From assembly GCA_023653785.1 (NCBI GenBank), contig JAMKCH010005448.1, positions 16,764-80,763 on the forward strand: a stretch of DNA of 64,000 nucleotides, read 5' to 3'. The notes beneath the pieces are model-generated. The model saw only the letters and a program-made list of their open reading frames with translations. It ran no database searches and had not been told where the DNA came from. The position numbers and the translations under genes are program-made. Every line of letters starts with the position of its first letter. The first letter of the stretch is position 1. Positions 1 to 64,000 of this stretch are shown in pieces. The DNA is from Ophioderma brevispina. Taxonomy: Eukaryota > Echinodermata > Ophiuroidea > Amphilepidida > Ophiodermatidae.

Positions 1-284
1 CCAAAGTTTCCCCACAACGGCTGATAAGGCGGCAGGAGTTTGACCTGAGGTACAAGAGAAAGGATATGCTAGGAGCAAAACATGGGTATCTATGTAACCA
101 ACAGAGATAAAGAAACGGGCGCAGCGAATGAGAGTGTGGTCAGGAGGGGGCGGTAGGGTGCATAGAGGGAGAGAAAACGGGTGATGGTTGCGAGGAGGGA
201 GGTCTGGAGATCGCAGAGCGTGAAAATTCGACAAGGATGACAGAAAGACATAGATAGCAACAAGGTCCATCACTCGTTGGCGGG

Positions 285-535
285 TTATGATTCATATTTG
301 AAATGGGCAAATGAACCATGAACAGCTTGCACTACCGCATCCGGGGGTGGTGTTTCGTGTAGTGTGTTTTTGAACTTTTGCATATGGCGCGGTTAAGCTG
401 CTGGCCTCTCCAAGTTGCATTGTTTCTGTCTAGTACTCAATTAAGTTGTAAAGTCTCTAGCAACTTGGCCTACTGGCCACGATTTGAGATTAAAATAAAC
501 CCTTGTTATTATTATTATTATTATTTTATTATTGC
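285..535 (+). mobile_element. 3' end of a non-LTR retroelement with (ATT)n tail
   Basis: This segment matches 22805-23055: both share GTGTTTCGTGTAGTGTGTTT, a conserved GGCCACGATTTGAGATTAAA and a closing (ATT)n run. A simple-repeat tail directly after a conserved AATAAACCTTG-like end is typical of the 3' end of a LINE or a LINE-mobilised SINE. No reverse transcriptase frame is attached, so this is a 5'-truncated insertion. The two copies differ by many one-base indels. The family is not identified. Confidence 0.6.
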
Positions 536-574
536 CCTCCAATTAGAAATCCACGTGCTACGTATTTGGTAGTA

Positions 575-680
575 TGGCGTACAGTGTAATTACACATATC
601 GATCTGTGGTTGAGTAAGATAATCCTCAACCACAGACGATATGTAATTGGATTGCGCTGTGTCCGTGTTACACATAAAAT
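575..680 (+). repeat. Left arm of a widely spaced inverted repeat
   Basis: The segment contains the small hairpin TGTGGTTGAG..CCTCAACCACA and then CAGACGATATGTAATTGGAT. The same sequence occurs in reverse complement at about 3843-3935 (ATCCAATTAACCTATCGTCT, followed by GTGGTGAGGATT). The similarity extends about 90-100 bases with indels. The two arms could be the terminal inverted repeats of one 3.36-kb element, or two independent opposite insertions of a small repeat. Confidence 0.5.
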
Positions 681-3600
681 TACATACCTGATTTTACCTG
701 GTTGATGGACTTGTTTCCCTTCTTCAAATAGCGTCATTAATTACCAAATCAATCACGTAAACACAATTGTTAACTTTCCAAACGTCACAGAGATTTCAAA
801 AATTGAAAGGTCGAAATTTGAAAAAAAAGAAAGTAACTGGATCGTTTTTTTTTGCACTCAAGAAATACTCAGTATTTGTTGATAAACACCTTTAAAACAA
901 CAATGACGAGGTCATTTTAAAACAATTCCCTGCTATTGGAAATCATTGCGCTTGTTAACTTCAACAAATTGGTGGAATATGGAAGTGTTATCATATAAAG
1001 CACGTGAAATTTTGTGAATGGTTAATACGCCATTCATATTTTTATTATTTTCAATTAAAAAATATTGAAAAATAGATAAGAAGAACTACTTTTTTTATTC
1101 TGCGTAGAGTTTGTTGAAGCAGCAATTTGGTTATAGCCATTGATTTACACGGGGCTCACTAGTCTGCGCGGGTATCCCGACACCTTATGAACAATAATCA
1201 TGGTCAACCTAGTTACAGTAACATGTACTCAGACTAAGGTACTGAGTTACAGAACTTGCATTAAATGACTTAGCCATTTTTCCGAACTCATCGAAGTTTC
1301 AACGTTGCAGATGATAACTTATCTTTAATTTTAGTTTACTCACCCTCAAGTACGTCCATGCAAGCATGATGTTACTCAATGATTCTATGAGATTGGTTGA
1401 TGTCATTTCACTTACCTATTTCGGAAAAATCGAATTTTTCGTCAGTTGTACTCATTTGCTTTCCACACACCGTATCGTAGTATAAATCGCAAGGACTCAT
1501 GGGATTAGTAATGCACGCCACTGGGCGAACTACGCATTCGGTGGTTTTTTGCGCCAGTGGATTCTATATTTCCGTGACAAGATGCTAATCCACACCCTCT
1601 GCGGGAGATATCTAGCCAAAAGTTGTCCGAGCGCTCCTTCTTTTAACATAAATTGACTAATGGCGTGTTTTTTACAAGGGGTTTCTTGATTTTTTTGTGC
1701 ATGTTTGTTACATGCTTCGTAAGATAAGTCTCTATCTAGTACTCAGTTCTTTCTATTTACGTCAGTGAAGTTCTGTTGTGTACCTTTCTCATTCCTCAGG
1801 CGATCGATGTGTGTGGCCCATGCCGTAAATATAACCCAGAACCGAAGATTCTCCCGAACAGCGTAACCAAAGTCGAGGTGCCCAAAGTATTATAATGAGC
1901 ATACGCACTTCATTATCATAGTTTTGGGGCACCACCATATTTGGTTTACGTATCGTTGTATGTGGCAAAATCCTTATGCATATTTTATTTGAGCACGCGG
2001 TAATTTTACGTTCGTCTACTTTAAGAGGAGTGAAAAACAACAATAAAAAAAAACTGAGGGCCAACATGCTGTCATCGACTCACAAATATTCTTTTCTTAA
2101 GCAAAAACATTAAACAGGGGTCATCGGGAAGAGACTCTTTTTGTGCATTAGGAATGCAGGAAATCTTTTTAGATGCATGTTTCTCCATCGATTATTGATT
2201 TTCGCATAATTATGGCAGGGAAATAATGCACCGATCAGACAATGGAAACAACTGCGGGCACCTGGAAATGGCTAAAAAACAATGATAACATTAACCGCGT
2301 GACGCACACAAGATTTTTTGTGTATGCCGTTGGTGCTGCGCAAACACCAAACAGGGACGACGCGCGTGTGTGCTTGCGACAACCAAAAACACACGGCGCG
2401 CCCTGAGTGTGAGAGGGAGGGTGAACGAGGGGAGAGAAAAGCGCGTTACGGCTTGGAACTATTCAATGTAATACACACGATTCACTTCTTCCTCTTATAT
2501 TAGTTCCATGGTGCTTTGTTGTTGGCCGTATTTCATGGAATAGTCAGACGATGGTAGCACCAAGAAATTCACCAAATTTAGCACGTCGTCATGTTTAAAT
2601 TAAAGAACAAAAAAAAGCAAGGGTTATTTCTGAATTGTTAGGCCGATTTCAAAATTATACGATTATTTATAGACCTAGCTCACTCTTCACATTTGGATAA
2701 GGCCACAAACTTTTTTTTTTTTTTTTTCTAGGAGGCACGCATAAATACCCACATATACCGCATCAAGTAGTTACTTTTTTTGTATGGGCTTGGCCGGCGG
2801 CAAGCGTCGCTGAAATATGTGTTGGGAAACGGATTTGTCATCGGTTTGGTTGGTGTGCATTTGTTTTACCGTTGTGTACGACCTTTTAACCTCGTCAGTT
2901 ATGCTTCCCCGGTTTATTCGGGGACTTCAATTCTGCTGGGTGAGAAATCGCTCCCTCCTATTTCTTCTCGAAATTTACCAATTTGTGAGATCAAATTGTA
3001 AACAAATGGTATGTACAGTAATGTAAGCATTGCAAAAGAATTTTGAAATAAATGCATGTTGAGTGCGTATTGGCGGTATTTGGTCTCTGTAACCTTGCAA
3101 AAGTTTGAGTTCATTTTCAATTACCGTATGTTCACGTCAATACAACGAAAACTTAGGGAACATTGAGAAATCCTTGTTCGATACATGCCCAAAGTCCTAT
3201 AGTCGCGAGTAACAATTTGTTTGAAACTAAGCGGTAAGCAGTTTACCGGCTTGTGCAACCAGTACACGGGCGTGATCGCGTACCTAATTTTAAATCGTTT
3301 TATTACGCGCTGTCTACAGCAGTTGAAAGACCTTCACGCAACAACACGCAGCAAAAAATGTTCGAATCAGTTCCAAAAACAATATTTCTCAGACCTAAAA
3401 TGATAAAATGGATTCGAATGTCCTAGTACTAGGCTGGCTCAAAACCTGTACGTGCGGAATCCGTATGTATGGTAAAAATGACCATGGTGAAATTTCGGGA
3501 TATGTGCAATCACGAAAACTGAATTAGGTCTCCCTTGTTGTAAAAAAGGAGTTTGACATGGGACCTTTACGTTACTTGATATTATTTATAGTTATACATG

Positions 3601-3842
3601 TTATAACAGTGTATTTACAGTTTCTTTGTTTTTTAAAAAAAAAAAAAACTGCGTGAAAAAATTTGGCCGGTTTATGGAGATTTTGTGAGTCCAGGTTGGT
3701 AATTGTTGGTAATTAGTTTCATGAACATGTTAAAAACCATGCATTTGGGACATAAAACGAATGAATAACTCAACATTTGAAAAAGGGTTTTAGAGCACGA
3801 TTAATTTTGTAAAAATCAGGGAAAAAGTAAAACACGGGTTCC
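681..3842. other. No gene seen; interior between inverted arms
   Basis: AT-rich DNA with short homopolymers (T17 near 2712). The open frames here, including those around 1789-2067 and 2780-3120, overlap on both strands, lack recognisable motifs and look like chance frames. If the arms at 575 and 3843 are terminal inverted repeats, this is the interior of a non-coding element. Confidence 0.4.
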
Positions 3843-3935
3843 ACAGAGCAATCCAATTAACCTATCGTCTGTGGTGAGGATTATATACTTTTAAACCACA
3901 GAATTCGATCTGTGTACAGTATAAATACTATGCAA
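3843..3935 (-). repeat. Right arm of the spaced inverted repeat
   Basis: Reverse-complement partner of 575-680. It carries AATCCAATTAACCTATCGTC and GATCTGTGTACAG. The outer edges also correspond (AGTAT..ACACA..ATCGA on both arms), which favours true terminal repeats over chance. Confidence 0.5.
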
Positions 3936-4621
3936 AAAAAAAAAACCTATCCTATTCGCCCACACACCACGGGCTGGCCCAAAGCTAGGCTGGCTTTTCC
4001 ACACAGAAACTTACATGCTTACGAGAATTTACTAGAGGAACAAAAGTGATGGGAAATCTTGTTCACGTAACTTAGATGAGGTTGCATCCGAATATGCACA
4101 CACATGTGTGAATGCGAATTTTATTAGAATGTTGTAAAACCAAGGGGTCAAAATTATGTCTACTGAAAATTCTATATAAAAAAAACACTCACAATTTCAA
4201 AATGCCCGGCAAGGGTGAGAGTAGACTTCTAACTCTTCTTTGTCCAATTATCTTTCGTTTTTTTTTTAAATTAGTTGCATGTCGAAAAATGGGCATAAAC
4301 TTCTGGAAAAACATATGTCTTTCCCCACCCCCCTTTCAGAGTCATTTGATCAAGGGCACGCTGTTACTTTGGTCGTTGGCGAAGCGAAGGAGGAGGGGTC
4401 ACGCGATCAGAAAAGAAAGTCCCTCTGCCAGAGGCGAAGTTCACTATTTACACCTAATCACGGTCTATTGCCGGTTGGAAATGAGAATACACAACACGTC
4501 ATTGAACGTCACATGCTTTAGTTGTGACAGGTCCGCCACCTGGTTTGACCGCCATTTTTTTTTAACAATTGGAGAAAATGACAAGTTCGAATTAAAAATT
4601 CGCCGATTTCTTCTCTGGCAG

Positions 4622-4684
4622 TAAGGGATCATCATAAAGGAAGTGGCAATGTGGTTATGGAGATGTATCCACCTTATCGATGAG
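4622..4684 (+). other. Possible small exon (weak)
   Basis: A pyrimidine-rich acceptor (TTTCTTCTCTGGCAG) precedes 63 bases that end at a consensus donor (GATGAG then GTAAGTAT). One frame reads HHKGSGNVVMEMYPPYR before a TGA just ahead of the donor. A His-rich start followed by PPxR would suit the amino end of a chitin-binding type-4 / LPMO-like protein, whose C-terminal exons lie downstream on the same strand. The in-frame stop and the short length make this a weak call. It may be a chance splice-like pair. Confidence 0.18.
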
Positions 4685-5540
4685 GTAAGTATATTCGTGT
4701 ATAGCGTGTTGTCCCCAATTCAGCCACTTGGCCTTGTTCCAAATGTTTTTCAGTACTGTCAACAGTCCCAGGGTCCGCCCAGGGATGCGGTCACCGACTT
4801 CCGAATGTAGGTTTGAGACTCCGAATAGGGATTATTTAGGGCATGTCACATGCCAAATATATTACGCATTTCAAGTAATTCCACACAAGGCCTACCATGA
4901 ACACTCATAACAAATAATTAGGGAAACTATGAGTACAGTTTTATTTCTTGTACACCAATACTATGAAATATTATAATTATTTCAAACAGTATCAAATCAT
5001 CATTTCAACTTGGCTATTGCGCAATGATGGTCACGTGGGCGGTGTATGACGGGGAAATACAATTCTGAAATTTTCCTCGGAAAACAGGTGAATATTGGCA
5101 TCCGACCTCTAAAACAAAAACCGACCTGGCTTGCAATGAATACTATCACACAGTACATGTGCTGTATTTTACCGATCTTATTAGTGTCATTTCGTACCTA
5201 ATTCGAAAATTTAATTACAAGAGATCCCCGTATCAGGTTTTTAAAATGTCAAAATTCATAAATCATGGGGAAAAGCATAGATTTTTCACCAAAAAATGCA
5301 ACGGAGTGGCCGTTTTCTTTTGTATTTCGATGATCAGAAAACTATCATAGAATGTAAAATTTATTAATCGAACTGCGCATGGTTACAACATTGACCTTGT
5401 GGATTCATTCATAAAACTTCTCTGAGCATGATGAGTCATCAGTAACAAACCTTCGGTTCTCCGAACACTAGCTGGCGGTCAGTGACGTCATTGATTAGCG
5501 GCGCACTTCACTAGTTAGCCTAATCCAAATTTTCTAAAGA
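4685..5540. other. No feature recognised
   Basis: AT-rich sequence with no coding signature, tandem repeat or inverted repeat that I can support. Confidence 0.4.
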
Positions 5541-5549
5541 ACTTGTGTT

Positions 5550-5772
5550 TGTGCATAGCCTAGGCTACTGTGCTGTAATTTCTGTCCGTTTACAGACAGA
5601 AAATACACACAATTGCGAATTTCTAAGATACGACCGAAATTGTCACCGTAATGATTGGGCACCATGATTACTAATGCTAACGTTCCAGATGATATAAATC
5701 TACATTTTAGGTAAGTCAGGGGAACGAGGCTGTGGTCCTTGTGGATCACAAATTTTTGCACCCCCCCCCCCT
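5550..5772 (+). mobile_element. TTAA MITE family A, 5'-truncated copy
   Basis: This matches the right two-thirds of the family A element: CTACTGTGCTGTAATTTCTG, GACAGAAAATAC, then a GGATCACAAA-type right end that runs into a C-run. It abuts the next, complete copy at a shared CTTTAAAGG junction. The left terminal repeat is missing. Confidence 0.65.
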
Positions 5773-6113
5773 TTAAAGGTGCATTTTGTGATATTCCAGC
5801 ACCTGTTTTATTGATTTGTTGTTCACTAGATTCTTGAGAAAAGCTTATTCACAACTTTTTAGTTGATCCCAACCTTGCGGTTTTGTGTTATGAGCAATGC
5901 TTGTTTCCCCGTCCCACGGTCAACATAGACCGGCATAGGCCCCTATGTCCATGTAGTATAAACCGGACAGAAAATACAAAATTGCAAATTTATTACAGAT
6001 ATGACCGAATTTGTACGTCAGATTAGGTACCAACATGGATTAGATGAATACAAATCTCAACTTTTTTGAGGTAAGTCGGGGGGGAGGCTGTGGATCACAA
6101 AATGCCCCTTTAA
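5773..6113 (+). mobile_element. TTAA MITE family A, complete copy
   Basis: Starts TTAAAGGTGCATTTTGTGAT and ends ATCACAAAATGCCCCTTTAA, giving about 20-bp terminal inverted repeats closed by TTAA on both sides. The length is 341 bp and there is no coding capacity. TTAA target sites with AGG-type termini are a hallmark of the Kolobok superfamily (established knowledge), so a Kolobok-derived MITE is the best guess. Other copies lie at 12152-12492, 14175-14510 and 55220-55568. Confidence 0.8.
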
Positions 6114-6756
6114 CTATAATCGCTATCAAAATTTCTCGGGCAAAATTGGGTACCCGCAGCGTGATGTGTGCCAAACTTGGAGTTCTGACACTGCCCCTGA
6201 CTGCACATTTGAATAATGGTGCACCCTCTAGATTTTTTCAAAATTATATTTTGCATGTTGTAAGCTTGTTAATACATTAGCCACTCGCCTGAACTTATTA
6301 AACCAAATCAGCACGCTTATGGTAAACAGAACAATTATCTAATAATTCGCCAGTGATATATTCAGCAGACGACGGGGAATGGCGTTTAACACCAAAAACA
6401 CGCTGGAGTTTATTGCCATTACAGTGCACCTTGTTTGACCGATCTGTGACCTTTGTGGTTTTAAAGAGACCGGCACATTTTGAAAATAGTGCGCCCTCAA
6501 TATTTCAAAATCGATATTTTTGGGTCATGGTTTGTAAGGGGCTTTTTAATATAGCAAAAGCCCTCTCCCCCGAAATGATTAAGACCAATCAGCTTCTGTA
6601 TGGGTAAACAGAACAAATTTTTACTTTCACGTCAACCGGCGACGTTAAATTCAGCGACGACGAAAATGGCGTTTAACACAATAACACGCACGCCGTATGC
6701 ATGTTTTCCACGCTATGCACACTGTTTGATTGGTCGATAACCTTTGTGGTTTTATT
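6114..6756. repeat. Two degenerate ~310-bp tandem units
   Basis: Shared blocks recur in order: a GTGCRCCCTC..ATTTTTCAAAAT-type segment, AAATCAGC..CTTATGGTAAACAGAACAA, CGACG..AATGGCGTTTAACAC and CTTTGTGGTTTTA. The copies start near 6114 and 6430, with a partial third near 6600-6756. No coding potential is seen. Confidence 0.55.
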
Positions 6757-7252
6757 ATCAGTGAGTGCGAGTCAAAAATATTCATGTAATATACACATTT
6801 GTTGATTAAAGTTATGGAAAACTTAAAAGTTGGCCTACAAATTACCTGGATGTCTTTATCCTCATATCAATGTCCCTATCTGTTTTGGGGTATGTTATTT
6901 TTATGTGTAAAATATATCTCTGTTCTTCCAATGGCCTAGACTATCATTTGAGAGCAAATTGAAGAAATTTCATATTTTGTGAAAATTTGCCAGTGCCACT
7001 TTAATATCAATGAGTACGAGTCTATGATATGCAATAGACACATTTGTTGATTAAAGTTAGGGCAAACTTAAAAGTTATCCTACAAATTACCTGGAGGTCT
7101 TTAGCCTCTTATTAATGTCCCTATCTGTTTTTGGATATATGTTATTTTTATATGTAAAATGTATCTGTATTCTTCCAATGGCCTAGACTATCATTTGCGA
7201 GCAAATTGAAGAAATTTCATATTTTATGAAAATGTGCCAGTGCCGCTTTAAC
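6757..7252. repeat. Tandem duplication of a ~247-bp unit
   Basis: Two copies (about 6757-7003 and 7004-7252) share ACACATTTGTTGATTAAAGT, AATGGCCTAGACTATCATTT and GCAAATTGAAGAAATTTCAT. Each ends at a GCCAGTGCC(A/G)CTTTAA boundary. They differ by scattered substitutions and indels. Confidence 0.85.
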
Positions 7253-8090
7253 AAGCGCCCCACGGTTTGTAATTGGTCAGGAGGTGTGCGCCTATACCGT
7301 GATTTAATTTGCATAATACATTGCGAGCATTTGGCTTGCCTGAGAAATTCTGACAGCGATCATGCGCGCGTAGTCAGAATTTTGTTTCAGAATTACTGAC
7401 GAAGAATATATAATTTTTTAATTCTGGGACACAAACGACCAACACCGCATATGTGCGTATTTTTCCATGGAAGCGTGTGTCTCTCTGCTACCTTAACGAC
7501 CACGGTATAGTATAGAGCAACATGATTTAGGAACAATCCATTTTTGTTAATCTTTAAAATACATGATTTTCAATAACCTGAGGCTCGTGTGAAAGAATGT
7601 CTAAACATTAAAGGGATGAGCAGTGATAATGCGAGAGAATATAAATCAAAGATCATAAGTATACACAATTCCACATATTTGCTTTAATGTAGGAACAAAA
7701 ACACCAAATAGTGAAAAAATGAAGTACTTGAAGAAATTTGTCATACGGTCTCCCGCAAATAGACATACAGCGATGACGTCTCGAAAATCTGCACTAAACA
7801 GCTGATTGTGGTTTACACCAGTACAGAATAAACTAAAGATTAATGTTTGTGTTTGCTGTCAAACTGTACTGGTCATGATACACAATATTACGCTTATAAA
7901 TCTGGGATATTTACAGGGAAAGGCTTTTTTGATCTCGGGTTGGAATTTTTTTTTTCTGTATTTATTCCCTGTACTTGGGGTCTGGTGGTAAAGACAAAAC
8001 AGAAATTCGGGTTGGAATTTTGATACGCACTTATAGAAATTACAGAATCATTAATTACAGGGATTTCAAGCACACCGCTTCCAGGTTATG
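7253..8090. other. No feature recognised
   Basis: AT-rich unique-looking sequence. No gene, repeat array or inverted repeat is supported. Confidence 0.4.
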
Positions 8091-8449
8091 TTAAAGGCAC
8101 TATCAGTGATTCACCCGAAAGAGTAAAAAAATTTGAAATTTGCTGGAATAGCTTAAGAGTGAAGGATAAATCTGCAGAATTCCCATAAGTATTTTTTCCA
8201 AATGAAAAATTGAGAGAAAATGAAAATATTCAAGGAAATCAACCTCCATTCACTTATGTGTTCTATAAATAAGTGTCTGTGCGGACAATTATGACTAAAA
8301 TAACTGATTTTGTCTTTATTAGGCTGAATTTGGTCTTATCACTTGTAGGGTATGTTAGGATACCAATACTTGTTCCAGACATGCAAAAAAATTATTTTTA
8401 TTGATTTTTTGGTCTTTCTGATTTATCAAATCACTGATAGTGCCTTTAA
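8091..8449 (+). mobile_element. TTAA MITE family B, copy 1
   Basis: Starts TTAAAGGCACTATCAGTGAT and ends ATCACTGATAGTGCCTTTAA: perfect 20-bp terminal inverted repeats with TTAA at each end, 359 bp long, non-coding. The TTAA-AGG termini suggest Kolobok-type mobilisation. A second, inverted copy lies about 0.9 kb downstream. Confidence 0.88.
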
Positions 8450-9180
8450 ATTTTCCGTATTGAGGAAATGAATCATTTGAGATACTTTTCGACTAAATAG
8501 AACCACTCCATGATTGATCTCTTTAGATTCAAGATGGCCACCAGACAGACCCCTTGGGACAATTTTTTATTTTGGTAACATCAAAATTCTTTCAGGAGAT
8601 GTTGCAGATATGCTAAAAATCATGTTAGAATTTAGTTTTAAGATTATACACCACTAACCTGGCTGCCGTAAGGATCAAAAATCTTGGGTGGACTACTTTC
8701 TTGCATGGCATCTGGAAAAAGTGCTTTAAAATGTCTGAAAATGCACTAGTTATATTAAGAAAGTGATGAAATTTCATGATTGACATGGTAGACTGGTATG
8801 TTTTCTCAAACTAAGTGGAATTTGGACAGTGAATTTGAGGCAATTTACTCGGCGGTCATCAATTTCACTTCGATTTGCAAATTACTAGCTTTGGCGACTA
8901 TAGAGAATCTTGGGTTGCCGGTCTGACATCGGACGAGTTTTGGTGATTCGTAACTAAAAAATTTTCTGGTCATCATATGTTCAAAATTTGGTTATTTGGT
9001 GATTTTAGCTTGTACTTTGGGGTGATGTTGTTGTATTTCCTCTGTGAGAGTTTTAAATGCGAAAGAAACATGCTCAAAGTTGCCATTTTTCCCATAGACT
9101 ACATGTGTATAAGTGAGTTAGTGGTGTGTAACCTTAAGGGGGTGCATGGGAACCCATATTAGGCATGAGAATGAAAGTTT
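8450..9180. other. No feature recognised
   Basis: Spacer between the two family B MITEs. The open frame at 8977-9162 is hydrophobic and low-complexity, and shows no family motif. Confidence 0.4.
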
Positions 9181-9345
9181 TAGATTTGCCCGCAAGCTCC
9201 AAAACCTCCCACCGAAAATTTATTCTTTAAAAAAAAAAAAAAATCATTATTTGCCATCTACGATTTGCGTCCAACGCCCGCCATGCTCCAAAACCTCCCT
9301 CGAAAATCTCATTTATATTTTTTAAAAATTCCTAATTTGCATAAA
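9181..9345. repeat. Two ~85-110-bp tandem units
   Basis: GCTCCAAAACCTCCC occurs at about 9197 and 9290. Each is followed by a CGAAAAT..AT-rich A/T-run..CTAATTTGC-like or CATTATTTGCC-like end. Confidence 0.5.
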
Positions 9346-9353
9346 ATATGCTC

Positions 9354-9716
9354 TTAAAAGCACTATCAGTGATTTGCTAGAATCAAAAAATTCCAACAAA
9401 TCAAAAATCATTATTTTCGCCCTATGTTTGTAACAAGTACAGATATCCTAACATGACCTGCACAATTATAATACAAAAACATCTAATAGGAAAAAAATAA
9501 TATTTTAGTCGTTAAACTGTCCGTACGGACACTTACTACAACATGTAATTTACTGGCGAGTCATATCTTTGAACACTCAATTTCTTACTTTTCTGTCAAT
9601 TAGTTCAGTTGGAAAAGGTAACTTTAAGCAATTCTACAGACTTATTTCACTTTTAAGCTAAACCTGCAAATTTCGAATAATTTGACTCTTTCGGTGGATC
9701 ACTGATAGTGCCTTAC
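9354..9716 (-). mobile_element. TTAA MITE family B, copy 2 (inverted)
   Basis: Starts TTAAAAGCACTATCAGTGAT and ends ATCACTGATAGTGCCTTAC. The inner block CTCTTTCGG..GGATCACTGATAG shows it lies in the opposite orientation to the 8091 copy. The right target site has decayed from TTAA to TTAC. Confidence 0.82.
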
Positions 9717-10257
9717 ATCGCAACAAATCAAAGTTTCAAATTGAAACAGCTGTAAAGGGTAAAATTACGCAAAGAGCACCAGTCCATGCAATGCACTCTG
9801 AACATGAATGCATTTTCTATTCCTATAGATGAAAAAGTTAGCGGGTTATGGTAAAAGTATCCCTCTCATCTAACTCAAATTACATTTAATTTCAAATTTG
9901 AACTTTCAGGTGCAAATGACTGCTTTCTGACGAAGAAAACGTGGACACAGCATGGCTAAGTCCCCAACAGCTGGGGAGTCAGGTAGGGAACAGAACCGGG
10001 GGGTAGCTGGTATTCTGTTCGGGTCCACCCGCGTTACAAAAAACTGAGACCTGGGCAGGTCTCTAGACTTGCAATATGGTAAATCATTCAACCCATGTCT
10101 CTGGCCGTCTCACATAGGGTTCAAATTTAACTTTTCAGTTTCAGGTAGAGTATAAAATCAGCATGAAATTCTGTTAGAATGTGATTTTTGAGTTGATATC
10201 AAATCAAAGCTCAAAACAATAAAATCCCAGGTTAAAATTCAATGGTAATATTGCTTG
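9717..10257. other. No feature recognised
   Basis: No supported feature. The open frame at 9906-10091 (minus) has no recognisable motif. Confidence 0.35.
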
Positions 10258-10382
10258 GCCCTGGGTCTCGGATAGGGTGCCTATTTGAATACTCTGGTCT
10301 CGGATAGGGTATCCATTTTGAACAGATCTGGTCTAAGATAGGGTACCATTTCACTCGTTTCTGGTCTCATATATGGTCACCG
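10258..10382 (+). repeat. ~38-40-bp minisatellite, about three units
   Basis: Repeated CTGGTCT(C/A)(G/A)GATAGGGT(A/G)YC..TTT..AAC units occur near 10260, 10298 and 10336, with a decayed fourth near 10362. Just beyond it a C-run/G-run palindrome (ACCCCCCCCCCACCCCGGGG, 10431-10450) continues into G-rich sequence. Confidence 0.6.
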
Positions 10383-10459
10383 CCGGATCCCTTGTAACTC
10401 GGGTGTGTTACCCAGGCTCGTTTACAGGTTACCCCCCCCCACCCCGGGGGGGGGGGGTG

Positions 10460-11590
10460 GACAGAATCAAAATTATTTTAGCTTTTCTTATGTTAATGAT
10501 CTTATTAGGCAAAAAATGGAGGAAAAGCAAATTGACTGTGTTGTGTCCAAGTCTAGTGTGTTTGTTGTGACCATTCCTTTAAGCATTGAATTTCAGTATC
10601 CCTGATGATCCTTTTAACATTTCCAAAGAATTGTGGGTAAAAAGAGACATCAACATGGTCGCGGCGCATGAAATGGTGCCATGCCGCTTAGCTAAGAGAG
10701 AGAGGTGTGGCTTTATGCAAGACACTATTTCCTGCACTTTCTAATGTTCCTTTCTGATTAAACCCAGTATCTGTGATTAAAAGTTTTTTTAAGACTCTAT
10801 TCACACTTTAACGGATCTAATATTGCATAATTTTATTTGCATAATTTGTTTTGAATTGCTTCCCAATGGCCAGCTGTCTTTCAGAAGATTTCGCAAATAC
10901 AACACTGGCCAACGCACTTAACACTCCGGAAAACAATGTTGGATCACTTGGACCGATTTAGAGAAAAGGTGTCACCCCTCTCCCCCAATTCATTTTGATC
11001 CGAGTCATTGGTTGTCCAACATCTTCGCCAGGTCCCCAAACATTGATTGCTAGGGATTGGGGAGGAATTTGGTAAAAGGGAAGACCTCTGCTTTCTAAAG
11101 AACAATGCCTTACCCAAATTCGATCTCATCTCATTTGTGAACATGTTATGGTTTTCAATATATTGACAATCAAGTGTAATACCAATTTTTAGACCCACGA
11201 ATACTTCGGTTGGTCTATAGTACTGGGTTGTTTTGAAGCCAATGGTTTCGTTAACTGCGTGTTTATCTTATAAATCGTATTGTCTTGAATTTTCGCACAG
11301 TGTGTTTGGATGACGTGGGAAAATTATGCAGCGTTTTCGTTTGGCGCACATAAGGGTGTGAAAGCCAAGTTTGGGGTCTAAAACAAATAAATTGTTGAAT
11401 TTGGTTCGTGACGTGGCATACATCTCCTTTTGGATGTGTGCCTTGTAAATGGCCATGAAAGTTAGTTGGGACTAGCAAAAGTCAAGCACAGTAAGCCTCT
11501 GGCAAGAGCCTTCCACTTGTCCAACATGTCACTTGTAGCCTTGATGCTTATACCTTAGTGGTGTCAATCAGTGTGCTTGCCATGTATTTG
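10460..11590. other. No feature recognised
   Basis: Mixed unique sequence. The overlapping open frames at 10944-11198 and 11263-11478 show no domain signature. Confidence 0.35.
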
Positions 11591-11984
11591 TTTATGCGAA
11601 TTAGGGTTCACTCCCTTACAAGGACACATTCCATGTCCTGTTGTATTTCCAGGCTCAACCACCTTTCAGGTCAGATAATGCTAGTAAGCTCTAGTACATA
11701 GATTTACAATGGACTATAATAAAGTAACATTCCTGCCATGATAAGTTTGAAAAATGGTGATATTTTCCTCAAATGTAATTTGGTGTTTTGGTTCATGATA
11801 AGCCAGTGCATCACCTTTGGTATCGAATTTGGCACTAAGTGAGTGCTCAATGCAAAATTAGTCTGGTCAGTCAGATAGTGTATCTTCTACCCCAGTAAAA
11901 ATCATTTCTTTCGCAATTTAAAATAACTGTCTGGAATTCCTTGATCCACTAACCTGCCGGTGTGGAGTTTGTGTGGGTGGGTGG

Positions 11985-12055
11985 TTGCGTGTGTGTGTGT
12001 GTGCGTGAGGTGGCGTGCATGTGTGTGGGTGGGTGTGTCTGTGTAGGTTGCTTAT
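11985..12055 (+). repeat. (TG)n microsatellite
   Basis: An interrupted GT/GTGTGGGTG tract inside module 1 of the 2-kb unit. It produces mirrored spurious open frames on both strands. Confidence 0.85.
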
Positions 12056-12151
12056 GTCCGTATGCCTGTCTGAGGCCCGTTTCTCTGGCTGTATGTTGTA
12101 GGTGTGTGTCTACATGTAGGTGTGTGTTTAACAAATGTCAAAAATAAGTAA

Positions 12152-12492
12152 TTAAAGGGCATTTCGTGATTCAGCACCTTCTGTTTTTTCATTGGTCCAC
12201 TAGCTATCCTTGAGAAAACTTAGTCTCAAAATTTGAGCTGATCCCATCTTGCAGTTTGTGTTATGAGCAATGCTCGTTTCCCACAGTCCCATAGGCTACG
12301 GTGCTGTAATTTCTGTCCAGTTACGGACAGAAAATACAAAATTGTGAATGCTTACAGATGCGACCGAATTTGCAGGTAAGATTGGGCAACACAGGGATTA
12401 CTAAGGCGAATGGTTCAGATGACATAAAAATGCTCTCAACATTTTTTGTAAGTTTGGGGGGACGAGGCGGTGGATCATGAATGCCCCTTTAC
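12152..12492 (+). mobile_element. TTAA MITE family A, inside unit 1
   Basis: Starts TTAAAGGGCATTTCGTGATT and ends ATGCCCCTTTAC. Internal blocks match the 5773 copy (CTTGAGAAAACTT, GTTATGAGCAATGCTCG, ACGGACAGAAAATAC). Because its counterpart at 14175 occupies the same place in unit 2, it inserted before the 2-kb duplication. Confidence 0.78.
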
Positions 12493-12624
12493 CAGTATTG
12501 AACAATTAGTAACAGTACAACAACATGGTCAGTCAGATAGGATATTAATATCCTCTACCCCAGTAAAAATCATTTCTTCTCAATTTAAAATACTGTCTGG
12601 AATTCCCTGATCCACTAACCTTTC

Positions 12625-12672
12625 CTGTGTGTGTGTGTATGTGTGTGTGCGTGTGTGTGTGTGGGTGTGTGT
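12625..12672 (+). repeat. (TG)n microsatellite
   Basis: A TGTGTG tract in the second module of unit 1, flanked by CCACTAACCTTTCCTG as in the other modules. Confidence 0.85.
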
Positions 12673-13346
12673 GCCGTGCATGCGTGCGGCATGCGTTCGT
12701 GCATGGCCGGGTGGGTCTGTGTATGTTGTCTAATGTCTGTATGCCTGTCTGTGCCCGTCTCCCTGGTGCCATGTTTGTAGGTGTGTGTCTCACATGTGTG
12801 TGTTATAAACAGATTCAAAATAAGTATTAACATTAGGGACAAGGCAATTCAAAGGTATTCACAATTGCTCAAAGCTAGACCAGAAATCAATTTGTATGTA
12901 CATATGTACATACGTTACGTGTGTGTGCAGCGGTGTGGACAGTATGTTACCCACGGTGTAGTCTGTGATGATTTTTCCCATATTGAGGAAGGGCAACCCC
13001 CCGGGGGGCACTGACTTGGAAAGAGTTTAGGGCGGGTATGTTGCGGCCGAGACCCCCTTTTCCGCTCTCTTTTCCCCCCCCACCGTTCCCAAGCCCCCAG
13101 TTGAAGCAATGCAGTTCTTAAGTCCCCTTTTCAGAAAATTTGGGCCTCAGAAGCCAAGATTTTACCAAAGTCAGCTCCCAAGCCCACCTGCAAATTCTCA
13201 AAATTTCGTTACCAAAGCCCCTACTTCGGAGACAAAATCCGTTGAGTTTTAGCGTTATTTGTTAGTGAAGTATGAATGGAGTTCATTGATGAGTTATGTT
13301 TCTTAGAGGTATTGTCCCCCGCCGAACGAGTTCGGAACGGGGACTA

Positions 13347-13405
13347 TGAATGAGCAGCGACCGTTCGTCCGTCCGTTCGGCGTCCGTTCGTCCGTCCGTC
13401 CGTGA
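13347..13405 (+). repeat. (CGTC)n-rich tract
   Basis: GTTCGTCCGTCCGTTCGG-type tract next to GCCGAACGAGTTCGG. The same pair recurs near 15342-15425 in unit 2, and looser GTCCGTATGTCC tracts occur at 23570-23620 and 25325-25370. Confidence 0.75.
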
Positions 13406-13571
13406 CAAAATGTTAACCCACGTTGTAAACGATTTAACATCTGAGTTCCGTAAGGCGACAAGATGTAACTTGGGTGAAAGAAGCGGGTTGATGAGTTTCT
13501 CGACCTGAGAAGATTGTGCAGTTAAAATATGCTAATTACGTGTCTAATTTGCATAATTTATGCGATATTTT

Positions 13572-15597
13572 TCCTGCGAAGTAGGGTCACTTAGACTACA
13601 CGGACACATTCCATTGTCTTTGGTATTTCCAGGCTCAACACATTTCTGGTCAGATGATGCTGGTAAGCTCTAGTACATAGATTTACAATGGACTATATAA
13701 ATGAAAACAAAAAAAAAAAATAAACATTTCTGCACATGAATATTTTGAAAAGGTTTATATTTTCCCTCAAATGTAAATTTGTGTTTTTTCCATGAATAAG
13801 CCCAGTGCATCCACCTTTGGACGAGATTTGGGCCTAATGATTGCTCAATCAAAATTATTCTGGTTCAGTCAGATAGTAGATTCCTCTAATATTAATATCC
13901 TCTACCCCCGTAAAAATCATTTCTTTCCTTTCTCAATTTAAAATAACTGTCTGGATTTCTTGATCCACTAACCTTTCCTGTGTGTGTTTTGCGTGTGTGT
14001 GTTTGCGTGTGTGTGTTGTGCTGTGAGTTGCGTGCATTGTGTGTGTGTGTGTGTCTTTGTATGGTGTGGTCTATGTCGGTATGCCTGTCTGTGCCCGTTT
14101 TCTCTCTGCTGTTGCATGTTTGTAGGTGTGTGTCTACATGTATGGTGGTGGTTTAAACAAGTTCAAATAAGTAATTAAAGTGCATTTCGGATTTCAGCAC
14201 TTCCTGTTTTATTCATTGACACGCAATCCTTGAGAAAAACTATTCTCAATGTGAGCTGATCCCGATCTTTGCATTTTGTGTTGTTAAAAGTGCTCGTTGC
14301 CCACAGTCCCATAGTCTACTGTGGCTTTATATCTGTCCATTTACGGACAGAAAATACAAAATTGGTAAGTTCTTACAGATGCGACCGAATTTGCAGGTAA
14401 TATTGGGCACACATGGATTACTAAGGCTAAGCGTTCATATGACTAAAAATCTCAACATTTTTTGGTAGTGGGGGGACGAGGCTGGTGGATCACGAAATGG
14501 CCGCCTTTAACATTATTGAACAATGTATTAACATATTTACATTGGTCCAGTCATATAGTATATTAATATCCCTCTACCCCAGTACAAAGCATTTTTTCTC
14601 AATTTACATACTGTCTGAATTTCCCTGATCCACTCACCTTTCCGGGTGTGTGGGGGTATGTGTTGTGCGTGGGTGTGTGTGGGTGTTTGTGGCGTGCATT
14701 CGTGCGTGCATGCGTCGTGCATGCTTGTGGTGTCTGTTTCTGTGTGTCTATGTCTGTATGCCTGTCTTGCCCGTCTCTCTGGCTGTCATGTTTGTAGGGT
14801 GTGGTTCTACATGTGTGTGTTATAAACAAATGTCACAATACATAATAACATTATAACAATGCATTAAAGTATTCACACTTGCCAAACTGACCAATAATCA
14901 ATTTTATGTACATATGTACATACGTTTACGTGGGTTGCATCGGTGTGAAATAGTACACCACTGTGTCGTGATTTACTTTTTCCCATCATTTGAGAAGGGC
15001 CACCCCCCCCGGGGGGCCTGACCATTGGAAAGAGGTACGGGTATGTGCGGCCCTTAAGACCCCCTTTTCTTCGCTTCTCTCCAGCCGTTCCCAGGACCCC
15101 CAGTTGAAGCATAATCCATTTTCTTCGGTCCCCTTTTCAGCAAAGGTTGGCCTCAGAAGCCAATTTTAGCCAAAATTCAGCTCCCAGCCTGCAAATTCCT
15201 CAAAAATTCCGTGTAATTCCCAACCCCTACTTTCGGAGACAAAAAGCCGTTGAGGTTTTAACGAGTATTTTAGTTATGTATGAATGAGTTCTTGATAGTT
15301 TATGTTCTTAGAGTTATATGTCCCCCCCCGCGCGAACGAGTTCGGACTTGGAATATTAAATGAGGCATCGATACCGTTCGTCCGTCCGATTTCGTCCGTT
15401 GCGCGCCTGTTCGTTCCGTCCGTCCGGACAAATGTTTAACCCCCCTTGTTAACGATTTAATCTGGAGTTCCGTAAGGGCGACAATGGATGTAACTTGTTG
15501 AAAGAAAGCGGTTTTATGATTCTCGACTGATAAGATGTGGCCGTTAAAATGTGCTAATTACGTTCTAATTGCATAATTTATGATAATTTCCTGCAGG
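13572..15597 (+). repeat. Unit 2 of the ~2.0-kb tandem duplication
   Basis: Collinear with 11592-13571, including both (TG)n modules, the MITE (14175-14510), the CCCCCCCGGGGGG block near 15005, the (CGTC)n tract and the GCTAATTACG end. The two units differ at many single-base indels, often in homopolymers. The open frames here have no coding meaning. Confidence 0.8.
14175..14510 (+). mobile_element. TTAA MITE family A, inside unit 2
   Basis: Starts TTAAAGTGCATTTCGGATTT and ends GGCCGCCTTTAA; the interior matches the other family A copies. It was duplicated along with the 2-kb unit. Confidence 0.75.
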
Positions 15598-15958
15598 CCT
15601 GTGTACAATTTTCCTTCTGGAGTTCGTAAGGCGATATGATGGAACTGGGGGAAGCAAGCGGGCTGTAGAGTTGTTGACCTGATTTTGGGCATATTATCTG
15701 GCAAATTGAGTATGCAAAGGAGCTAATAATTGCAAAAATCAGCTAATTGCTTTGCTTATTTTTTGAACGGTACATCGGAAGACTCAAATGCCTGCTGCTC
15801 TGAAAGTCCTATCGTAGGCACAATCTTTTTTGCAATTTGAAAGTAAGATAATGCGGCTTAGGTATGTAAATGAGCTAATGAATTGCGTAATTGCTGGATC
15901 TCCCCTGAACTGTACCTCCATAGGCAAAATTCCTTCGCTACAATGAGACTGCTATGCT
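15598..15958 (+). repeat. Dispersed repeat flanking a G-rich array, copy 1
   Basis: Homologous to 30290-30688. Both share GAGTTC(T)GTAAGGCG, GCAAAAATCAGC, ACGGTACATCGGA, CAATTTGAAA/CATTTTGAAA and GGTATG(T/C)AAATGAGCTAAT. Both run straight into a G-rich GGGTGTTGGGG array, so flank and array appear to have moved as one block. Confidence 0.7.
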
Positions 15959-15959
15959 A

Positions 15960-16440
15960 TAGGGGATGGGGGGTGTTTTTGGTGTGTTGCGGGGTGGTGG
16001 AGGGGTTGGGTATTGTGGGTGTTTGGGGAGGGGGGTGTGGTAATTGCGGGGTTTTGGGCAGGGTGTTTTTTGCGGGTGTTGGGAAGGGGTTGTTTTCCGG
16101 GTGTTTGGGGAGGGGTGGGTGTTGCATGGGCGGGATGGGTCCCGGTGGGAGTGTTGGGGGGGTGTTGGGAGGGTGGGAGTGTTGCGGGGTTTTGGGGAGG
16201 GATGAGGGTATTGCGGGGTGTTGGGGGAGGGGAATTGGTTATGCGGGGTGTTGGGGAAAGGGGAGGTGTGTTTACAGGGTATTGGGGTGGGGTTGGGGTT
16301 TGAGGGTGTTAAGACGGGGTGGGGTTTGTTGTGGGGGTGTTGGGGATAGGGGGGGAGTTGTGGGTGTTGGGAGAGGGTGTGGGGTTTTGCGGGTGTTGGG
16401 GAGGGGGTGGTTTTGCGGGGTTTTGGGGAGTGTTTGGGTT
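15960..16440 (+). repeat. G-rich minisatellite array 1
   Basis: Irregular units of the type GTTGGGGAGGGG / GGGTGTTGCGGGG fill about 480 bp, with G on the plus strand. The 227-residue Gly/Val/Trp-rich open frame across it is a product of the repeat, not a gene. Runs of three or more G at short spacing fit G-quadruplex potential. Further arrays lie at 23868, 25612, 30690 and 31385. Confidence 0.9.
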
Positions 16441-16499
16441 GTGGTTAAAGTTGCATTATTGCTTATAGTGATCGCAACATTCGTACGGGACATATTTAC

Positions 16500-17060
16500 C
16501 GCCTCGCGTAAATACGAGTTCCGCCTTTGTTTTGGGTGTTATGGAGTTCTCGATAGTCATGTTTAGAGTTTTTTTTTGATATGTTTGGTGCGTTATACAG
16601 GGAGCCCATCAACTGAGTTTTTAGTATCTTGTTTTGTTATGGAGGTATGAATGGTTCTTGATGAGTTATTTCTTAGAGTTATTTTTGGTGAGGTTTAGAG
16701 TTTCATCGCGGAGTGAGGTTTAGAGTTTTTTTTGTATATGTTTGGTGCGTTATAACTGGAGCCCATCATAGTTTTATGTCTAGTTATTTGTTAGTGAGGT
16801 ATAAGGGAGTTCATTGGATGAGTTACGGTGTAAAGTTCATTTGGGTGAGTTATTGATGGAGTTCATCAACCTGTTAAGAATGTTTAGGTTTTTTGGTGAG
16901 TTTTGGTGGCATTCAATTGATAAGTATGTTTTTGAGGGTTTTTTTTTGTTTATGTTTGAGTTTAAATGTATGGAGTTCACCATATGAGAGTTGTTTTTTA
17001 TAGTTCTCGGTTGGTGAGATATGGATAGGTTCATGATGAGTTTGGTTTTTAGAGTTCTTG
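16500..17060 (+). repeat. ~60-65-bp degenerate satellite
   Basis: Repeated blocks of GGTGAGGT(A)T..ATGGAGTTCAT..GATGAGTTAT..TTTTTAGAGTT occur about eight or nine times. Single units of the same sequence lie just before the (CGTC)n tracts near 13260 and 15265, so this array probably expanded from that unit. Confidence 0.7.
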
Positions 17061-17094
17061 GTGGTCGGCGAAAGCCGGGTGACCGCCTTGTGTC

Positions 17095-17420
17095 TATTTA
17101 AAGGCCATTATTTACCTTTTTAAACGGCAATTCCATAAATCAATTTACCAATTAATCCCTCCATTTACCAATTAAAGGGCCATTCAGGCCATTTCTCATT
17201 TTTACCATATTAAAGGCTATCCTCCCTTTGCCAAAGGGTCCATTCCATCATTACCTTGGAAAGGGAATGCAATTTTATTTAAAAGTAAAGTGCCATTCCT
17301 TCATTTGCCAATGAAAGGGAATTCCTCAATTTACACTGAATATTAAAAGGCATTCCGCTCCATTTACCAATAACCGCCATTCCTCAATGTACCAGGTAAA
17401 GGCCATCCACTTAAAGGGCA
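17095..17420 (+). repeat. ~25-30-bp degenerate minisatellite
   Basis: Repeated AAAGG(C/G)CATTCC..CATTTACCAAT units, roughly 10-12 of them. Period and sequence drift along the array. Confidence 0.65.
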
Positions 17421-18504
17421 TTATAGATTTTCGGAAAATGGTTAAGATTATAAGTGCATTAAAGAGTCATGTATTTCCAAAAAAAATGACAGGAATGTAT
17501 TTTTTTGCACCATTTGATGAAGAGCACCGCCGGGTTCATGGTTTGACGACCTCAAATACTTGTTGTACGACCTACATTTTCCTATTTGGCCAAAGCCTCT
17601 TAATTTGTTTATGTCCTCTTGAATTTATTTGTTCAAAAACTGTCTGCCAACCAATAACGTGTCTTAGGTGTCCATGCATTGCGTCCTCCAAGAATCATGT
17701 CCAGTTCCCACCACCATACACGTGGGTCTTATGCATCATTGAGGCTCTCGTTTTCTCAAGGATTGCAGACTTGTGTTTCGCACTATTTCACTGGTCCTTA
17801 ACACATTGCTATTTTGCAAAAAAAAAAATCATCTGTTGAAATCGTTGAATTGAAGGGAATACCTTCAGAATGACAATATCACCATCCAAAAACAAGCTGA
17901 ATCAAAGGCAAAACGAGCTCAATATCACCAAAGCAAGCTATAAATTTTAATAATCAAGCACTTGACACAACAATAGAACCTCTTGATTGCACTCAGTGAC
18001 ATACTAAGCTTTAAAGTGCTTTTTATCAAGGGTTTTTGCTTGTTTCTTCTTGGTTTGAGTTTGCTTTGGAATTTTTAGCTGGGTCCTGGTTTGACATTAA
18101 CTTGTACTTGGGTAATTTTTCATGCGTTTAAAACATTAATGCCCTTTCAACCAAGCAGTAGAAAACAAGACAATAATATTCAAAGTCAAGTTTTTTGTGT
18201 TAGCAGTGTTTGAATTCATGTCTTTTTGATGTTGATTCTGAATATTGAACATTATTAAATCCATATTTTGAATATTTTTTTGGAAAAATAAATCCTATCA
18301 ATGAACTCTTGCATGTCTAACAGGTAAATATAAAAATCTTTATGGCATGAAGACATTGTATGCTGTGTGTACCATTTGTGTTTTTTTTCATTGTGTCACC
18401 ATTAATCTGACTCTCACTTCATTGTATTCATCTTTGCAATAAATCAGTAGCGTGTATTTGTTTTTTGGATCATTTTATTTTTTATTCTGGTTTCATCATT
18501 GCAG
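17421..18504. other. No feature recognised
   Basis: Contains a 150-codon open frame at 17387-17839 without any recognisable domain or splice context, so it is not called. The rest is AT-rich and probably intronic to the gene whose exon begins at 18505. Confidence 0.35.
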
Positions 18505-18570
18505 AGCCGGTATGAACGTCACCGTGACTTTTTTTCAAAGAATTTAGATCATTGGGTAAAGGCTACTCCA
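18505..18570 (+). CDS. Internal exon of a chitin-binding type-4 / LPMO-like protein gene
   Basis: The 66-base exon sits between a good acceptor (TTTCATCATTGCAG) and a consensus donor (GTAAGTGT). One frame begins AGMNVTVTFF and the next frame continues SKNLDHWVKATP. The switch falls in a run of seven T, so a miscounted homopolymer or a one-base mutation explains it. The pattern resembles the mid-domain strand of PF03067-type secreted proteins, which bind or oxidise polysaccharides such as chitin. With the exons at 20304, 31825 and 48521 it forms one plus-strand gene spanning at least 30 kb. The amino-terminal exons with signal peptide and copper-binding histidine were not found, apart from a weak candidate at 4622. 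Confidence 0.5.
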
Positions 18571-20303
18571 GTAAGTGTGGAATAGTACGTAAGGCCCTGA
18601 AGTCAATGTTATGTTTCCTGTACCTTTTTTTGTGCAAATCTAATGAGGCCAACTATTCAGTTTTCTTATTCATTATTATTAATTTTGCAGTACATACTTT
18701 CACCACATTCGCATGCCTCTAATACCTACATATTTTGTCAAACAAACACCACCCTACATTTAGAAATGAGTTTTGCAACTGTTCTTTGGTTTAAAATCTA
18801 CTAATTCCCATAACAAGATTTGAATCACAAGAAGAAACTTTGATACTTTTTCTTAAATACAAAATATTAACTTTTTTTGGGATTTCAATTTCATCATTTC
18901 AAACCGCGGGCGTTACGGGAAAACATAACATCACTTTTCATACGCCCAAACATATAGTGTATGCGGAATTGATCACGTACATGTATCAGTGAATGCCAAG
19001 ACTGTAATCACACCAATGTTATCATTGTTGTTTGTGCAAGCCCCTGCCATTTTGTTTGGCACATTTCTGATTTGGCTAAAGAGTCTCGGGGATCCCCTGA
19101 TTCATAATTCAGTGGTCGGTGGAAACGTCCTCTCATATGAAAATAGCACATGTGCAATTTTTTGGTAGGTATGTGTCTCCCAGATTTAAAAAATGAGGTC
19201 TTTCCTGATTTAGTCCCAAAAAATTATTGGTGTCCCGAACTAGGTTTTAAAAAAATCCAGAAAATGAAGCTGCGATTTCCCATTTCCCTTCCCTCAATTT
19301 CCAGCTACTACTTACTTTGGTAGATTATTGCTTTGGGACATGAAAATAAGCCTGAAAATGAGGGTCTATAGGGGTGCGGCACATCCTAGACAACATATAA
19401 AAATTGGGTGGGGGTGGGGGTACAAGTCACACCAATTGCTACTTTTTAAAGAAAAAAAATTTACTATAGTAACAAAATTTAATACAACTGTATCGTGACA
19501 AAGAGTGTTTTTTAAGAAAACAGGACCTTTTTGAAATTTTTTTAGTAATCGCCCGCGCCCCACAATGTAGTTCTGGTAAGTGTGTGTGGTGTGGTGAGTG
19601 GGGAATGTGTATATCCACATACAACCATGGACACACCTCATTTTTCTCACTACACAACTGCGGACACTATTACAACCGAGGATATGTATTACGTAGTTTT
19701 TGATTCCGTAAATAATTGGCTTAGAGACAGCTTTCCCATCAAACATTATTTAGAAATGGCATAGAATATCAACAATTGCCCTTTACTTCCATAAAACTTT
19801 AAAAACCCTTTCCCTCTCCCCCTGAGTGCGATGACTTGTGGATCTTCAAGTGACCCCCAAAAAACAAACCAATCCCAAATTCCACCCCCATCTTTTTATT
19901 TATTGCAGTTTTATGCCAGCTGTATGATCCCGTGCAAATCATCTAATTTTTTTTAGAGCAATTTTAAAGCCGTGGCGACCCAATTTTGATAACTGATATA
20001 GATAGGGGGACATGCAAGCGCTATTTCCTCTACAAAAATCAGAAAAATCAATGCGGGAATCTGGCCATAGAGCCTGATTCTCTCCATGGAGAGACGTGTT
20101 AATCTAGATTTTAAAGAAAAATCATGATTTGCCCGCAATGAAATTTTGTAAAATTTACAAAGAATGAAGTTAGGGATAAATACTCCAACTTATTTTCAAA
20201 AGTGTGTCGCCCAATGATCTCATTTTGTTTTACCTGGTTTTTTGTCATAATAATGACTTTCAAACAGCTGTGTATGTTTATGTCATTACTACACATTTTA
20301 TAG
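18571..20303 (+). other. Intron of the LPMO-like gene
   Basis: GT-AG interval between two exons. It holds AT-rich sequence and short unassigned open frames (19366-19764) that overlap on opposite strands and show no domain. No mobile element is recognised. Confidence 0.4.
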
Positions 20304-20424
20304 GATATTTCTCCATTGCTATGGCAGCGAGTGACAACAGTACCTTCAGGGCTTGAGTCATATTCAAGATATTGGAGAGCCATCTCTGTCCTTGTTCTCA
20401 AAGAATGTCAACCATTTTCCACCA
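20304..20424 (+). CDS. Internal exon of the LPMO-like gene
   Basis: Bounded by CACATTTTATAG and GTAAGACC. One frame reads GYFSIAMAASDNSTFRA and meets TGA. The next frame continues LSHIQDIGEPSLSLFSKNVN and runs to HFPP at the donor. One missing base after GGGC explains the switch. The first half follows naturally from the exon ending HWVKATP, giving the 'ATPGYFSIAM' type of strand seen in PF03067 proteins. Each half-frame is longer and more protein-like than the surrounding chance frames. This may be a true frameshift in a pseudogene or a sequence error. Confidence 0.5.
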
Positions 20425-21172
20425 GTAAGACCGCATAGAATGCAAGATTATACTAGTACTAATGTAGCTAAGGCGACAAAAAAAAAGTTTTACGGGCGAG
20501 CGGACTTTTTTTGGAAAAACTTTTTAAAAAATTCTGCAAAAACTGAAAATCATGGTTGGTCCGGGGCCCATAAAACAGTGTTTTTTTGTTTTGCAATTTA
20601 GAAACACATTTAGGTTGGTCCACACCCATAATACTATTTGAACATACCGGTGTCAGTGGCATAACCAGGCTTCTGCCACCCTCTGTGGGAAGTTGGTGGG
20701 CACTTGGTTGGGTGTAACATTTGGCTGCTGGTGAGGTTCTGTTGGATCCCCTCGATATTATTGTGATATTAGGCCCCCAAAAAATCAAGTTTGTTTCCTA
20801 CAAGACTTGTATACAAATAATAATAATAAAAAGCATTTTAAAATTTTTTTGCAAAGGCATTTTCCCTACAATAACCCGCAAATCACACCAAACGTAACTT
20901 AAAACAGTTGGAAACCACATTTTACCGTAAAGTAATTGGTTTACAAAACACATACCAATTTGGGATAACTTTTAAAAAAATCTCAGTTCATACAAAAAAA
21001 AAAAAAAACCAATGTGTTGAATGGCTCTAAATGCAGCGGTCTACTGGACCCTAACTCGGTTTTTGGGGGGGCCTTATTAGATATATAGCAGATTGTCAAT
21101 AATGATTTTACTCCAGGAATACTTGTAGTAGTCAATGCTTAGGAGTCGGCATTGATTGGCAATTCCTCCTTA
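20425..21172 (+). other. Intron; no feature recognised
   Basis: Start of a long intron. It includes A- and T-runs (20478, 20996) and a GTCAGTGGCATAACCAGGCT motif near 20652 of the kind that begins some dispersed repeats. Its boundaries cannot be fixed. Confidence 0.35.
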
Positions 21173-22267
21173 TTAACCAACGCGGCCGAGATGCAATGAA
21201 AGCCAAACGAAAACGTGGTACCGGTCGGAAAATTTTTCTCGTTGCATCTCGGCCGTTCAAACAACTATTTTTTTTTTGTCGCGCAAATGACTCTCATTGG
21301 CCCTCATTGCCTCTGGGCCCGTCTTACCGGAAAATGGAGCGATGCTTCCTCGGTTGGCCATTGGGCCGTCCTTTATCTGAAAATGACGCGATGTTCCTCG
21401 TTGCAATTTTGGGCCGTCTTTAACGGAAAATGACGTGATGTTCCCCGTTGCAATTTTGGGCCGTCAATACCGGGAAATGATGCGATGCTTTTCAACACTG
21501 CATTTCTGGACGGTTTGCCGCAGAAGGCGCAATGCTTTTCATCAGGCGGGTGACAACTGTGTACAAATGCCCATAACAATTTCGATTTCGATGGGTGATA
21601 GCGCACCATTTTCGATAATCTCGTTGTTTTTTAATTATCGCATAAACGCATTCATGCCGTAAACCGGAGCAGTGGACGTATCGTAATAACGCCACGCACG
21701 ACTATGATTTAGCGTATAGCCGCCACTCCACGACTGGCGAACGATCAGCTACAAAGTTTCCTGCCAGATCAGTGTGAGTACTCATCCATTATTTAGTTAT
21801 TTATTTATTTATTTATTATCCCCTACTGTTTTTATTTGCAATCGCACGCTATGTTCCTCGTTGCATTCTGGGACGTCTTTTCCAAAAATGGCGCGATGTT
21901 TTTCGTGCATCTGGCCGTCTTCTCCGGGAAAATGACGCGATGTTTTTTTGCGTTGCATTTGGGGCCGTCTCCGGGAAAATGACCAATGTTTTTTCGTTGC
22001 ATCTGGGCCCGCTCCTGTAAAATGACGCGATGCTTTTTCATTGCATTTTGGGTGGGCCGTCTTCCGCAAATGACGCAATTTTTTTTCGTATGCATCTGGG
22101 CCGGTTATTGACTTTACGCTACTTCTTCCTGTGCCGTGAAACGGCGAGATGCAATGAAACCAAACTTTGGCTCTCGTTGCATCTGGGCCGTTAAAATAAA
22201 AATAGATTGCCCTTCGGTGCATTTGGGCCGTCGGCCGTCAAAACTACCCCGGTCCGGTTGGCGTTAA
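21173..22267 (-). mobile_element. TTAA element family C, copy 1, with 44-bp minisatellite
   Basis: Ends are TTAACCAACGCGGCCGAG on the left and, reverse-complemented, TTAACGCCAACCGGACC on the right, both at TTAA. The interior has two arrays of a ~44-bp unit (GGCCGTCTTCCCGGAAAATG, then ACGCGATGTTCCTCGTTGCA). Each array is flanked by GGCCGAGATGCAATGA..CGTTGCATCTCGGCC hairpins, and a (TTTA)n tract (about 21791-21818) lies between them. It matches 33725-34711 in reverse complement. TTAA plus CCC-type termini suit piggyBac-derived elements; no transposase is present. Confidence 0.8.
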
Positions 22268-22660
22268 TGGAATTGTAAATATTTTTAGCAATACAGTTTG
22301 AAGAAAGGTGTGTGCAAGGATGTTTGTTATAGACCTTATTGAAATTGCCCTTCCTGCAATTGATGGGTACGAAACTGGTATGAAACACATCACAAATCGA
22401 GGCAATATTTCCAATCACCTGGCGATGGCACTCAAGGTTACATATAAGTCCTGCAATCTTAGCCATTTTGTGCCCCCCCCCTCACTGCATTAAGGCATGA
22501 AGACACATATAGATTCACTTTGTGTCCACTCATTTTTGAGGTCTGTTGAGGTCTATTGTTGTGGTCTTTATTAATATGAAAAAGGGTTAACATTTGCTTG
22601 TATATCGCATACATGTACTTTATGGATTTAAACCAAACTTGAGTCTAGATGCAACAATAT
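22268..22660. other. No feature recognised
   Basis: Short AT-rich interval with no supported gene or repeat. Confidence 0.35.
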
Positions 22661-22804
22661 TGTTTTGGAGAATGCATGCTCTAGCAGTTCGCAAGCTTAC
22701 CCGGAGCACAGGGTCCCTCATATCGAATCTCAGTGGGACCACTTGACTGGGATTTACATTGGGGACCTCAATTTGGGATTTAATTGTTTAACATATTTGA
22801 TTCA

Positions 22805-23055
22805 AACCGGAATATTACACTTTCTCCCTGGTTCATTTGAAATGGGCAATGAACATGAAAGTTGCAACTACCCATCCGGTGTGGTGTTTCGTGTAGTGTG
22901 TTTTAATGTTAGCGATAAATTGCGCTGTTCTAAGCTGCTGCCAAGGTTTGCAATTGTTTTTCTGTCTATAATTATGAAGTTGTGAATCTCTACAATTTGG
23001 CCCTACAGGCCACGATTTGAGATTAAAAATACACCTTGATTATTATTATTATTAT
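22805..23055 (+). mobile_element. 3' end of non-LTR retroelement with (ATT)n tail, copy 2
   Basis: Second copy of the 285-535 family: AAATGGGCAATGAACATGAA, GTGTTTCGTGTAGTGTGTTT, GGCCACGATTTGAGATTAAA and a closing (ATT)n. The preceding 140 bases (from about 22665) may be more of its 3' untranslated region. The tail is immediately followed by unit 1 of the 1.75-kb duplication. Confidence 0.62.
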
Positions 23056-24805
23056 GGTATCCCTCATTTTTGTTGATGAGGTCAAAGGTCACAATACCAA
23101 GGTGAATGGTCACATACCGGTCAAAGGTCTGTGAGGCCACATTGGGTACGATAGGCTAAAAATGGTAAAATTGACCTCCATTGAAAAGTTGAAGTTCAAT
23201 TGGAACCAAACTTGGTTTATGGTAATTACATGCAAACTCTCTTGTTTATGAGGTCAAAGGTCACATCAAGGTCAAGGTCATCTGAGGCTATCATTGCAAA
23301 CCGCGATGGCAGGCAACACATGTGGTCCGAGGACCGATGTATTTTTCTGTATCAACTGTTTTTAACAAGTTGAGGGCCACTTGGCACGTTATATTTGAGC
23401 AAATTTTCAATATTTTAACTATAATTTTCTTGTGCAGCTATGATAAAGGCCAAGAACAAAACAATTTTGTGTACAATGGTCTTTTATAGCGTTCAAAGAG
23501 TAGCGCATTATTTTTTTGTGTCGCCTGAACGAATGTTCATGGGGGCACATACTAGTCCAAATTTTGTGTGTCCGTATGTATGAATGTCCGTCCGTATGTT
23601 CGTATGTCTGTATGTCCGACCGTATGACTCTGTTAACCTTTTTAATAAAAGCTCTGCAGGCTAACGCTATCCCTGATGTACTTCAAACTTGATAGGATGA
23701 TTAGATAGAGTGAGGTGCTGTGCTCGCAATATTATGTGTGATTTTGCTGCATAGTTGACAATCATGAATATTAATAGCTTATTTGCCCTATTTTTCAGAC
23801 ATTTCGGGTTAACCTTTTTGAAATGCTCTGATGGATAAACGCTAAGCCCGATTTACTTCACACTTGGTAGAGGGGGGTATGGCGGTGTTTGGGGAGGGCG
23901 GGTGGGGGGGGGAGGGTGTGGGCAGGGGGGTGGTGAGGAGTGTGGGGAGAGGGGGGGTGGAGGGTGGGTGTTGGGGAGGGGAGGTGGGGTGTTATGGGAG
24001 GTTGGTGGGGTGTCGGGGATGTGGAGGAGGGGGTGGGGTGTTGTGGGGTTTTGGGGAGTGGGTGGGTGTTGGGAAGGGGGGTGGGGTTGTTGGGGAGGGA
24101 TATCTGCAATCCTCCACTGTATCTGCTTGCACAACACCTTGTGAAAAACACCCGTATTCCATACAGGGTTTTTAATTTCATTTCAGTGGTGGGCGGGATT
24201 TGTGTCTATTCAGAGTGAGGATTTTGAGCGAACCTCTACCTCCCATAGCTCTTTTCTCCTTTTCTAGTTCTTATTTCTTCTCAGCATTCCAGTTGCCCAG
24301 GTTTTAGTGGATGGAATAACATCAGTTATGGTAGGGTCAACAGGCACCTGTGCCCTGGAATGTCCAGAGTCCCTGATAACAACAATACATTGACCTGCGT
24401 GGACATTACTCACAAAATGGTCGGTGGTTGGTGGACAGGTTAATCGCCATACTCCGGTTTGGTTGGCAACTGCGACCAAATGCTGTACACTTTCCTATAT
24501 GACACTTATAGGTTAGGCTCCGTGATGATTAGGCCATTAAATAACATATGCGCTGACATACCAGCATTAAGGGCGGAAGAAACACCAGGTTCAACGGCCA
24601 GTGTGTTCAGACTTTATAGTATATGCTGCCTGTGACTCACCTATTGCAGGAAGGAAAGGCTTGGGGAGGACACCCTGAGGATAAATCCGGAGTTGGAGTC
24701 CCGTAGGCGACTTACTGCTCTACGCAGCACCAGTTGGGCAACTCCTGCGACGCTGCTTGCACCAAACTGTATCGTTTCTCGACGCTCCTTGATTTGTCTT
24801 CAGCA
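23053..24805 (+). repeat. Unit 1 of a ~1.75-kb tandem duplication
   Basis: Order of parts: a block rich in AGGTCAAAGGTCA-type motifs (23053-23330); a block with GATAAAGGCCAAGAACAAAA (23380-23510); a GTGTCGCCTGAACG..GTCCGTATG block; a GTTAACCTTTTT..GATTTACTTC(A/C)AACTTG block; a G-rich array; and 5' sequence of the RTE-like LINE ending GATTTGTCTTCAGCAT. It is collinear with 24806-26547. Confidence 0.82.
23868..24100 (+). repeat. G-rich minisatellite array 2
   Basis: GGGTGTTGGGGAGGGG-type units inside unit 1 of the 1.75-kb duplication, with G on the plus strand. Open frames on both strands here are repeat artefacts. Confidence 0.9.
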
Positions 24806-26547
24806 TTATGGGATCCCTCATTTGTTGATTGAGGTCAAAGGTCCATCCCAATGTCACAGGTCACATACCAAGGTCCAAGGTCATGTGAGGCCACATTGTA
24901 AGATAGGCTAAAATGTAAAATTGACCTCAACAACAATTGAAAAGTTGAAGTTCAATTGGAACCAACTTGTTTATATGGTAATTTACATGCAAACTCTCTT
25001 GTTATGAGGTCAAGGTCACATCAAGGTCAAAGGTCATTGATCTATCATATCAAACCGCGATGGCAGGCAACACATGTGGTCCGAGGACCGCTGTATTTTT
25101 TCGTATCAACGGTTTTTAACAAGTTTGAGGGCACTTGGCACTTTATTTTGAGCATTTTTCATTTTTTAATTTACTAGAATTTTTTCTTGTGCAAGCTATG
25201 ATAAGGCCAAGAACAAAACAATTTTGACTCAGAAGCGTGTATAATTTTTTAAAATTGGTCTTTTAGCGCATTCATTTTGTGTGTCGCCTGGAACGATGTT
25301 TCATGGGGGCCTACAGTCCAAATTTTGTGTGTCCGATTTCCGTCCGTAGGGGTCGTATGTCTGTCCGTATGACTCTGTTAACCTTTTTAAAATGCTCTGC
25401 AGGCTAAAACGCTATCCTGATTTACTTCCAACTTGATAGGATGATAGTGAGGTTGCCGCAATATTTATGTGTAGCTTTTGGCTGCATTATTTTGCATATT
25501 CATGAATATTAATTAGCCTTATTTGCATATTTGTTCGACATTTCGGTTAACCTTTTTTTGAATTGCTTGTGCTGGCTAAACGCTAATACCGATTTACTTC
25601 ACACTTTGTAGGGGTATGGGTGTTGGGAAGGGGTGGGTGGTGTGCGGTGTGTTGGGGTGGGGTGTTGCGGCGTGTTGGGGACAGTGGGGTGTTGCGGGGT
25701 GTAGGGGTATGATTGGTGTATGGAATGTTGGTGGGGTGTCTGTGGGATGTTGAGGAGGGGGTGGGGTTTTGGGGGTTTTGGGGGTGGGTGGGGTGTGGGA
25801 AGGTGGTGGGGTGTTGGGGCGGGATATCTGCAATCCTCCACTGTAATTGCTTGCACACCTTTTGGAAACACCCTGATTCATACATGGTTTTTACTTCACA
25901 GTTCAGGTGGTGGGCTGGATTTGTGTCTATTCCAGAGTAGGATTTTGAGCTGCCTCTACCCCTATCCCTAAGCTCTTTTTCCTCCTTTTCTAGTTCTCAT
26001 TTCTTCTCAGCATTCCAGTTGCCTAGGTTAGTGGTTAACATCAGTTAGTAGGTTCAAAGGCACCTGTGCCCTGAAATGTTTCAGAGTCCCTGATACCACC
26101 AATACATTGACCTGCGTGAACATACTCACAAAAGGTCGTTGTTTGGTGGACAGGTGTATCGCCAATACTCACTCGTTTTGGTTGGTCAACTGGAACCAAA
26201 TGTGTACACTTTCACTTTATAATCCTTATAGGTTAGGCTCGTGAGTAGGCCATTAAATAACCTATATGCTGCTGAACATACCAGCATGGTGATTGGGGCG
26301 GAATGGGGTAAACCACCATGTTCACGCCAGTTTGTTCCAGACTTTATATATCTGCTGCCTTGTAGACTCCCCTGATTGCAGGAAGGCTGGGGAGACACCC
26401 TGAGGATAAAGTCCGGAGTTGGAGTCCCCGTAGGCGACTGACTACTGCTCTACTCAGCACCAGATCGGCAACTCCTGCGACGCTTCTGGCACCAAACTGG
26501 TATCGTTTCTTCGTTTCTCGACATTCCTTTGGATTTGTCTTCAGCAT
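24806..26547 (+). repeat. Unit 2 of the ~1.75-kb tandem duplication
   Basis: Same order of parts as 23053-24805. Where unit 1 restarts the duplication after TCTTCAGCAT, this unit runs on into the LINE body. The duplication therefore includes the 5' end of the LINE plus about 1.1 kb upstream of it. Many one-base indels separate the copies. Confidence 0.82.
25612..25832 (+). repeat. G-rich minisatellite array 3
   Basis: Counterpart of array 2 in unit 2. GGGTGTTGGGG and GGGTGTTGCGG units, preceded by GATTTACTTCACACTTTGTA and followed by GGGATATCTGCAATCCTCCA. Confidence 0.9.
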
Positions 26548-26944
26548 GGAGAGGTGGATCCAGTGTGCATGGGCAAACATCATCCGGATCTCTCCATACA
26601 TTCTGCCCTGGCATCACGCCCTGGATCGGACCTCCAGCTTCGCTTCAACATAGCTAGAACCACACGGGAAGTAGCAGTTTCCGGTTTAAGCTCTTTGCTT
26701 AATTGGCGTATAGCATAGCGCCAGTGTGCTACTTCCGACAGTGTAAGAAGATCATCGCATCCACTGTACAAAGCTAACCACCGCCCGCCTTAAGCTGGGC
26801 AGCCTCAGCCAATGGTTCGTCCCGCCACAGTTATTCTTCCTCATAAGGGTGCATGGGGGATAGTGGAGACATTAATGAAAAGCTGACTGCAACTACAGCA
26901 CCTGGCAATCAAGATAAGATCCAAGAAACCCTCCCCTCAAGCTG

Positions 26945-27720
26945 GGATTTTGGAATGGCATACATGACCCCTGGTTAAGTTACAACCTCAAAGATATCAA
27001 TGATACTCGCAAGACACAAGCCATCATTAATAAGAGCGCCCAAGACTTCAATCGACAATAGCCACCTTACAAGAAACCCGTCTAGCAGATTCGGGTACCT
27101 CAAGGAAAAGGATACACATTCTTTTGGCAAGGGAAATATCAGAAGAACGCATACTTTGGCATTGGTTTTGCAGTTAGTAACTCCTTACTGATTTCAGTGG
27201 AGCCTGGTAACGGTGGATCAAACGCCCTCTGACAAACTTTCGCCTCACAAACCATCGATGGCCCATTCTCCCGCAGCATGTTTTATTATGGCTCAAAACC
27301 CTGACATCACCTTTCTGAAGCCAAGATGAATTCCCTATGACACACTTGAAGCCGTAATCCAGGGTATCAAGTGATGAACACCTCCTTCTCCTGGTTGATT
27401 TCAATGCGAGAGTGGGTTCTGACCACTAGTCCTGGCCACTTTGCCTTGGACACTTTTGTGTCGTAAGACCAATGACATGGACACACGTCTTCTTGAACTG
27501 TGGCCTACTATACACCTGTTTGTGACCAACACCTTTTCAAGACCAAACCTCAACACAAAGTATCCTTCTCACCCACGCTCCACGCACTGCATCAACTTGA
27601 CCTGATCATCACCAGGCGATCTTTCATCAATGCCATCAGACCTCACTAGGTCTTACCATAGTGCAGACTGTGGACAGATCATGCGCTTGGTCTGCTGTAA
27701 GATCGACTGCGACCAAAGAG
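26945..27720 (+). pseudogene. LINE endonuclease (APE-type) segment, frameshifted
   Basis: In successive frames I see LGFWNGIHDPW (normally GTWNVRTM-like), then LQETRLADSG at 27067-27096 (the catalytic Glu motif), LLVDFNARVG at 27388-27417 (GDFNAR motif with G replaced by V) and a TDHALG-like end near 27675. These are the ordered motifs of exonuclease-endonuclease-phosphatase fold nucleases that nick target DNA for LINE insertion. At least four frame changes and internal stops are present. Confidence 0.78.
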
Positions 27721-28539
27721 GATACACCGCTCTAAACAAGCTGGTAAACCCCTCATCATACATCACTATCAGCAAAGCGGACATATGTTGAGCAATTTGC
27801 TGTTTTTCCAATCAATGCATCCCGGGCTTGTCCTGGTCTCAGGTGATACTGCAACAGAAATGGAACTCATCTGCATGAGACAATTCAGAGCTCAGCAGTC
27901 TGTATCTTTGGAAGAAATCCAAGCAGAACAACGATTGGGTTGAGGCCAAGTCAGGCTTACTAACTCCATTCATTGAATCCCCAAAGAGCGCGTTCAGGGA
28001 GTATCAGAGTTCACCTTCCACACCCAACCTGAGAGTGCTTCAAGCATCTAGAAGTGAAGTTCAGCAGCGAAGGCAAGTCAGTGTGCCAATGAATACTTGC
28101 TGGAGCTGAGTTGAAGAAATACAAACCGCTTCTGAAACGGGCAACATCAGAGCTATGTAGGATGGAATAAAGAAGGCTTTCGGGCCATCTCAGTGCAAAA
28201 CAGCGCCCCTCCAGTCAATCCATTGGTGAAGTCATCACAGACAGACGTAAGCATGCAGATGGAGCGCTGTGTGGAACACTTTTCTGCTCTACTCTACAGA
28301 AAAAGGTGTTACAAAAACACCCTCAGCCCTTGACAAGATCCGATTCTTCCCTACATGGCTGCCCTAGATGCTGTACCCCCGTACAGTGGATGAACGTGAC
28401 ATGGCCATCGACATCTTCATCCGGAAATCCCCGGGAATATGGAATACACAGACCATTGATCACATGCTGTAAAAGCTCTCTGCTTTACCCACTACAATGT
28501 ATTTCTCTCTCTGTCAATGCTGGGGGGAAGGAGCGTACC

Positions 28540-29360
28540 ACAGAGACATGCGCGCGACTCAAAGATCATCAACCTCTACAAGAACAAAGGGAAGAAGTGA
28601 TTGCAAAAAATTACAGGGGTATTTCCCTCTTAGTATTGTCGGCAAGTTTTTGCCGTGTTGCGTTTATGCGTCTTCAAGTTCCTGGCTGAAAGGGTGTATC
28701 CTGAGTCTCATTGCGGATTTCGTGCTGGCAGTATCTCCTATCGATATGATCTGCCCATACGCCAACTATAAAACGGAGAAGTCAAGAGAACAACAGAAGC
28801 CACTCTACATTGCGTTCATAGACCTTAACCAACGCCTTTGACTGGTTAGCAGGAATGGACTGTTCCAAATCCTCCAGAAGATTGGCTTGTCCACCAGGCT
28901 TCTGAGCATCATCACATATTCTTTCCACACTGCCATGAAAGAACGGTACAATTTTGACGTCAGCCTATCAGAGCCGTTCGACATTCGCAGTGGTGTTCAG
29001 CAAGGATGTGTTTTGGCCCCCACGCTCTTTGGGATATTCTTTTTCAGTACTTCTTAAGCTAGCATTTGAGACAGCCAAAGAAGGCTCACATCCACAACAG
29101 TCTGATGGCGCTCTTCAACCTGCACGCCTTAGAGCTAATACACGATGGTTCGTCAGATAGTGATATTCGTGACATGTTGTTTTGCTGATGATGCTGGCCA
29201 TTACTTCACATTCCCAGCAGGAACTTCCTGCTCATAGATCGCTTCTCACAAGGCCTGTAAGACTTCGGATCTTGTCATCAGTTTGAAGAATACTATTTCC
29301 TTGCCCAAGATGCTCAAGAACCACCTTTCATCACAATCGACAATTACACACTTGAGGTTT
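28540..29360 (+). pseudogene. LINE reverse transcriptase segment, frameshifted
   Basis: Ordered RT blocks: KNYRGISLL near 28605, YIAFIDL..FDW near 28806-28848 (first catalytic Asp block), GVQQGCVLAPTLFGI at 28992-29036, and FADDAG at 29181-29198 (the catalytic DD box). Each lies in a different frame, separated by single-base indels. Spacing between the blocks is close to that expected of an intact LINE RT. Confidence 0.85.
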
Positions 29361-30150
29361 TCAGGGACTCACCTACCTAGGGTCCACCATCAGTGACAGT
29401 CTTCCTCTCGATGCAGAAATCGGCAAACGCGTAAAGCTGCAGCTCTCTGCCCGCCTTACAACGCGTGTGGTGGAAATCTGAAGCTGTCCATTAAGACCAA
29501 GGCAGCAGTTTACAACGCTTGCATCATCAGCACATTACTGTATTGTCGTTGAGACATGGACTACATATATACTCTAGGCATGAGAAGTAACTCAACAGCT
29601 TCCATCTGTGCTGTATTAAGAACGCATTCAGGTTCCACTTGAGGACATGTGCCAAAGTCAGAGCGCCTGACTCGAATTGGACTCCCCACCATCCTATACA
29701 TTTCTTAGACAAAGCAGACTCCGATGGCTGGCCCATGTCCGTCGAATGGAGGATGGTCGTCTACCGAAAGCTTATATCATGCATGCTGAGCTTACATCTG
29801 GGCAGAGAAAAGTTGGTCGACCCATGCTCCGCTACAAGGAGATTTGTAAAGCGTGATATTGTGTACCCTGACAATCGACATTGGTGCTGGGAGAAACTGT
29901 GCTGACATATCCGTCACTTTGGCGGAGAACAGTGAATAACAACAACACTGAGCTTGGAGAACAACAGATCATCAGCCAGTTTTAGAAGCAGCGAGCTAAA
30001 AGAATGCTGCACAGATCCTTGGATAGTCAAGCTGTGACAATCCATATATGTAGCACCTGGGGCAGAGACTGCCACCAGATTGCCTCTTTTCAGCACGACG
30101 CGCTGTTCACCTAACCTGTGCCTCAATGTGGGCGCTTTTATCCATAGTCG
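29361..30150 (+). pseudogene. LINE C-terminal segment and 3' end
   Basis: Contains LTYLGSTISDS-like sequence near 29370, a segment equivalent to RWLAHVRRMEDGRLPK near 29727-29766, and KRDIVYPDNRHWCWEKL near 29848-29900. These match the usual C-terminus of this LINE group. The end of the element is placed where a CTTGCGACTGACGGAGGCC block stops and an unrelated dispersed repeat begins (about 30150-30180). Confidence 0.65.
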
Positions 30151-30179
30151 CTTGCGACTGACGGAGGCCGTGATGGGTA

Positions 30180-30275
30180 GGGTGATATAGTGAGTGCTAG
30201 AATATTATGTATAGCTTTGGGCTGCATTATTTGCATATTCCAGAATTTTAATTAGCTTATATGGCCCGGTCAAAT
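30180..30275 (+). repeat. Fragment of the 23.7-kb dispersed repeat
   Basis: Matches part of 23700-23790: GATATAGTGAGTGC, ATTATGTATAGCTTTGGGCT, TTTGCATATTC and TTTTAATTAGCTTAT. It is a partial copy. Confidence 0.55.
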
Positions 30276-30289
30276 GATAATCCGTGTCC

Positions 30290-30688
30290 CGCAAGGATTT
30301 GTGTGCCAGTTATCTGAGTTCTGTAAGGCGTATACTGATGTACCTTGGTGGAAGGAGTGGTTAAGAGTTCTTGACCTATTAGATGTTGGGCCTATTTCAG
30401 GACAAATTACATAGCAAATGAGCTGATTAAATTGCAAAAATCAGCGGACTTGCTCTATTTTTGAAACGGTACATCGGATATGCAAATTCCTTCACTGCAC
30501 TAAAACCCATTAGTGCGCAATCTTCTTTGCCATTTTGAAACTTCCTGATAACATGTGGCTTAAGGTATGCAAATGAGCTAATAAATATACGTAATTGCTG
30601 AATCACTAAAATGGTACATTCGGATATGCGAAAATCCTTTGCTACATGCAAAAACTACTACTACACCATACATCTTGTGTGGGAATCA
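30290..30688 (+). repeat. Dispersed repeat flanking a G-rich array, copy 2
   Basis: Homologous to 15598-15958 and likewise ends directly in a G-rich array. Shared blocks include TGCAAAAATCAGC, ACGGTACATCGGATATGCAA and GGTATGCAAATGAGCTAATA. Confidence 0.7.
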
Positions 30689-30689
30689 T

Positions 30690-31012
30690 ATGAGGGGGCA
30701 GGGTGGGAGTTTGGGGAGGGGGCCGGGTGGGGTGTTGGGGTTGTTTGGGTTTTGGGGTGTTGTAGGGTATTTGGGAGGGGGAAGGGTGGGGTGTTGGGGA
30801 GGGGCAGGGTGGGTGGTTTGGGGAGGGGCAGGGGTGGTTGTTGGGGAGGGGGAAGGGTGGGGTGTTAGTGGCTCGGTGGGGTGCGTTGGGGAGGGGTGGG
30901 GTGCGGTTCTGGAAGGGGTCTGTGTGGTGTGCCCTCTGGTTGGGGGTCGGGGTGGTGTTGTTGGGGGAGGGTGCATTGGGGAAGGGATGGGTGCGTCGGC
31001 GAGGGCGGGGTG
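30690..31012 (+). repeat. G-rich minisatellite array 4
   Basis: GGGGTGTTGGGGAGGGG and GGGGAGGGGCAGGGTGG units, with G on the plus strand. Long Gly- or Pro-rich open frames on both strands are artefacts of the repeat. Confidence 0.9.
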
Positions 31013-31014
31013 AC

Positions 31015-31345
31015 GTCATGGTGACCTTGGATGGACCGTGTGGACCTTGGTTACTTCGTGTGACCTTGGTGACTTCTTGTGACCTTGGTGACTTCTTGTG
31101 ACCTTGGTGACATCATGTGACCTTGATGACCTCATGTGACCTTGATGACCTCATGTGACCTTGATGACCTCATGTGACCTTGATGACCTCATGTGACCTT
31201 GATGACCTCATGTGACCTTGATGACCTCATGTGACCTTGATGACCTCATGTGACCTTGATGACCTCATGTGACCTTGATGACCTCATGTGACCTTGATGA
31301 CCTCATGTGACCTTGGTGCCTCATGTGACCTCATGTCACCTTTGG
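31015..31345 (+). repeat. 19-bp tandem array of TGACCT half-sites
   Basis: About eleven near-perfect copies of TGACCTTGATGACCTCATG (31110-31315), with variant copies (TGACCTTGGTGACTTCTTG) before them. On the minus strand the unit reads CATGAGGTCATCAAGGTCA, so AGGTCA half-sites alternate with 3-bp and 4-bp spacers, and each unit contains TCAAGGTCA. These are direct-repeat spacings recognised by nuclear receptors (established knowledge). Whether any protein binds here is unknown. Confidence 0.92.
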
Positions 31346-31384
31346 GTGCCCATTCACAAATCTGTGTTCCTGGTAAGGTCAGGG

Positions 31385-31492
31385 TGGGATGCGAAGGGGG
31401 GGGTGGGGTGTCTGTGGGGTAGGGTGTGTCGGGGAGAGGGGGTGCGTCGGGGAGAGGGTGCGTCGGGGGAAGGGTGGGGCGGTGGGGTGACC
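31385..31492 (+). repeat. G-rich minisatellite array 5
   Basis: GGGGGGGTGGGGTGTCTGTG and GTCGGGGAGAGGGTGC units between two TGACCT arrays, with G on the plus strand. Confidence 0.85.
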
Positions 31493-31585
31493 TGATGTGA
31501 CCTTGGTGACCTCATGTGAACTTTGTGACCCATGTGACCTTTGTGACCATGTGACCTTTGTGACCCATGTGACCTTTGTAACACT
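31493..31585 (+). repeat. Second TGACCTTTGTGACCCATG array
   Basis: Four to five units of TGACCTTTGTGACC(C)ATG, a variant of the 31015-31345 unit with altered spacing. Confidence 0.8.
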
Positions 31586-31824
31586 TCTCGCCAGTGCATT
31601 TGTTCTTTCTCTTCACTTTAAAAAGTGCAGACACCCATGGCACCCCTTCCCCATATCATTTTCTCATATAGCTATAACATAAGCCTGACATGTTTCATCA
31701 ATCATTTTTAAAAGTGGGGGGGAGCCCCCTTCAAGTGGAAGGTTCTGCCACCACTGCGTTATACAGTATCGAGTATCCTTGACGATACAGATAATTTGTT
31801 CTGTTTCTTTTGTTTTCTTTGCAG

Positions 31825-31855
31825 TAGCATTGGATTGTCCACAGCTGTCATTCAA
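31825..31855 (+). CDS. Short internal exon of the LPMO-like gene
   Basis: Flanked by a strong acceptor (TGTTTCTTTTGTTTTCTTTGCAG) and donor (GTAAGTAC), 31 bases long. One frame reads ALDCPQ and a second ends TAVIQ. AVIQ joins in frame with VTYVTKNP of the 48521 exon, and DCPQ..AVIQ resembles the C-x-x-C-(V/I)-(L/I)-(Q/R) strand near the end of PF03067 domains. As written it needs indels both at its start and inside. It supports the gene model mainly through its splice sites and its fit with the last exon. Confidence 0.42.
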
Positions 31856-32590
31856 GTAAGTACCTTAAAAAAGATGACATCAGGTTCAACACACACGAAA
31901 ACTGGTCCATTCGTTCCTGTACAAAGTGGGCGAGATGAAAACGTCATTTTCTCCTCAGTGGAACATCTCAGACCTTAAATCTAACATTCTGCTTGAAGAT
32001 CATCATATCTCCTGCCCAATCAATCATGAAATTAGGGTAGTTATCCACAAAATTTTCAAGCTACTGGACTGCGAAGACTAGCATGCACCATGGACCCTGG
32101 AGGTCACAGCACTTTTTCAGTCAGTTTCCCTGTAAAATATGGTAAAATTGGTTGTCGGATCAAAATAACATATCAATGACAACCTTTTTTGATATTCATA
32201 GAGAGTTTATACGTAATATTGATAGCAACCATGATTTGCAACCCAGATCTCGCCATTTCTCTCAGTTTTTAGGGTGTACTTAGGCGAGGGTCACCAAAAA
32301 AAAACCTCATTTGCAGTGGGGGCTGTGTTACCTGTTTCTCATGTTATTTACTGGTTTGAAGCCATAAGGCCAAGAAAAAAAAAAGTTGTCTTGGAAGAGT
32401 GTGCATTTTGTTTAAATTGGTCTTTTAGCGCATTTTTTTTTAGCTTTTTGCTCACTTGATAAATAAAAAATCAAAAATTTTCAGGAAAAAAAGGAAAAAA
32501 GTGGGCCAAAATGCAAAGTGAGACAAACTTTTTTGGCCTAATCTCAGGTGCTTAGTCTTGGGGCTAAACATGTCAAGTATTATCCAGATT
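31856..32590 (+). other. Intron; fragment of a dispersed repeat
   Basis: First part of the last intron. Around 32355-32430 it carries GGCCAAGAA..AAATTGGTCTTTTAGCGCA, shared with 25203-25270, so a short piece of the repeat of the 1.75-kb unit lies here. Nothing else is recognised. Confidence 0.4.
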
Positions 32591-32617
32591 GTAGCTGTGA
32601 ATGGGAAGTTATGTGTT

Positions 32618-32820
32618 ATTTGGTGTGAGTGAGAGTAAGTAGGAGTGCGTGTGAGAGTGAGTGAAAGTGTATGTGAGAGTGAGTGTATGTGAGAGGGAGT
32701 GAAAGTGTATGTGAGGGAGTGAAAGTGTATGTGAGAGTGAGTGAGTGTATGTGAGAGGGAGTGAAAGTGTATGTGAGAGTGAGTGAGTGTATATGAGAGT
32801 GAGTGTATGTTAGACTTTCT
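32618..32820 (+). repeat. GTGAGAGTGAGTGTAT minisatellite
   Basis: Imperfect units such as GTGAAAGTGTATGTGAGAG and GAGTGAGTGTATGTGAGAGG. A purer start of the same motif introduces the CpG-rich array at 45490. Confidence 0.85.
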
Positions 32821-32829
32821 CACAGTCTC

Positions 32830-33724
32830 GGCTCTGTCTGTTGGTTCAGAGTTAAAATGCTAAAAACTTGTGAGACCCATGTTTTCAGTCTGGTTCACAT
32901 CTACTTTTCTACATTCCCCGACCATTTCCAGTACCGCGCTGCGCCCTCTATTGTACGAACCAACTGGTCCACAGAGCGCTTAAATTTAAAAAAAAGCGAA
33001 ATTATACTACCGGGAGTCGTCCGCCGAGACTGTCCGAATCTGTATGGAAACTCTCTCCGTCAGTATCGATCCAGAAGTAACGTGACCGCGTGTCAGTGAC
33101 CTTACCTTGCGCACATCTCGATTAATTTAGAATACTAATCCAGGGACTACAGACACGAACCCAACAGCTCCCAACAGGTGGTGTCAATGGGCACGCGGAC
33201 CTCCGTATGTCCCATTTATCGATTACGCGACCGCATGCAGCTTGAATAGCTCCTTGGTTTGAAGTTTTGGCAATGTATGAATTATGCAAAGCACAATTGC
33301 AGTGTTTCACTTTCGTTGCTGGGAAAATTAGGAATTATGTATCCATATATCCCTAGGTCTATCAGAGGGTCCACGTATCGAAATTAAATGGTCGGGTTTG
33401 ATTTTGTGATTAATTCTTTCATTTTTACTATTGTACTAAATTTATTACTACCTATTTGAAACATAAAACTTGAAAAATCTTCACCACAATGTTAACAAAA
33501 CTATTCCCCAGCATTTGCAGCAAATAATGAAATTTGAAAATAGATCCACCAGCCTTGTTTAAACAAAATGTATTTTCCAATCAAATAAACAACGTCCTCA
33601 GCTGCTGCTGTGGTGGGAGGCAGTGCGTACCCACAGAAGCTCACAGAAAAAGCCAAACAAAAACGCAATGTATATGGTGTGTGTGATATCTTTTTAGCAG
33701 TTTCAGTAGGCCTATTTATGGTTA
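32830..33724. other. No gene confirmed
   Basis: Somewhat GC-richer unique sequence near 32930-33260 with overlapping open frames on both strands. On the minus strand a possible donor (GCGCAAG then GTAAGG, near 33100) follows an open frame that contains CNCALHNSYIAKTSNQGAIQ. No family is recognised, so no gene is called. Confidence 0.3.
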
Positions 33725-34088
33725 TTAACCCTAACCCGGACCGTGTAGTTTTGCCGGCCGACGGCCCAATGCAACGAAGGGCAATCTATTTTATTTTTAA
33801 CGGCCCAGATGCAACGAGAGCCAAATTTTGGGCGTTTTCACAATTGCATCTCGGCCGTTTTTTCCCTCTTTTTCCCGGACAGGAATAAGTAGGTAACGTC
33901 AATAACGCCCAAATGCAACGAAAAACATCGCGTCATTTTCCCGGAAGACGCCCAGATGCAACGAAAAACATCGCGTCATTTTCCCGGAAGACGGCCCAGA
34001 TGCAACGAGGAACATCGCGCCATTTTCCGGAAAGACGTCTCAGATTCAACGAGGACATCGCGTGCGAATGCAATGAGAACAGGGATAA

Positions 34089-34128
<40 letters not shown>

Positions 34129-34711
34129 GGATGCATACTTCACACTGATTTGCATGAAATTTGTAGCATATAGTTCGCCAGTCGTGAGTGGCGCTATTAC
34201 GCTAATCATAGTCGTGAGTGGCGCTATTACGCTACTGCATGCTCCGGTTTACGCATGAAGCGTTTATGCATAATTTAAAAGTAGCTTATCGTATATGGTG
34301 GCGCTATCACCATCGAAATCGAAATTGTCTATGGGCATTTGTACACAAGTGTCACCCGCCTGATGAAAAGCATTGCGCCTTCGGCGGGCAAACCGTCCGA
34401 AATGCAGTGAAAAGCATCGCGTCATTTTCCCGGAAGACGGCCCAGATGCAACGAGGAACATCGCGTCATTTTCCGGGAAGACGGCCCAGATGCAACGAGG
34501 AACATCGCGCCATTTTCCGGAAAGACGTCTCAGATGCAACGAGGAACATCGCGTCATTTTCCGGGAAGACGGCCCAGATGCAATGAGGGCCAATGAAGAG
34601 TTCATTGCGCAACAAAAAGAGTTGTTGACGGCCGAGATGCAACGAGAAACATTTTCCGAACGGTACCACGTTTTCGTTGGCTCTCATTGCATCTCGGCCG
34701 CGTTAGGTTAA
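33725..34711 (+). mobile_element. TTAA element family C, copy 2
   Basis: Starts TTAACCCTAACCCGGACC and ends, reverse-complemented, TTAACCTAACGCGGCCGAG: TTAA at both ends with ~15-bp imperfect terminal repeats. It holds two blocks of the 44-bp minisatellite (about 33900-34060 and 34410-34590) and an (AAAT)n tract at 34087-34126. It is the reverse complement of 21173-22267. The telomere-like TTAACCCTAACCC at its start is only one unit and is not a telomere. Confidence 0.82.
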
Positions 34712-35146
34712 TGAACACCGAAAAACAAAATCGTGATAATTTGATACAGTTTGCAAGGATGACGACATCCAAAAATGGTCCCCTCTTGTACCCCTACCAA
34801 ACCAGTGTTTGAATCAAAAAATGGGCATGGTTATATGCGGAAATCACTCCTCCGTCAAAAGCATTACGTTAATATAATGTCTGAACGCAAAGCAGGCAAA
34901 GACAAGACACAAGAGGATCTCCTGAAACTTTGCAGACTATTATCATAGAGTACAGAGAAACCAGGCGACCCCCTCCCCCTCTCTCTCTTTGGCGGGAAAC
35001 CTAGAGAACATAAGGCACTAAAGTTGAACATGTCTTGCGGAGAGTGATGGGAATTCTATTGATAAATCCTCAAAAGATCAGAAATACAATAAAATAATAA
35101 AATATTAGTATCTTTAATAATAAATAAACAATAAAACAGGCTGGCG
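34712..35146. other. No feature recognised
   Basis: AT-rich spacer with no supported feature. Confidence 0.35.
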
Positions 35147-35535
35147 TTAAAACTATAATAGCACATTTTTGAAAAGCGCATCATTTTTTTACATTTGTGA
35201 GATTACTCCACAGTTGTATTGGTAATTATATGTAATTAACTATACCTGTGAACGGTAATGCTCAAAAGTGTTCATGCGTCATAAAAGAAGGGATTTTGTA
35301 ATTAGATTCGGGAATCCCCGATCCTAAATGGCAGCCCTGGAAAAGTGAAATTTCTGTCTGTCCATTTTGAAATGGCACAATCTCACGAAAATGATCCTAA
35401 CTTGACTTTTTGACTTGCGTGAACCAATGCAACAGCTACTGGATGTACATGGCACTATTTTCCGGCTCTTTCATATTGGAATGATGTTTTCAGAGGCGGT
35501 TGAATTTTTATCGGGATCCGATATTAATTACTCTC
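35147..35535 (+). mobile_element. TTAA foldback family E, right-truncated copy
   Basis: Starts TTAAAACTATAATAGCACAT and continues through CTATACCTGTGAACGGTAAT and GGGAATCCCCGATCC, as in the 49595 and 47673 elements. The right arm is missing beyond about 35535, where the TCCGAA palindrome begins. Confidence 0.65.
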
Positions 35536-35549
35536 AGGCTTAACCATGC

Positions 35550-35950
35550 GGGGTCAGCCCGATGTTCCGAAGGGTCTTTGGTCCGAAAGGTTTTTGTCCG
35601 AAGGGTCGTTGTTCCGATAAAGAAACCTACGGAGGTTTTTATTTCGAAGGGTCGTAATTCTGAATAAAAAGGGACATTTGTCCAATCGGTCGATTTTCCG
35701 AAGGGTTTTTGTTGCGAAGGGTCTATATTCCGGCCGAAAAAAAGGAAAAGGGTCTTTCGTCCGAAGGGTTGTTTGTCCGAAGAGCAAATACTAGTTGATG
35801 TTCCGAAGGGTTTTAAAAAAGACAGGTTTTTAGTACAGTCCAAAGGGTCGATGTTCCGAAAGTAGGAACGACCTTTCGGAATAAAAATCTGTCGGACTAA
35901 AAGTCGTTCGGATTAAAAACCTTTCGGACCAACGACCCTTCGGGACAAAA
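35550..35950. repeat. Long imperfect palindrome of TCCGAAGGGT units
   Basis: The left part is a run of 15-20-bp units such as GTCCGAAGGGTCGTTGTTCC. The right part (from about 35865) carries the complement (CTTTCGGACCAACGACCCTT). The whole can fold into a long hairpin. It is a foldback-type repeat with no coding content; the open frames on the minus strand are repeat translations. Confidence 0.75.
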
Positions 35951-36382
35951 TTCCTTTACAATAAAAACCATGGATCAAAGACTCCTGAAATATAAAATGG
36001 TCCAGATCTCTTGCATAAGCTTATCAAAGCATTACTTTTTCCCCCCAAGTTATATACACACGTTAACCCTGGGGAGGGGGTCGTGATAGTTATACCATTG
36101 TACAGTAAACGTGTAAAATGCGGTTTTTATTGATTTTTGAGGGTTTAGAAAGGAAATACTGTCTTTATCTTGATGTTACGAATTAGGGAGTGAAAAGAAT
36201 CGCCACATTTCATCACCCAGAAGCAATTTTACGAGTAATTTAAAGCAGCGCTAAGAGATATACGTGTTTTTCCTTTCGCAATTTTTTTTTTTAAAAATGT
36301 AAAAGCCGCCAAAACTGGGGTCTGACTCCGTAGTGTTACCTTAACCCATTTGGTTGATATCATCTACGTATATACACGACAT
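35951..36382. other. No feature recognised
   Basis: Contains one TTAACCCTGGGGAGGGGGTC stretch near 36064 that resembles the end of the family D MITE, but no partner end. Confidence 0.35.
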
Positions 36383-37059
36383 TTAACCCTCGTCCAACCA
36401 AAGGGTTTTCTACTACATTCACGACCAACGGGTGGGGGGGGGTATTTTTTCGTAATTAAGGGACAAACATCATCTTGGTATCAGTGTGTTTTTATACATC
36501 TTTCTTCAAATAAAATACAAACATATCAAGTTTTAACAATATGACGTCATAGTGACGTCACAACTGAGAGCTTATTTAAGCACATTTGTAAGTAAATCGC
36601 CAAAATCAAGGTTTTCAACCTTTTTTGTCATTCATGCAAGCAAAATTGGTATTTATTTGTCAATGATGGGTGCCAAAGTATAAGCATACACATGTTATTA
36701 CTATAAAAAATAAGAAAAAAATACAAATTGCCAGTATTTGCTTACAGTAGCATCATACGTAACAAAAGTATTTTTTGCATTTTACACAGTAAAGTATAGG
36801 AAGGTGGCAACCACCCCCTCCCGCTTTTTGCATTTTACACAGTAAAGTATAGAAAGGTGGCAACCACCCCCTCCCGCCTTCCGACTTGACGAGACACCCT
36901 GACCTCCCTGAAGGTGATACCTCCTTTTTTAGCTAAAATGACCGCAAAGGATGAACTTACAATTACATAAAACCTGAGATATATTCGTTTGCGTTTTGCG
37001 CAACAGGGAATCATCCGTTAGGGGGGTAACCACCCCTCTCCCGGTCGGACGAGGGTTAA
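36383..37059 (+). mobile_element. TTAA MITE family D
   Basis: Starts TTAACCCTCGTCC and ends GGACGAGGGTTAA: perfect 13-bp terminal repeats including TTAA, 677 bp, non-coding. TTAA with CCC-type termini is piggyBac-like. Inside, a ~50-bp segment (TTTTGCATTTTACACAGTAA..GGTGGCAACCACCCCCTCCC) is present twice in tandem at about 36774-36878. A related, left-truncated segment lies at about 43125-43376. Confidence 0.82.
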
Positions 37060-37089
37060 GATATTAAACATACATAAAATAATCAGAAT

Positions 37090-37450
37090 CGTGAATGGAT
37101 CATTGGTCCGAATAACATTTGGTCCAAGATGTTTTTTGAACCGAAGTGTCTTTAATCCGAAGGTTTTTTTTTTTTGTTCCCATAGCTTTTTGGTCCGAAG
37201 AGTCGTTGGTCCGAAGGGTCTTTAATCCGAACGTTTTTGTTCCGATAGCTTTTTGGCCCGAAGTGTCGTTGGTCCGATAAAGCTTCGGACCAAAACCTTT
37301 TGGATGAAAGACCCTTCAGACGAAAAACCTGTCGGACCAAAGACCTTATTTTCTTTTTCGGAACAACAACCTTTCTGGACTAAACTTATCGTAATAATAA
37401 CCGTTCGGAACAATGGACCTTCGGATTAAAAACCTTTCGGAACAAAAACG
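37090..37450. repeat. Second TCCGAAGGGT palindrome
   Basis: Same construction as 35550-35950. The left arm carries GGTCCGAAGGGTCTTTAATC units, and the right arm (from about 37280) carries CGGACCAAAACCTTTTGG and TTCGGACTAA-type complements. Confidence 0.75.
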
Positions 37451-38038
37451 CTTCCGAAGAACGACCTGTACCCAACCAGGTATCGTTTACTAGCCAAGTA
37501 CCGATGCAAGTCTGCAAAAATCTCCACTCTTAAAAATGTGTTATTATCAGGCCCTCGCCAGGTGGGGGGTGTGGGGGGGTGGAACACCCCCCCAGCGTCC
37601 TCAAAAAAGAAGCAAGCAAAGGGAATGAAAGAACGAAGAAAGAGAAAGAGAACGAAGCGGGAAAGAGAAGAGAACAGAAGAGAGAAATGTAGTAAGAATA
37701 AACGATAAAGGTAGATTGCAATGGGAACGCCATCATAACTCATGAGATGGAACTCCAGACTTACATAACCAAATATTCACAAATATTGGCTTCGCTCAAT
37801 CCATTAGTTGTTGTTCCAGCCTATACGCAACGTAACTCATGAATTGTTAATGTGCCAACAGTACTTTGTGGTCAAACGGTGTAAAAGTAATGGAGAAAAC
37901 ACGAGGGGAGCCATGCATTTCCCCAGTTGGTCTACTACCAGCATAAGGGTAATTTTCAGGCTGGAGCTGAGTGGTCAAGAAAAAATTGGTAGGATAGATT
38001 CCTAGGCCCCGTGCACCATAAACTTCTAGGTCTACTGG
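37451..38038. other. No gene; purine-rich tract and GC palindrome
   Basis: Includes a G-run/C-run palindrome at about 37561-37597 (GGTGGGGGGT..ACACCCCCCC) and a purine-rich stretch (GAAAGAGAAAGAGAACGAAG) at about 37627-37690. Confidence 0.5.
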
Positions 38039-38039
38039 C

Positions 38040-38700
38040 TGTCACTTGAATTAATTACTATAACTTAACCCTTCAACTACCTTTCTTAATCTAAATCCAA
38101 GAGCTTCCGGGCTCCGCCCCCTGGACTCCGGCGGGACTCTGTTCCTGCCCGCATCCGTTAAAGACATTGGCACGAGTATAATGTGTATAGTCCCTTCGGC
38201 GGTACAAGCTATACTGCCCGTTCCGTTACGCAATTTAGAACCATTCTTTTCTTTGAATTGTTTACGCATTTACCCTCCACAAGTGGTAAACTTGAGGTGT
38301 TCGAATATAGCTGAATCCCCGAGCTTCCGGGGGCTTCGCCCCCTGTACCCCCAGAAGAGGGGCTCTGCTCCTGCACCACACCATAAGACATTGGGGCTCG
38401 CTATATGCAATTCTCTTTGCAGTAAAAGCTTATCATGTATGAATGGCGTCTCGTGAGCAAATTAGAAAACAGTCTTTACTCGGGTCTTTACTTTGAATTG
38501 GTTACTATATTTACCTCAAACAGTGGTCATTTGAAGGTTTGAATAGCCTTAAATCCCCAAGAGATTCCGGGGCTCGCCCCCCGGGCCCCGGCAGGGGGCT
38601 ATGCCCCTCACCCCGAAGGGGCCCTAAGGCGGGCCACTGTACCCCACCCCTTCAGGGGCTTTCCGGTTTGATCCGGTTTGTTGGTCAGCCATGGAGGGCT
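38040..38700 (+). repeat. ~230-bp tandem repeat, about three units
   Basis: Units share TTTCTTTGAATTG(T/G)TTAC..ATTTACC, then CCGAGCTTCCGGGGGCTTCG and CCCCCTG, GGGGCTCTG(C)CCCTGC, and (A)AGACATTGG. The CTTCCGGGGGCTTCGCCCCC core is a strong GC hairpin. The surrounding AT-rich part is repeated with it, so the period is about 230 bp rather than the hairpin alone. Confidence 0.8.
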
Positions 38701-40336
38701 GTTGTGTAGTTCAAAACGATCAAGAAAAAAATGGTCTGTAAGGCATATACTTAGGACAATTTTCAACGGCCCTAAGTGGGCCCGAACCGTGCGCGTCCGT
38801 TTTAGTGTTTTTTTATTCGCTACTACGCTTCCAAGGATCTTACTGCAGCAATAACATTCTCATTTACACCCCCTGACAAAATGCCTAGCGACGGCCCCTG
38901 GGTTATATTGCTTAAAGTTGCATTCAGAGAGATTATCGATTGGTTGTTTTATTGGCCAATTTTATAGATCAACCATGTATGTCAAACTAAAGCCATTGAA
39001 TATCAAAAGTGATTTTCCGATGGGAAACCCACTATAACTGTCGAGAAATGAACAAATAATACTTTCTTTTTTTTTTTTTTGAGTATCAATTCTGTACAAT
39101 TATGTGGGTTGGGGGTAAAGTGTGCATTAGTGCACTGAGAGAGGTAAAGTGGTGAATGTGTGAAAGGCATGTCACGCTTTTAGTTCATGATATAGTCCAC
39201 CAAAACTGCAATGTAGAGAGATTAATGAAAGTTGAATAGCTCATGATAGAGTGCATCATGGAAATGTAGGTTTCTTTTAATGCATTGATTGCTGATGACA
39301 CCCCATAATTCAATGGCATACTTTTTATGACCCCTTGTTTTTTACGTACAAAAACTATGCCCCAAGACCCCTTAGGCGGAGTAGTCAAAATGACGCTTTG
39401 TTGTTACGATGACATAAAGGAAATTCACCCATTTTTGTCCTTGTATGTGTAATTTAAGACTGGCTATTCTCGTTGGGCGGGAAAACCTGATATGCATTTA
39501 ACCTTTGAAATTAAAAAAAAAGGTACAAATATAAAGTGTGTTTTTGAGTTTTTTTGTGTAAAAATTAGATTTCTCATTGATCAAAAAAGCCGAGCAATAT
39601 TGTGTTAAACAACACCAAAAGGCGTGTTATTTTAACACCAAATAGTGTTAAAAAAATTAACACAACAGGTGTTCAAAAATAAACCCCAAAATAGTGTGAA
39701 TTGTGAACCACCCCTGGTGTGGTCCTCCTAGAACAAGGCGGTGTTACTTTTAACAAACCTAGGTTTTGCAGAGACATGCTGATACGATTTTCGATCCAGC
39801 AAAAGTCTATTTACCAATTTGCCTTGCTTTATAAAATCTGACTTCGGAGGAACTAGGACGTTTCGATCTTGGATGTTTGCAAGCGGGGCCTTTCCACTGT
39901 TAAAAAATGTTCCTTAAAAACGTTTTTTAAAATGTCCAGCCGGGACTCGACACTTTACAAGAACTGTAAAAACCGCACGTTTTAACTGTGTTTGTAAGTG
40001 CAAATAACTGTATAAAAACATCGTTTTAACTGTTTGAGTCCCAGTTGCCAGTTAGAACGACGTTTTTTATGAACCATTTAAACAGTGCACATAGGGGCTT
40101 TTGAATGGTCAAATGCAGATTGAGGATGCTATGAATATTTATGCAATAGAGGTACAATACGTGCACATCTGACTGTGCGATGAATCATACACAAAATCAA
40201 CGAGAGGACTCACCGTACTCACTCCAAATGTCACGAAGAGGAGCTCACAGTACTCACTGAGCTACAAGAGCTTCCGAGGCTGTATCTGAGGCATGTTCTT
40301 CTCAAAGTATAGATTTTGCGTTAGAAGCTGGTCCCC
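38701..40336. other. No gene; short palindromic motifs
   Basis: Around 39601-39770 runs of GTGTTAAAA / TAACACC motifs form small inverted repeats. Around 39900-40100 GTTTTAACTGT and ACGTTTTTTAAAA motifs recur. No coding sequence is recognised. Confidence 0.4.
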
Positions 40337-40900
40337 AGCGCCCCTTCCTCGCTCTTCGGATCGCCGTCAATCGCTTGCCAAAACTCGTCGTCAGCATCCC
40401 GTGGCACTTCTGTACCTAATTTCGACTTTAATATGCAGTGGCCCAGCACTTCATTGAATATATCCCAAACGTCTTTTGCAGACTTACTAGAAGCAAAGCC
40501 ATATTCTTGTTAATTGTTCGAATGTCAGAACAACATTGCATTCATCTGTAAGCGGTCGGGATTGGTTTAATTGTGAAGCCTGTGCCAAAAAATCCCTCCA
40601 CTATAGGACTGCCACCACAACATTGTCTGCAGTTGCTTGTTGGGAGCTGCGAGGATTGTCGCGATATGACAACATTCGGTGTCTTAGACATTGCCTGTCT
40701 TCATCAGATACATCTCGTTGGCTCACGGGTTCAGCTGGTGCAACGGCGACAGCGTTTGATATCGGGTTTTTCATATAGGCTAGTTCGCAGTCCATTCCAC
40801 ATGTACATGTGGCTTGCGCAAAGTCGGCAGAAGATTTGTGGCCGTTTCAGGTCAGGCGTTTTTCTGGTCAAAGCCTTAAAATACTTAAAGAGGTGGTGAC
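40337..40900 (-). pseudogene. RecQ-like helicase remnant, C-terminal part
   Basis: Read on the minus strand from 40900. One frame gives LKRPQIFCRLCASHMYMWNG, resembling helicase motif IV (IIFC). Other frames give EDRQCLRHRMLSYRDN (like the CRRxxLLxYF of the RecQ zinc domain), then CRQCCGG, then NVVLTFEQLTRIW. Last comes a frame with SAKDVWDIFNEVLGH ending TSF and a stop near 40337. This order fits the C-terminal half of the expanded invertebrate RecQ-like helicases. Frames shift several times and motifs V and VI are not visible, so the copy is broken or the sequence is faulty. Confidence 0.5.
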
Positions 40901-40969
40901 CCCATCATGGTTCAATTTTCTCACATGATGTTTCCTCCTTCACATGGAAGCATATCACCAAAACTAGGG

Positions 40970-41345
40970 ACAGCAGTCCCAAAAGGTTGTCCGATTATAT
41001 GGTCAAATGACCCTAAGTGAACCGGAATTACCTCTGACCTTCTCATCTGTAATCCCCCACATAAGATCCCTTGTCTCAATTTTTAAGCATCCAAGTGTAA
41101 ACATGATACATCACTGCACTAAAAAGCTAGACATTTTAACCAAAAGTGTAATCGGACTGCAACCAAATATAATTACCCTAGGTAACCCTGAAATGCCTTT
41201 GACCTCATCTGTTGGAAAAAAAAAAAAACCCCTGTCCTCAATGTAATAATTCAACCAATTTTTAGTATGAAAACTTTACCCATCACTGCACTAAAACTAG
41301 ACATGTACTACTAGGGTTGGGCAAATTTTAACCAAAAGTTTGACA
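40970..41345. repeat. Degenerate ~170-bp tandem duplication
   Basis: ACCCTA(G)GT..CC..GAAATGCC/GAATTACC..TTTGACCTCATCTG..CTCAAT..CATCACTGCACTAAAA..CTAGACAT..TTTTAACCAAAAGT occurs twice in order. It lies in the interval between the two RecQ-like segments. Confidence 0.6.
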
Positions 41346-41842
41346 CACACACACCGGGGGTAGGATGCCATAACAGCAATTGATTCAAATCGGCATCACT
41401 CCGGCGTAACGGTGTGCTAGTCTTTATCAAAGATTTATAGGGTACACGGTAGGAAGCCACTCTTACACACATCTGACAAAGACTTGACTAAAGGCTTATA
41501 GCGGTCAGAATCTTAACCGTTATTGCAAATTGCAGCTTGCAGCAGGAGGGATGCGGACGCAACCACCCAAACCACAAAAGGGCAATAACCTCCTCTTTTA
41601 CAAAATTTAGAGAAACTTTGACAGAAAGTCTACATTTTTGTGATGAGATGTTCAAAAGTAAAAAAGGACATTTCGGGGGGGATTAGGCCTCACTTTTACA
41701 AACACGGTCCACTTTTTTTCAAGTCCCGCACCCCTCCCTGCGTACGGCCTTAACTTTGACAAAAAAGAAGTCTCTATCCTGAAAACAATGATTGAATTTG
41801 GCTTTAAATTAATCACTGGTTTTATAAATATAATAAACGTAC

Positions 41843-42392
41843 CAGTCAGCTATACAGTGGCATTCATCAATGAAGATGTCCCGCGCAATCTTCTTTCTCG
41901 GTACAACGGATTTCGCAGCATGGAATCTGGCCTTCCGTGTCGAAATAGCTCCTCCGTCGCTGGCTTGCGTAGAGCAGTGAAATTCTCCCTTTTGTCAATT
42001 TGAACTTTGCACCCCTTCTGTCTTATCATCATCTAAGTTGACTGCTCTTATACCAAAATTGTTCAGTGTTTTAACTTGGTCTTCAACAAGTGCAACAAGC
42101 GATGCAATAACAAGTACAAAGTTACGCTCTGGAATTTGAATTTCCATCCTCCGATTCTAAAGCATGATGTTCTTCTTCAGCTCCACTTACATTAGAAAGA
42201 TAAGTAAGTAGTCCCAACAAGGGGCCGCTTTGGAAACGAGATTTTTCCGGTTCCAGTGGCAAAACCACAATTAAGTCATGACCCTGAGAAAAGCGAACAA
42301 CGACGCCTTCTCCTGCACATCTTTCACAATTGGACACCCAAACTTTTTCGCGAAGGAAATACTAGCCTTAACTCTGCTCTTTCTGTATACAT
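41843..42392 (-). pseudogene. RecQ-like helicase remnant, N-terminal exon
   Basis: A possible start (MYTERAE at 42392) leads in shifting frames to KASISFAKKFGCPIVKDVQE, then DLIVVLP with ATGTGK (Walker A, 42243-42260), then VLVIASLVALVEDQVKTLNN (motif Ia) and GIRAVNLDDD. It continues with LFRHGRPDSMLRNPLYRER and IFIDECHCIADW (motif II, a DECH variant of the usual DEAH). A GTACGT donor splits the final Trp codon at 41843. Motifs and order are those of RecQ-family 3'-5' DNA helicases, about 180 residues. Three or more single-base frameshifts are needed to read it through. Confidence 0.65.
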
Positions 42393-42399
42393 GTTGATA

Positions 42400-43120
42400 G
42401 GCGAGCTCACAATGTCAGAAACAAACTGTCAGAGATAAACTGTTTTCCTTGTATGAAGAGCTTGGCATTATACTCCAACGAATGTTGTAGGAACGATCTA
42501 ATAACTAATATTAAGTTACAGCTAAAAACATTAATTCCATCTACAATATCACATCACAATCGCTAGTTTGTATACTCATAATTCATACTGAAACTCTTGC
42601 GCCTTTTGAGTGTAGTTACCAACGTTATAAGCCCACAATGGAATTAGGATACCGACGATGGGTGGTCACAACACCGACCATATGGCAACTCCACAAAATG
42701 TATCAATTATATTAGCACAATAAGCCTGCTACAAACACAACCAATTGGTGCTTTGATGTGCGTGCGTTCTCTTGACCCATATATCCCGTCCTCTTCCGTT
42801 ATTCATATATACATATTTTTTAAAAAATACAGTTTGATTTGAATTCTTTACAGCACATTTGGGAATGAAAAATGATTCCTTGACAACATATTTTTTTTTT
42901 AAAATCAGATATTTTTTTTATTTTTTGCTTTTTTTAAGTTTTTTATTTTTTTCTAAATTTGGGATTTCTGGGCCGCTAGAAAAAAAAAAACAACCTCGTA
43001 ATAAGGCCTCATAGAGAGGGGAGTGTGGTATTTCCAATTGTTTTTTTTTTAACAAAAGAAATAGTGAAACTTCATCACATAGGGTTTTTAATAGGTGAAA
43101 TGACTAGTTTTACAGACTGT
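42400..43120. other. No gene; T-rich tracts
   Basis: Very AT-rich with long T runs (42890-42950, 43040-43050). No feature is supported. Confidence 0.4.
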
Positions 43121-43124
43121 GCAT

Positions 43125-43376
43125 AATATTTTCAAAATGCACCATAAAATATCCTATGGTGGCAACCACCCCACCACCCCTTACCTTCGACTTTGACGTC
43201 ATACCCTACCCCGGTGAAGTGCTACTTCACATTTTTTTTTTTCGCTAAAAACTGGCCATAAAGGATGAAACAATGATTACCCTAGATGCTTTTTAGGCGG
43301 CTTTTGGCATTTTAGGGCACCGAAGCAAAGTTCACTACGGGGTCGTAACCACCCCCCCCCCTGGTAGCGAGGTTAA
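43125..43376 (+). mobile_element. Left-truncated relative of MITE family D
   Basis: Shares with 36783-37059 the order TATGGTGGCAACCACCCC, CTTCGACTTTGACG, TTTTTTCGCTAAAA, CATAAAGGATGAA, and a right end GCGAGGTTAAG like GACGAGGGTTAAG. The left TTAACCC end is not found. Confidence 0.5.
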
Positions 43377-44655
43377 GGTGCATGTTTTCTTGTAATCCAC
43401 CCACCCTTTCATTTGCCCGCATTACCTCCTTAAATCCGATATTCCCGATATATTTTTTAGCGCAAATTTGATTTTCGCCTATTTTCTGTGGAAAATTTGC
43501 AATTTCGTTTCGCCGGTACCACACGGACCTTGATGACGTCATTGTTACGCCATACTAGTATGTTGGTACTTATTTCGCATCATGGAAAAGGAGTACCCTA
43601 GCTATCCACGGGTAATCAAATAATAAGCATCCGGGTGCTTTACTAACATTCTCGAGGGGGTGGTACCACCACCCCCCCTTGGTAATCTTGTTACAAAAAG
43701 TGCTTGGTAAGACTTGGTAAAACCTTGACCTATAAAGAATGACATCTTAAAAATGGATTGCATTCTGAGAAAAACAAAATTTGTCAAAAAAGTCCTTTTT
43801 CTTTAGATTCCTTGTTTTAGAATCAAATGAGGGATATTCCGAAGCTCCTCCTCCCCCCTGTTCCCCTTCTTTTAAAACATTGACTTTCCTTCTCCCAGGC
43901 CCGATCGTGGGAAAGACATTGGCGTATTTGCATCTAATTCCACAAATGGAAAATGGAAAGAAGGTTCAAGTTTTAACGATTTTTTTTATAAAAGTTGTTA
44001 ATTTAGAGAAAATTTGACGAAAATTCAATTTGTTGGTGAGTATCGTTCTCAAAAATGTAGGTGCCTAACATTATGGTAGGGCCCACTTTAAACGACAACT
44101 ATCGTGATCCCCAGAAGAGTGAAAATATTTGAATTTTGCAGGAATAGCTAAAGTTAGCTGTCAAACTGTAACGTAAGGCACATCACTCAAATTTCAGGGA
44201 TTTATAAGTAAATCCTTGAGGATGATTTTTGTTAGGGACCAATTAAATCCGACCTTGCCCTTATTCAATATATTAATTTGAAGATTCAAATCATATTAGA
44301 TTTAAATTCCATCTAATATGTGGCCGACATAGGTACCAATATCTAAGGATTTTGTTAAAGATTTTCGAGTAGGGCCCTACCTAAAGTAATGGAGTTTTTA
44401 CTGTGTGTTTTAGGTTAGATTTTCCTGTCATCTTTTCTCTTTTTTCATGAGGACCATGTCCTCCAAGAGTGTTCAAGTTCTTTAAAACATACAAAAATAC
44501 CGAATTTTGTCCTGAATATTTTAGTACCTAATTTTATAATTGAAATGATAGATGTCTATGATATCCTCGTACAATTTCCAATAAATGCAACTCTAAATTT
44601 TATTCAATACAACCTCGAAAAATGGCGTAAAAATTACAATATTTTGCGAGTTTTC
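43377..44655. other. No gene; diverged relative of MITE family B near 44090
   Basis: About 44089-44170 matches the left end of the family B MITE (GAGTGAAAATATTTGAATTT then GCAGGAATAGCTAA), but no clear right end is seen. The remainder is AT-rich without features. Confidence 0.4.
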
Positions 44656-44825
44656 CATAATGCCCCCTTTTTCTGCATACCTTTTCTGACACCCTATGAA
44701 TTCGGAAACCTTACCTGACCTTAACAAAATAAGACCCCACAGTTTATGTTGTTTATTTTATTCCGTAAGGTTTCCGAATTCATAGGGGGCCAGAAAAGTA
44801 TGTCAGAATGGTGTCACCTTATGGA
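44656..44825. repeat. ~170-bp hairpin element
   Basis: Left arm CACCCTATGAATTCGGAAAC CTTACC (44691-44716) pairs with right arm GGTAAGG/GTAAGGTTTCCGAATTCATAGGG (about 44766-44789). The flanks ACCTTTTCTG / CAGAAAAGTATGT and CCATAA / TTATGG extend the pairing. It is a small foldback element. Confidence 0.7.
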
Positions 44826-45489
44826 AACCCCATATTTTGCTGTATAAAAATGGTATCAAGTTTTTATTTATATTTCTATATATTTGACATTTTTATTTAT
44901 TTTATTTTAATATTTTTTATAACTGGACGCACTATGTATTAGATGTGTGCCCCTGTTTCACAAGTGAGTTACTAATACTAAACTCTTTTATATTTTAAAG
45001 AGATTTGCAAATTACATACATAATCATGAAGTCTCAATGAAACCATTAAACTTGGAAATCATGACTTGAGCCACAAACACCAATCCAACAAGAATTGCAA
45101 CCTAGAAATTCCTTGTTTGTACTGCCTGAGCCAAACCACAAAAAACGCGCGCGTGCTACACCCCAGGTGGTCCGTCAACAGCCGCTCAGTTCCCAGGGCA
45201 CAATTTAAATCCTGCGCAAAAAATAAGCAGTTGCAATCGATTGGTCTGGCGTGATATCTCTTACGCACATACGCACGTCGAGATGGCAGTGTGGGTATAT
45301 CGGAACCATTCTTAGACTATGTTTGTGGCGGAGTACTTCCCTTCCCCCCGACCTGGGGAGATTTGATACGTTTTCTACCCCCTACAGATCGGAGGGTCCA
45401 AGTATATGGGTTTGAAGAATCTAGGTATTTCAATTCAGCTCTTGGCTGTTTCAAATCACCGTGGACCCGGGGAGTGTCTAGTGTATGTG

Positions 45490-46570
45490 AGAGTGATTAT
45501 TGAGAGGCTGAAAAGTGGAAATTTGGAACAGTGAGTGACTTTGAGAGTGAGTGTATGTGAGAGGAGTGCAACGTGTATGTGAGAGGGAGTGAGTGAGGTG
45601 AGCGGGAGTGCACAGTGTATGGGAGGCAGTGAAGTGTCTTCAGAGGTGAGTGTCCTGTGAGACGGGAGAAAGTTTCTGTTACAGCAGGGCGTGCTTGTAT
45701 GTGCAGATGGCTTGACGTGTCTGTTCGCGTGCGTGCTGTCCCTTTGCGCGGCGTGCACGTGTCTCTAGCGTTGCGTGTCATGCGAGTGAGTGTCTGTCGC
45801 GGAGTGGACCGTGTATTGTTCCGTGCGTTGCCTGTGCGCGTGAGTGATTCATCTGCATCAGGGCGTGCATTGCGCGGGAGGCCCGTTCTGTGCTCGTGCG
45901 CGTGGACTGTGAGAGTTGAGCGAGTGTATGCGAGAGGGCGTGAACGTGGTCTGTGAGAGTGAGTGCGTGTCATGTAGAGGGAGTGAAAGTTGTCTTTGAG
46001 GACACAAAGTGGCGTTTTTGTGTCTCTTCTCGGTGGAGGCTTGTCTGTGCTCGTCGATGCGTTTCTGTTGCGATGGGAGTCCCATGTCTGTGCGTTGCGT
46101 GTCTTTGCGCGGCTCGTGCCCGTGTCTCTGCGCGTGCGTGTCTGTGTCGCGTGCAGTGCGTGTCTGTGCCGTGCGTGGCGTGTCTGTGCGGTGCTGCCCG
46201 TGTCCGTGCGGCGTTGCCCGTGTCTCTGATGCGCGTGCGTGCATGTGCGCTTGCGTGCCTGTGCGCGGAGCGTGCCCGTGTCTGTCCTCGTGCGTGCCTT
46301 TTCGCGGGCGGTTGCCCGTGTCTGCTGCGCGGCGTGCCGTTTTTGTGCGCGGGCGTCCCCTTTTCTGTTCGGGCTTGCCCGTGGTCTGTGCCGCGTGCGT
46401 TCCTGTGCGCGTGCGTGCTGTGACGCGGGCGTTCCCGTGTCTTTGCGCGGCTGGTCTGTTTGTGCGCTGGGCTTGCCCGTGTCATTTGGTTCGTGCGTGT
46501 CTGTGCGCGTGCGTGCCCGTGTCTGTTGGCGGGCGTTCCCGTTTGTGAGAGGAGTGTTTTTAGAGAGTGA
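45490..46570 (+). repeat. CpG-rich degenerate satellite (~1.1 kb)
   Basis: Begins with GAGTGAGTGTATGTGAGAG units like the array at 32618 and grades into GTGCGTGCCCGTGTCTGTGC GCG-type units. The CpG density contrasts sharply with the AT-rich surroundings. Long open frames on both strands (up to 222 codons, Arg/Cys/Val-rich) are repeat translations. Confidence 0.85.
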
Positions 46571-47670
46571 TTGAGGTGAGATCGTGCATTACCAGAAGTG
46601 CCCCAACCTCCACCTCTATTGCAGTGACATCCATGCAAGATTTGATGGTTGCTTCATAAACTGCACGTGCGGATTAAGACAACGCATATCTTGATGGGTG
46701 CGTAAAAGCTGCACTCAAGGTTATTTACATCACTGCACGGAGGTAGAGAATGGAATATAACAGCTGACCAGAGTAAATGAGAACATCGCTGCTGCACTAA
46801 ACAGTAGTGAAATCATCAACGTGCTAGTTATGCTTAAATAATTTGTGTCATGCCTGGCCTGCTGAATCCCCTCTATTCTTCTTTGACTGTCTGGCTGTTG
46901 TTGCTGAATGCTTTTCGGAGCATAGGAGTCGTTGTTATCACACCCATCACGATTTGAGCAAGGTCCCACGTACCAGTGATTTCGCTTTAAAAAATCTGAA
47001 GAGGGCCGGGCTGAGGGGACACTTGTTTTTCGGAACCACACACAAATCTTCAATTGCAGGCGAATTACTTTTTAATTGGGTAATCCAGTTTACATTGAAC
47101 ACATGAACCTTACATTTTCCGGTTAATTCCATTCAACCGGTTGTCTTCCTCACAATGTATATTGTAATAGACCAACAACTGATATCCCCCCCTCCTGGAT
47201 AGTTGGAGTCGAGGCTCCTTTACCTCCTTTCATATGCCACTCTTAATTAACTCTTACCACCCATAGCATACATCGCAGAGTGAAAATTAGGATTATTCCA
47301 TTTAGTGACCCCTGCTGGATTTAGCAGACTTAAATGGAATAAAGTGCGAATTCTCCATTATTCCATAAAGTCTGCTAAATTTATAAGGGTAACTAACGCA
47401 TGCCAGGATGATATATTTAATACATTTATAAATATTTATTATTAGAAAAAATGTTGCACAAATCCTGCATAGATTTTGTCATGGATTGTGTGGTAATTTA
47501 TATCAGTTTTTGTGTGTGCTTAAATCATTTATACACAACATTTGATTGATTCATTTTATGGTCAGGCATGTGCATTTTTTGTTAACATTATTATAATGGG
47601 AGTTCCTAAGGTATGTTAGATTTTTTGGTAAAAAAAGTGGTGTGTAGTAACATTTAATGAATTACCATTA
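46571..47670. other. No gene confirmed
   Basis: A 107-codon minus-strand frame (46730-47053) starts MKICVWFRKTSVPSARPSSD. It has no recognised family, but its mixed composition is less repeat-like than most frames here. A foldback pair near 47297-47380 (TATTCCATTTAGTGACCC / GGAATAAAGTG..CCATTATTCCATAAAG) is weakly supported. Confidence 0.3.
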
Positions 47671-47672
47671 GG

Positions 47673-48241
47673 TTACGCAATTTAGCACATTTTTTGAAAG
47701 AGCCCTCCATTTCCCAAAATTTGATATTTTGCAGAGTTATGTGGGTAATTGTTTACGAAATCTAATACCTGCAACGATAATGCTCGAAAAATGCGTATTT
47801 ACATAAATAAGCGAGTTTGTAATAAAATTGGATCCCAATTGGACTTAACGGTGACTGTGAAAATGCTACGTTGTATGTCCTGTCCGTGATGAAATAGTGC
47901 CACCTCAAGAAATTAACCGCTAACTTGACTTCCTGACCAATAAAACCAACTAACGGATGAGCGTATAATATGTACATGGGCGCTATTTCCCGGCTATTTC
48001 AGCATTGAAGGCAGTTTCCCAGTCCAGCCGTTGAATTATTACGGGGATCCCCGATTCTAATTATTCCTATTCAAAGTCCTTTCGTTTGTGAACACACAGA
48101 CCTTTTCAAGTTTAAAAACCATTCCCAGGGTTAAAAAAATTTAGTTTACTAGCCTTTTAACCACATTCAACGGTGTAGACTCTCAAACATTTTGAACATT
48201 TGAGGGCGCTCTTCAAAAAAAATGTGCTAATATTGCTTTAA
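47673..48241 (-). mobile_element. TTAA foldback family E, copy 3
   Basis: Right end AATGTGCTAATATTGCTTTAA is intact; left end TTACGCAATTTAGCACATTT has a decayed TTAA. The two ~250-bp arms are inverted copies of each other (TACCTGCAACGATAATGCTC near 47767 on the left). The length is 569 bp. It lies just upstream of the terminal exon of the LPMO-like gene. Confidence 0.75.
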
Positions 48242-48520
48242 TGTCTGCATATTTTTAGTTTCCCATTCATTGGCAAAAATCAATGCGTTTATGTCATTTG
48301 GACAGGACTCATAATGGCACGCGGACCTGTCGGGCTTGTGCGATTATTTGTCATCAAACTAAGTATACATTGATTTTTTGCCAATGCACTCGAAGCTAAA
48401 AATATTCAGTAACCACTAAATCTTTAGTGAATTAGGAGTGGATTTCAGAGCTCATTAACAACTCCACTATTGCAATTGCAAATGAATTTGTCATGATTTT
48501 TTTTTTCTTCTTTTCTTTAG

Positions 48521-48598
48521 GTGACTTATGTAACTAAGAACCCCGATGCTCCAGCAGTATTCTACCAGTGCAGTGACGTCTATGTGTTCAATGACTGA
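48521..48598 (+). CDS. Terminal exon of the LPMO-like (PF03067-type) gene
   Basis: A long pyrimidine tract ending TTTTCTTTAG precedes the exon. It is open from its first base: VTYVTKNPDAPAVFYQCSDV, then YVFND and TGA at 48596-48598. The pattern (Y-V-T-x-N-P-x-A-P-x-x-F-Y-Q-C-S/A-D-V) is the closing strand of chitin-binding type-4 / lytic polysaccharide monooxygenase-like domains, where the Cys forms a disulfide. This is the cleanest exon of the gene, with no frameshift. An AATAAA lies 68 bases after the stop. The family assignment is from remembered motif style, not a search. Confidence 0.55.
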   Translation: MTYVTKNPDAPAVFYQCSDVYVFND

Positions 48599-48665
48599 AA
48601 CAGTAAAGAGCAGGGAAAGAATTTTGTATTGTGCCACAACCGTATGAATTCAGCAGCCTCAACGA

Positions 48666-48671
48666 AATAAA
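48666..48671 (+). promoter_or_regulatory. Putative polyadenylation signal
   Basis: AATAAA on the coding strand about 70 bases after the stop codon of the terminal exon. The usual 10-30-base spacing to a cleavage site cannot be checked without transcripts. Confidence 0.35.
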
Positions 48672-49594
48672 CGGCATGTTGAAGGATGTGGTGGCAGAAT
48701 ACTGAATTCATCACACCACAAAGAATTATGGGTAAAAGCAATATACTGATGTTTATATTTGTAATTTTACACAATCGCAAATGATAGTGATGTTATTATA
48801 ATCCAGAATGTTTATTTTTCTAACTGATGAAGTCTTACATTTCACACTTTTATAACTTTATAAGTGACCAGAGGCCTTTAAAGGTGTGAGCTAATGTGAT
48901 GACCACATTTGGAGATGTTTTTTGTTCATAACACGAGGTTGTCGATCAGGTATTAAACCTACCTTTAAAATCTATTTGGTGGGGAATTGAAAGTGGACAC
49001 TCATCTTTTAGCAAGCTCAGTCTACTGAGGACTTACCAGATTTCCCAGAATATGTTTTAAATATGCCCTCATATCATACCAACGCAAGTATGAATGTGCA
49101 TCTCAATTCAAGTAAGTTAGTTGGTTAGGCAGCATGTGCTGGATGGCCGCCAATAGCTCTCCAGAGCTGATGCTCTTGTAGGTAGATCTTGTTTTTCATT
49201 CTACCAGGAGTACCAGCTACCTTCCTGATCAGATTTCCTTAGAAACCCGATGGGGGTAAAGGTTTAGCCGCCGACAACTCGGCCCTGGGACAGGTAGTGC
49301 AGGTTACCTGGATACCAGTAGCAGGTCCTCAAAGGAAACCTGACCTAACCTTTAAGATGGTGATGTTTTCATCAGGAGCACATTAACAGTATTCCAACTT
49401 TGTTGTCATTTTTGACATGGGCCCACACTTATTTTTGTGTTGTTGTTATTTCTCTATATTTCCTTAACAGTCATTTCATGTGAAACAGTGTTTTAAGCAC
49501 TTGTACACATTGTTTTGAAAATGCTCTCACTTGTTCACAATTATTATACAACCTAACCCAGCTCAAACCAAACCTGACTGCACAGATACGTTGT
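48672..49594. other. 3' flank; no further gene recognised
   Basis: Unique-looking sequence. It may include a longer 3' untranslated region of the gene ending at 48598. Confidence 0.35.
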
Positions 49595-50144
49595 TTAAAG
49601 CAATATTAGCACATTTTTTGACAGCAGCGCTCAAAATTTTTCAAAAAAAAAAATGAGAATTTTTACATGGTTGCATGGTAACTGGGCTAGTAAACCTATA
49701 CCTGTGAATGGTTAAGCTCGAAAAGTCTGTGTGGCACAAACAAAGGAATTTTGTTTAATTAGAATAAATTATTATGGGGGATCCCGATAATATCAATGGG
49801 ATGTGGAAACTGGCTCCTTCCAATGTGAAAAAATAGCCAGAAAATAGACGCCACATGTACGTGTCTACGCTCATCCATTAGTTGTTTTTGCGTTCAGACA
49901 AAAGTCAAGTTGAGATGTTATCTTCCGACGGTCGGCACTATTTCATCATGGAGGACATACAACGTAAATTCCAGCTCTGCCGTTAAGTCCATCTGGGATC
50001 CAAATTATAATTAACAAATCGCTTATTTAGATAGATACGCATTTCTTAGCATTCTCGTTCGCATGTTTAGTTCCTAGACAAATTACCAACGTAACTGTGA
50101 CAAAATTGGGGGCGCGTTCTCTTAAATGTGCCATTATGCTTTAA
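49595..50144 (+). mobile_element. TTAA foldback family E, complete copy
   Basis: Starts TTAAAGCAATATTAGCACAT and ends ATGTGCCATTATGCTTTAA. Its two halves are inverted copies for nearly their whole length: GGTAACT..CTAGTAAACTATACC on the left answers the complement of GTTCCTAGACAAATTACC on the right, and GGATCCC..AAT answers ATT..GGGATCC. It is therefore a foldback element of 550 bp rather than a simple MITE with short terminal repeats. Confidence 0.85.
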
Positions 50145-50836
50145 GTAAGAAGGGTGAGGTGTTAGGCCCATAACCAGTACCAAGGGAAAATAGTGTGCCT
50201 AGACCTGAGAAAAAAAACCGATGTAGTATTTGTTTTAAACACCTCACTGTGACTCTAAGGACGAGGTTGTGTAGGGAAAACAGTTCACTTGTACTCAGAA
50301 TCGGCCAATGAAATAGCATGATTCATGGAATATTCATGAGGTGTCATAATAAATCTGGAATTTAGTACAAGAGACGATACTGTTATATTGTCATACACTT
50401 TTGATGGCTCTATATTTTTATAGGAGCTTGCTCATTTTTTGACATCAAAAAGTATAATTTTTTACTACATACATACCAGCCCTGATCATATCAGAGTAGT
50501 CTGATTGGCAGTATTGCCCATCCCTAAAGCACAGCTGCTTTTGCTACATAGACCAACAAACATCATGATTTGTAGCATCCTCTATGTACCCATTCTTCAT
50601 AGATGTCTAAACTAAATTTTTAAAGACAATCATTTGCTAATCTAAATCAGTTAAAACTGTGTTGCACATTATTTTTTGGTTCCATTCTGGTTTTGTCATA
50701 ATAAATAACACATTGAAGCAGCTGTGAAAGTGGCGCAAAATTAATGCAGAAATAGTGTTGGGAATGTTAAGGAGGTGTATGTGCTAATGAAGGAATGTTC
50801 TCATTGTGAGTGGCAAGGAGTTTAATTATGAGGCCC
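50145..50836. other. No feature recognised
   Basis: AT-rich spacer, no supported feature. Confidence 0.35.
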
Positions 50837-51085
50837 GTAAGGAGAACCCGTATACACCGAATTATATAAATATACACTATAAAATAATTATTGACCACAT
50901 ATCGAGTGGTTTCATAGAAAACGGAATTATATAACCCTAACAATGAATTAAAACCATCTTGTCTGACCATGTGCTATTTAAAAAAATGCACTAGTGTATA
51001 TGTGTTATGCGTCCCGACCGGCACGTTTAGGGTCATACATGCCATAGGAAATACGCATTATGAAAGCGCCATGTGTGAACCGGGG

Positions 51086-52362
51086 CAGCAAACAAAAACG
51101 TTTGTTAAAAACGTTTTGGTTATGTTCTAGATTCGTCTATTACGTCTTCGTCTTATAAGACCTTGAAAGAACGTTTTAAAAACGTTTTGGCAAGGTTCTC
51201 ATTCATCTATTTCATCCTCGTCTATAAGACCTGATAAATACGTTTTTAAAAACGTTTGGTCTAGGTCTGGATTGGTCCATTTCGTTTTCGTCTAATAAGA
51301 GCTTGTAAACACGTTTATAAATCGTTTTTGCTAGTTCTGGATTCGTCTATTACGTCTTCGTCTTATAAGACCTTGTAAAAACGTTTTGGCAAGGTTTTCA
51401 TTCGTCTATTACACCTTCGTCTATAAGACCTTTTAAAAACGTTTTTAAAACGTCCCATGTCACATTATACGTTGGGGTAACATATGTTTAGATTGGATGA
51501 CGCTACCTACCAAAATAAAATTCTAATAACATGTGGCAAAATACTCCAAAAACCAACATATAGAAAAACGAAATCGCACTAACGTTTCATTATAGTCTAT
51601 TTTGTTTATTATTTTAAGCCAGGGCAGTATTATCAACGTGCGCTTAATTCTGTCAGCACAGATGGTGTATAAAATTCACTTGGTATGAAATGGTTACTTA
51701 ATAGGTCACTCACTTTTGAAAAAGAAAGATACAACCGCTCTTCTGCTACACGTCCAGCCTATATAAATAGAAATACTCTTCATATTATGAGTCGTCTAGC
51801 TGGTGTAGTGGGTACGTATTTGGTCTTCCACGCGAAGGGTCCCAGGTCAATTCCCAATACAGGTAAGTGAGTAATTGTGTCTGTCAAATGACTTGAGTAT
51901 AGGCTTGATATATATTTCCTTCCATATACCCTCTCCGATATAGTACCGATTAATTTTTTTCTTTAATTATTGTCGTTTCCTTTCAAATATCAAATGTTTT
52001 GGACGTTCTCATAACGTTTTAGAAACGTTTTTAAATCGTTCATTAGATACGAGTTTTTTAAGCACGTTTTCATTATGTTTGTAAGACGTCCTTAAAACGT
52101 TCATTGGTTCAATTTACGTGCAGTACGTTTTCTGCAGGTTTTATTTTATGTTCTTCACCTCTTTGGAAGGGTTTTAACAAGGTTTAAAAACGGTTTTTAT
52201 TGGTTTTATAACGTCTAAAACGTTTTTAAAACCCAATAAACGTTTTATGGACGTCTAAAACCTTCCACAAAAAACTGTCCAAAAAATGTTTTTACGAAAC
52301 GTCCAAAGAACCACCTTGGAACGTTTTTAGAACGTTCAGAAAACGTCCGATTGTTAGCTGGG
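51086..52362. mobile_element. Inner AACGTTTT foldback element
   Basis: Ends CAGCAAACAAAAACG and, reverse-complemented from the right, CAGCTAACAATCGGACG. The left arm is a ~72-bp minisatellite (about five units of TTCGTCTATTACGTCTTCGT..TATAAGACCTT..AACGTTTT, 51095-51450). The right arm (51990-52362) is rich in inverted ACGTTTTTAAA motifs. The tRNA-like sequence at 51790-51865 lies between them. Confidence 0.65.
51788..51866 (+). repeat. tRNA-derived sequence (SINE head or tRNA relic)
   Basis: TAGCTGGTGTAGTGGGTACG resembles a box A region, and CCCAGGTCAATTCCC resembles a box B (GGTTCRANNCC) with one base missing. They are 45-50 bases apart, the spacing of an RNA polymerase III promoter. A confident anticodon arm cannot be drawn, so a SINE head or pseudogene is more likely than a working tRNA. 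Confidence 0.5.
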
Positions 52363-52590
52363 AAGATGTATGACGCTACTGTGCCCTCCGTATCGCATAT
52401 AACACAAATACATATCCCATACAGTAAGCGCGAATTTCAAATAGGCATGGTCAGACAAAATGCTTTTAATTCGTTTTATGGTTAGTATAATTCCGTTTTC
52501 CCATGAAACCACTCCATATGTGTTCAATAATTGTTTTTATAGCGTATATTGTGTAAGTTATTCTTGATACAGGTTCTCCTTTAAATTAAT

Positions 52591-53157
52591 TTTTAGTTTC
52601 TCGTAGCAGTGGCCCTCTGAAAAGTGAGGAGGGAGGCAGTTTTTATTTTCATTTTTTTCACAGAAAATTGATATGCCAACACTGAAGTTTCAGCCGCACA
52701 TCAGAAAATGGTGAGACCTTTTTTTATTTGAATTTTACATGGAATAAACCCCTTAGAGGGCTTTAATATTACATGAAAGTGCTGTATTTTTATTAATCAC
52801 ACAATTAGGCCTATCATAATAAAAATTCAATAAGGATTGAAAACACAATAATTAAGAAAATAAAAAAATTAAAAAAAAGTTTGACCCTATCCAAAAGGCG
52901 AGGAGGGAGGGCTACGAGAATCCTAATTTTTGTAAGCGGCCTTGGCATACAATGTACAGCCTAAAAGGAGGTGAAAGGATTGATTTTGTAGATGAGCTAT
53001 CAGAAAAATCTAGAACATTGTGGTATTAATATCATAATTTGGTCATCCAAGCAAAGTAGATTATTTTGTAGTTAAGCAAACAAAAAATAGAGAAAGATCA
53101 TTGTATTGATACATGTCTTCCATGCCCCACTCCTTGGCTGGTATTCTGAAGGGAGTC
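52591..53157. other. No feature recognised
   Basis: AT-rich, with a GAGGAGGGAGG purine patch repeated at about 52628 and 52900. No supported gene. Confidence 0.35.
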
Positions 53158-53905
53158 TAACTTTAGACCCAGGTTTAAAACCTGGATTAGTCCTACATGA
53201 GTGGACCTTTTTTGTCCTTCCAACATACTCTAAAAGTGTGCTGTTCTGGCCCATCCATGAGGAATTTTCTCACCAGTTACATTTAACTTTCACAGTATTT
53301 TGAAAGGAACTAGAATTTTGCGATTCTCGACTTGCGCGCTTGCTATATTCAAAGAATATAAGCTGTGGGCTGCCAGCCTATTTCAACTCGACCTCACATG
53401 ACCTTTGACATTGGCATGTGACCTTTGACCTTATCAACATATGAGGGATCCCATGTTGCACTTTTGACACAAGTTTGGTTCCAATTGAACTTCAACTTTT
53501 CAATTGAGGTGAATTTTAAAAAACTTAACATTTTAGTGACACACATATACATATGTGATGTGATCAAGTAAAATGAAGTCGGAAGTCGCAAATATTGATT
53601 TTGAGATAGAGCCAAAAACAAAGGAGAAAATGTCTTTTGTTTCCTATTGTTTTGGCCACCCTTCAACTGATCACATCTTTGGAAGTAATTGGTCAATTTC
53701 AATGGGGATTTCAGCAAAATGTAGCTTTTTAAATGATGCATACAGATTCATGAAAAAGTAAAAATTGAATCTTACCGACTTCAGACTTATTTTGCTTGAT
53801 CGCATCACATATGCATGCACAACAGATTGCTAAGTGGTCCTGCCAGCTATGCTGGTGGCCCACAAAAAGGTCCACTCATATAGGACTAAACCTGGTCTAA
53901 AGATT
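53158..53905. mobile_element. Nested inverted-repeat element
   Basis: Left end CTTTAGACCCAGGTTTAAAA..TAGTCCTACATGAGTGGACC; the right end is its complement, GGTCCACTCATATAGGACTA..ACCTGGTCTAAAG. Inside is a second inverted pair (53551-53815: ATGTGATGTGATCAAGTAAA..GAAGTCGG and its complement). Also inside is a minus-strand fragment of the AGGTCAAAGGTCA repeat of the 23-kb unit (53395-53530, TGACCTTTGACCTTATCAAC). Confidence 0.7.
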
Positions 53906-54260
53906 AAGGTACTGTCTTGCAAAGTGGGAGTATGTATTTGAAATGAAATAGCGCATTGGGTAACTACATTCCAAATACCTACCCCCTCTGGGGAAGATTA
54001 AGGTACTGTCTTTCACAGTGGGAGTATTATTTCAAATGAAATAGTGCATTGGGTAACTACATTTCAAATACCTACCCCCTCTAGGGGAGATTAAGGTACT
54101 GTCTTCCACAGAGGGAGTATGTATTTCAAATGAAATAGCCCATTGGGTAACTACATTTGAAATAGCCCATTGGGTAACTACATTTGAAATACGTACCCCC
54201 TCTAGGGAAGATTAAGGTACTGTCTTCCACAGTGGGAGTATGCATTTCAAATGGAACAGC
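53906..54260 (+). repeat. ~92-bp tandem repeat, about four units
   Basis: Units of GATTAAGGTACTGTCTT(C/G)CA, AGTGGGAGTAT, TTTCAAATGAAATAG, ATTGGGTAACTACATTT and CCCCCTCTRGGG, starting at about 53906, 53998, 54090 and 54208. The third unit carries an internal repeat of CCCATTGGGTAACTACATTT. GTATTT(C/G)AAAT and ATTT(C/G)AAATAC give each unit a hairpin. Confidence 0.88.
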
Positions 54261-54971
54261 TAAATAAGTGTGTAAATACTTAAGTCAGAACGCACAAACT
54301 TTCCAGTTATTATGGAGCGCTCATCGTGTACATAACAATTCTTATTCAGTGGGCATTGTTTATTTTGTTAACCAGAAATTGGTTTAGATGAAAGCTCCAC
54401 CCATCCATTACTGGGAAATAGATGGATAATGCATGCAGGGATTACATGGTGTAGTCAAATATTTGACAGACGTAAATGGCGTGTTTATACTGCGTCATGC
54501 ATGTCACGTTTGTACGCAAATGCAATTTACGCAGCGTGACGATCACCACGAGTCACACAATGACTGGCTCCTTCGATTGAAACATTAGTTTTTAATTTAA
54601 GAGGTGTGCAATTATTTAAATCAATAAAATTATAATATATTAATATTTTTGACAAATTATGTTGATGAAAAGCAAAAAAAATAACACACTTCTAAATAAG
54701 AATGAGAATAAAGGATGAGATTTTTGTTTTGACCATCTTAAGGCCATGCTATACTAGCCGTCGCAGCCTGTGACTGTAAAATCGCTAGTGATGAAATGCT
54801 CGTAGCATTTTATTAATCGCTTCCAGCGTCAATATCGCTGGTAGCGTCGGAGCGATTGAGTTGAATTGAAGTCAACCTCAAAATATATTGGATGCCCATC
54901 TGTTATGACACCATCTAAGATGGCCAAAACAAAACTCATCTCTTATTTTCTAATTGTTTATTCTTTAATTG
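54261..54971. other. No gene recognised
   Basis: AT-rich. A small palindromic patch (AATCGCTAGTGATG..AATCGCTTCCAGCG) lies near 54780-54855. Confidence 0.35.
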
Positions 54972-55077
54972 TTAAAGGGATTTATTGGTATGAATCTATC
55001 GGCACATATGTAATGAAATATCCTAAATATGATGTACCAGATGGTACCGATAGATTCATACCAATAAATCACTTTAA
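54972..55077. mobile_element. 106-bp TTAA MITE family G
   Basis: Starts TTAAAGGGATTTATTGGTAT and ends with the complement (ATACCAATAAATCACTTTAA). The ~32-bp terminal repeats leave a loop of about 40 bases. TTAA at both ends with AGG-like termini suggests the same Kolobok-type class as families A, B, E and F. Confidence 0.88.
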
Positions 55078-55219
55078 TTGTGATACATTGCTTCCTTGTT
55101 AGGCAGAAAAAAAAATTGTGATGTGTAATGTGGGTCCAGTTGTCAAAATCAAATTACCCTATAGAGTTACTTGGAACAAAAAAATCTTAGTGTATTTCAT
55201 TTTTTAAAAATTCTGTGCC

Positions 55220-55568
55220 TTAAAAGTGTATTTTGTGATCCAAGCACCTCATTTTTTTGTCTTCACTAGATATGCATGAGGAAAGTTTATTTCCAAAATT
55301 GCAGCCCGAGTTGATTCTGACTGTACGTTTTGATGTTAACAGCAAATGTCTATACCGTGGTGCCCCATAGGCCACTGTGTTGTAAATTCTGTCTGTTTAC
55401 GGACAGAAAATATAAAATTACGAATTTGTTCCAGAGTAGAACAAATTTGCATGTAAGATTAGGCACACATACTATACTTAGACCAACAGTTCAGATGATA
55501 TAAAAATCTCAACTTCTTTGACATAAGTCGTGGGGGATGAGGCTGTGGATCACAAAATGCTGCTTTAA
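55220..55568 (+). mobile_element. TTAA MITE family A, distant copy
   Basis: Starts TTAAAAGTGTATTTTGTGAT and ends ATCACAAAATGCTGCTTTAA, 349 bp. It matches the 5773 copy through ATATGCATGAGGAAAGTTTA, TTACGGACAGAAAATA and GTGGGGGATGAGGCTGTGGA-like blocks. Confidence 0.8.
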
Positions 55569-55847
55569 ATAGATTTGAATTCAGAGTGGACATATAGCCA
55601 TTTTGATGTTGGACCATGATTTTCACAAAGCAGGTTTTGAAAGTGCACCACACAGTGTACACATGAGGTTTTGATTTCACATGCACATGTAGTGGGCCCC
55701 AGGATTCCCTGCCTGGAGATATCACTTCTGCAAAACATAATTATATTTAGTTTATCTGTGTTGATAAAATGAAGAAATTTGTTCTTCCTAATACAATTAA
55801 AATTGTAGTTTTTATTTATTGTAGTCTTTTTGTGAACTATTTAAATG

Positions 55848-56070
55848 GGATTGTTTTCTGTCAAATTGAAATAGGAAATAGTGTATGAATTTTGCATGAA
55901 ATGCACATTTAAAATAATTTCTACACAGAATAGATTATATAGTAATATTTCAAGGGGGGTGTTTTCTGTCAAATTGAAATAGGCAGTGTACGAATATTGC
56001 ATGAAATGTACATTTAAAATAACACAGAGAATGGAATATAATAAAACATTTATGAAGACAGTACTGTAAT
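55848..56070 (+). repeat. Two ~112-bp tandem units
   Basis: GTTTTCTGTCAAATTGAAAT, AGTGTAYGAAT, TTGCATGAAATG(C/T)ACATTT and AAAATAA recur at 55853 and 55963. Confidence 0.85.
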
Positions 56071-56298
56071 AATTTTGCATCCATTTTATAGTTTTGTCAA
56101 ATTAGGGTAAAGTTTATTTCATCTTTTTCAGTTTATGTATATTCCGATTTTACATAGATATTGTTAAAATATGGCTTTAAGAGTAAATTGTACGCAAAGT
56201 ATCTCTTGTGGCTTTGTGGACTGTTATCATTTATCTCAAATAGTGGAACCCAAATTTGATTCTGTTTTTAACATTAACAAGTACATGCACCGGACATG

Positions 56299-56300
<2 letters not shown>

Positions 56301-56333
<33 letters not shown>
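56301..56333 (+). repeat. (CA)n microsatellite
   Basis: An uninterrupted CA run of about 15 dinucleotides, followed by three CTAAGACCCT-type short repeats (56334-56410). Confidence 0.95.
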
Positions 56334-56335
<2 letters not shown>

Positions 56336-56410
56336 TAAAGCTAAGACCCTCCCATTATAACACTTGGATCCTGCCACTGTAAAACTAAGACCCTACCCCT
56401 ATAAACTAAG

Positions 56411-57155
56411 ATCCCCATATTTTTTTTATTGAGATAGTGTTTTATTCCATAAAATGACTGTGTGAGAGCTGTCTATAGCTATTAGTGGTAGCAGTCTAAG
56501 TTTATAGTGGATCTTGGGTCTTAATTTTATAGTCCTCAAAAAGGATTTCATCCGAGTCTTAATACTGCGCATTCCAAATAAGCTTTTAAGCTAATATTAT
56601 TATACAAGACAGTTTTTTTCTTTAAAAAACATTACATTCAATATTATTATACACAAAAGATCCTTGTCAAATTCTGAGCTTAACCTTAATCAGGGCCATA
56701 TGCAGGAACCTCGAAAAAGTGGCCCTATTTTGGTAAAAATGCACCTAACCCCCATAAAATAGAACATCTCATCACCAAAATGTGGACTTTCTTATCTAAA
56801 TTTCTTTAAATTTTGTACTTTTTTATGCAAAAAATCATCAAAAAGTGGACCTTTTGCCCCTTTTGTGGAATTTGTGGGTGGGGGTGTGTGACCACCCTCC
56901 ACCCGCATACAGGCCTGACCTTAATAGTCAATGCACTTGTCAATATTGGGCCAAAAATTGATCTGATACAGTGAAATCACATTGGAATGGTTGAAAAATG
57001 TGCACATCTTTTATAACAACGTAATTATCAGGTTTACATGAACAGATTGCCATGACATTTATACAAGAGTGTAATTATTATGTTTCATCACCGTAAAATA
57101 CTCATGTTACAATACTTTTGGAAAATTTAACAATATTTGCTTGTACAATGTTTTT
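56411..57155. other. No gene recognised
   Basis: AT-rich sequence with no supported feature. Confidence 0.35.
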
Positions 57156-57463
57156 GGGACGCCTGGCTTTTGTGCGATTTTGGCCCGATAATATGGTCCT
57201 GGACCACATGGTCCTGGAGAATAAATAATCTGGAGAAATATTCAAATTTGAATGCACATGCTCCTGGGGCATTTTGCATTTAAAATATGTTCCAGGAGCA
57301 TATTCAAATATTTCTCCAGATTGTTTATGCTCCAGGAGCATAGTCCAATATTTTCCTGGAGCATATTTGACCCAGATTGTTTATGCTCCAGGACCATTGG
57401 TCCTAAACCATATGGTCTAGGACCACATTATCGGGCCAAAAAATCGCATAAAAACGGATGCCC
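57156..57463. mobile_element. 308-bp foldback MITE with GGTCCTGGA units
   Basis: The terminal arms pair: GGGACGCCTGGCTTTTGTGC then GATTTTGGCCCGATAATATG on the left, and CATTATCGGGCCAAAAAATC then GCATAAAAACGGATGCCC on the right. The interior repeats ATGCTCCAGGAGCATA and TCCTGGAGCATAT palindromes. No coding content; the superfamily is not clear. Confidence 0.85.
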
Positions 57464-57738
57464 GGTAAGGGCAAATTATCAATGTGCTCAGAACCAACAT
57501 AGTCATATTACCACTGATTGATACCGCATCATGAATGCATGCACGAAGTTCCTCAAATGTGTTATTATTTAAGAAATTAAAATGTTTATACAAACATTAA
57601 CATATTACTCTTACAAAAATGTTATTGTACATGATTCATACCATGTGTTAGACCAAGAAAAAAGTTTGTCTCAGCATCCCACTCACAAAGGTGTAAAAAC
57701 TAACATTTTACCACATTTTTTTTTCTTGTTTTGTTTTG

Positions 57739-58086
57739 TTAAAGGCTGACTCAGAGATTTCCCGAGGAGGGCGCCCTCAATTTTCTAAAAAATTGTGTTT
57801 TTTGCATATACATAATGCTTGTCTATGTACTAAACACTGTGTGAAACAGCTAAGCTCAAATCGTAGTCCTTCATATAGAAAATCGCCACTTTGTTATAAA
57901 TTTCCGGATCCGGAAATTGAGTTATACGCAGTATCATATGGCACTGTATCATACTACACATAAATGTTTACTGCATGGAAACGAAAAATTCGATACAGCA
58001 TTTTAGATGACTATCTTTAGTTCTAGTTGACTATTTTCAATAAATACATAAAAATATATTTCAAAAATCTCTGAGTCAGCCTTTAA
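57739..58086. mobile_element. TTAA MITE family F
   Basis: Starts TTAAAGGCTGACTCAGAGAT and ends with its exact complement (ATCTCTGAGTCAGCCTTTAA). The 22-bp perfect terminal repeats with TTAA at both ends enclose 348 bp. It is non-coding; the short open frame inside is not supported. The perfect ends suggest a relatively recent insertion. Confidence 0.9.
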
Positions 58087-58370
58087 GGTTTTCAAGAGAT
58101 TTGTGCATTTTTATAATCTGATCAAGAAAAAAAAGGAATTTTGGCCCAAAAAAGTGCATTTTTTTGCATAGTGCATAGCTTTTTTGCCTAAAAACACCTA
58201 GCACTTAGAGTTTGGAACAAACTTTCCCCCTTTTTTGCCCTATAACACTCTAAACAAAGTTTCCAAATAAAGCTGTATACAAATCTGAACAGGTTTCTAC
58301 ACCAGGTAAAAACACGATTACGCTTCATACAATTAGCCACAAATTATCAGTGGGAGAGCGTGACCTACTA

Positions 58371-58518
58371 CAGGTGCGGATCCAGGGAGGGGGCGCGCGC
58401 CTCCCGGTAATTCTGCAAATTCTTGCAAAATCAGCCCATTTTGAGCTATTTTGGACCAGTTACAGCCTTTCCGCCCCCAGTAATTTTTGACGTTTTTCAA
58501 ATCCTGGATCCGCCCCTG
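58371..58518. mobile_element. 148-bp hAT-type MITE
   Basis: Ends CAGGTGCGGATCCAGG and CCTGGATCCGCCCCTG form a 16-bp imperfect terminal repeat. The CAGGGGCGGATCC end is the common form of hAT-derived MITEs in animals (established knowledge). Flanks CCTACTA and TACTAGG only partly preserve a target duplication. Confidence 0.8.
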
Positions 58519-58580
58519 TACTAGGTAGGACTACTACCCGATTACTCACTGATGCTGGTGGTCCCTGGTTCAAACCGTGG

Positions 58581-58754
58581 CAGTGGCAGATTTAAGAGTC
58601 AGCAGTGTCAGCAGCTGCTGACAGGACCTCCCTAAATTATTGCTCTCAGGGCCCCCTCAGGCACCCCCCAGTCGCACTAAAGTGTGACATTGCATCGCTT
58701 AAAGGGCCCCACCTTAAGCTGCTGACAGGGCCCTTTTCCTTAATCCCACCACTG
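58581..58754. mobile_element. 174-bp hAT-type MITE with exact 8-bp TSD
   Basis: Ends CAGTGGCAGATTTAAG and CTTAATCCCACCACTG pair as ~16-bp terminal repeats. The element is bounded by identical AACCGTGG at 58573-58580 and 58755-58762. An 8-bp target duplication with CAG..CTG ends is diagnostic of hAT elements. Confidence 0.92.
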
Positions 58755-58891
58755 AACCGTGGTAGGACTATCTACTGGATTTAATTTGTATATTAAGAAC
58801 TATCGATAAAAACTAGAGTTTCTCTCTCCCCGTGTTTCATTCGGACTACAAAAAACAAACTATAAAAATGTTTCATCCTTTGGAAGGGATG

Positions 58892-59446
58892 TTAAAGCAA
58901 TAACAGCACATTTGTTTGATGAGCGCCCCATTTCTCAAATATTTTGAGATTTTTGCACAGTTGCTTAAGTAATTAGCTAGTGAACTATACCTGCAAATGG
59001 TAGAGCTTGAAACTCTTAGTGTCGCAAAAGAAGGAATTTTGTAATTTGAATAATCAATATTGAAGATCTCCGGTAATAATTTATTGGCTGCTGGAGACGC
59101 CCTTCCAATATGAAATAGCCTCGAAATTACGCCATGTATGTGTCTTTGCTCATCCATTAGATGTTCCGTTGATTCAGGAAAGTTAAGTTCGAGGTCATTT
59201 TTGTAAGGAGGCGCTATTTCGTCATGAACGGACATAAATTAGATGTTTCCAGCTCCGCCGTTAAATTTAAATCTGGGATGTTAATTCTAAGTACAATATC
59301 TCTTCTTTTATGACAAATACGTATTTTTGAGGCATTGTCGTTCGAAGGTATAGTTTACTAGACAATTACCAGCAACACAACTGTGCTAAAATTTCAAATT
59401 TTGAAAATTAGGGACGCTCTTCAAAAAAGTGCCATTATTGCTTTAA
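58892..59446. mobile_element. TTAA foldback family E, copy 4
   Basis: Starts TTAAAGCAATAACAGCACAT and ends AAAAGTGCCATTATTGCTTTAA, 555 bp, both ends at TTAA. The arms are inverted copies (AGTGAACTATACCTGCAAAT on the left; complement of TTCGAAGGTATAGTTTACTA on the right). Confidence 0.85.
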
Positions 59447-59489
59447 GTCACTCGTTCCACATGCCATACCTGTAAACGCTTATCACAGT

Positions 59490-59640
59490 CAGCTCCCGGA
59501 GTGAGCTGTTTCAAGTAGAGTGGTTAACCACTGTTGGGTATCCCGCTAAGGACTTGATCCTCTAAATAAGAAAAGTATAATACACTGTACAAATATTACC
59601 ACGATACTGTATATACATGCAACACCAAACTAGACTTGAA
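59490..59640 (+). repeat. GTGGTTAACCACTG dispersed repeat, copy 1
   Basis: Shares GAGTGGTTAACCACTG, GGGTATCCCGCTAAGGACTT, GATCCTCTAAATAA and ACAAATATTACCACGATACT with segments at 60862-60990, 61110-61170 and 61225-61350. Confidence 0.65.
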
Positions 59641-59651
59641 AACAGATCTAA

Positions 59652-60706
59652 CAAGACGGCCTTATTAGGAATGATGATCCCCTTAATGACCCCTTGACGT
59701 GGCTTGACCTTTGACCCCTGTAACTTCACCAATATGTCACAAATGTCATTAAATGTATTTTATGTGTTAACAACTTTACAAGGATCAATATTATTGAGTT
59801 TCAACTCAATCTAAGTATGTCAGGTATTTGACCTTTTCGCCCTATAACATGACCCCTGGGTCAAGGATGGGGTCAACTGTACTTGTTCTGTATTTGATGT
59901 CACGAGGATTATCCCTGACAAATTTCAGCTCAATCGGAGCTTGTTTGTGGATTTTGACCTTGAAATTTGAGCTTTGGGGTCAAGACTATCATAGACCTCT
60001 CTTACCATTAATGTTACATCACTACAGCAATAACAGGCTTTATCTGTCTTCTATAGGCTGAGAGTTGGTCTTATTTTAGCATTTTTTGGCAAAGTTGACC
60101 CTTTGGCCTCCTTAATGATGACCTTTTACCCTGATATAAAAATAACCCTCATATTCACAGCCAAAATGCATTGTTCCAGTGCAACTAAAAATTATGTTTT
60201 TCTTAGTTCTGTAGATAAAAAATCTTGAATATATTTAGCTTAAAACCGGAAGTAACTTGTAAATGACCTTTGACCCCAAATAAACAAAATACCTTGCATA
60301 CAACGGCTAACATACATGCATATTTGAAGGTTGTTACTCTATGTTCACATTTTGAGAACACAATTTTTAATGTTTTTAAATATTTTTGTTTTTTGACCGG
60401 AAGTGACCCCTTAATGACCTTTGACTCCTTATCCCTGAACACCCTATATGAAGAATGGGTCAGTGGTTCCTCTGAATATCGGCATAATCATGTAGAAGAT
60501 ATTTTTGGCAATTAAGTTACATATTTGATGCCTGTGGTCAGGTCAAAGGTCAGACGGGTCAAAGTCATATGACATGAATCGGATGACTCATCAGTCTTTT
60601 GGCATAAGTCTGGTCAGAATACGTCAAACCATGACTGAGCTAGATGCATTTGCTGCCAGAAGGAAGAAAGAACGCATCAAAAACAAAACGGCTGACGGCC
60701 GTCTTG
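59652..60706. mobile_element. ~1.05-kb non-autonomous element with TAA target duplication
   Basis: Ends CAAGACGGCC and GGCCGTCTTG (10-bp terminal repeats), flanked by TAA on both sides (59649-59651 and 60707-60709). A 3-bp TAA duplication suits PIF/Harbinger-type transposition, though short terminal repeats leave the class open. The interior carries several TGACCTTTGACC-type motifs (about 59709, 60264, 60415 and, inverted, 60540) and no transposase. Confidence 0.65.
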
Positions 60707-60861
60707 TAAGAAAATAGCATGAAAATATATCGTCCTTTGGAGAGGATGCTGTCGTTGGTCCCACGTGTCATACCTGCCTCTCACAGACAGTTTTGGTAAG
60801 AGTAGGTGTAAACCTGACTGACCCAAACCGTCTGGTCAGTTTCAAAAAAGGGGGGATACCC

Positions 60862-60990
60862 AAGGTGAGTGGTTAACCACTGGGGACTCGGTTCTTTAAA
60901 TACACAAAGAAAAATGATGGTGCATGTACAGATATTATACCTACGATGTAAAAGATAAAAGACGAAATATAAGCATTCTAACATTGAATG
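60862..60990 (+). repeat. GTGGTTAACCACTG dispersed repeat, copy 2
   Basis: GGATACCC..GAGTGGTTAACCACTGGG, GACTCGGTTCTTTAAATA, then ATGTACAGATATTATACC. Collinear with 59490-59640. Confidence 0.6.
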
Positions 60991-61109
60991 GAAGATGTTG
61001 TAATGACCAAATATTAACATGTAACCAAATAAAAATTCATACATAAATTATAAAACTTTACAGAAATAATATTAAAAAAAGCAAAAAACTAAAAAATTAA
61101 AAAATTGAT

Positions 61110-61350
61110 ACAGGAGAGCGGTTTAATCCACTTGTTTGGTTATACCTTCTGAGACAAAAAATATCAAAAATATACAAAATTTAACAAAAATTTTCCTTTT
61201 TTTTTTTTTTTAAAAATATTCAAAATTAACAGGGAGCGGTTAATCAACCCTGTTGGTATATCTCTGAGGACTCGGTCCTCCAAATAAAAATGATAATAAT
61301 AAAATGCATGCTCTGTGCATACATTACCACAATACCATATAGGCGATTAC
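61110..61350 (+). repeat. GTGGTTAACCACTG dispersed repeat, copies 3 and 4
   Basis: Two further partial copies (61110-61170 and 61225-61350) with GGAGCGGTTAATC, GAGGACTCGGTCCTCCAAAT and ATACATTACCACAATACC, separated by a T-run. Confidence 0.6.
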
Positions 61351-61874
61351 CAGATCAACGAAAAAAAAACATTTTAACGTGCAATGTAAGACTGTATAAT
61401 GACGATATTAACTTGAAGCCAAAAAAATAGGTGTAATGTGGCAAAGAAAGGTTAACACATTATCAAGGCTACAAAATGGAGCATATTTTCACTCATAACA
61501 TCCAAAATTTAAAATCCTTTAAACCTAAGATTTCACAGGTATGGTAGTACAGGGAAAGAAAATGGATTAGCTTTCTTTCATATCCACATTTGGCCACTCC
61601 GGGCAAATTGTTTTTTTTTTTTCGGGGACGAGGCTATTTTTCTAAGTCCCACCAGCATAGAGGAAATAATAAAAAATAACTACACACCCAGTAACGCAGT
61701 GGTTTTGTGGCATAAGTAGTAAATTTAATATGTACGATATTGCCCCAATGATTTCACACATAATGATAGCTTTGTCATTCTCCACTGAAATTGTTCCATC
61801 CTTACTCAAAATGGTCAAAGTATAATGCAGTATTTGAAATCAGGAGATATCATAAATCTTATAGAATGATGTCT

Positions 61875-62175
61875 TGCAGTCTTCCTGGACATAGGTAAGG
61901 CCTTTGATACACGGAACAAGATATTTCATTCACAAACCTAATATTTATGGTATTTGAGGCCTTGCAAGCACATGGGTCAAAATTTATTTGCTGATACGAT
62001 ACGAAACAGAATGTAGTTTACAAGGCTTAACAGATAGAAAAATAGTTGCGGACTCCCACAAGGACCAATCCTCAGACTGTTCTATTCTATTGTACATTAA
62101 ATGATTCCCACTCTTCTCCCTTCCCATTTTATTTTTTTGTGATGACATCAATATTTTTTTCCCACAAGATCCAGA
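61875..62175 (+). pseudogene. Reverse transcriptase fragment of a second LINE
   Basis: Three ordered RT motifs lie on the plus strand: VFLDIGKAFDT at about 61879-61911, CGLPQGPILRLFYSIV at 62047-62094 and FCDDINIFF near 62135-62161. Their spacing (about 48 and 28 codons) suits an RT palm domain of CR1, Jockey or related LINEs, distinct in sequence from the 28.5-kb RT. Stops and frame changes show it is dead. Both ends are missing. Confidence 0.72.
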
Positions 62176-62227
62176 ACTTGAAAAAAATGAACAATGCATC
62201 ACATTAAATTTCACTGGTTTAAATGTT

Positions 62228-63035
62228 AGGACCATAATGGCAAGGGACATAATGGCCTGAAAAAAACATTGACATAATGAAAAAGGACCCTTACTGAAAC
62301 CTTCCACGAGTTTGAAACCAATTTGGATGTTTACATTGTAAAAACAGTTAAACAGGAAGAGTTCCGGGGTGTGGGTGTGGGGCGGGGGGGGGGGGTGGCA
62401 GTGGTGGCAATTTCTGGAACAAGGATGCTGACCTTACGGCACAGCAGTTGACCCAACTTAAAAGGCATGTTGTCATCAGGCTCACAGGACCATTGCTATT
62501 GTATATGTTGCTAATCCCGCTAATCCTCTTCTTTCACTTGCAAGATAAATGTCTTACTACAGCTAAAGTACAATGCCTGAATCCCGGTCTGAATGCTTTG
62601 AATTGTGTCGCAAAACATGCTAGATACAGTAAATTCGGTCGGGATTTGACCACCTTGCTTTTCTGTTCCAGAAATTGCCACAAACTGCCACTCCCCCTGG
62701 AACTCTTCCTGTTTTTACTGTTTTTTTACAGAATGTAAACATCCAAAATTGTTTTCAAACTCGTGGAAGTGATTTTCAGTAAGGGTCCTTTTCATTATGT
62801 CAATTTTTTTTCCATGCCATTATGTCCCTTTAATATCGATAAAACTAACTCTATGATTTTGTTTTTCTGTCCAGAAATTGCCACAAACTGCCACTCCCCC
62901 TGGAACTCTTCCTGTTTTTACTGTTTACAGAATGTAAACATCCAAAATTGTTTTCAAACTCGTGGAAGTGATTTCAGTAAGGGTCCTTTTCATTATGTCA
63001 ATTTTTTTTAAATGCCATTATGTCCCTTTAATATC
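62228..63035. repeat. Inverted plus tandem repeat of a ~200-bp unit
   Basis: One arm (62228-62425) contains GACATAATGAAAAAGGACCC, TTGGATGTTTACATTGTAAA and GTGGCAATTTCTGG. Its complement occurs at about 62668-62815 and again in tandem at about 62872-63030 (CCAGAAATTGCCACAAACTG, GAATGTAAACATCCAAAATT, AAGGGTCCTTTTCATTATGT). The second and third copies are nearly identical, so their duplication is young. Confidence 0.85.
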
Positions 63036-63402
63036 GATAAAACTAACTTTATGATTTTAAAAATAAACATGGTAGCAAGCCTGACAAAAAAAGAAGTAAT
63101 CAGAACCTATACAATTTCATGTCACTAAAAAGTTGAAAAAAGCGAGTTAACATGTATAAACCTATCAACTCGCCATTCACTTGTATCGTTACCATCACAA
63201 TTTGTTACTATCGATCTTCCCGATATTCAATTTACCAGTGACATGACACTCACAACCATCAAACGAGACAAACCAAAACCGACATATTACTCCAACAAAA
63301 ACTTTGTTCGCGAGAAGTACAATTAAAACTCAAGGCCAATTATTTTGAACATCCCGAGTAAATCTATCAAAAATTCCAGTTCTCTTGCCCATTTCAAAAG
63401 TA

Positions 63403-63437
63403 AGATGATGATGATGATGATGACGACGACGACGCGG
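63403..63437 (+). repeat. (GAT)n(GAC)n microsatellite
   Basis: GATGATGATGATGATGACGACGACGACG. The Asp/His-rich open frames across it are repeat products. Confidence 0.9.
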
Positions 63438-63497
63438 AGGAGGATACGATTTTTTAATCCAAATTTTGTGCCATTCTTTCCGGCCATACACTCCCAA

Positions 63498-63692
63498 ATA
63501 AATGTTGAGTAAAAGGTCACAGCTCTTAATGTTGAGTAAAATCTTAGTCCGAGTTGAGTATATTTTACCCAACAATGACTTAAGATTTAGTCAACAATGA
63601 GTAAGGTTACTCAACTTGACTAAGATTTTACTCAACATTGAGAGCTGTGTCCTTTTACTTCAACATGAGTAAAATAATTTTTAGTGTAGCTA
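63498..63692. mobile_element. ~190-bp hairpin MITE with GTTGAGTAAAA motifs
   Basis: The left arm AATGTTGAGTAAAAGGTCAC, AGCTCTTAATGTTGAGTAAA, ATCTTAGTCCGAGTTGAGTA is answered by the right arm TACTCAACTTGACTAAGATT, TTACTCAACATTGAGAGCTG, TGTCCTTTTACTTCAACATG. The dyad centre is near 63585. It is non-coding. The end GTAAAATAATTTTTAGTGTA is a common closing form of such elements. Confidence 0.82.
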
Positions 63693-63699
63693 TCATACG

Positions 63700-64000
63700 G
63701 GGGTAAACATAAGTCAAAACATAAAAAGTGGGTCAATGAGGTCTAAAGTATACGAAAATGCCCGTCTAGTTACAAGGATTAAGAATATATCCCTCAAATC
63801 CATAAATGCCATTTTTGCTACTTTTCACAAAATCACACGGGCCTTGTGCTTACCACTGACCTCTACACAACGATAGCGGGTCGAGTCGCCGATTGAAACA
63901 ACAGGAAGTTGCTTTTTGCCTTAGCAATATGGCGGGAAATAACGCATATACCTGCTGGTGCTGATATTCCACACAGATGTTCTATTGTTATACAAAATTC
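63700..64000. other. No gene confirmed
   Basis: Window end. An ATATGGCGGGAAATAA sequence at about 63928 overlaps an ATG and resembles an E2F-type site (GGCGGGAA), which could mark a promoter running off the window. There is no other support. Confidence 0.25.

Follow-up and report, generated by a model that had tools for sequence, protein, structure and literature searches.

A six-exon, LPMO-like animal gene spread over about 50 kb and probably decaying

Exon structure of the locus

The window, that is, the whole stretch of 64,000 nt analysed here, corresponds to bases 16764-80763 of a contig of 80,763 bases and ends where the contig ends; the assembly comprises 2.51 Gb in 65,844 contigs. The initial annotation proposed a split gene of four scattered plus-strand exons. 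These exons belong to one real gene and are joined in order. Their order, strand, splice sites and continuity were borne out, one of the frames was wrong, and two exons were absent from the list: that at 9910-9982 was overlooked, and the first coding exon lies outside the window. In total, there are six coding exons with a span of about 50 kb, all in order on the plus strand of one contig (window coordinates):

Exon 1 (first coding), about 1.1 kb upstream of window base 1 on the same contig, plus strand: PPQRGSMIGINKQ, followed by G
Exon 2, 9910-9982, plus strand: GANDCFLTK ... MAKSPTAGES; acceptor cag/GT, donor CAG/gtaggg
Exon 3, 18507-18570, plus strand: AGMNVTVTF .. KNLDHWVKATP
Exon 4, 20304-20424, plus strand: GYFSIAMAASDNSTFR, LSHIQDIGEPSLSLFSKNV and TIFHH, in separate frames
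Exon 5, 31825-31855, plus strand: SIGLSTAVIQ, intact, preceded by two bases from exon 4
Exon 6 (last coding), 48521-48598, plus strand: VTYVTKNPDAPAVFYQCSDVYVFND and stop, intact

Using tblastn with 21 relatives as queries, we found exons 2-5 collinear on the plus strand among the matches listed; exon 6 came from further searches. Exon 1 was found by tblastn with the N-terminal pieces of ten relatives against the 16.7 kb upstream of the window, and inside the window no convincing match to it was seen. Its ATG lies 1,143 bases ahead of window base 1, 13 of 14 residues are identical to those of a protein from Amphiura filiformis, and its donor phase is compatible with the acceptor at 9910. The window encodes residues 36-157 of the 157-residue protein, and the four exons annotated initially cover residues ~61-157, about 60% of the gene. 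The exons that end at 18570 and lie at 20304-20424, 31825-31855 and 48521-48598 have AG before and GT after them, the last one carrying a stop instead. The introns measure, in order, about 10.9, 8.5, 1.7, 11.4 and 16.7 kb; the last three (exactly 1,733, 11,400 and 16,665 nt) have the sizes given at the outset. For exon 3, the start at 18505 corresponds to an adjacent AG and is now placed at 18507, and the end at 18570 stands. The reading of exon 5 as DCPQ..AVIQ mixed two frames. We also rejected VALDCP for this exon, since SIGLSTAVIQ matches the relatives without a break.

The exons are tiny (31-121 nt), and exon 2 alone reaches only E 0.4-0.8, as might be expected if chance matches had been strung together where there is no gene. 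The probability of this is negligible. All 20 full-length relatives tested by tblastn (the two-domain fusion P0002 was left out) matched the window at E from 3e-14 for the Amphiura protein to 1.8e-4. The best E was 0.042 among 200 shuffled proteins and 0.18 among 20 reversed ones. The values of the relatives lie far below those of the controls, which argues for a real gene, and exon 1 turned up later, in DNA that the initial annotation had not seen.

Relatives, predicted fold and putative copper site

A protein search with the first joined peptide, padded with X for length, gave 21 proteins at E <= 0.01. The closest is an uncharacterised 157-aa protein of Amphiura filiformis (P0001), with 69-70% identity along exons 2-6. 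It is the sister of this gene in the tree and has the same end (VFRD at residue 157; here the frame ends in VFND). The gene is a six-exon animal gene, very probably of a brittle star, and the orthologue of this protein. Members of the family are named in sponges, Trichoplax, molluscs, an annelid, a brachiopod, bryozoans, echinoderms, hemichordates and amphioxus.

The initial annotation assigned the gene to the PF03067 type. The LPMO-like identity is supported, and PF20238 (BIM1-like copper acquisition factor) is closer than PF03067 (LPMO_10). The Amphiura protein scores 27.9 bits with PF20238, above the cut-off of 27, and 13.8 bits with PF03067, below the cut-off of 23; at E <= 0.01, 95 of 108 relatives match PF20238 and 34 of 108 match PF03067. 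Judged from these profiles, the animal family fits PF20238 better. The window peptide, scored without exon 1 and with frame breaks written as X, gave 16.5 and 16.1 bits with PF20238, under the gathering cut-off of 27 bits, and it was not listed for PF03067 at E <= 1 (gathering cut-off 23 bits). One half of the counter-evidence that the initial annotation had named, the lack of a significant profile match, was found for PF03067, because the joined peptide reaches no cut-off. The kinship of the peptide with the animal family is significant both in the protein search and in tblastn. Rfam (at the gathering threshold) and tRNA scans of the locus were empty.

No second copy of exon 4 (as DNA) or of exon 6 was found in the 2.51-Gb assembly. 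When the Amphiura protein was compared with the assembly, exon 6 alone was strong (E 1e-7), and two weak places were added. The protein search of the assembly was carried out exon by exon with five candidates scored, so the genome may hold further divergent relatives. A solitary exon-3-like piece on contig C20939 (67.9 kb), VRPGQTFDTKFQQNLEHWVNFTPG, was rejected, as no other exon was recognised there at E <= 0.05, and so was a weak match on contig C18433 that is devoid of the internal His. On contig C20939, a single weak match lies at 62 kb (E 0.049).

The model of the Amphiura protein predicts an LPMO/X325 fold with an LPMO-type beta-sandwich. The gene belongs to an already known fold, and the animal family, undescribed so far, is of main interest. 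LaX325 was not among the best 50 Foldseek matches listed; a second aligner paired it with the model at 17% identity. Sequence searches against solved structures yielded no significant relative. Passages of two reviews place X325/Bim1 in fungi (PMC10952591, PMC8615602), and at the level of titles and abstract openings, literature searches listed no animal X325/Bim1 family among their matches.

His as mature residue 1 is present in 107 of 108 relatives. In the Amphiura protein the frame is open and SAHMC stands at the start of the mature part, whereas the gene here is frame-broken and reads SAQLC in the fitting frame of exon 1. Since SAQLC stands where the relatives have SAH-x-C, the copper-binding His1 appears to be replaced by Gln, barring an assembly error. 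The second internal His, found in 108 of 108 relatives (H75 in the Amphiura protein), is kept here in exon 3 as KNLDHW and would be the second His of the copper brace. D104 of D-x-G, present in 107 of 108 relatives and kept here, is a candidate for the Asp ligand of X325/Bim1, with an uncertain correspondence; a passage of PMC7529816 places that ligand on a Gly-rich loop. Four cysteines are invariant across the 108 relatives. In the gene, exons 1, 2 and 6 carry one each, and the fourth lies where exon 2 is broken.

Among the known systems, the fungal copper-binding X325/Bim1 proteins (PF20238; LaX325, 6IBH-6IBJ; Cryptococcus Bim1/Cbi1) differ from the animal proteins in more than the identity of only 17% to LaX325. 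A C-terminal linker and a GPI anchor are attributed to all X325 in a passage of PMC8615602, whereas this gene and the Amphiura protein stop right past the last strand, without a linker or anchor. The animal LPMOs of AA15 (TdAA15A, 5MSZ) have ten conserved cysteines, as stated in part of PMC5823890, against four invariant ones in the animal family, and a chain of 195 residues against about 141 mature residues. The AA10 LPMOs (PF03067, e.g., CBP21 and ScLPMO10D) share a similar C-terminal motif, FYQC(S/A)D. The profile match to AA10 chains reaches E 0.28 at best, and the Amphiura protein stays under the PF03067 cut-off. The Phe of this motif is presumably the axial residue near copper.

Frame breaks and sequence quality

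The broken frames mentioned in the initial annotation are real features of the sequence: exon 3, exon 4 and their junction all require frame changes. By eye, we counted at least six frame breaks, all within the first four of the six exons. Exon 1 has one certain break and another, less certain, near the ATG, exon 2 has one in mid-exon at the C-G-x-R of the relatives, and exon 3 has one at a T run. One more falls at the exon 3/4 junction, and two inside exon 4 cancel each other. In the tree, the branch of this gene is ten times the length of its sister's. Because of the breaks, the His1-to-Gln change and the tenfold branch, a decaying pseudogene is the most likely reading, and this copy has probably lost its function. 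Against this stand the absence of frame breaks in exons 5 and 6 and the absence of substitution-born stop codons in the fitting frames, where only shifts were seen. Besides, exons 2-6 cover 24 alignment positions that are conserved in 90% or more of the relatives (the window row was fitted to the length of the alignment); the gene keeps 20 of them, three fall in broken stretches and one is changed. The possibility of a pseudogene was absent from the initial annotation.

The gene could also be alive, with the frame breaks and the His1-to-Gln change being errors of an unpolished long-read assembly. Most conserved residues are kept, as this would require, and several breaks lie at short single-base runs. 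Self-comparison of the contig gave only two adjacent direct duplications over 300 bases, with units of 1.8-2.0 kb, which flank exons 3 and 4; the copy of a repeat beside exon 3 is listed with them:

11585-15594, plus strand: direct duplication, end-to-end (11585-13577 and 13566-15594), within the exon 2/3 intron
23034-26547, plus strand: direct duplication, end-to-end (23034-24806 and 24787-26547), within the exon 4/5 intron
18600-18946, plus strand: repeat copy beside exon 3, differing from the consensus of 22 other copies by 61 substitutions and 10 gaps

The members of the first duplication differ by 126 gaps and 226 substitutions (56 transitions), and those of the second by 106 gaps and 163 substitutions (31 transitions), so the transition fraction is about 0.2 in both. 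G-to-T changes outnumber T-to-G (69 vs 27 and 42 vs 19, respectively), and the differences are spread fairly evenly along both. After masking of simple sequence, the gap/substitution ratio is 0.51 and 0.69. Three more of the 18 repeat pairs, which touch 15.6-26.5 kb, have ratios of 0.50-2.0. For the other 11 sizeable pairs, of which three have a member in 12.1-14.5 kb, the values are 0.07-0.38; two tiny pairs at 62 kb, which differ by just 1-2 substitutions, have 1.0. Thus, five of the 18 pairs have at least five substitutions and reach a ratio of at least 0.50, and all five touch 11.6-26.5 kb. The differences between the duplicated units look like unpolished long-read sequence, with more indels than evolution usually gives. 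Since these two duplications resemble read noise, we leave some room for an assembly error.

It turned out, however, that the repeats directly beside the exons are ordinary. The copy at 18600-18946 has a gap/substitution ratio of 0.16, within the range of 0.06-0.50 of the other 22 copies, and the repeat ahead of exon 4 has 0.14, a value from three copies only. Even parts of both members of the 11585/13566 duplication give ordinary ratios (0.15 and 0.12) when compared with a third copy at 55 kb. These ratios weaken the explanation of the whole 11.6-26.5 kb as read noise, and those beside exons 3 and 4 favour the pseudogene. Exons 1 and 2 are also broken, though they lie outside the suspect stretch. 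As a control for the assembly as a whole, we used actin: the six best of 73 matches have no internal stop over 519-534 nt, so the best actin exons keep their frame; by our own count, an internal stop is listed in 25 of the 73 rows. Weighing the ordinary repeats and the stop-free best actin matches against the duplications, we consider decay the probable cause of the breaks and a living gene with assembly errors doubtful. A working gene with different real exons, reached by other splice sites or hidden in gaps, would make the broken stretches duplicates. Pieces may indeed be missing, because the contig stops at the end of the window and the assembly is split into 65,844 contigs. Such a gene is nevertheless quite improbable, as the six exons are ordered on one contig, their splice sites fit except at the exon 3/4 junction, and exons 4 and 6 have no second copy among the matches found.

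Proposed function and significance of the family

In the intact relatives, cleavage of a signal peptide would expose the N-terminal His1. The mature protein would then be a beta-sandwich of about 141 residues, secreted without a membrane anchor, in which His1 and the internal His (QKNLDH) may hold one copper ion as a histidine brace. From these residues, members of the animal family should bind copper. Their extracellular role may be polysaccharide oxidation, as in LPMOs, or copper handling, as in Bim1; the two are about equally likely. PMC7924993 and PMC9258870 describe Bim1 as acting with Ctr1 in the copper uptake of a fungus and as a proposed copper shuttle from the wall.

We tentatively propose that animals from sponges to amphioxus own a hitherto undescribed family of secreted proteins with a copper-holding histidine brace, a link between the AA10/AA15 LPMOs and the fungal X325/Bim1 proteins, and that a brittle-star lineage may recently have lost its copy, leaving a 50-kb fossil. 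The locus itself is a single gene copy, probably dead, and may offer a natural loss of a family member. The broader lead, and the part that deserves attention, is the uncharacterised, compact animal family that retains the histidine-brace residues.

Repeats in the introns

A repeat copy beside exon 3 (18600-18946) is old, being 18% diverged; the 22 same-family copies that we compared with it are young and lie 1-5% from the consensus. Two tandem arrays stand shortly upstream of exon 5:

31011-31331 and 31487-31579: minisatellite whose repeat unit is TGACCTCATGTGACCTTGA, together with an array related to it

Within the 11.4-kb intron, a frame at 28842-29054 resembles reverse transcriptase (RVT_1, 16.3 bits, below the cut-off of 29.6). 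Further frames in the 26-30 kb region look retroelement-like, as judged by eye only.

A long open frame and an exon-like piece elsewhere

45497-46588, minus strand: long open frame, 363 aa
L004:1543-1614 (a stretch on C20939, another contig of the assembly): isolated piece that resembles exon 3, from the protein family to which the window gene belongs

The 363-aa frame overlaps a G+C-rich tandem repeat, and a Pfam search with it matched nothing. Nowhere on C20939 was a further exon of the family recognised.

End-to-end duplications

The window DNA holds two direct duplications:

11585-15594: end-to-end, about 2.0 kb
23034-26547: end-to-end, about 1.8 kb

Because single-base indels are unusually many and transitions few in both, the duplications suggest unmerged long-read sequence in the assembly.
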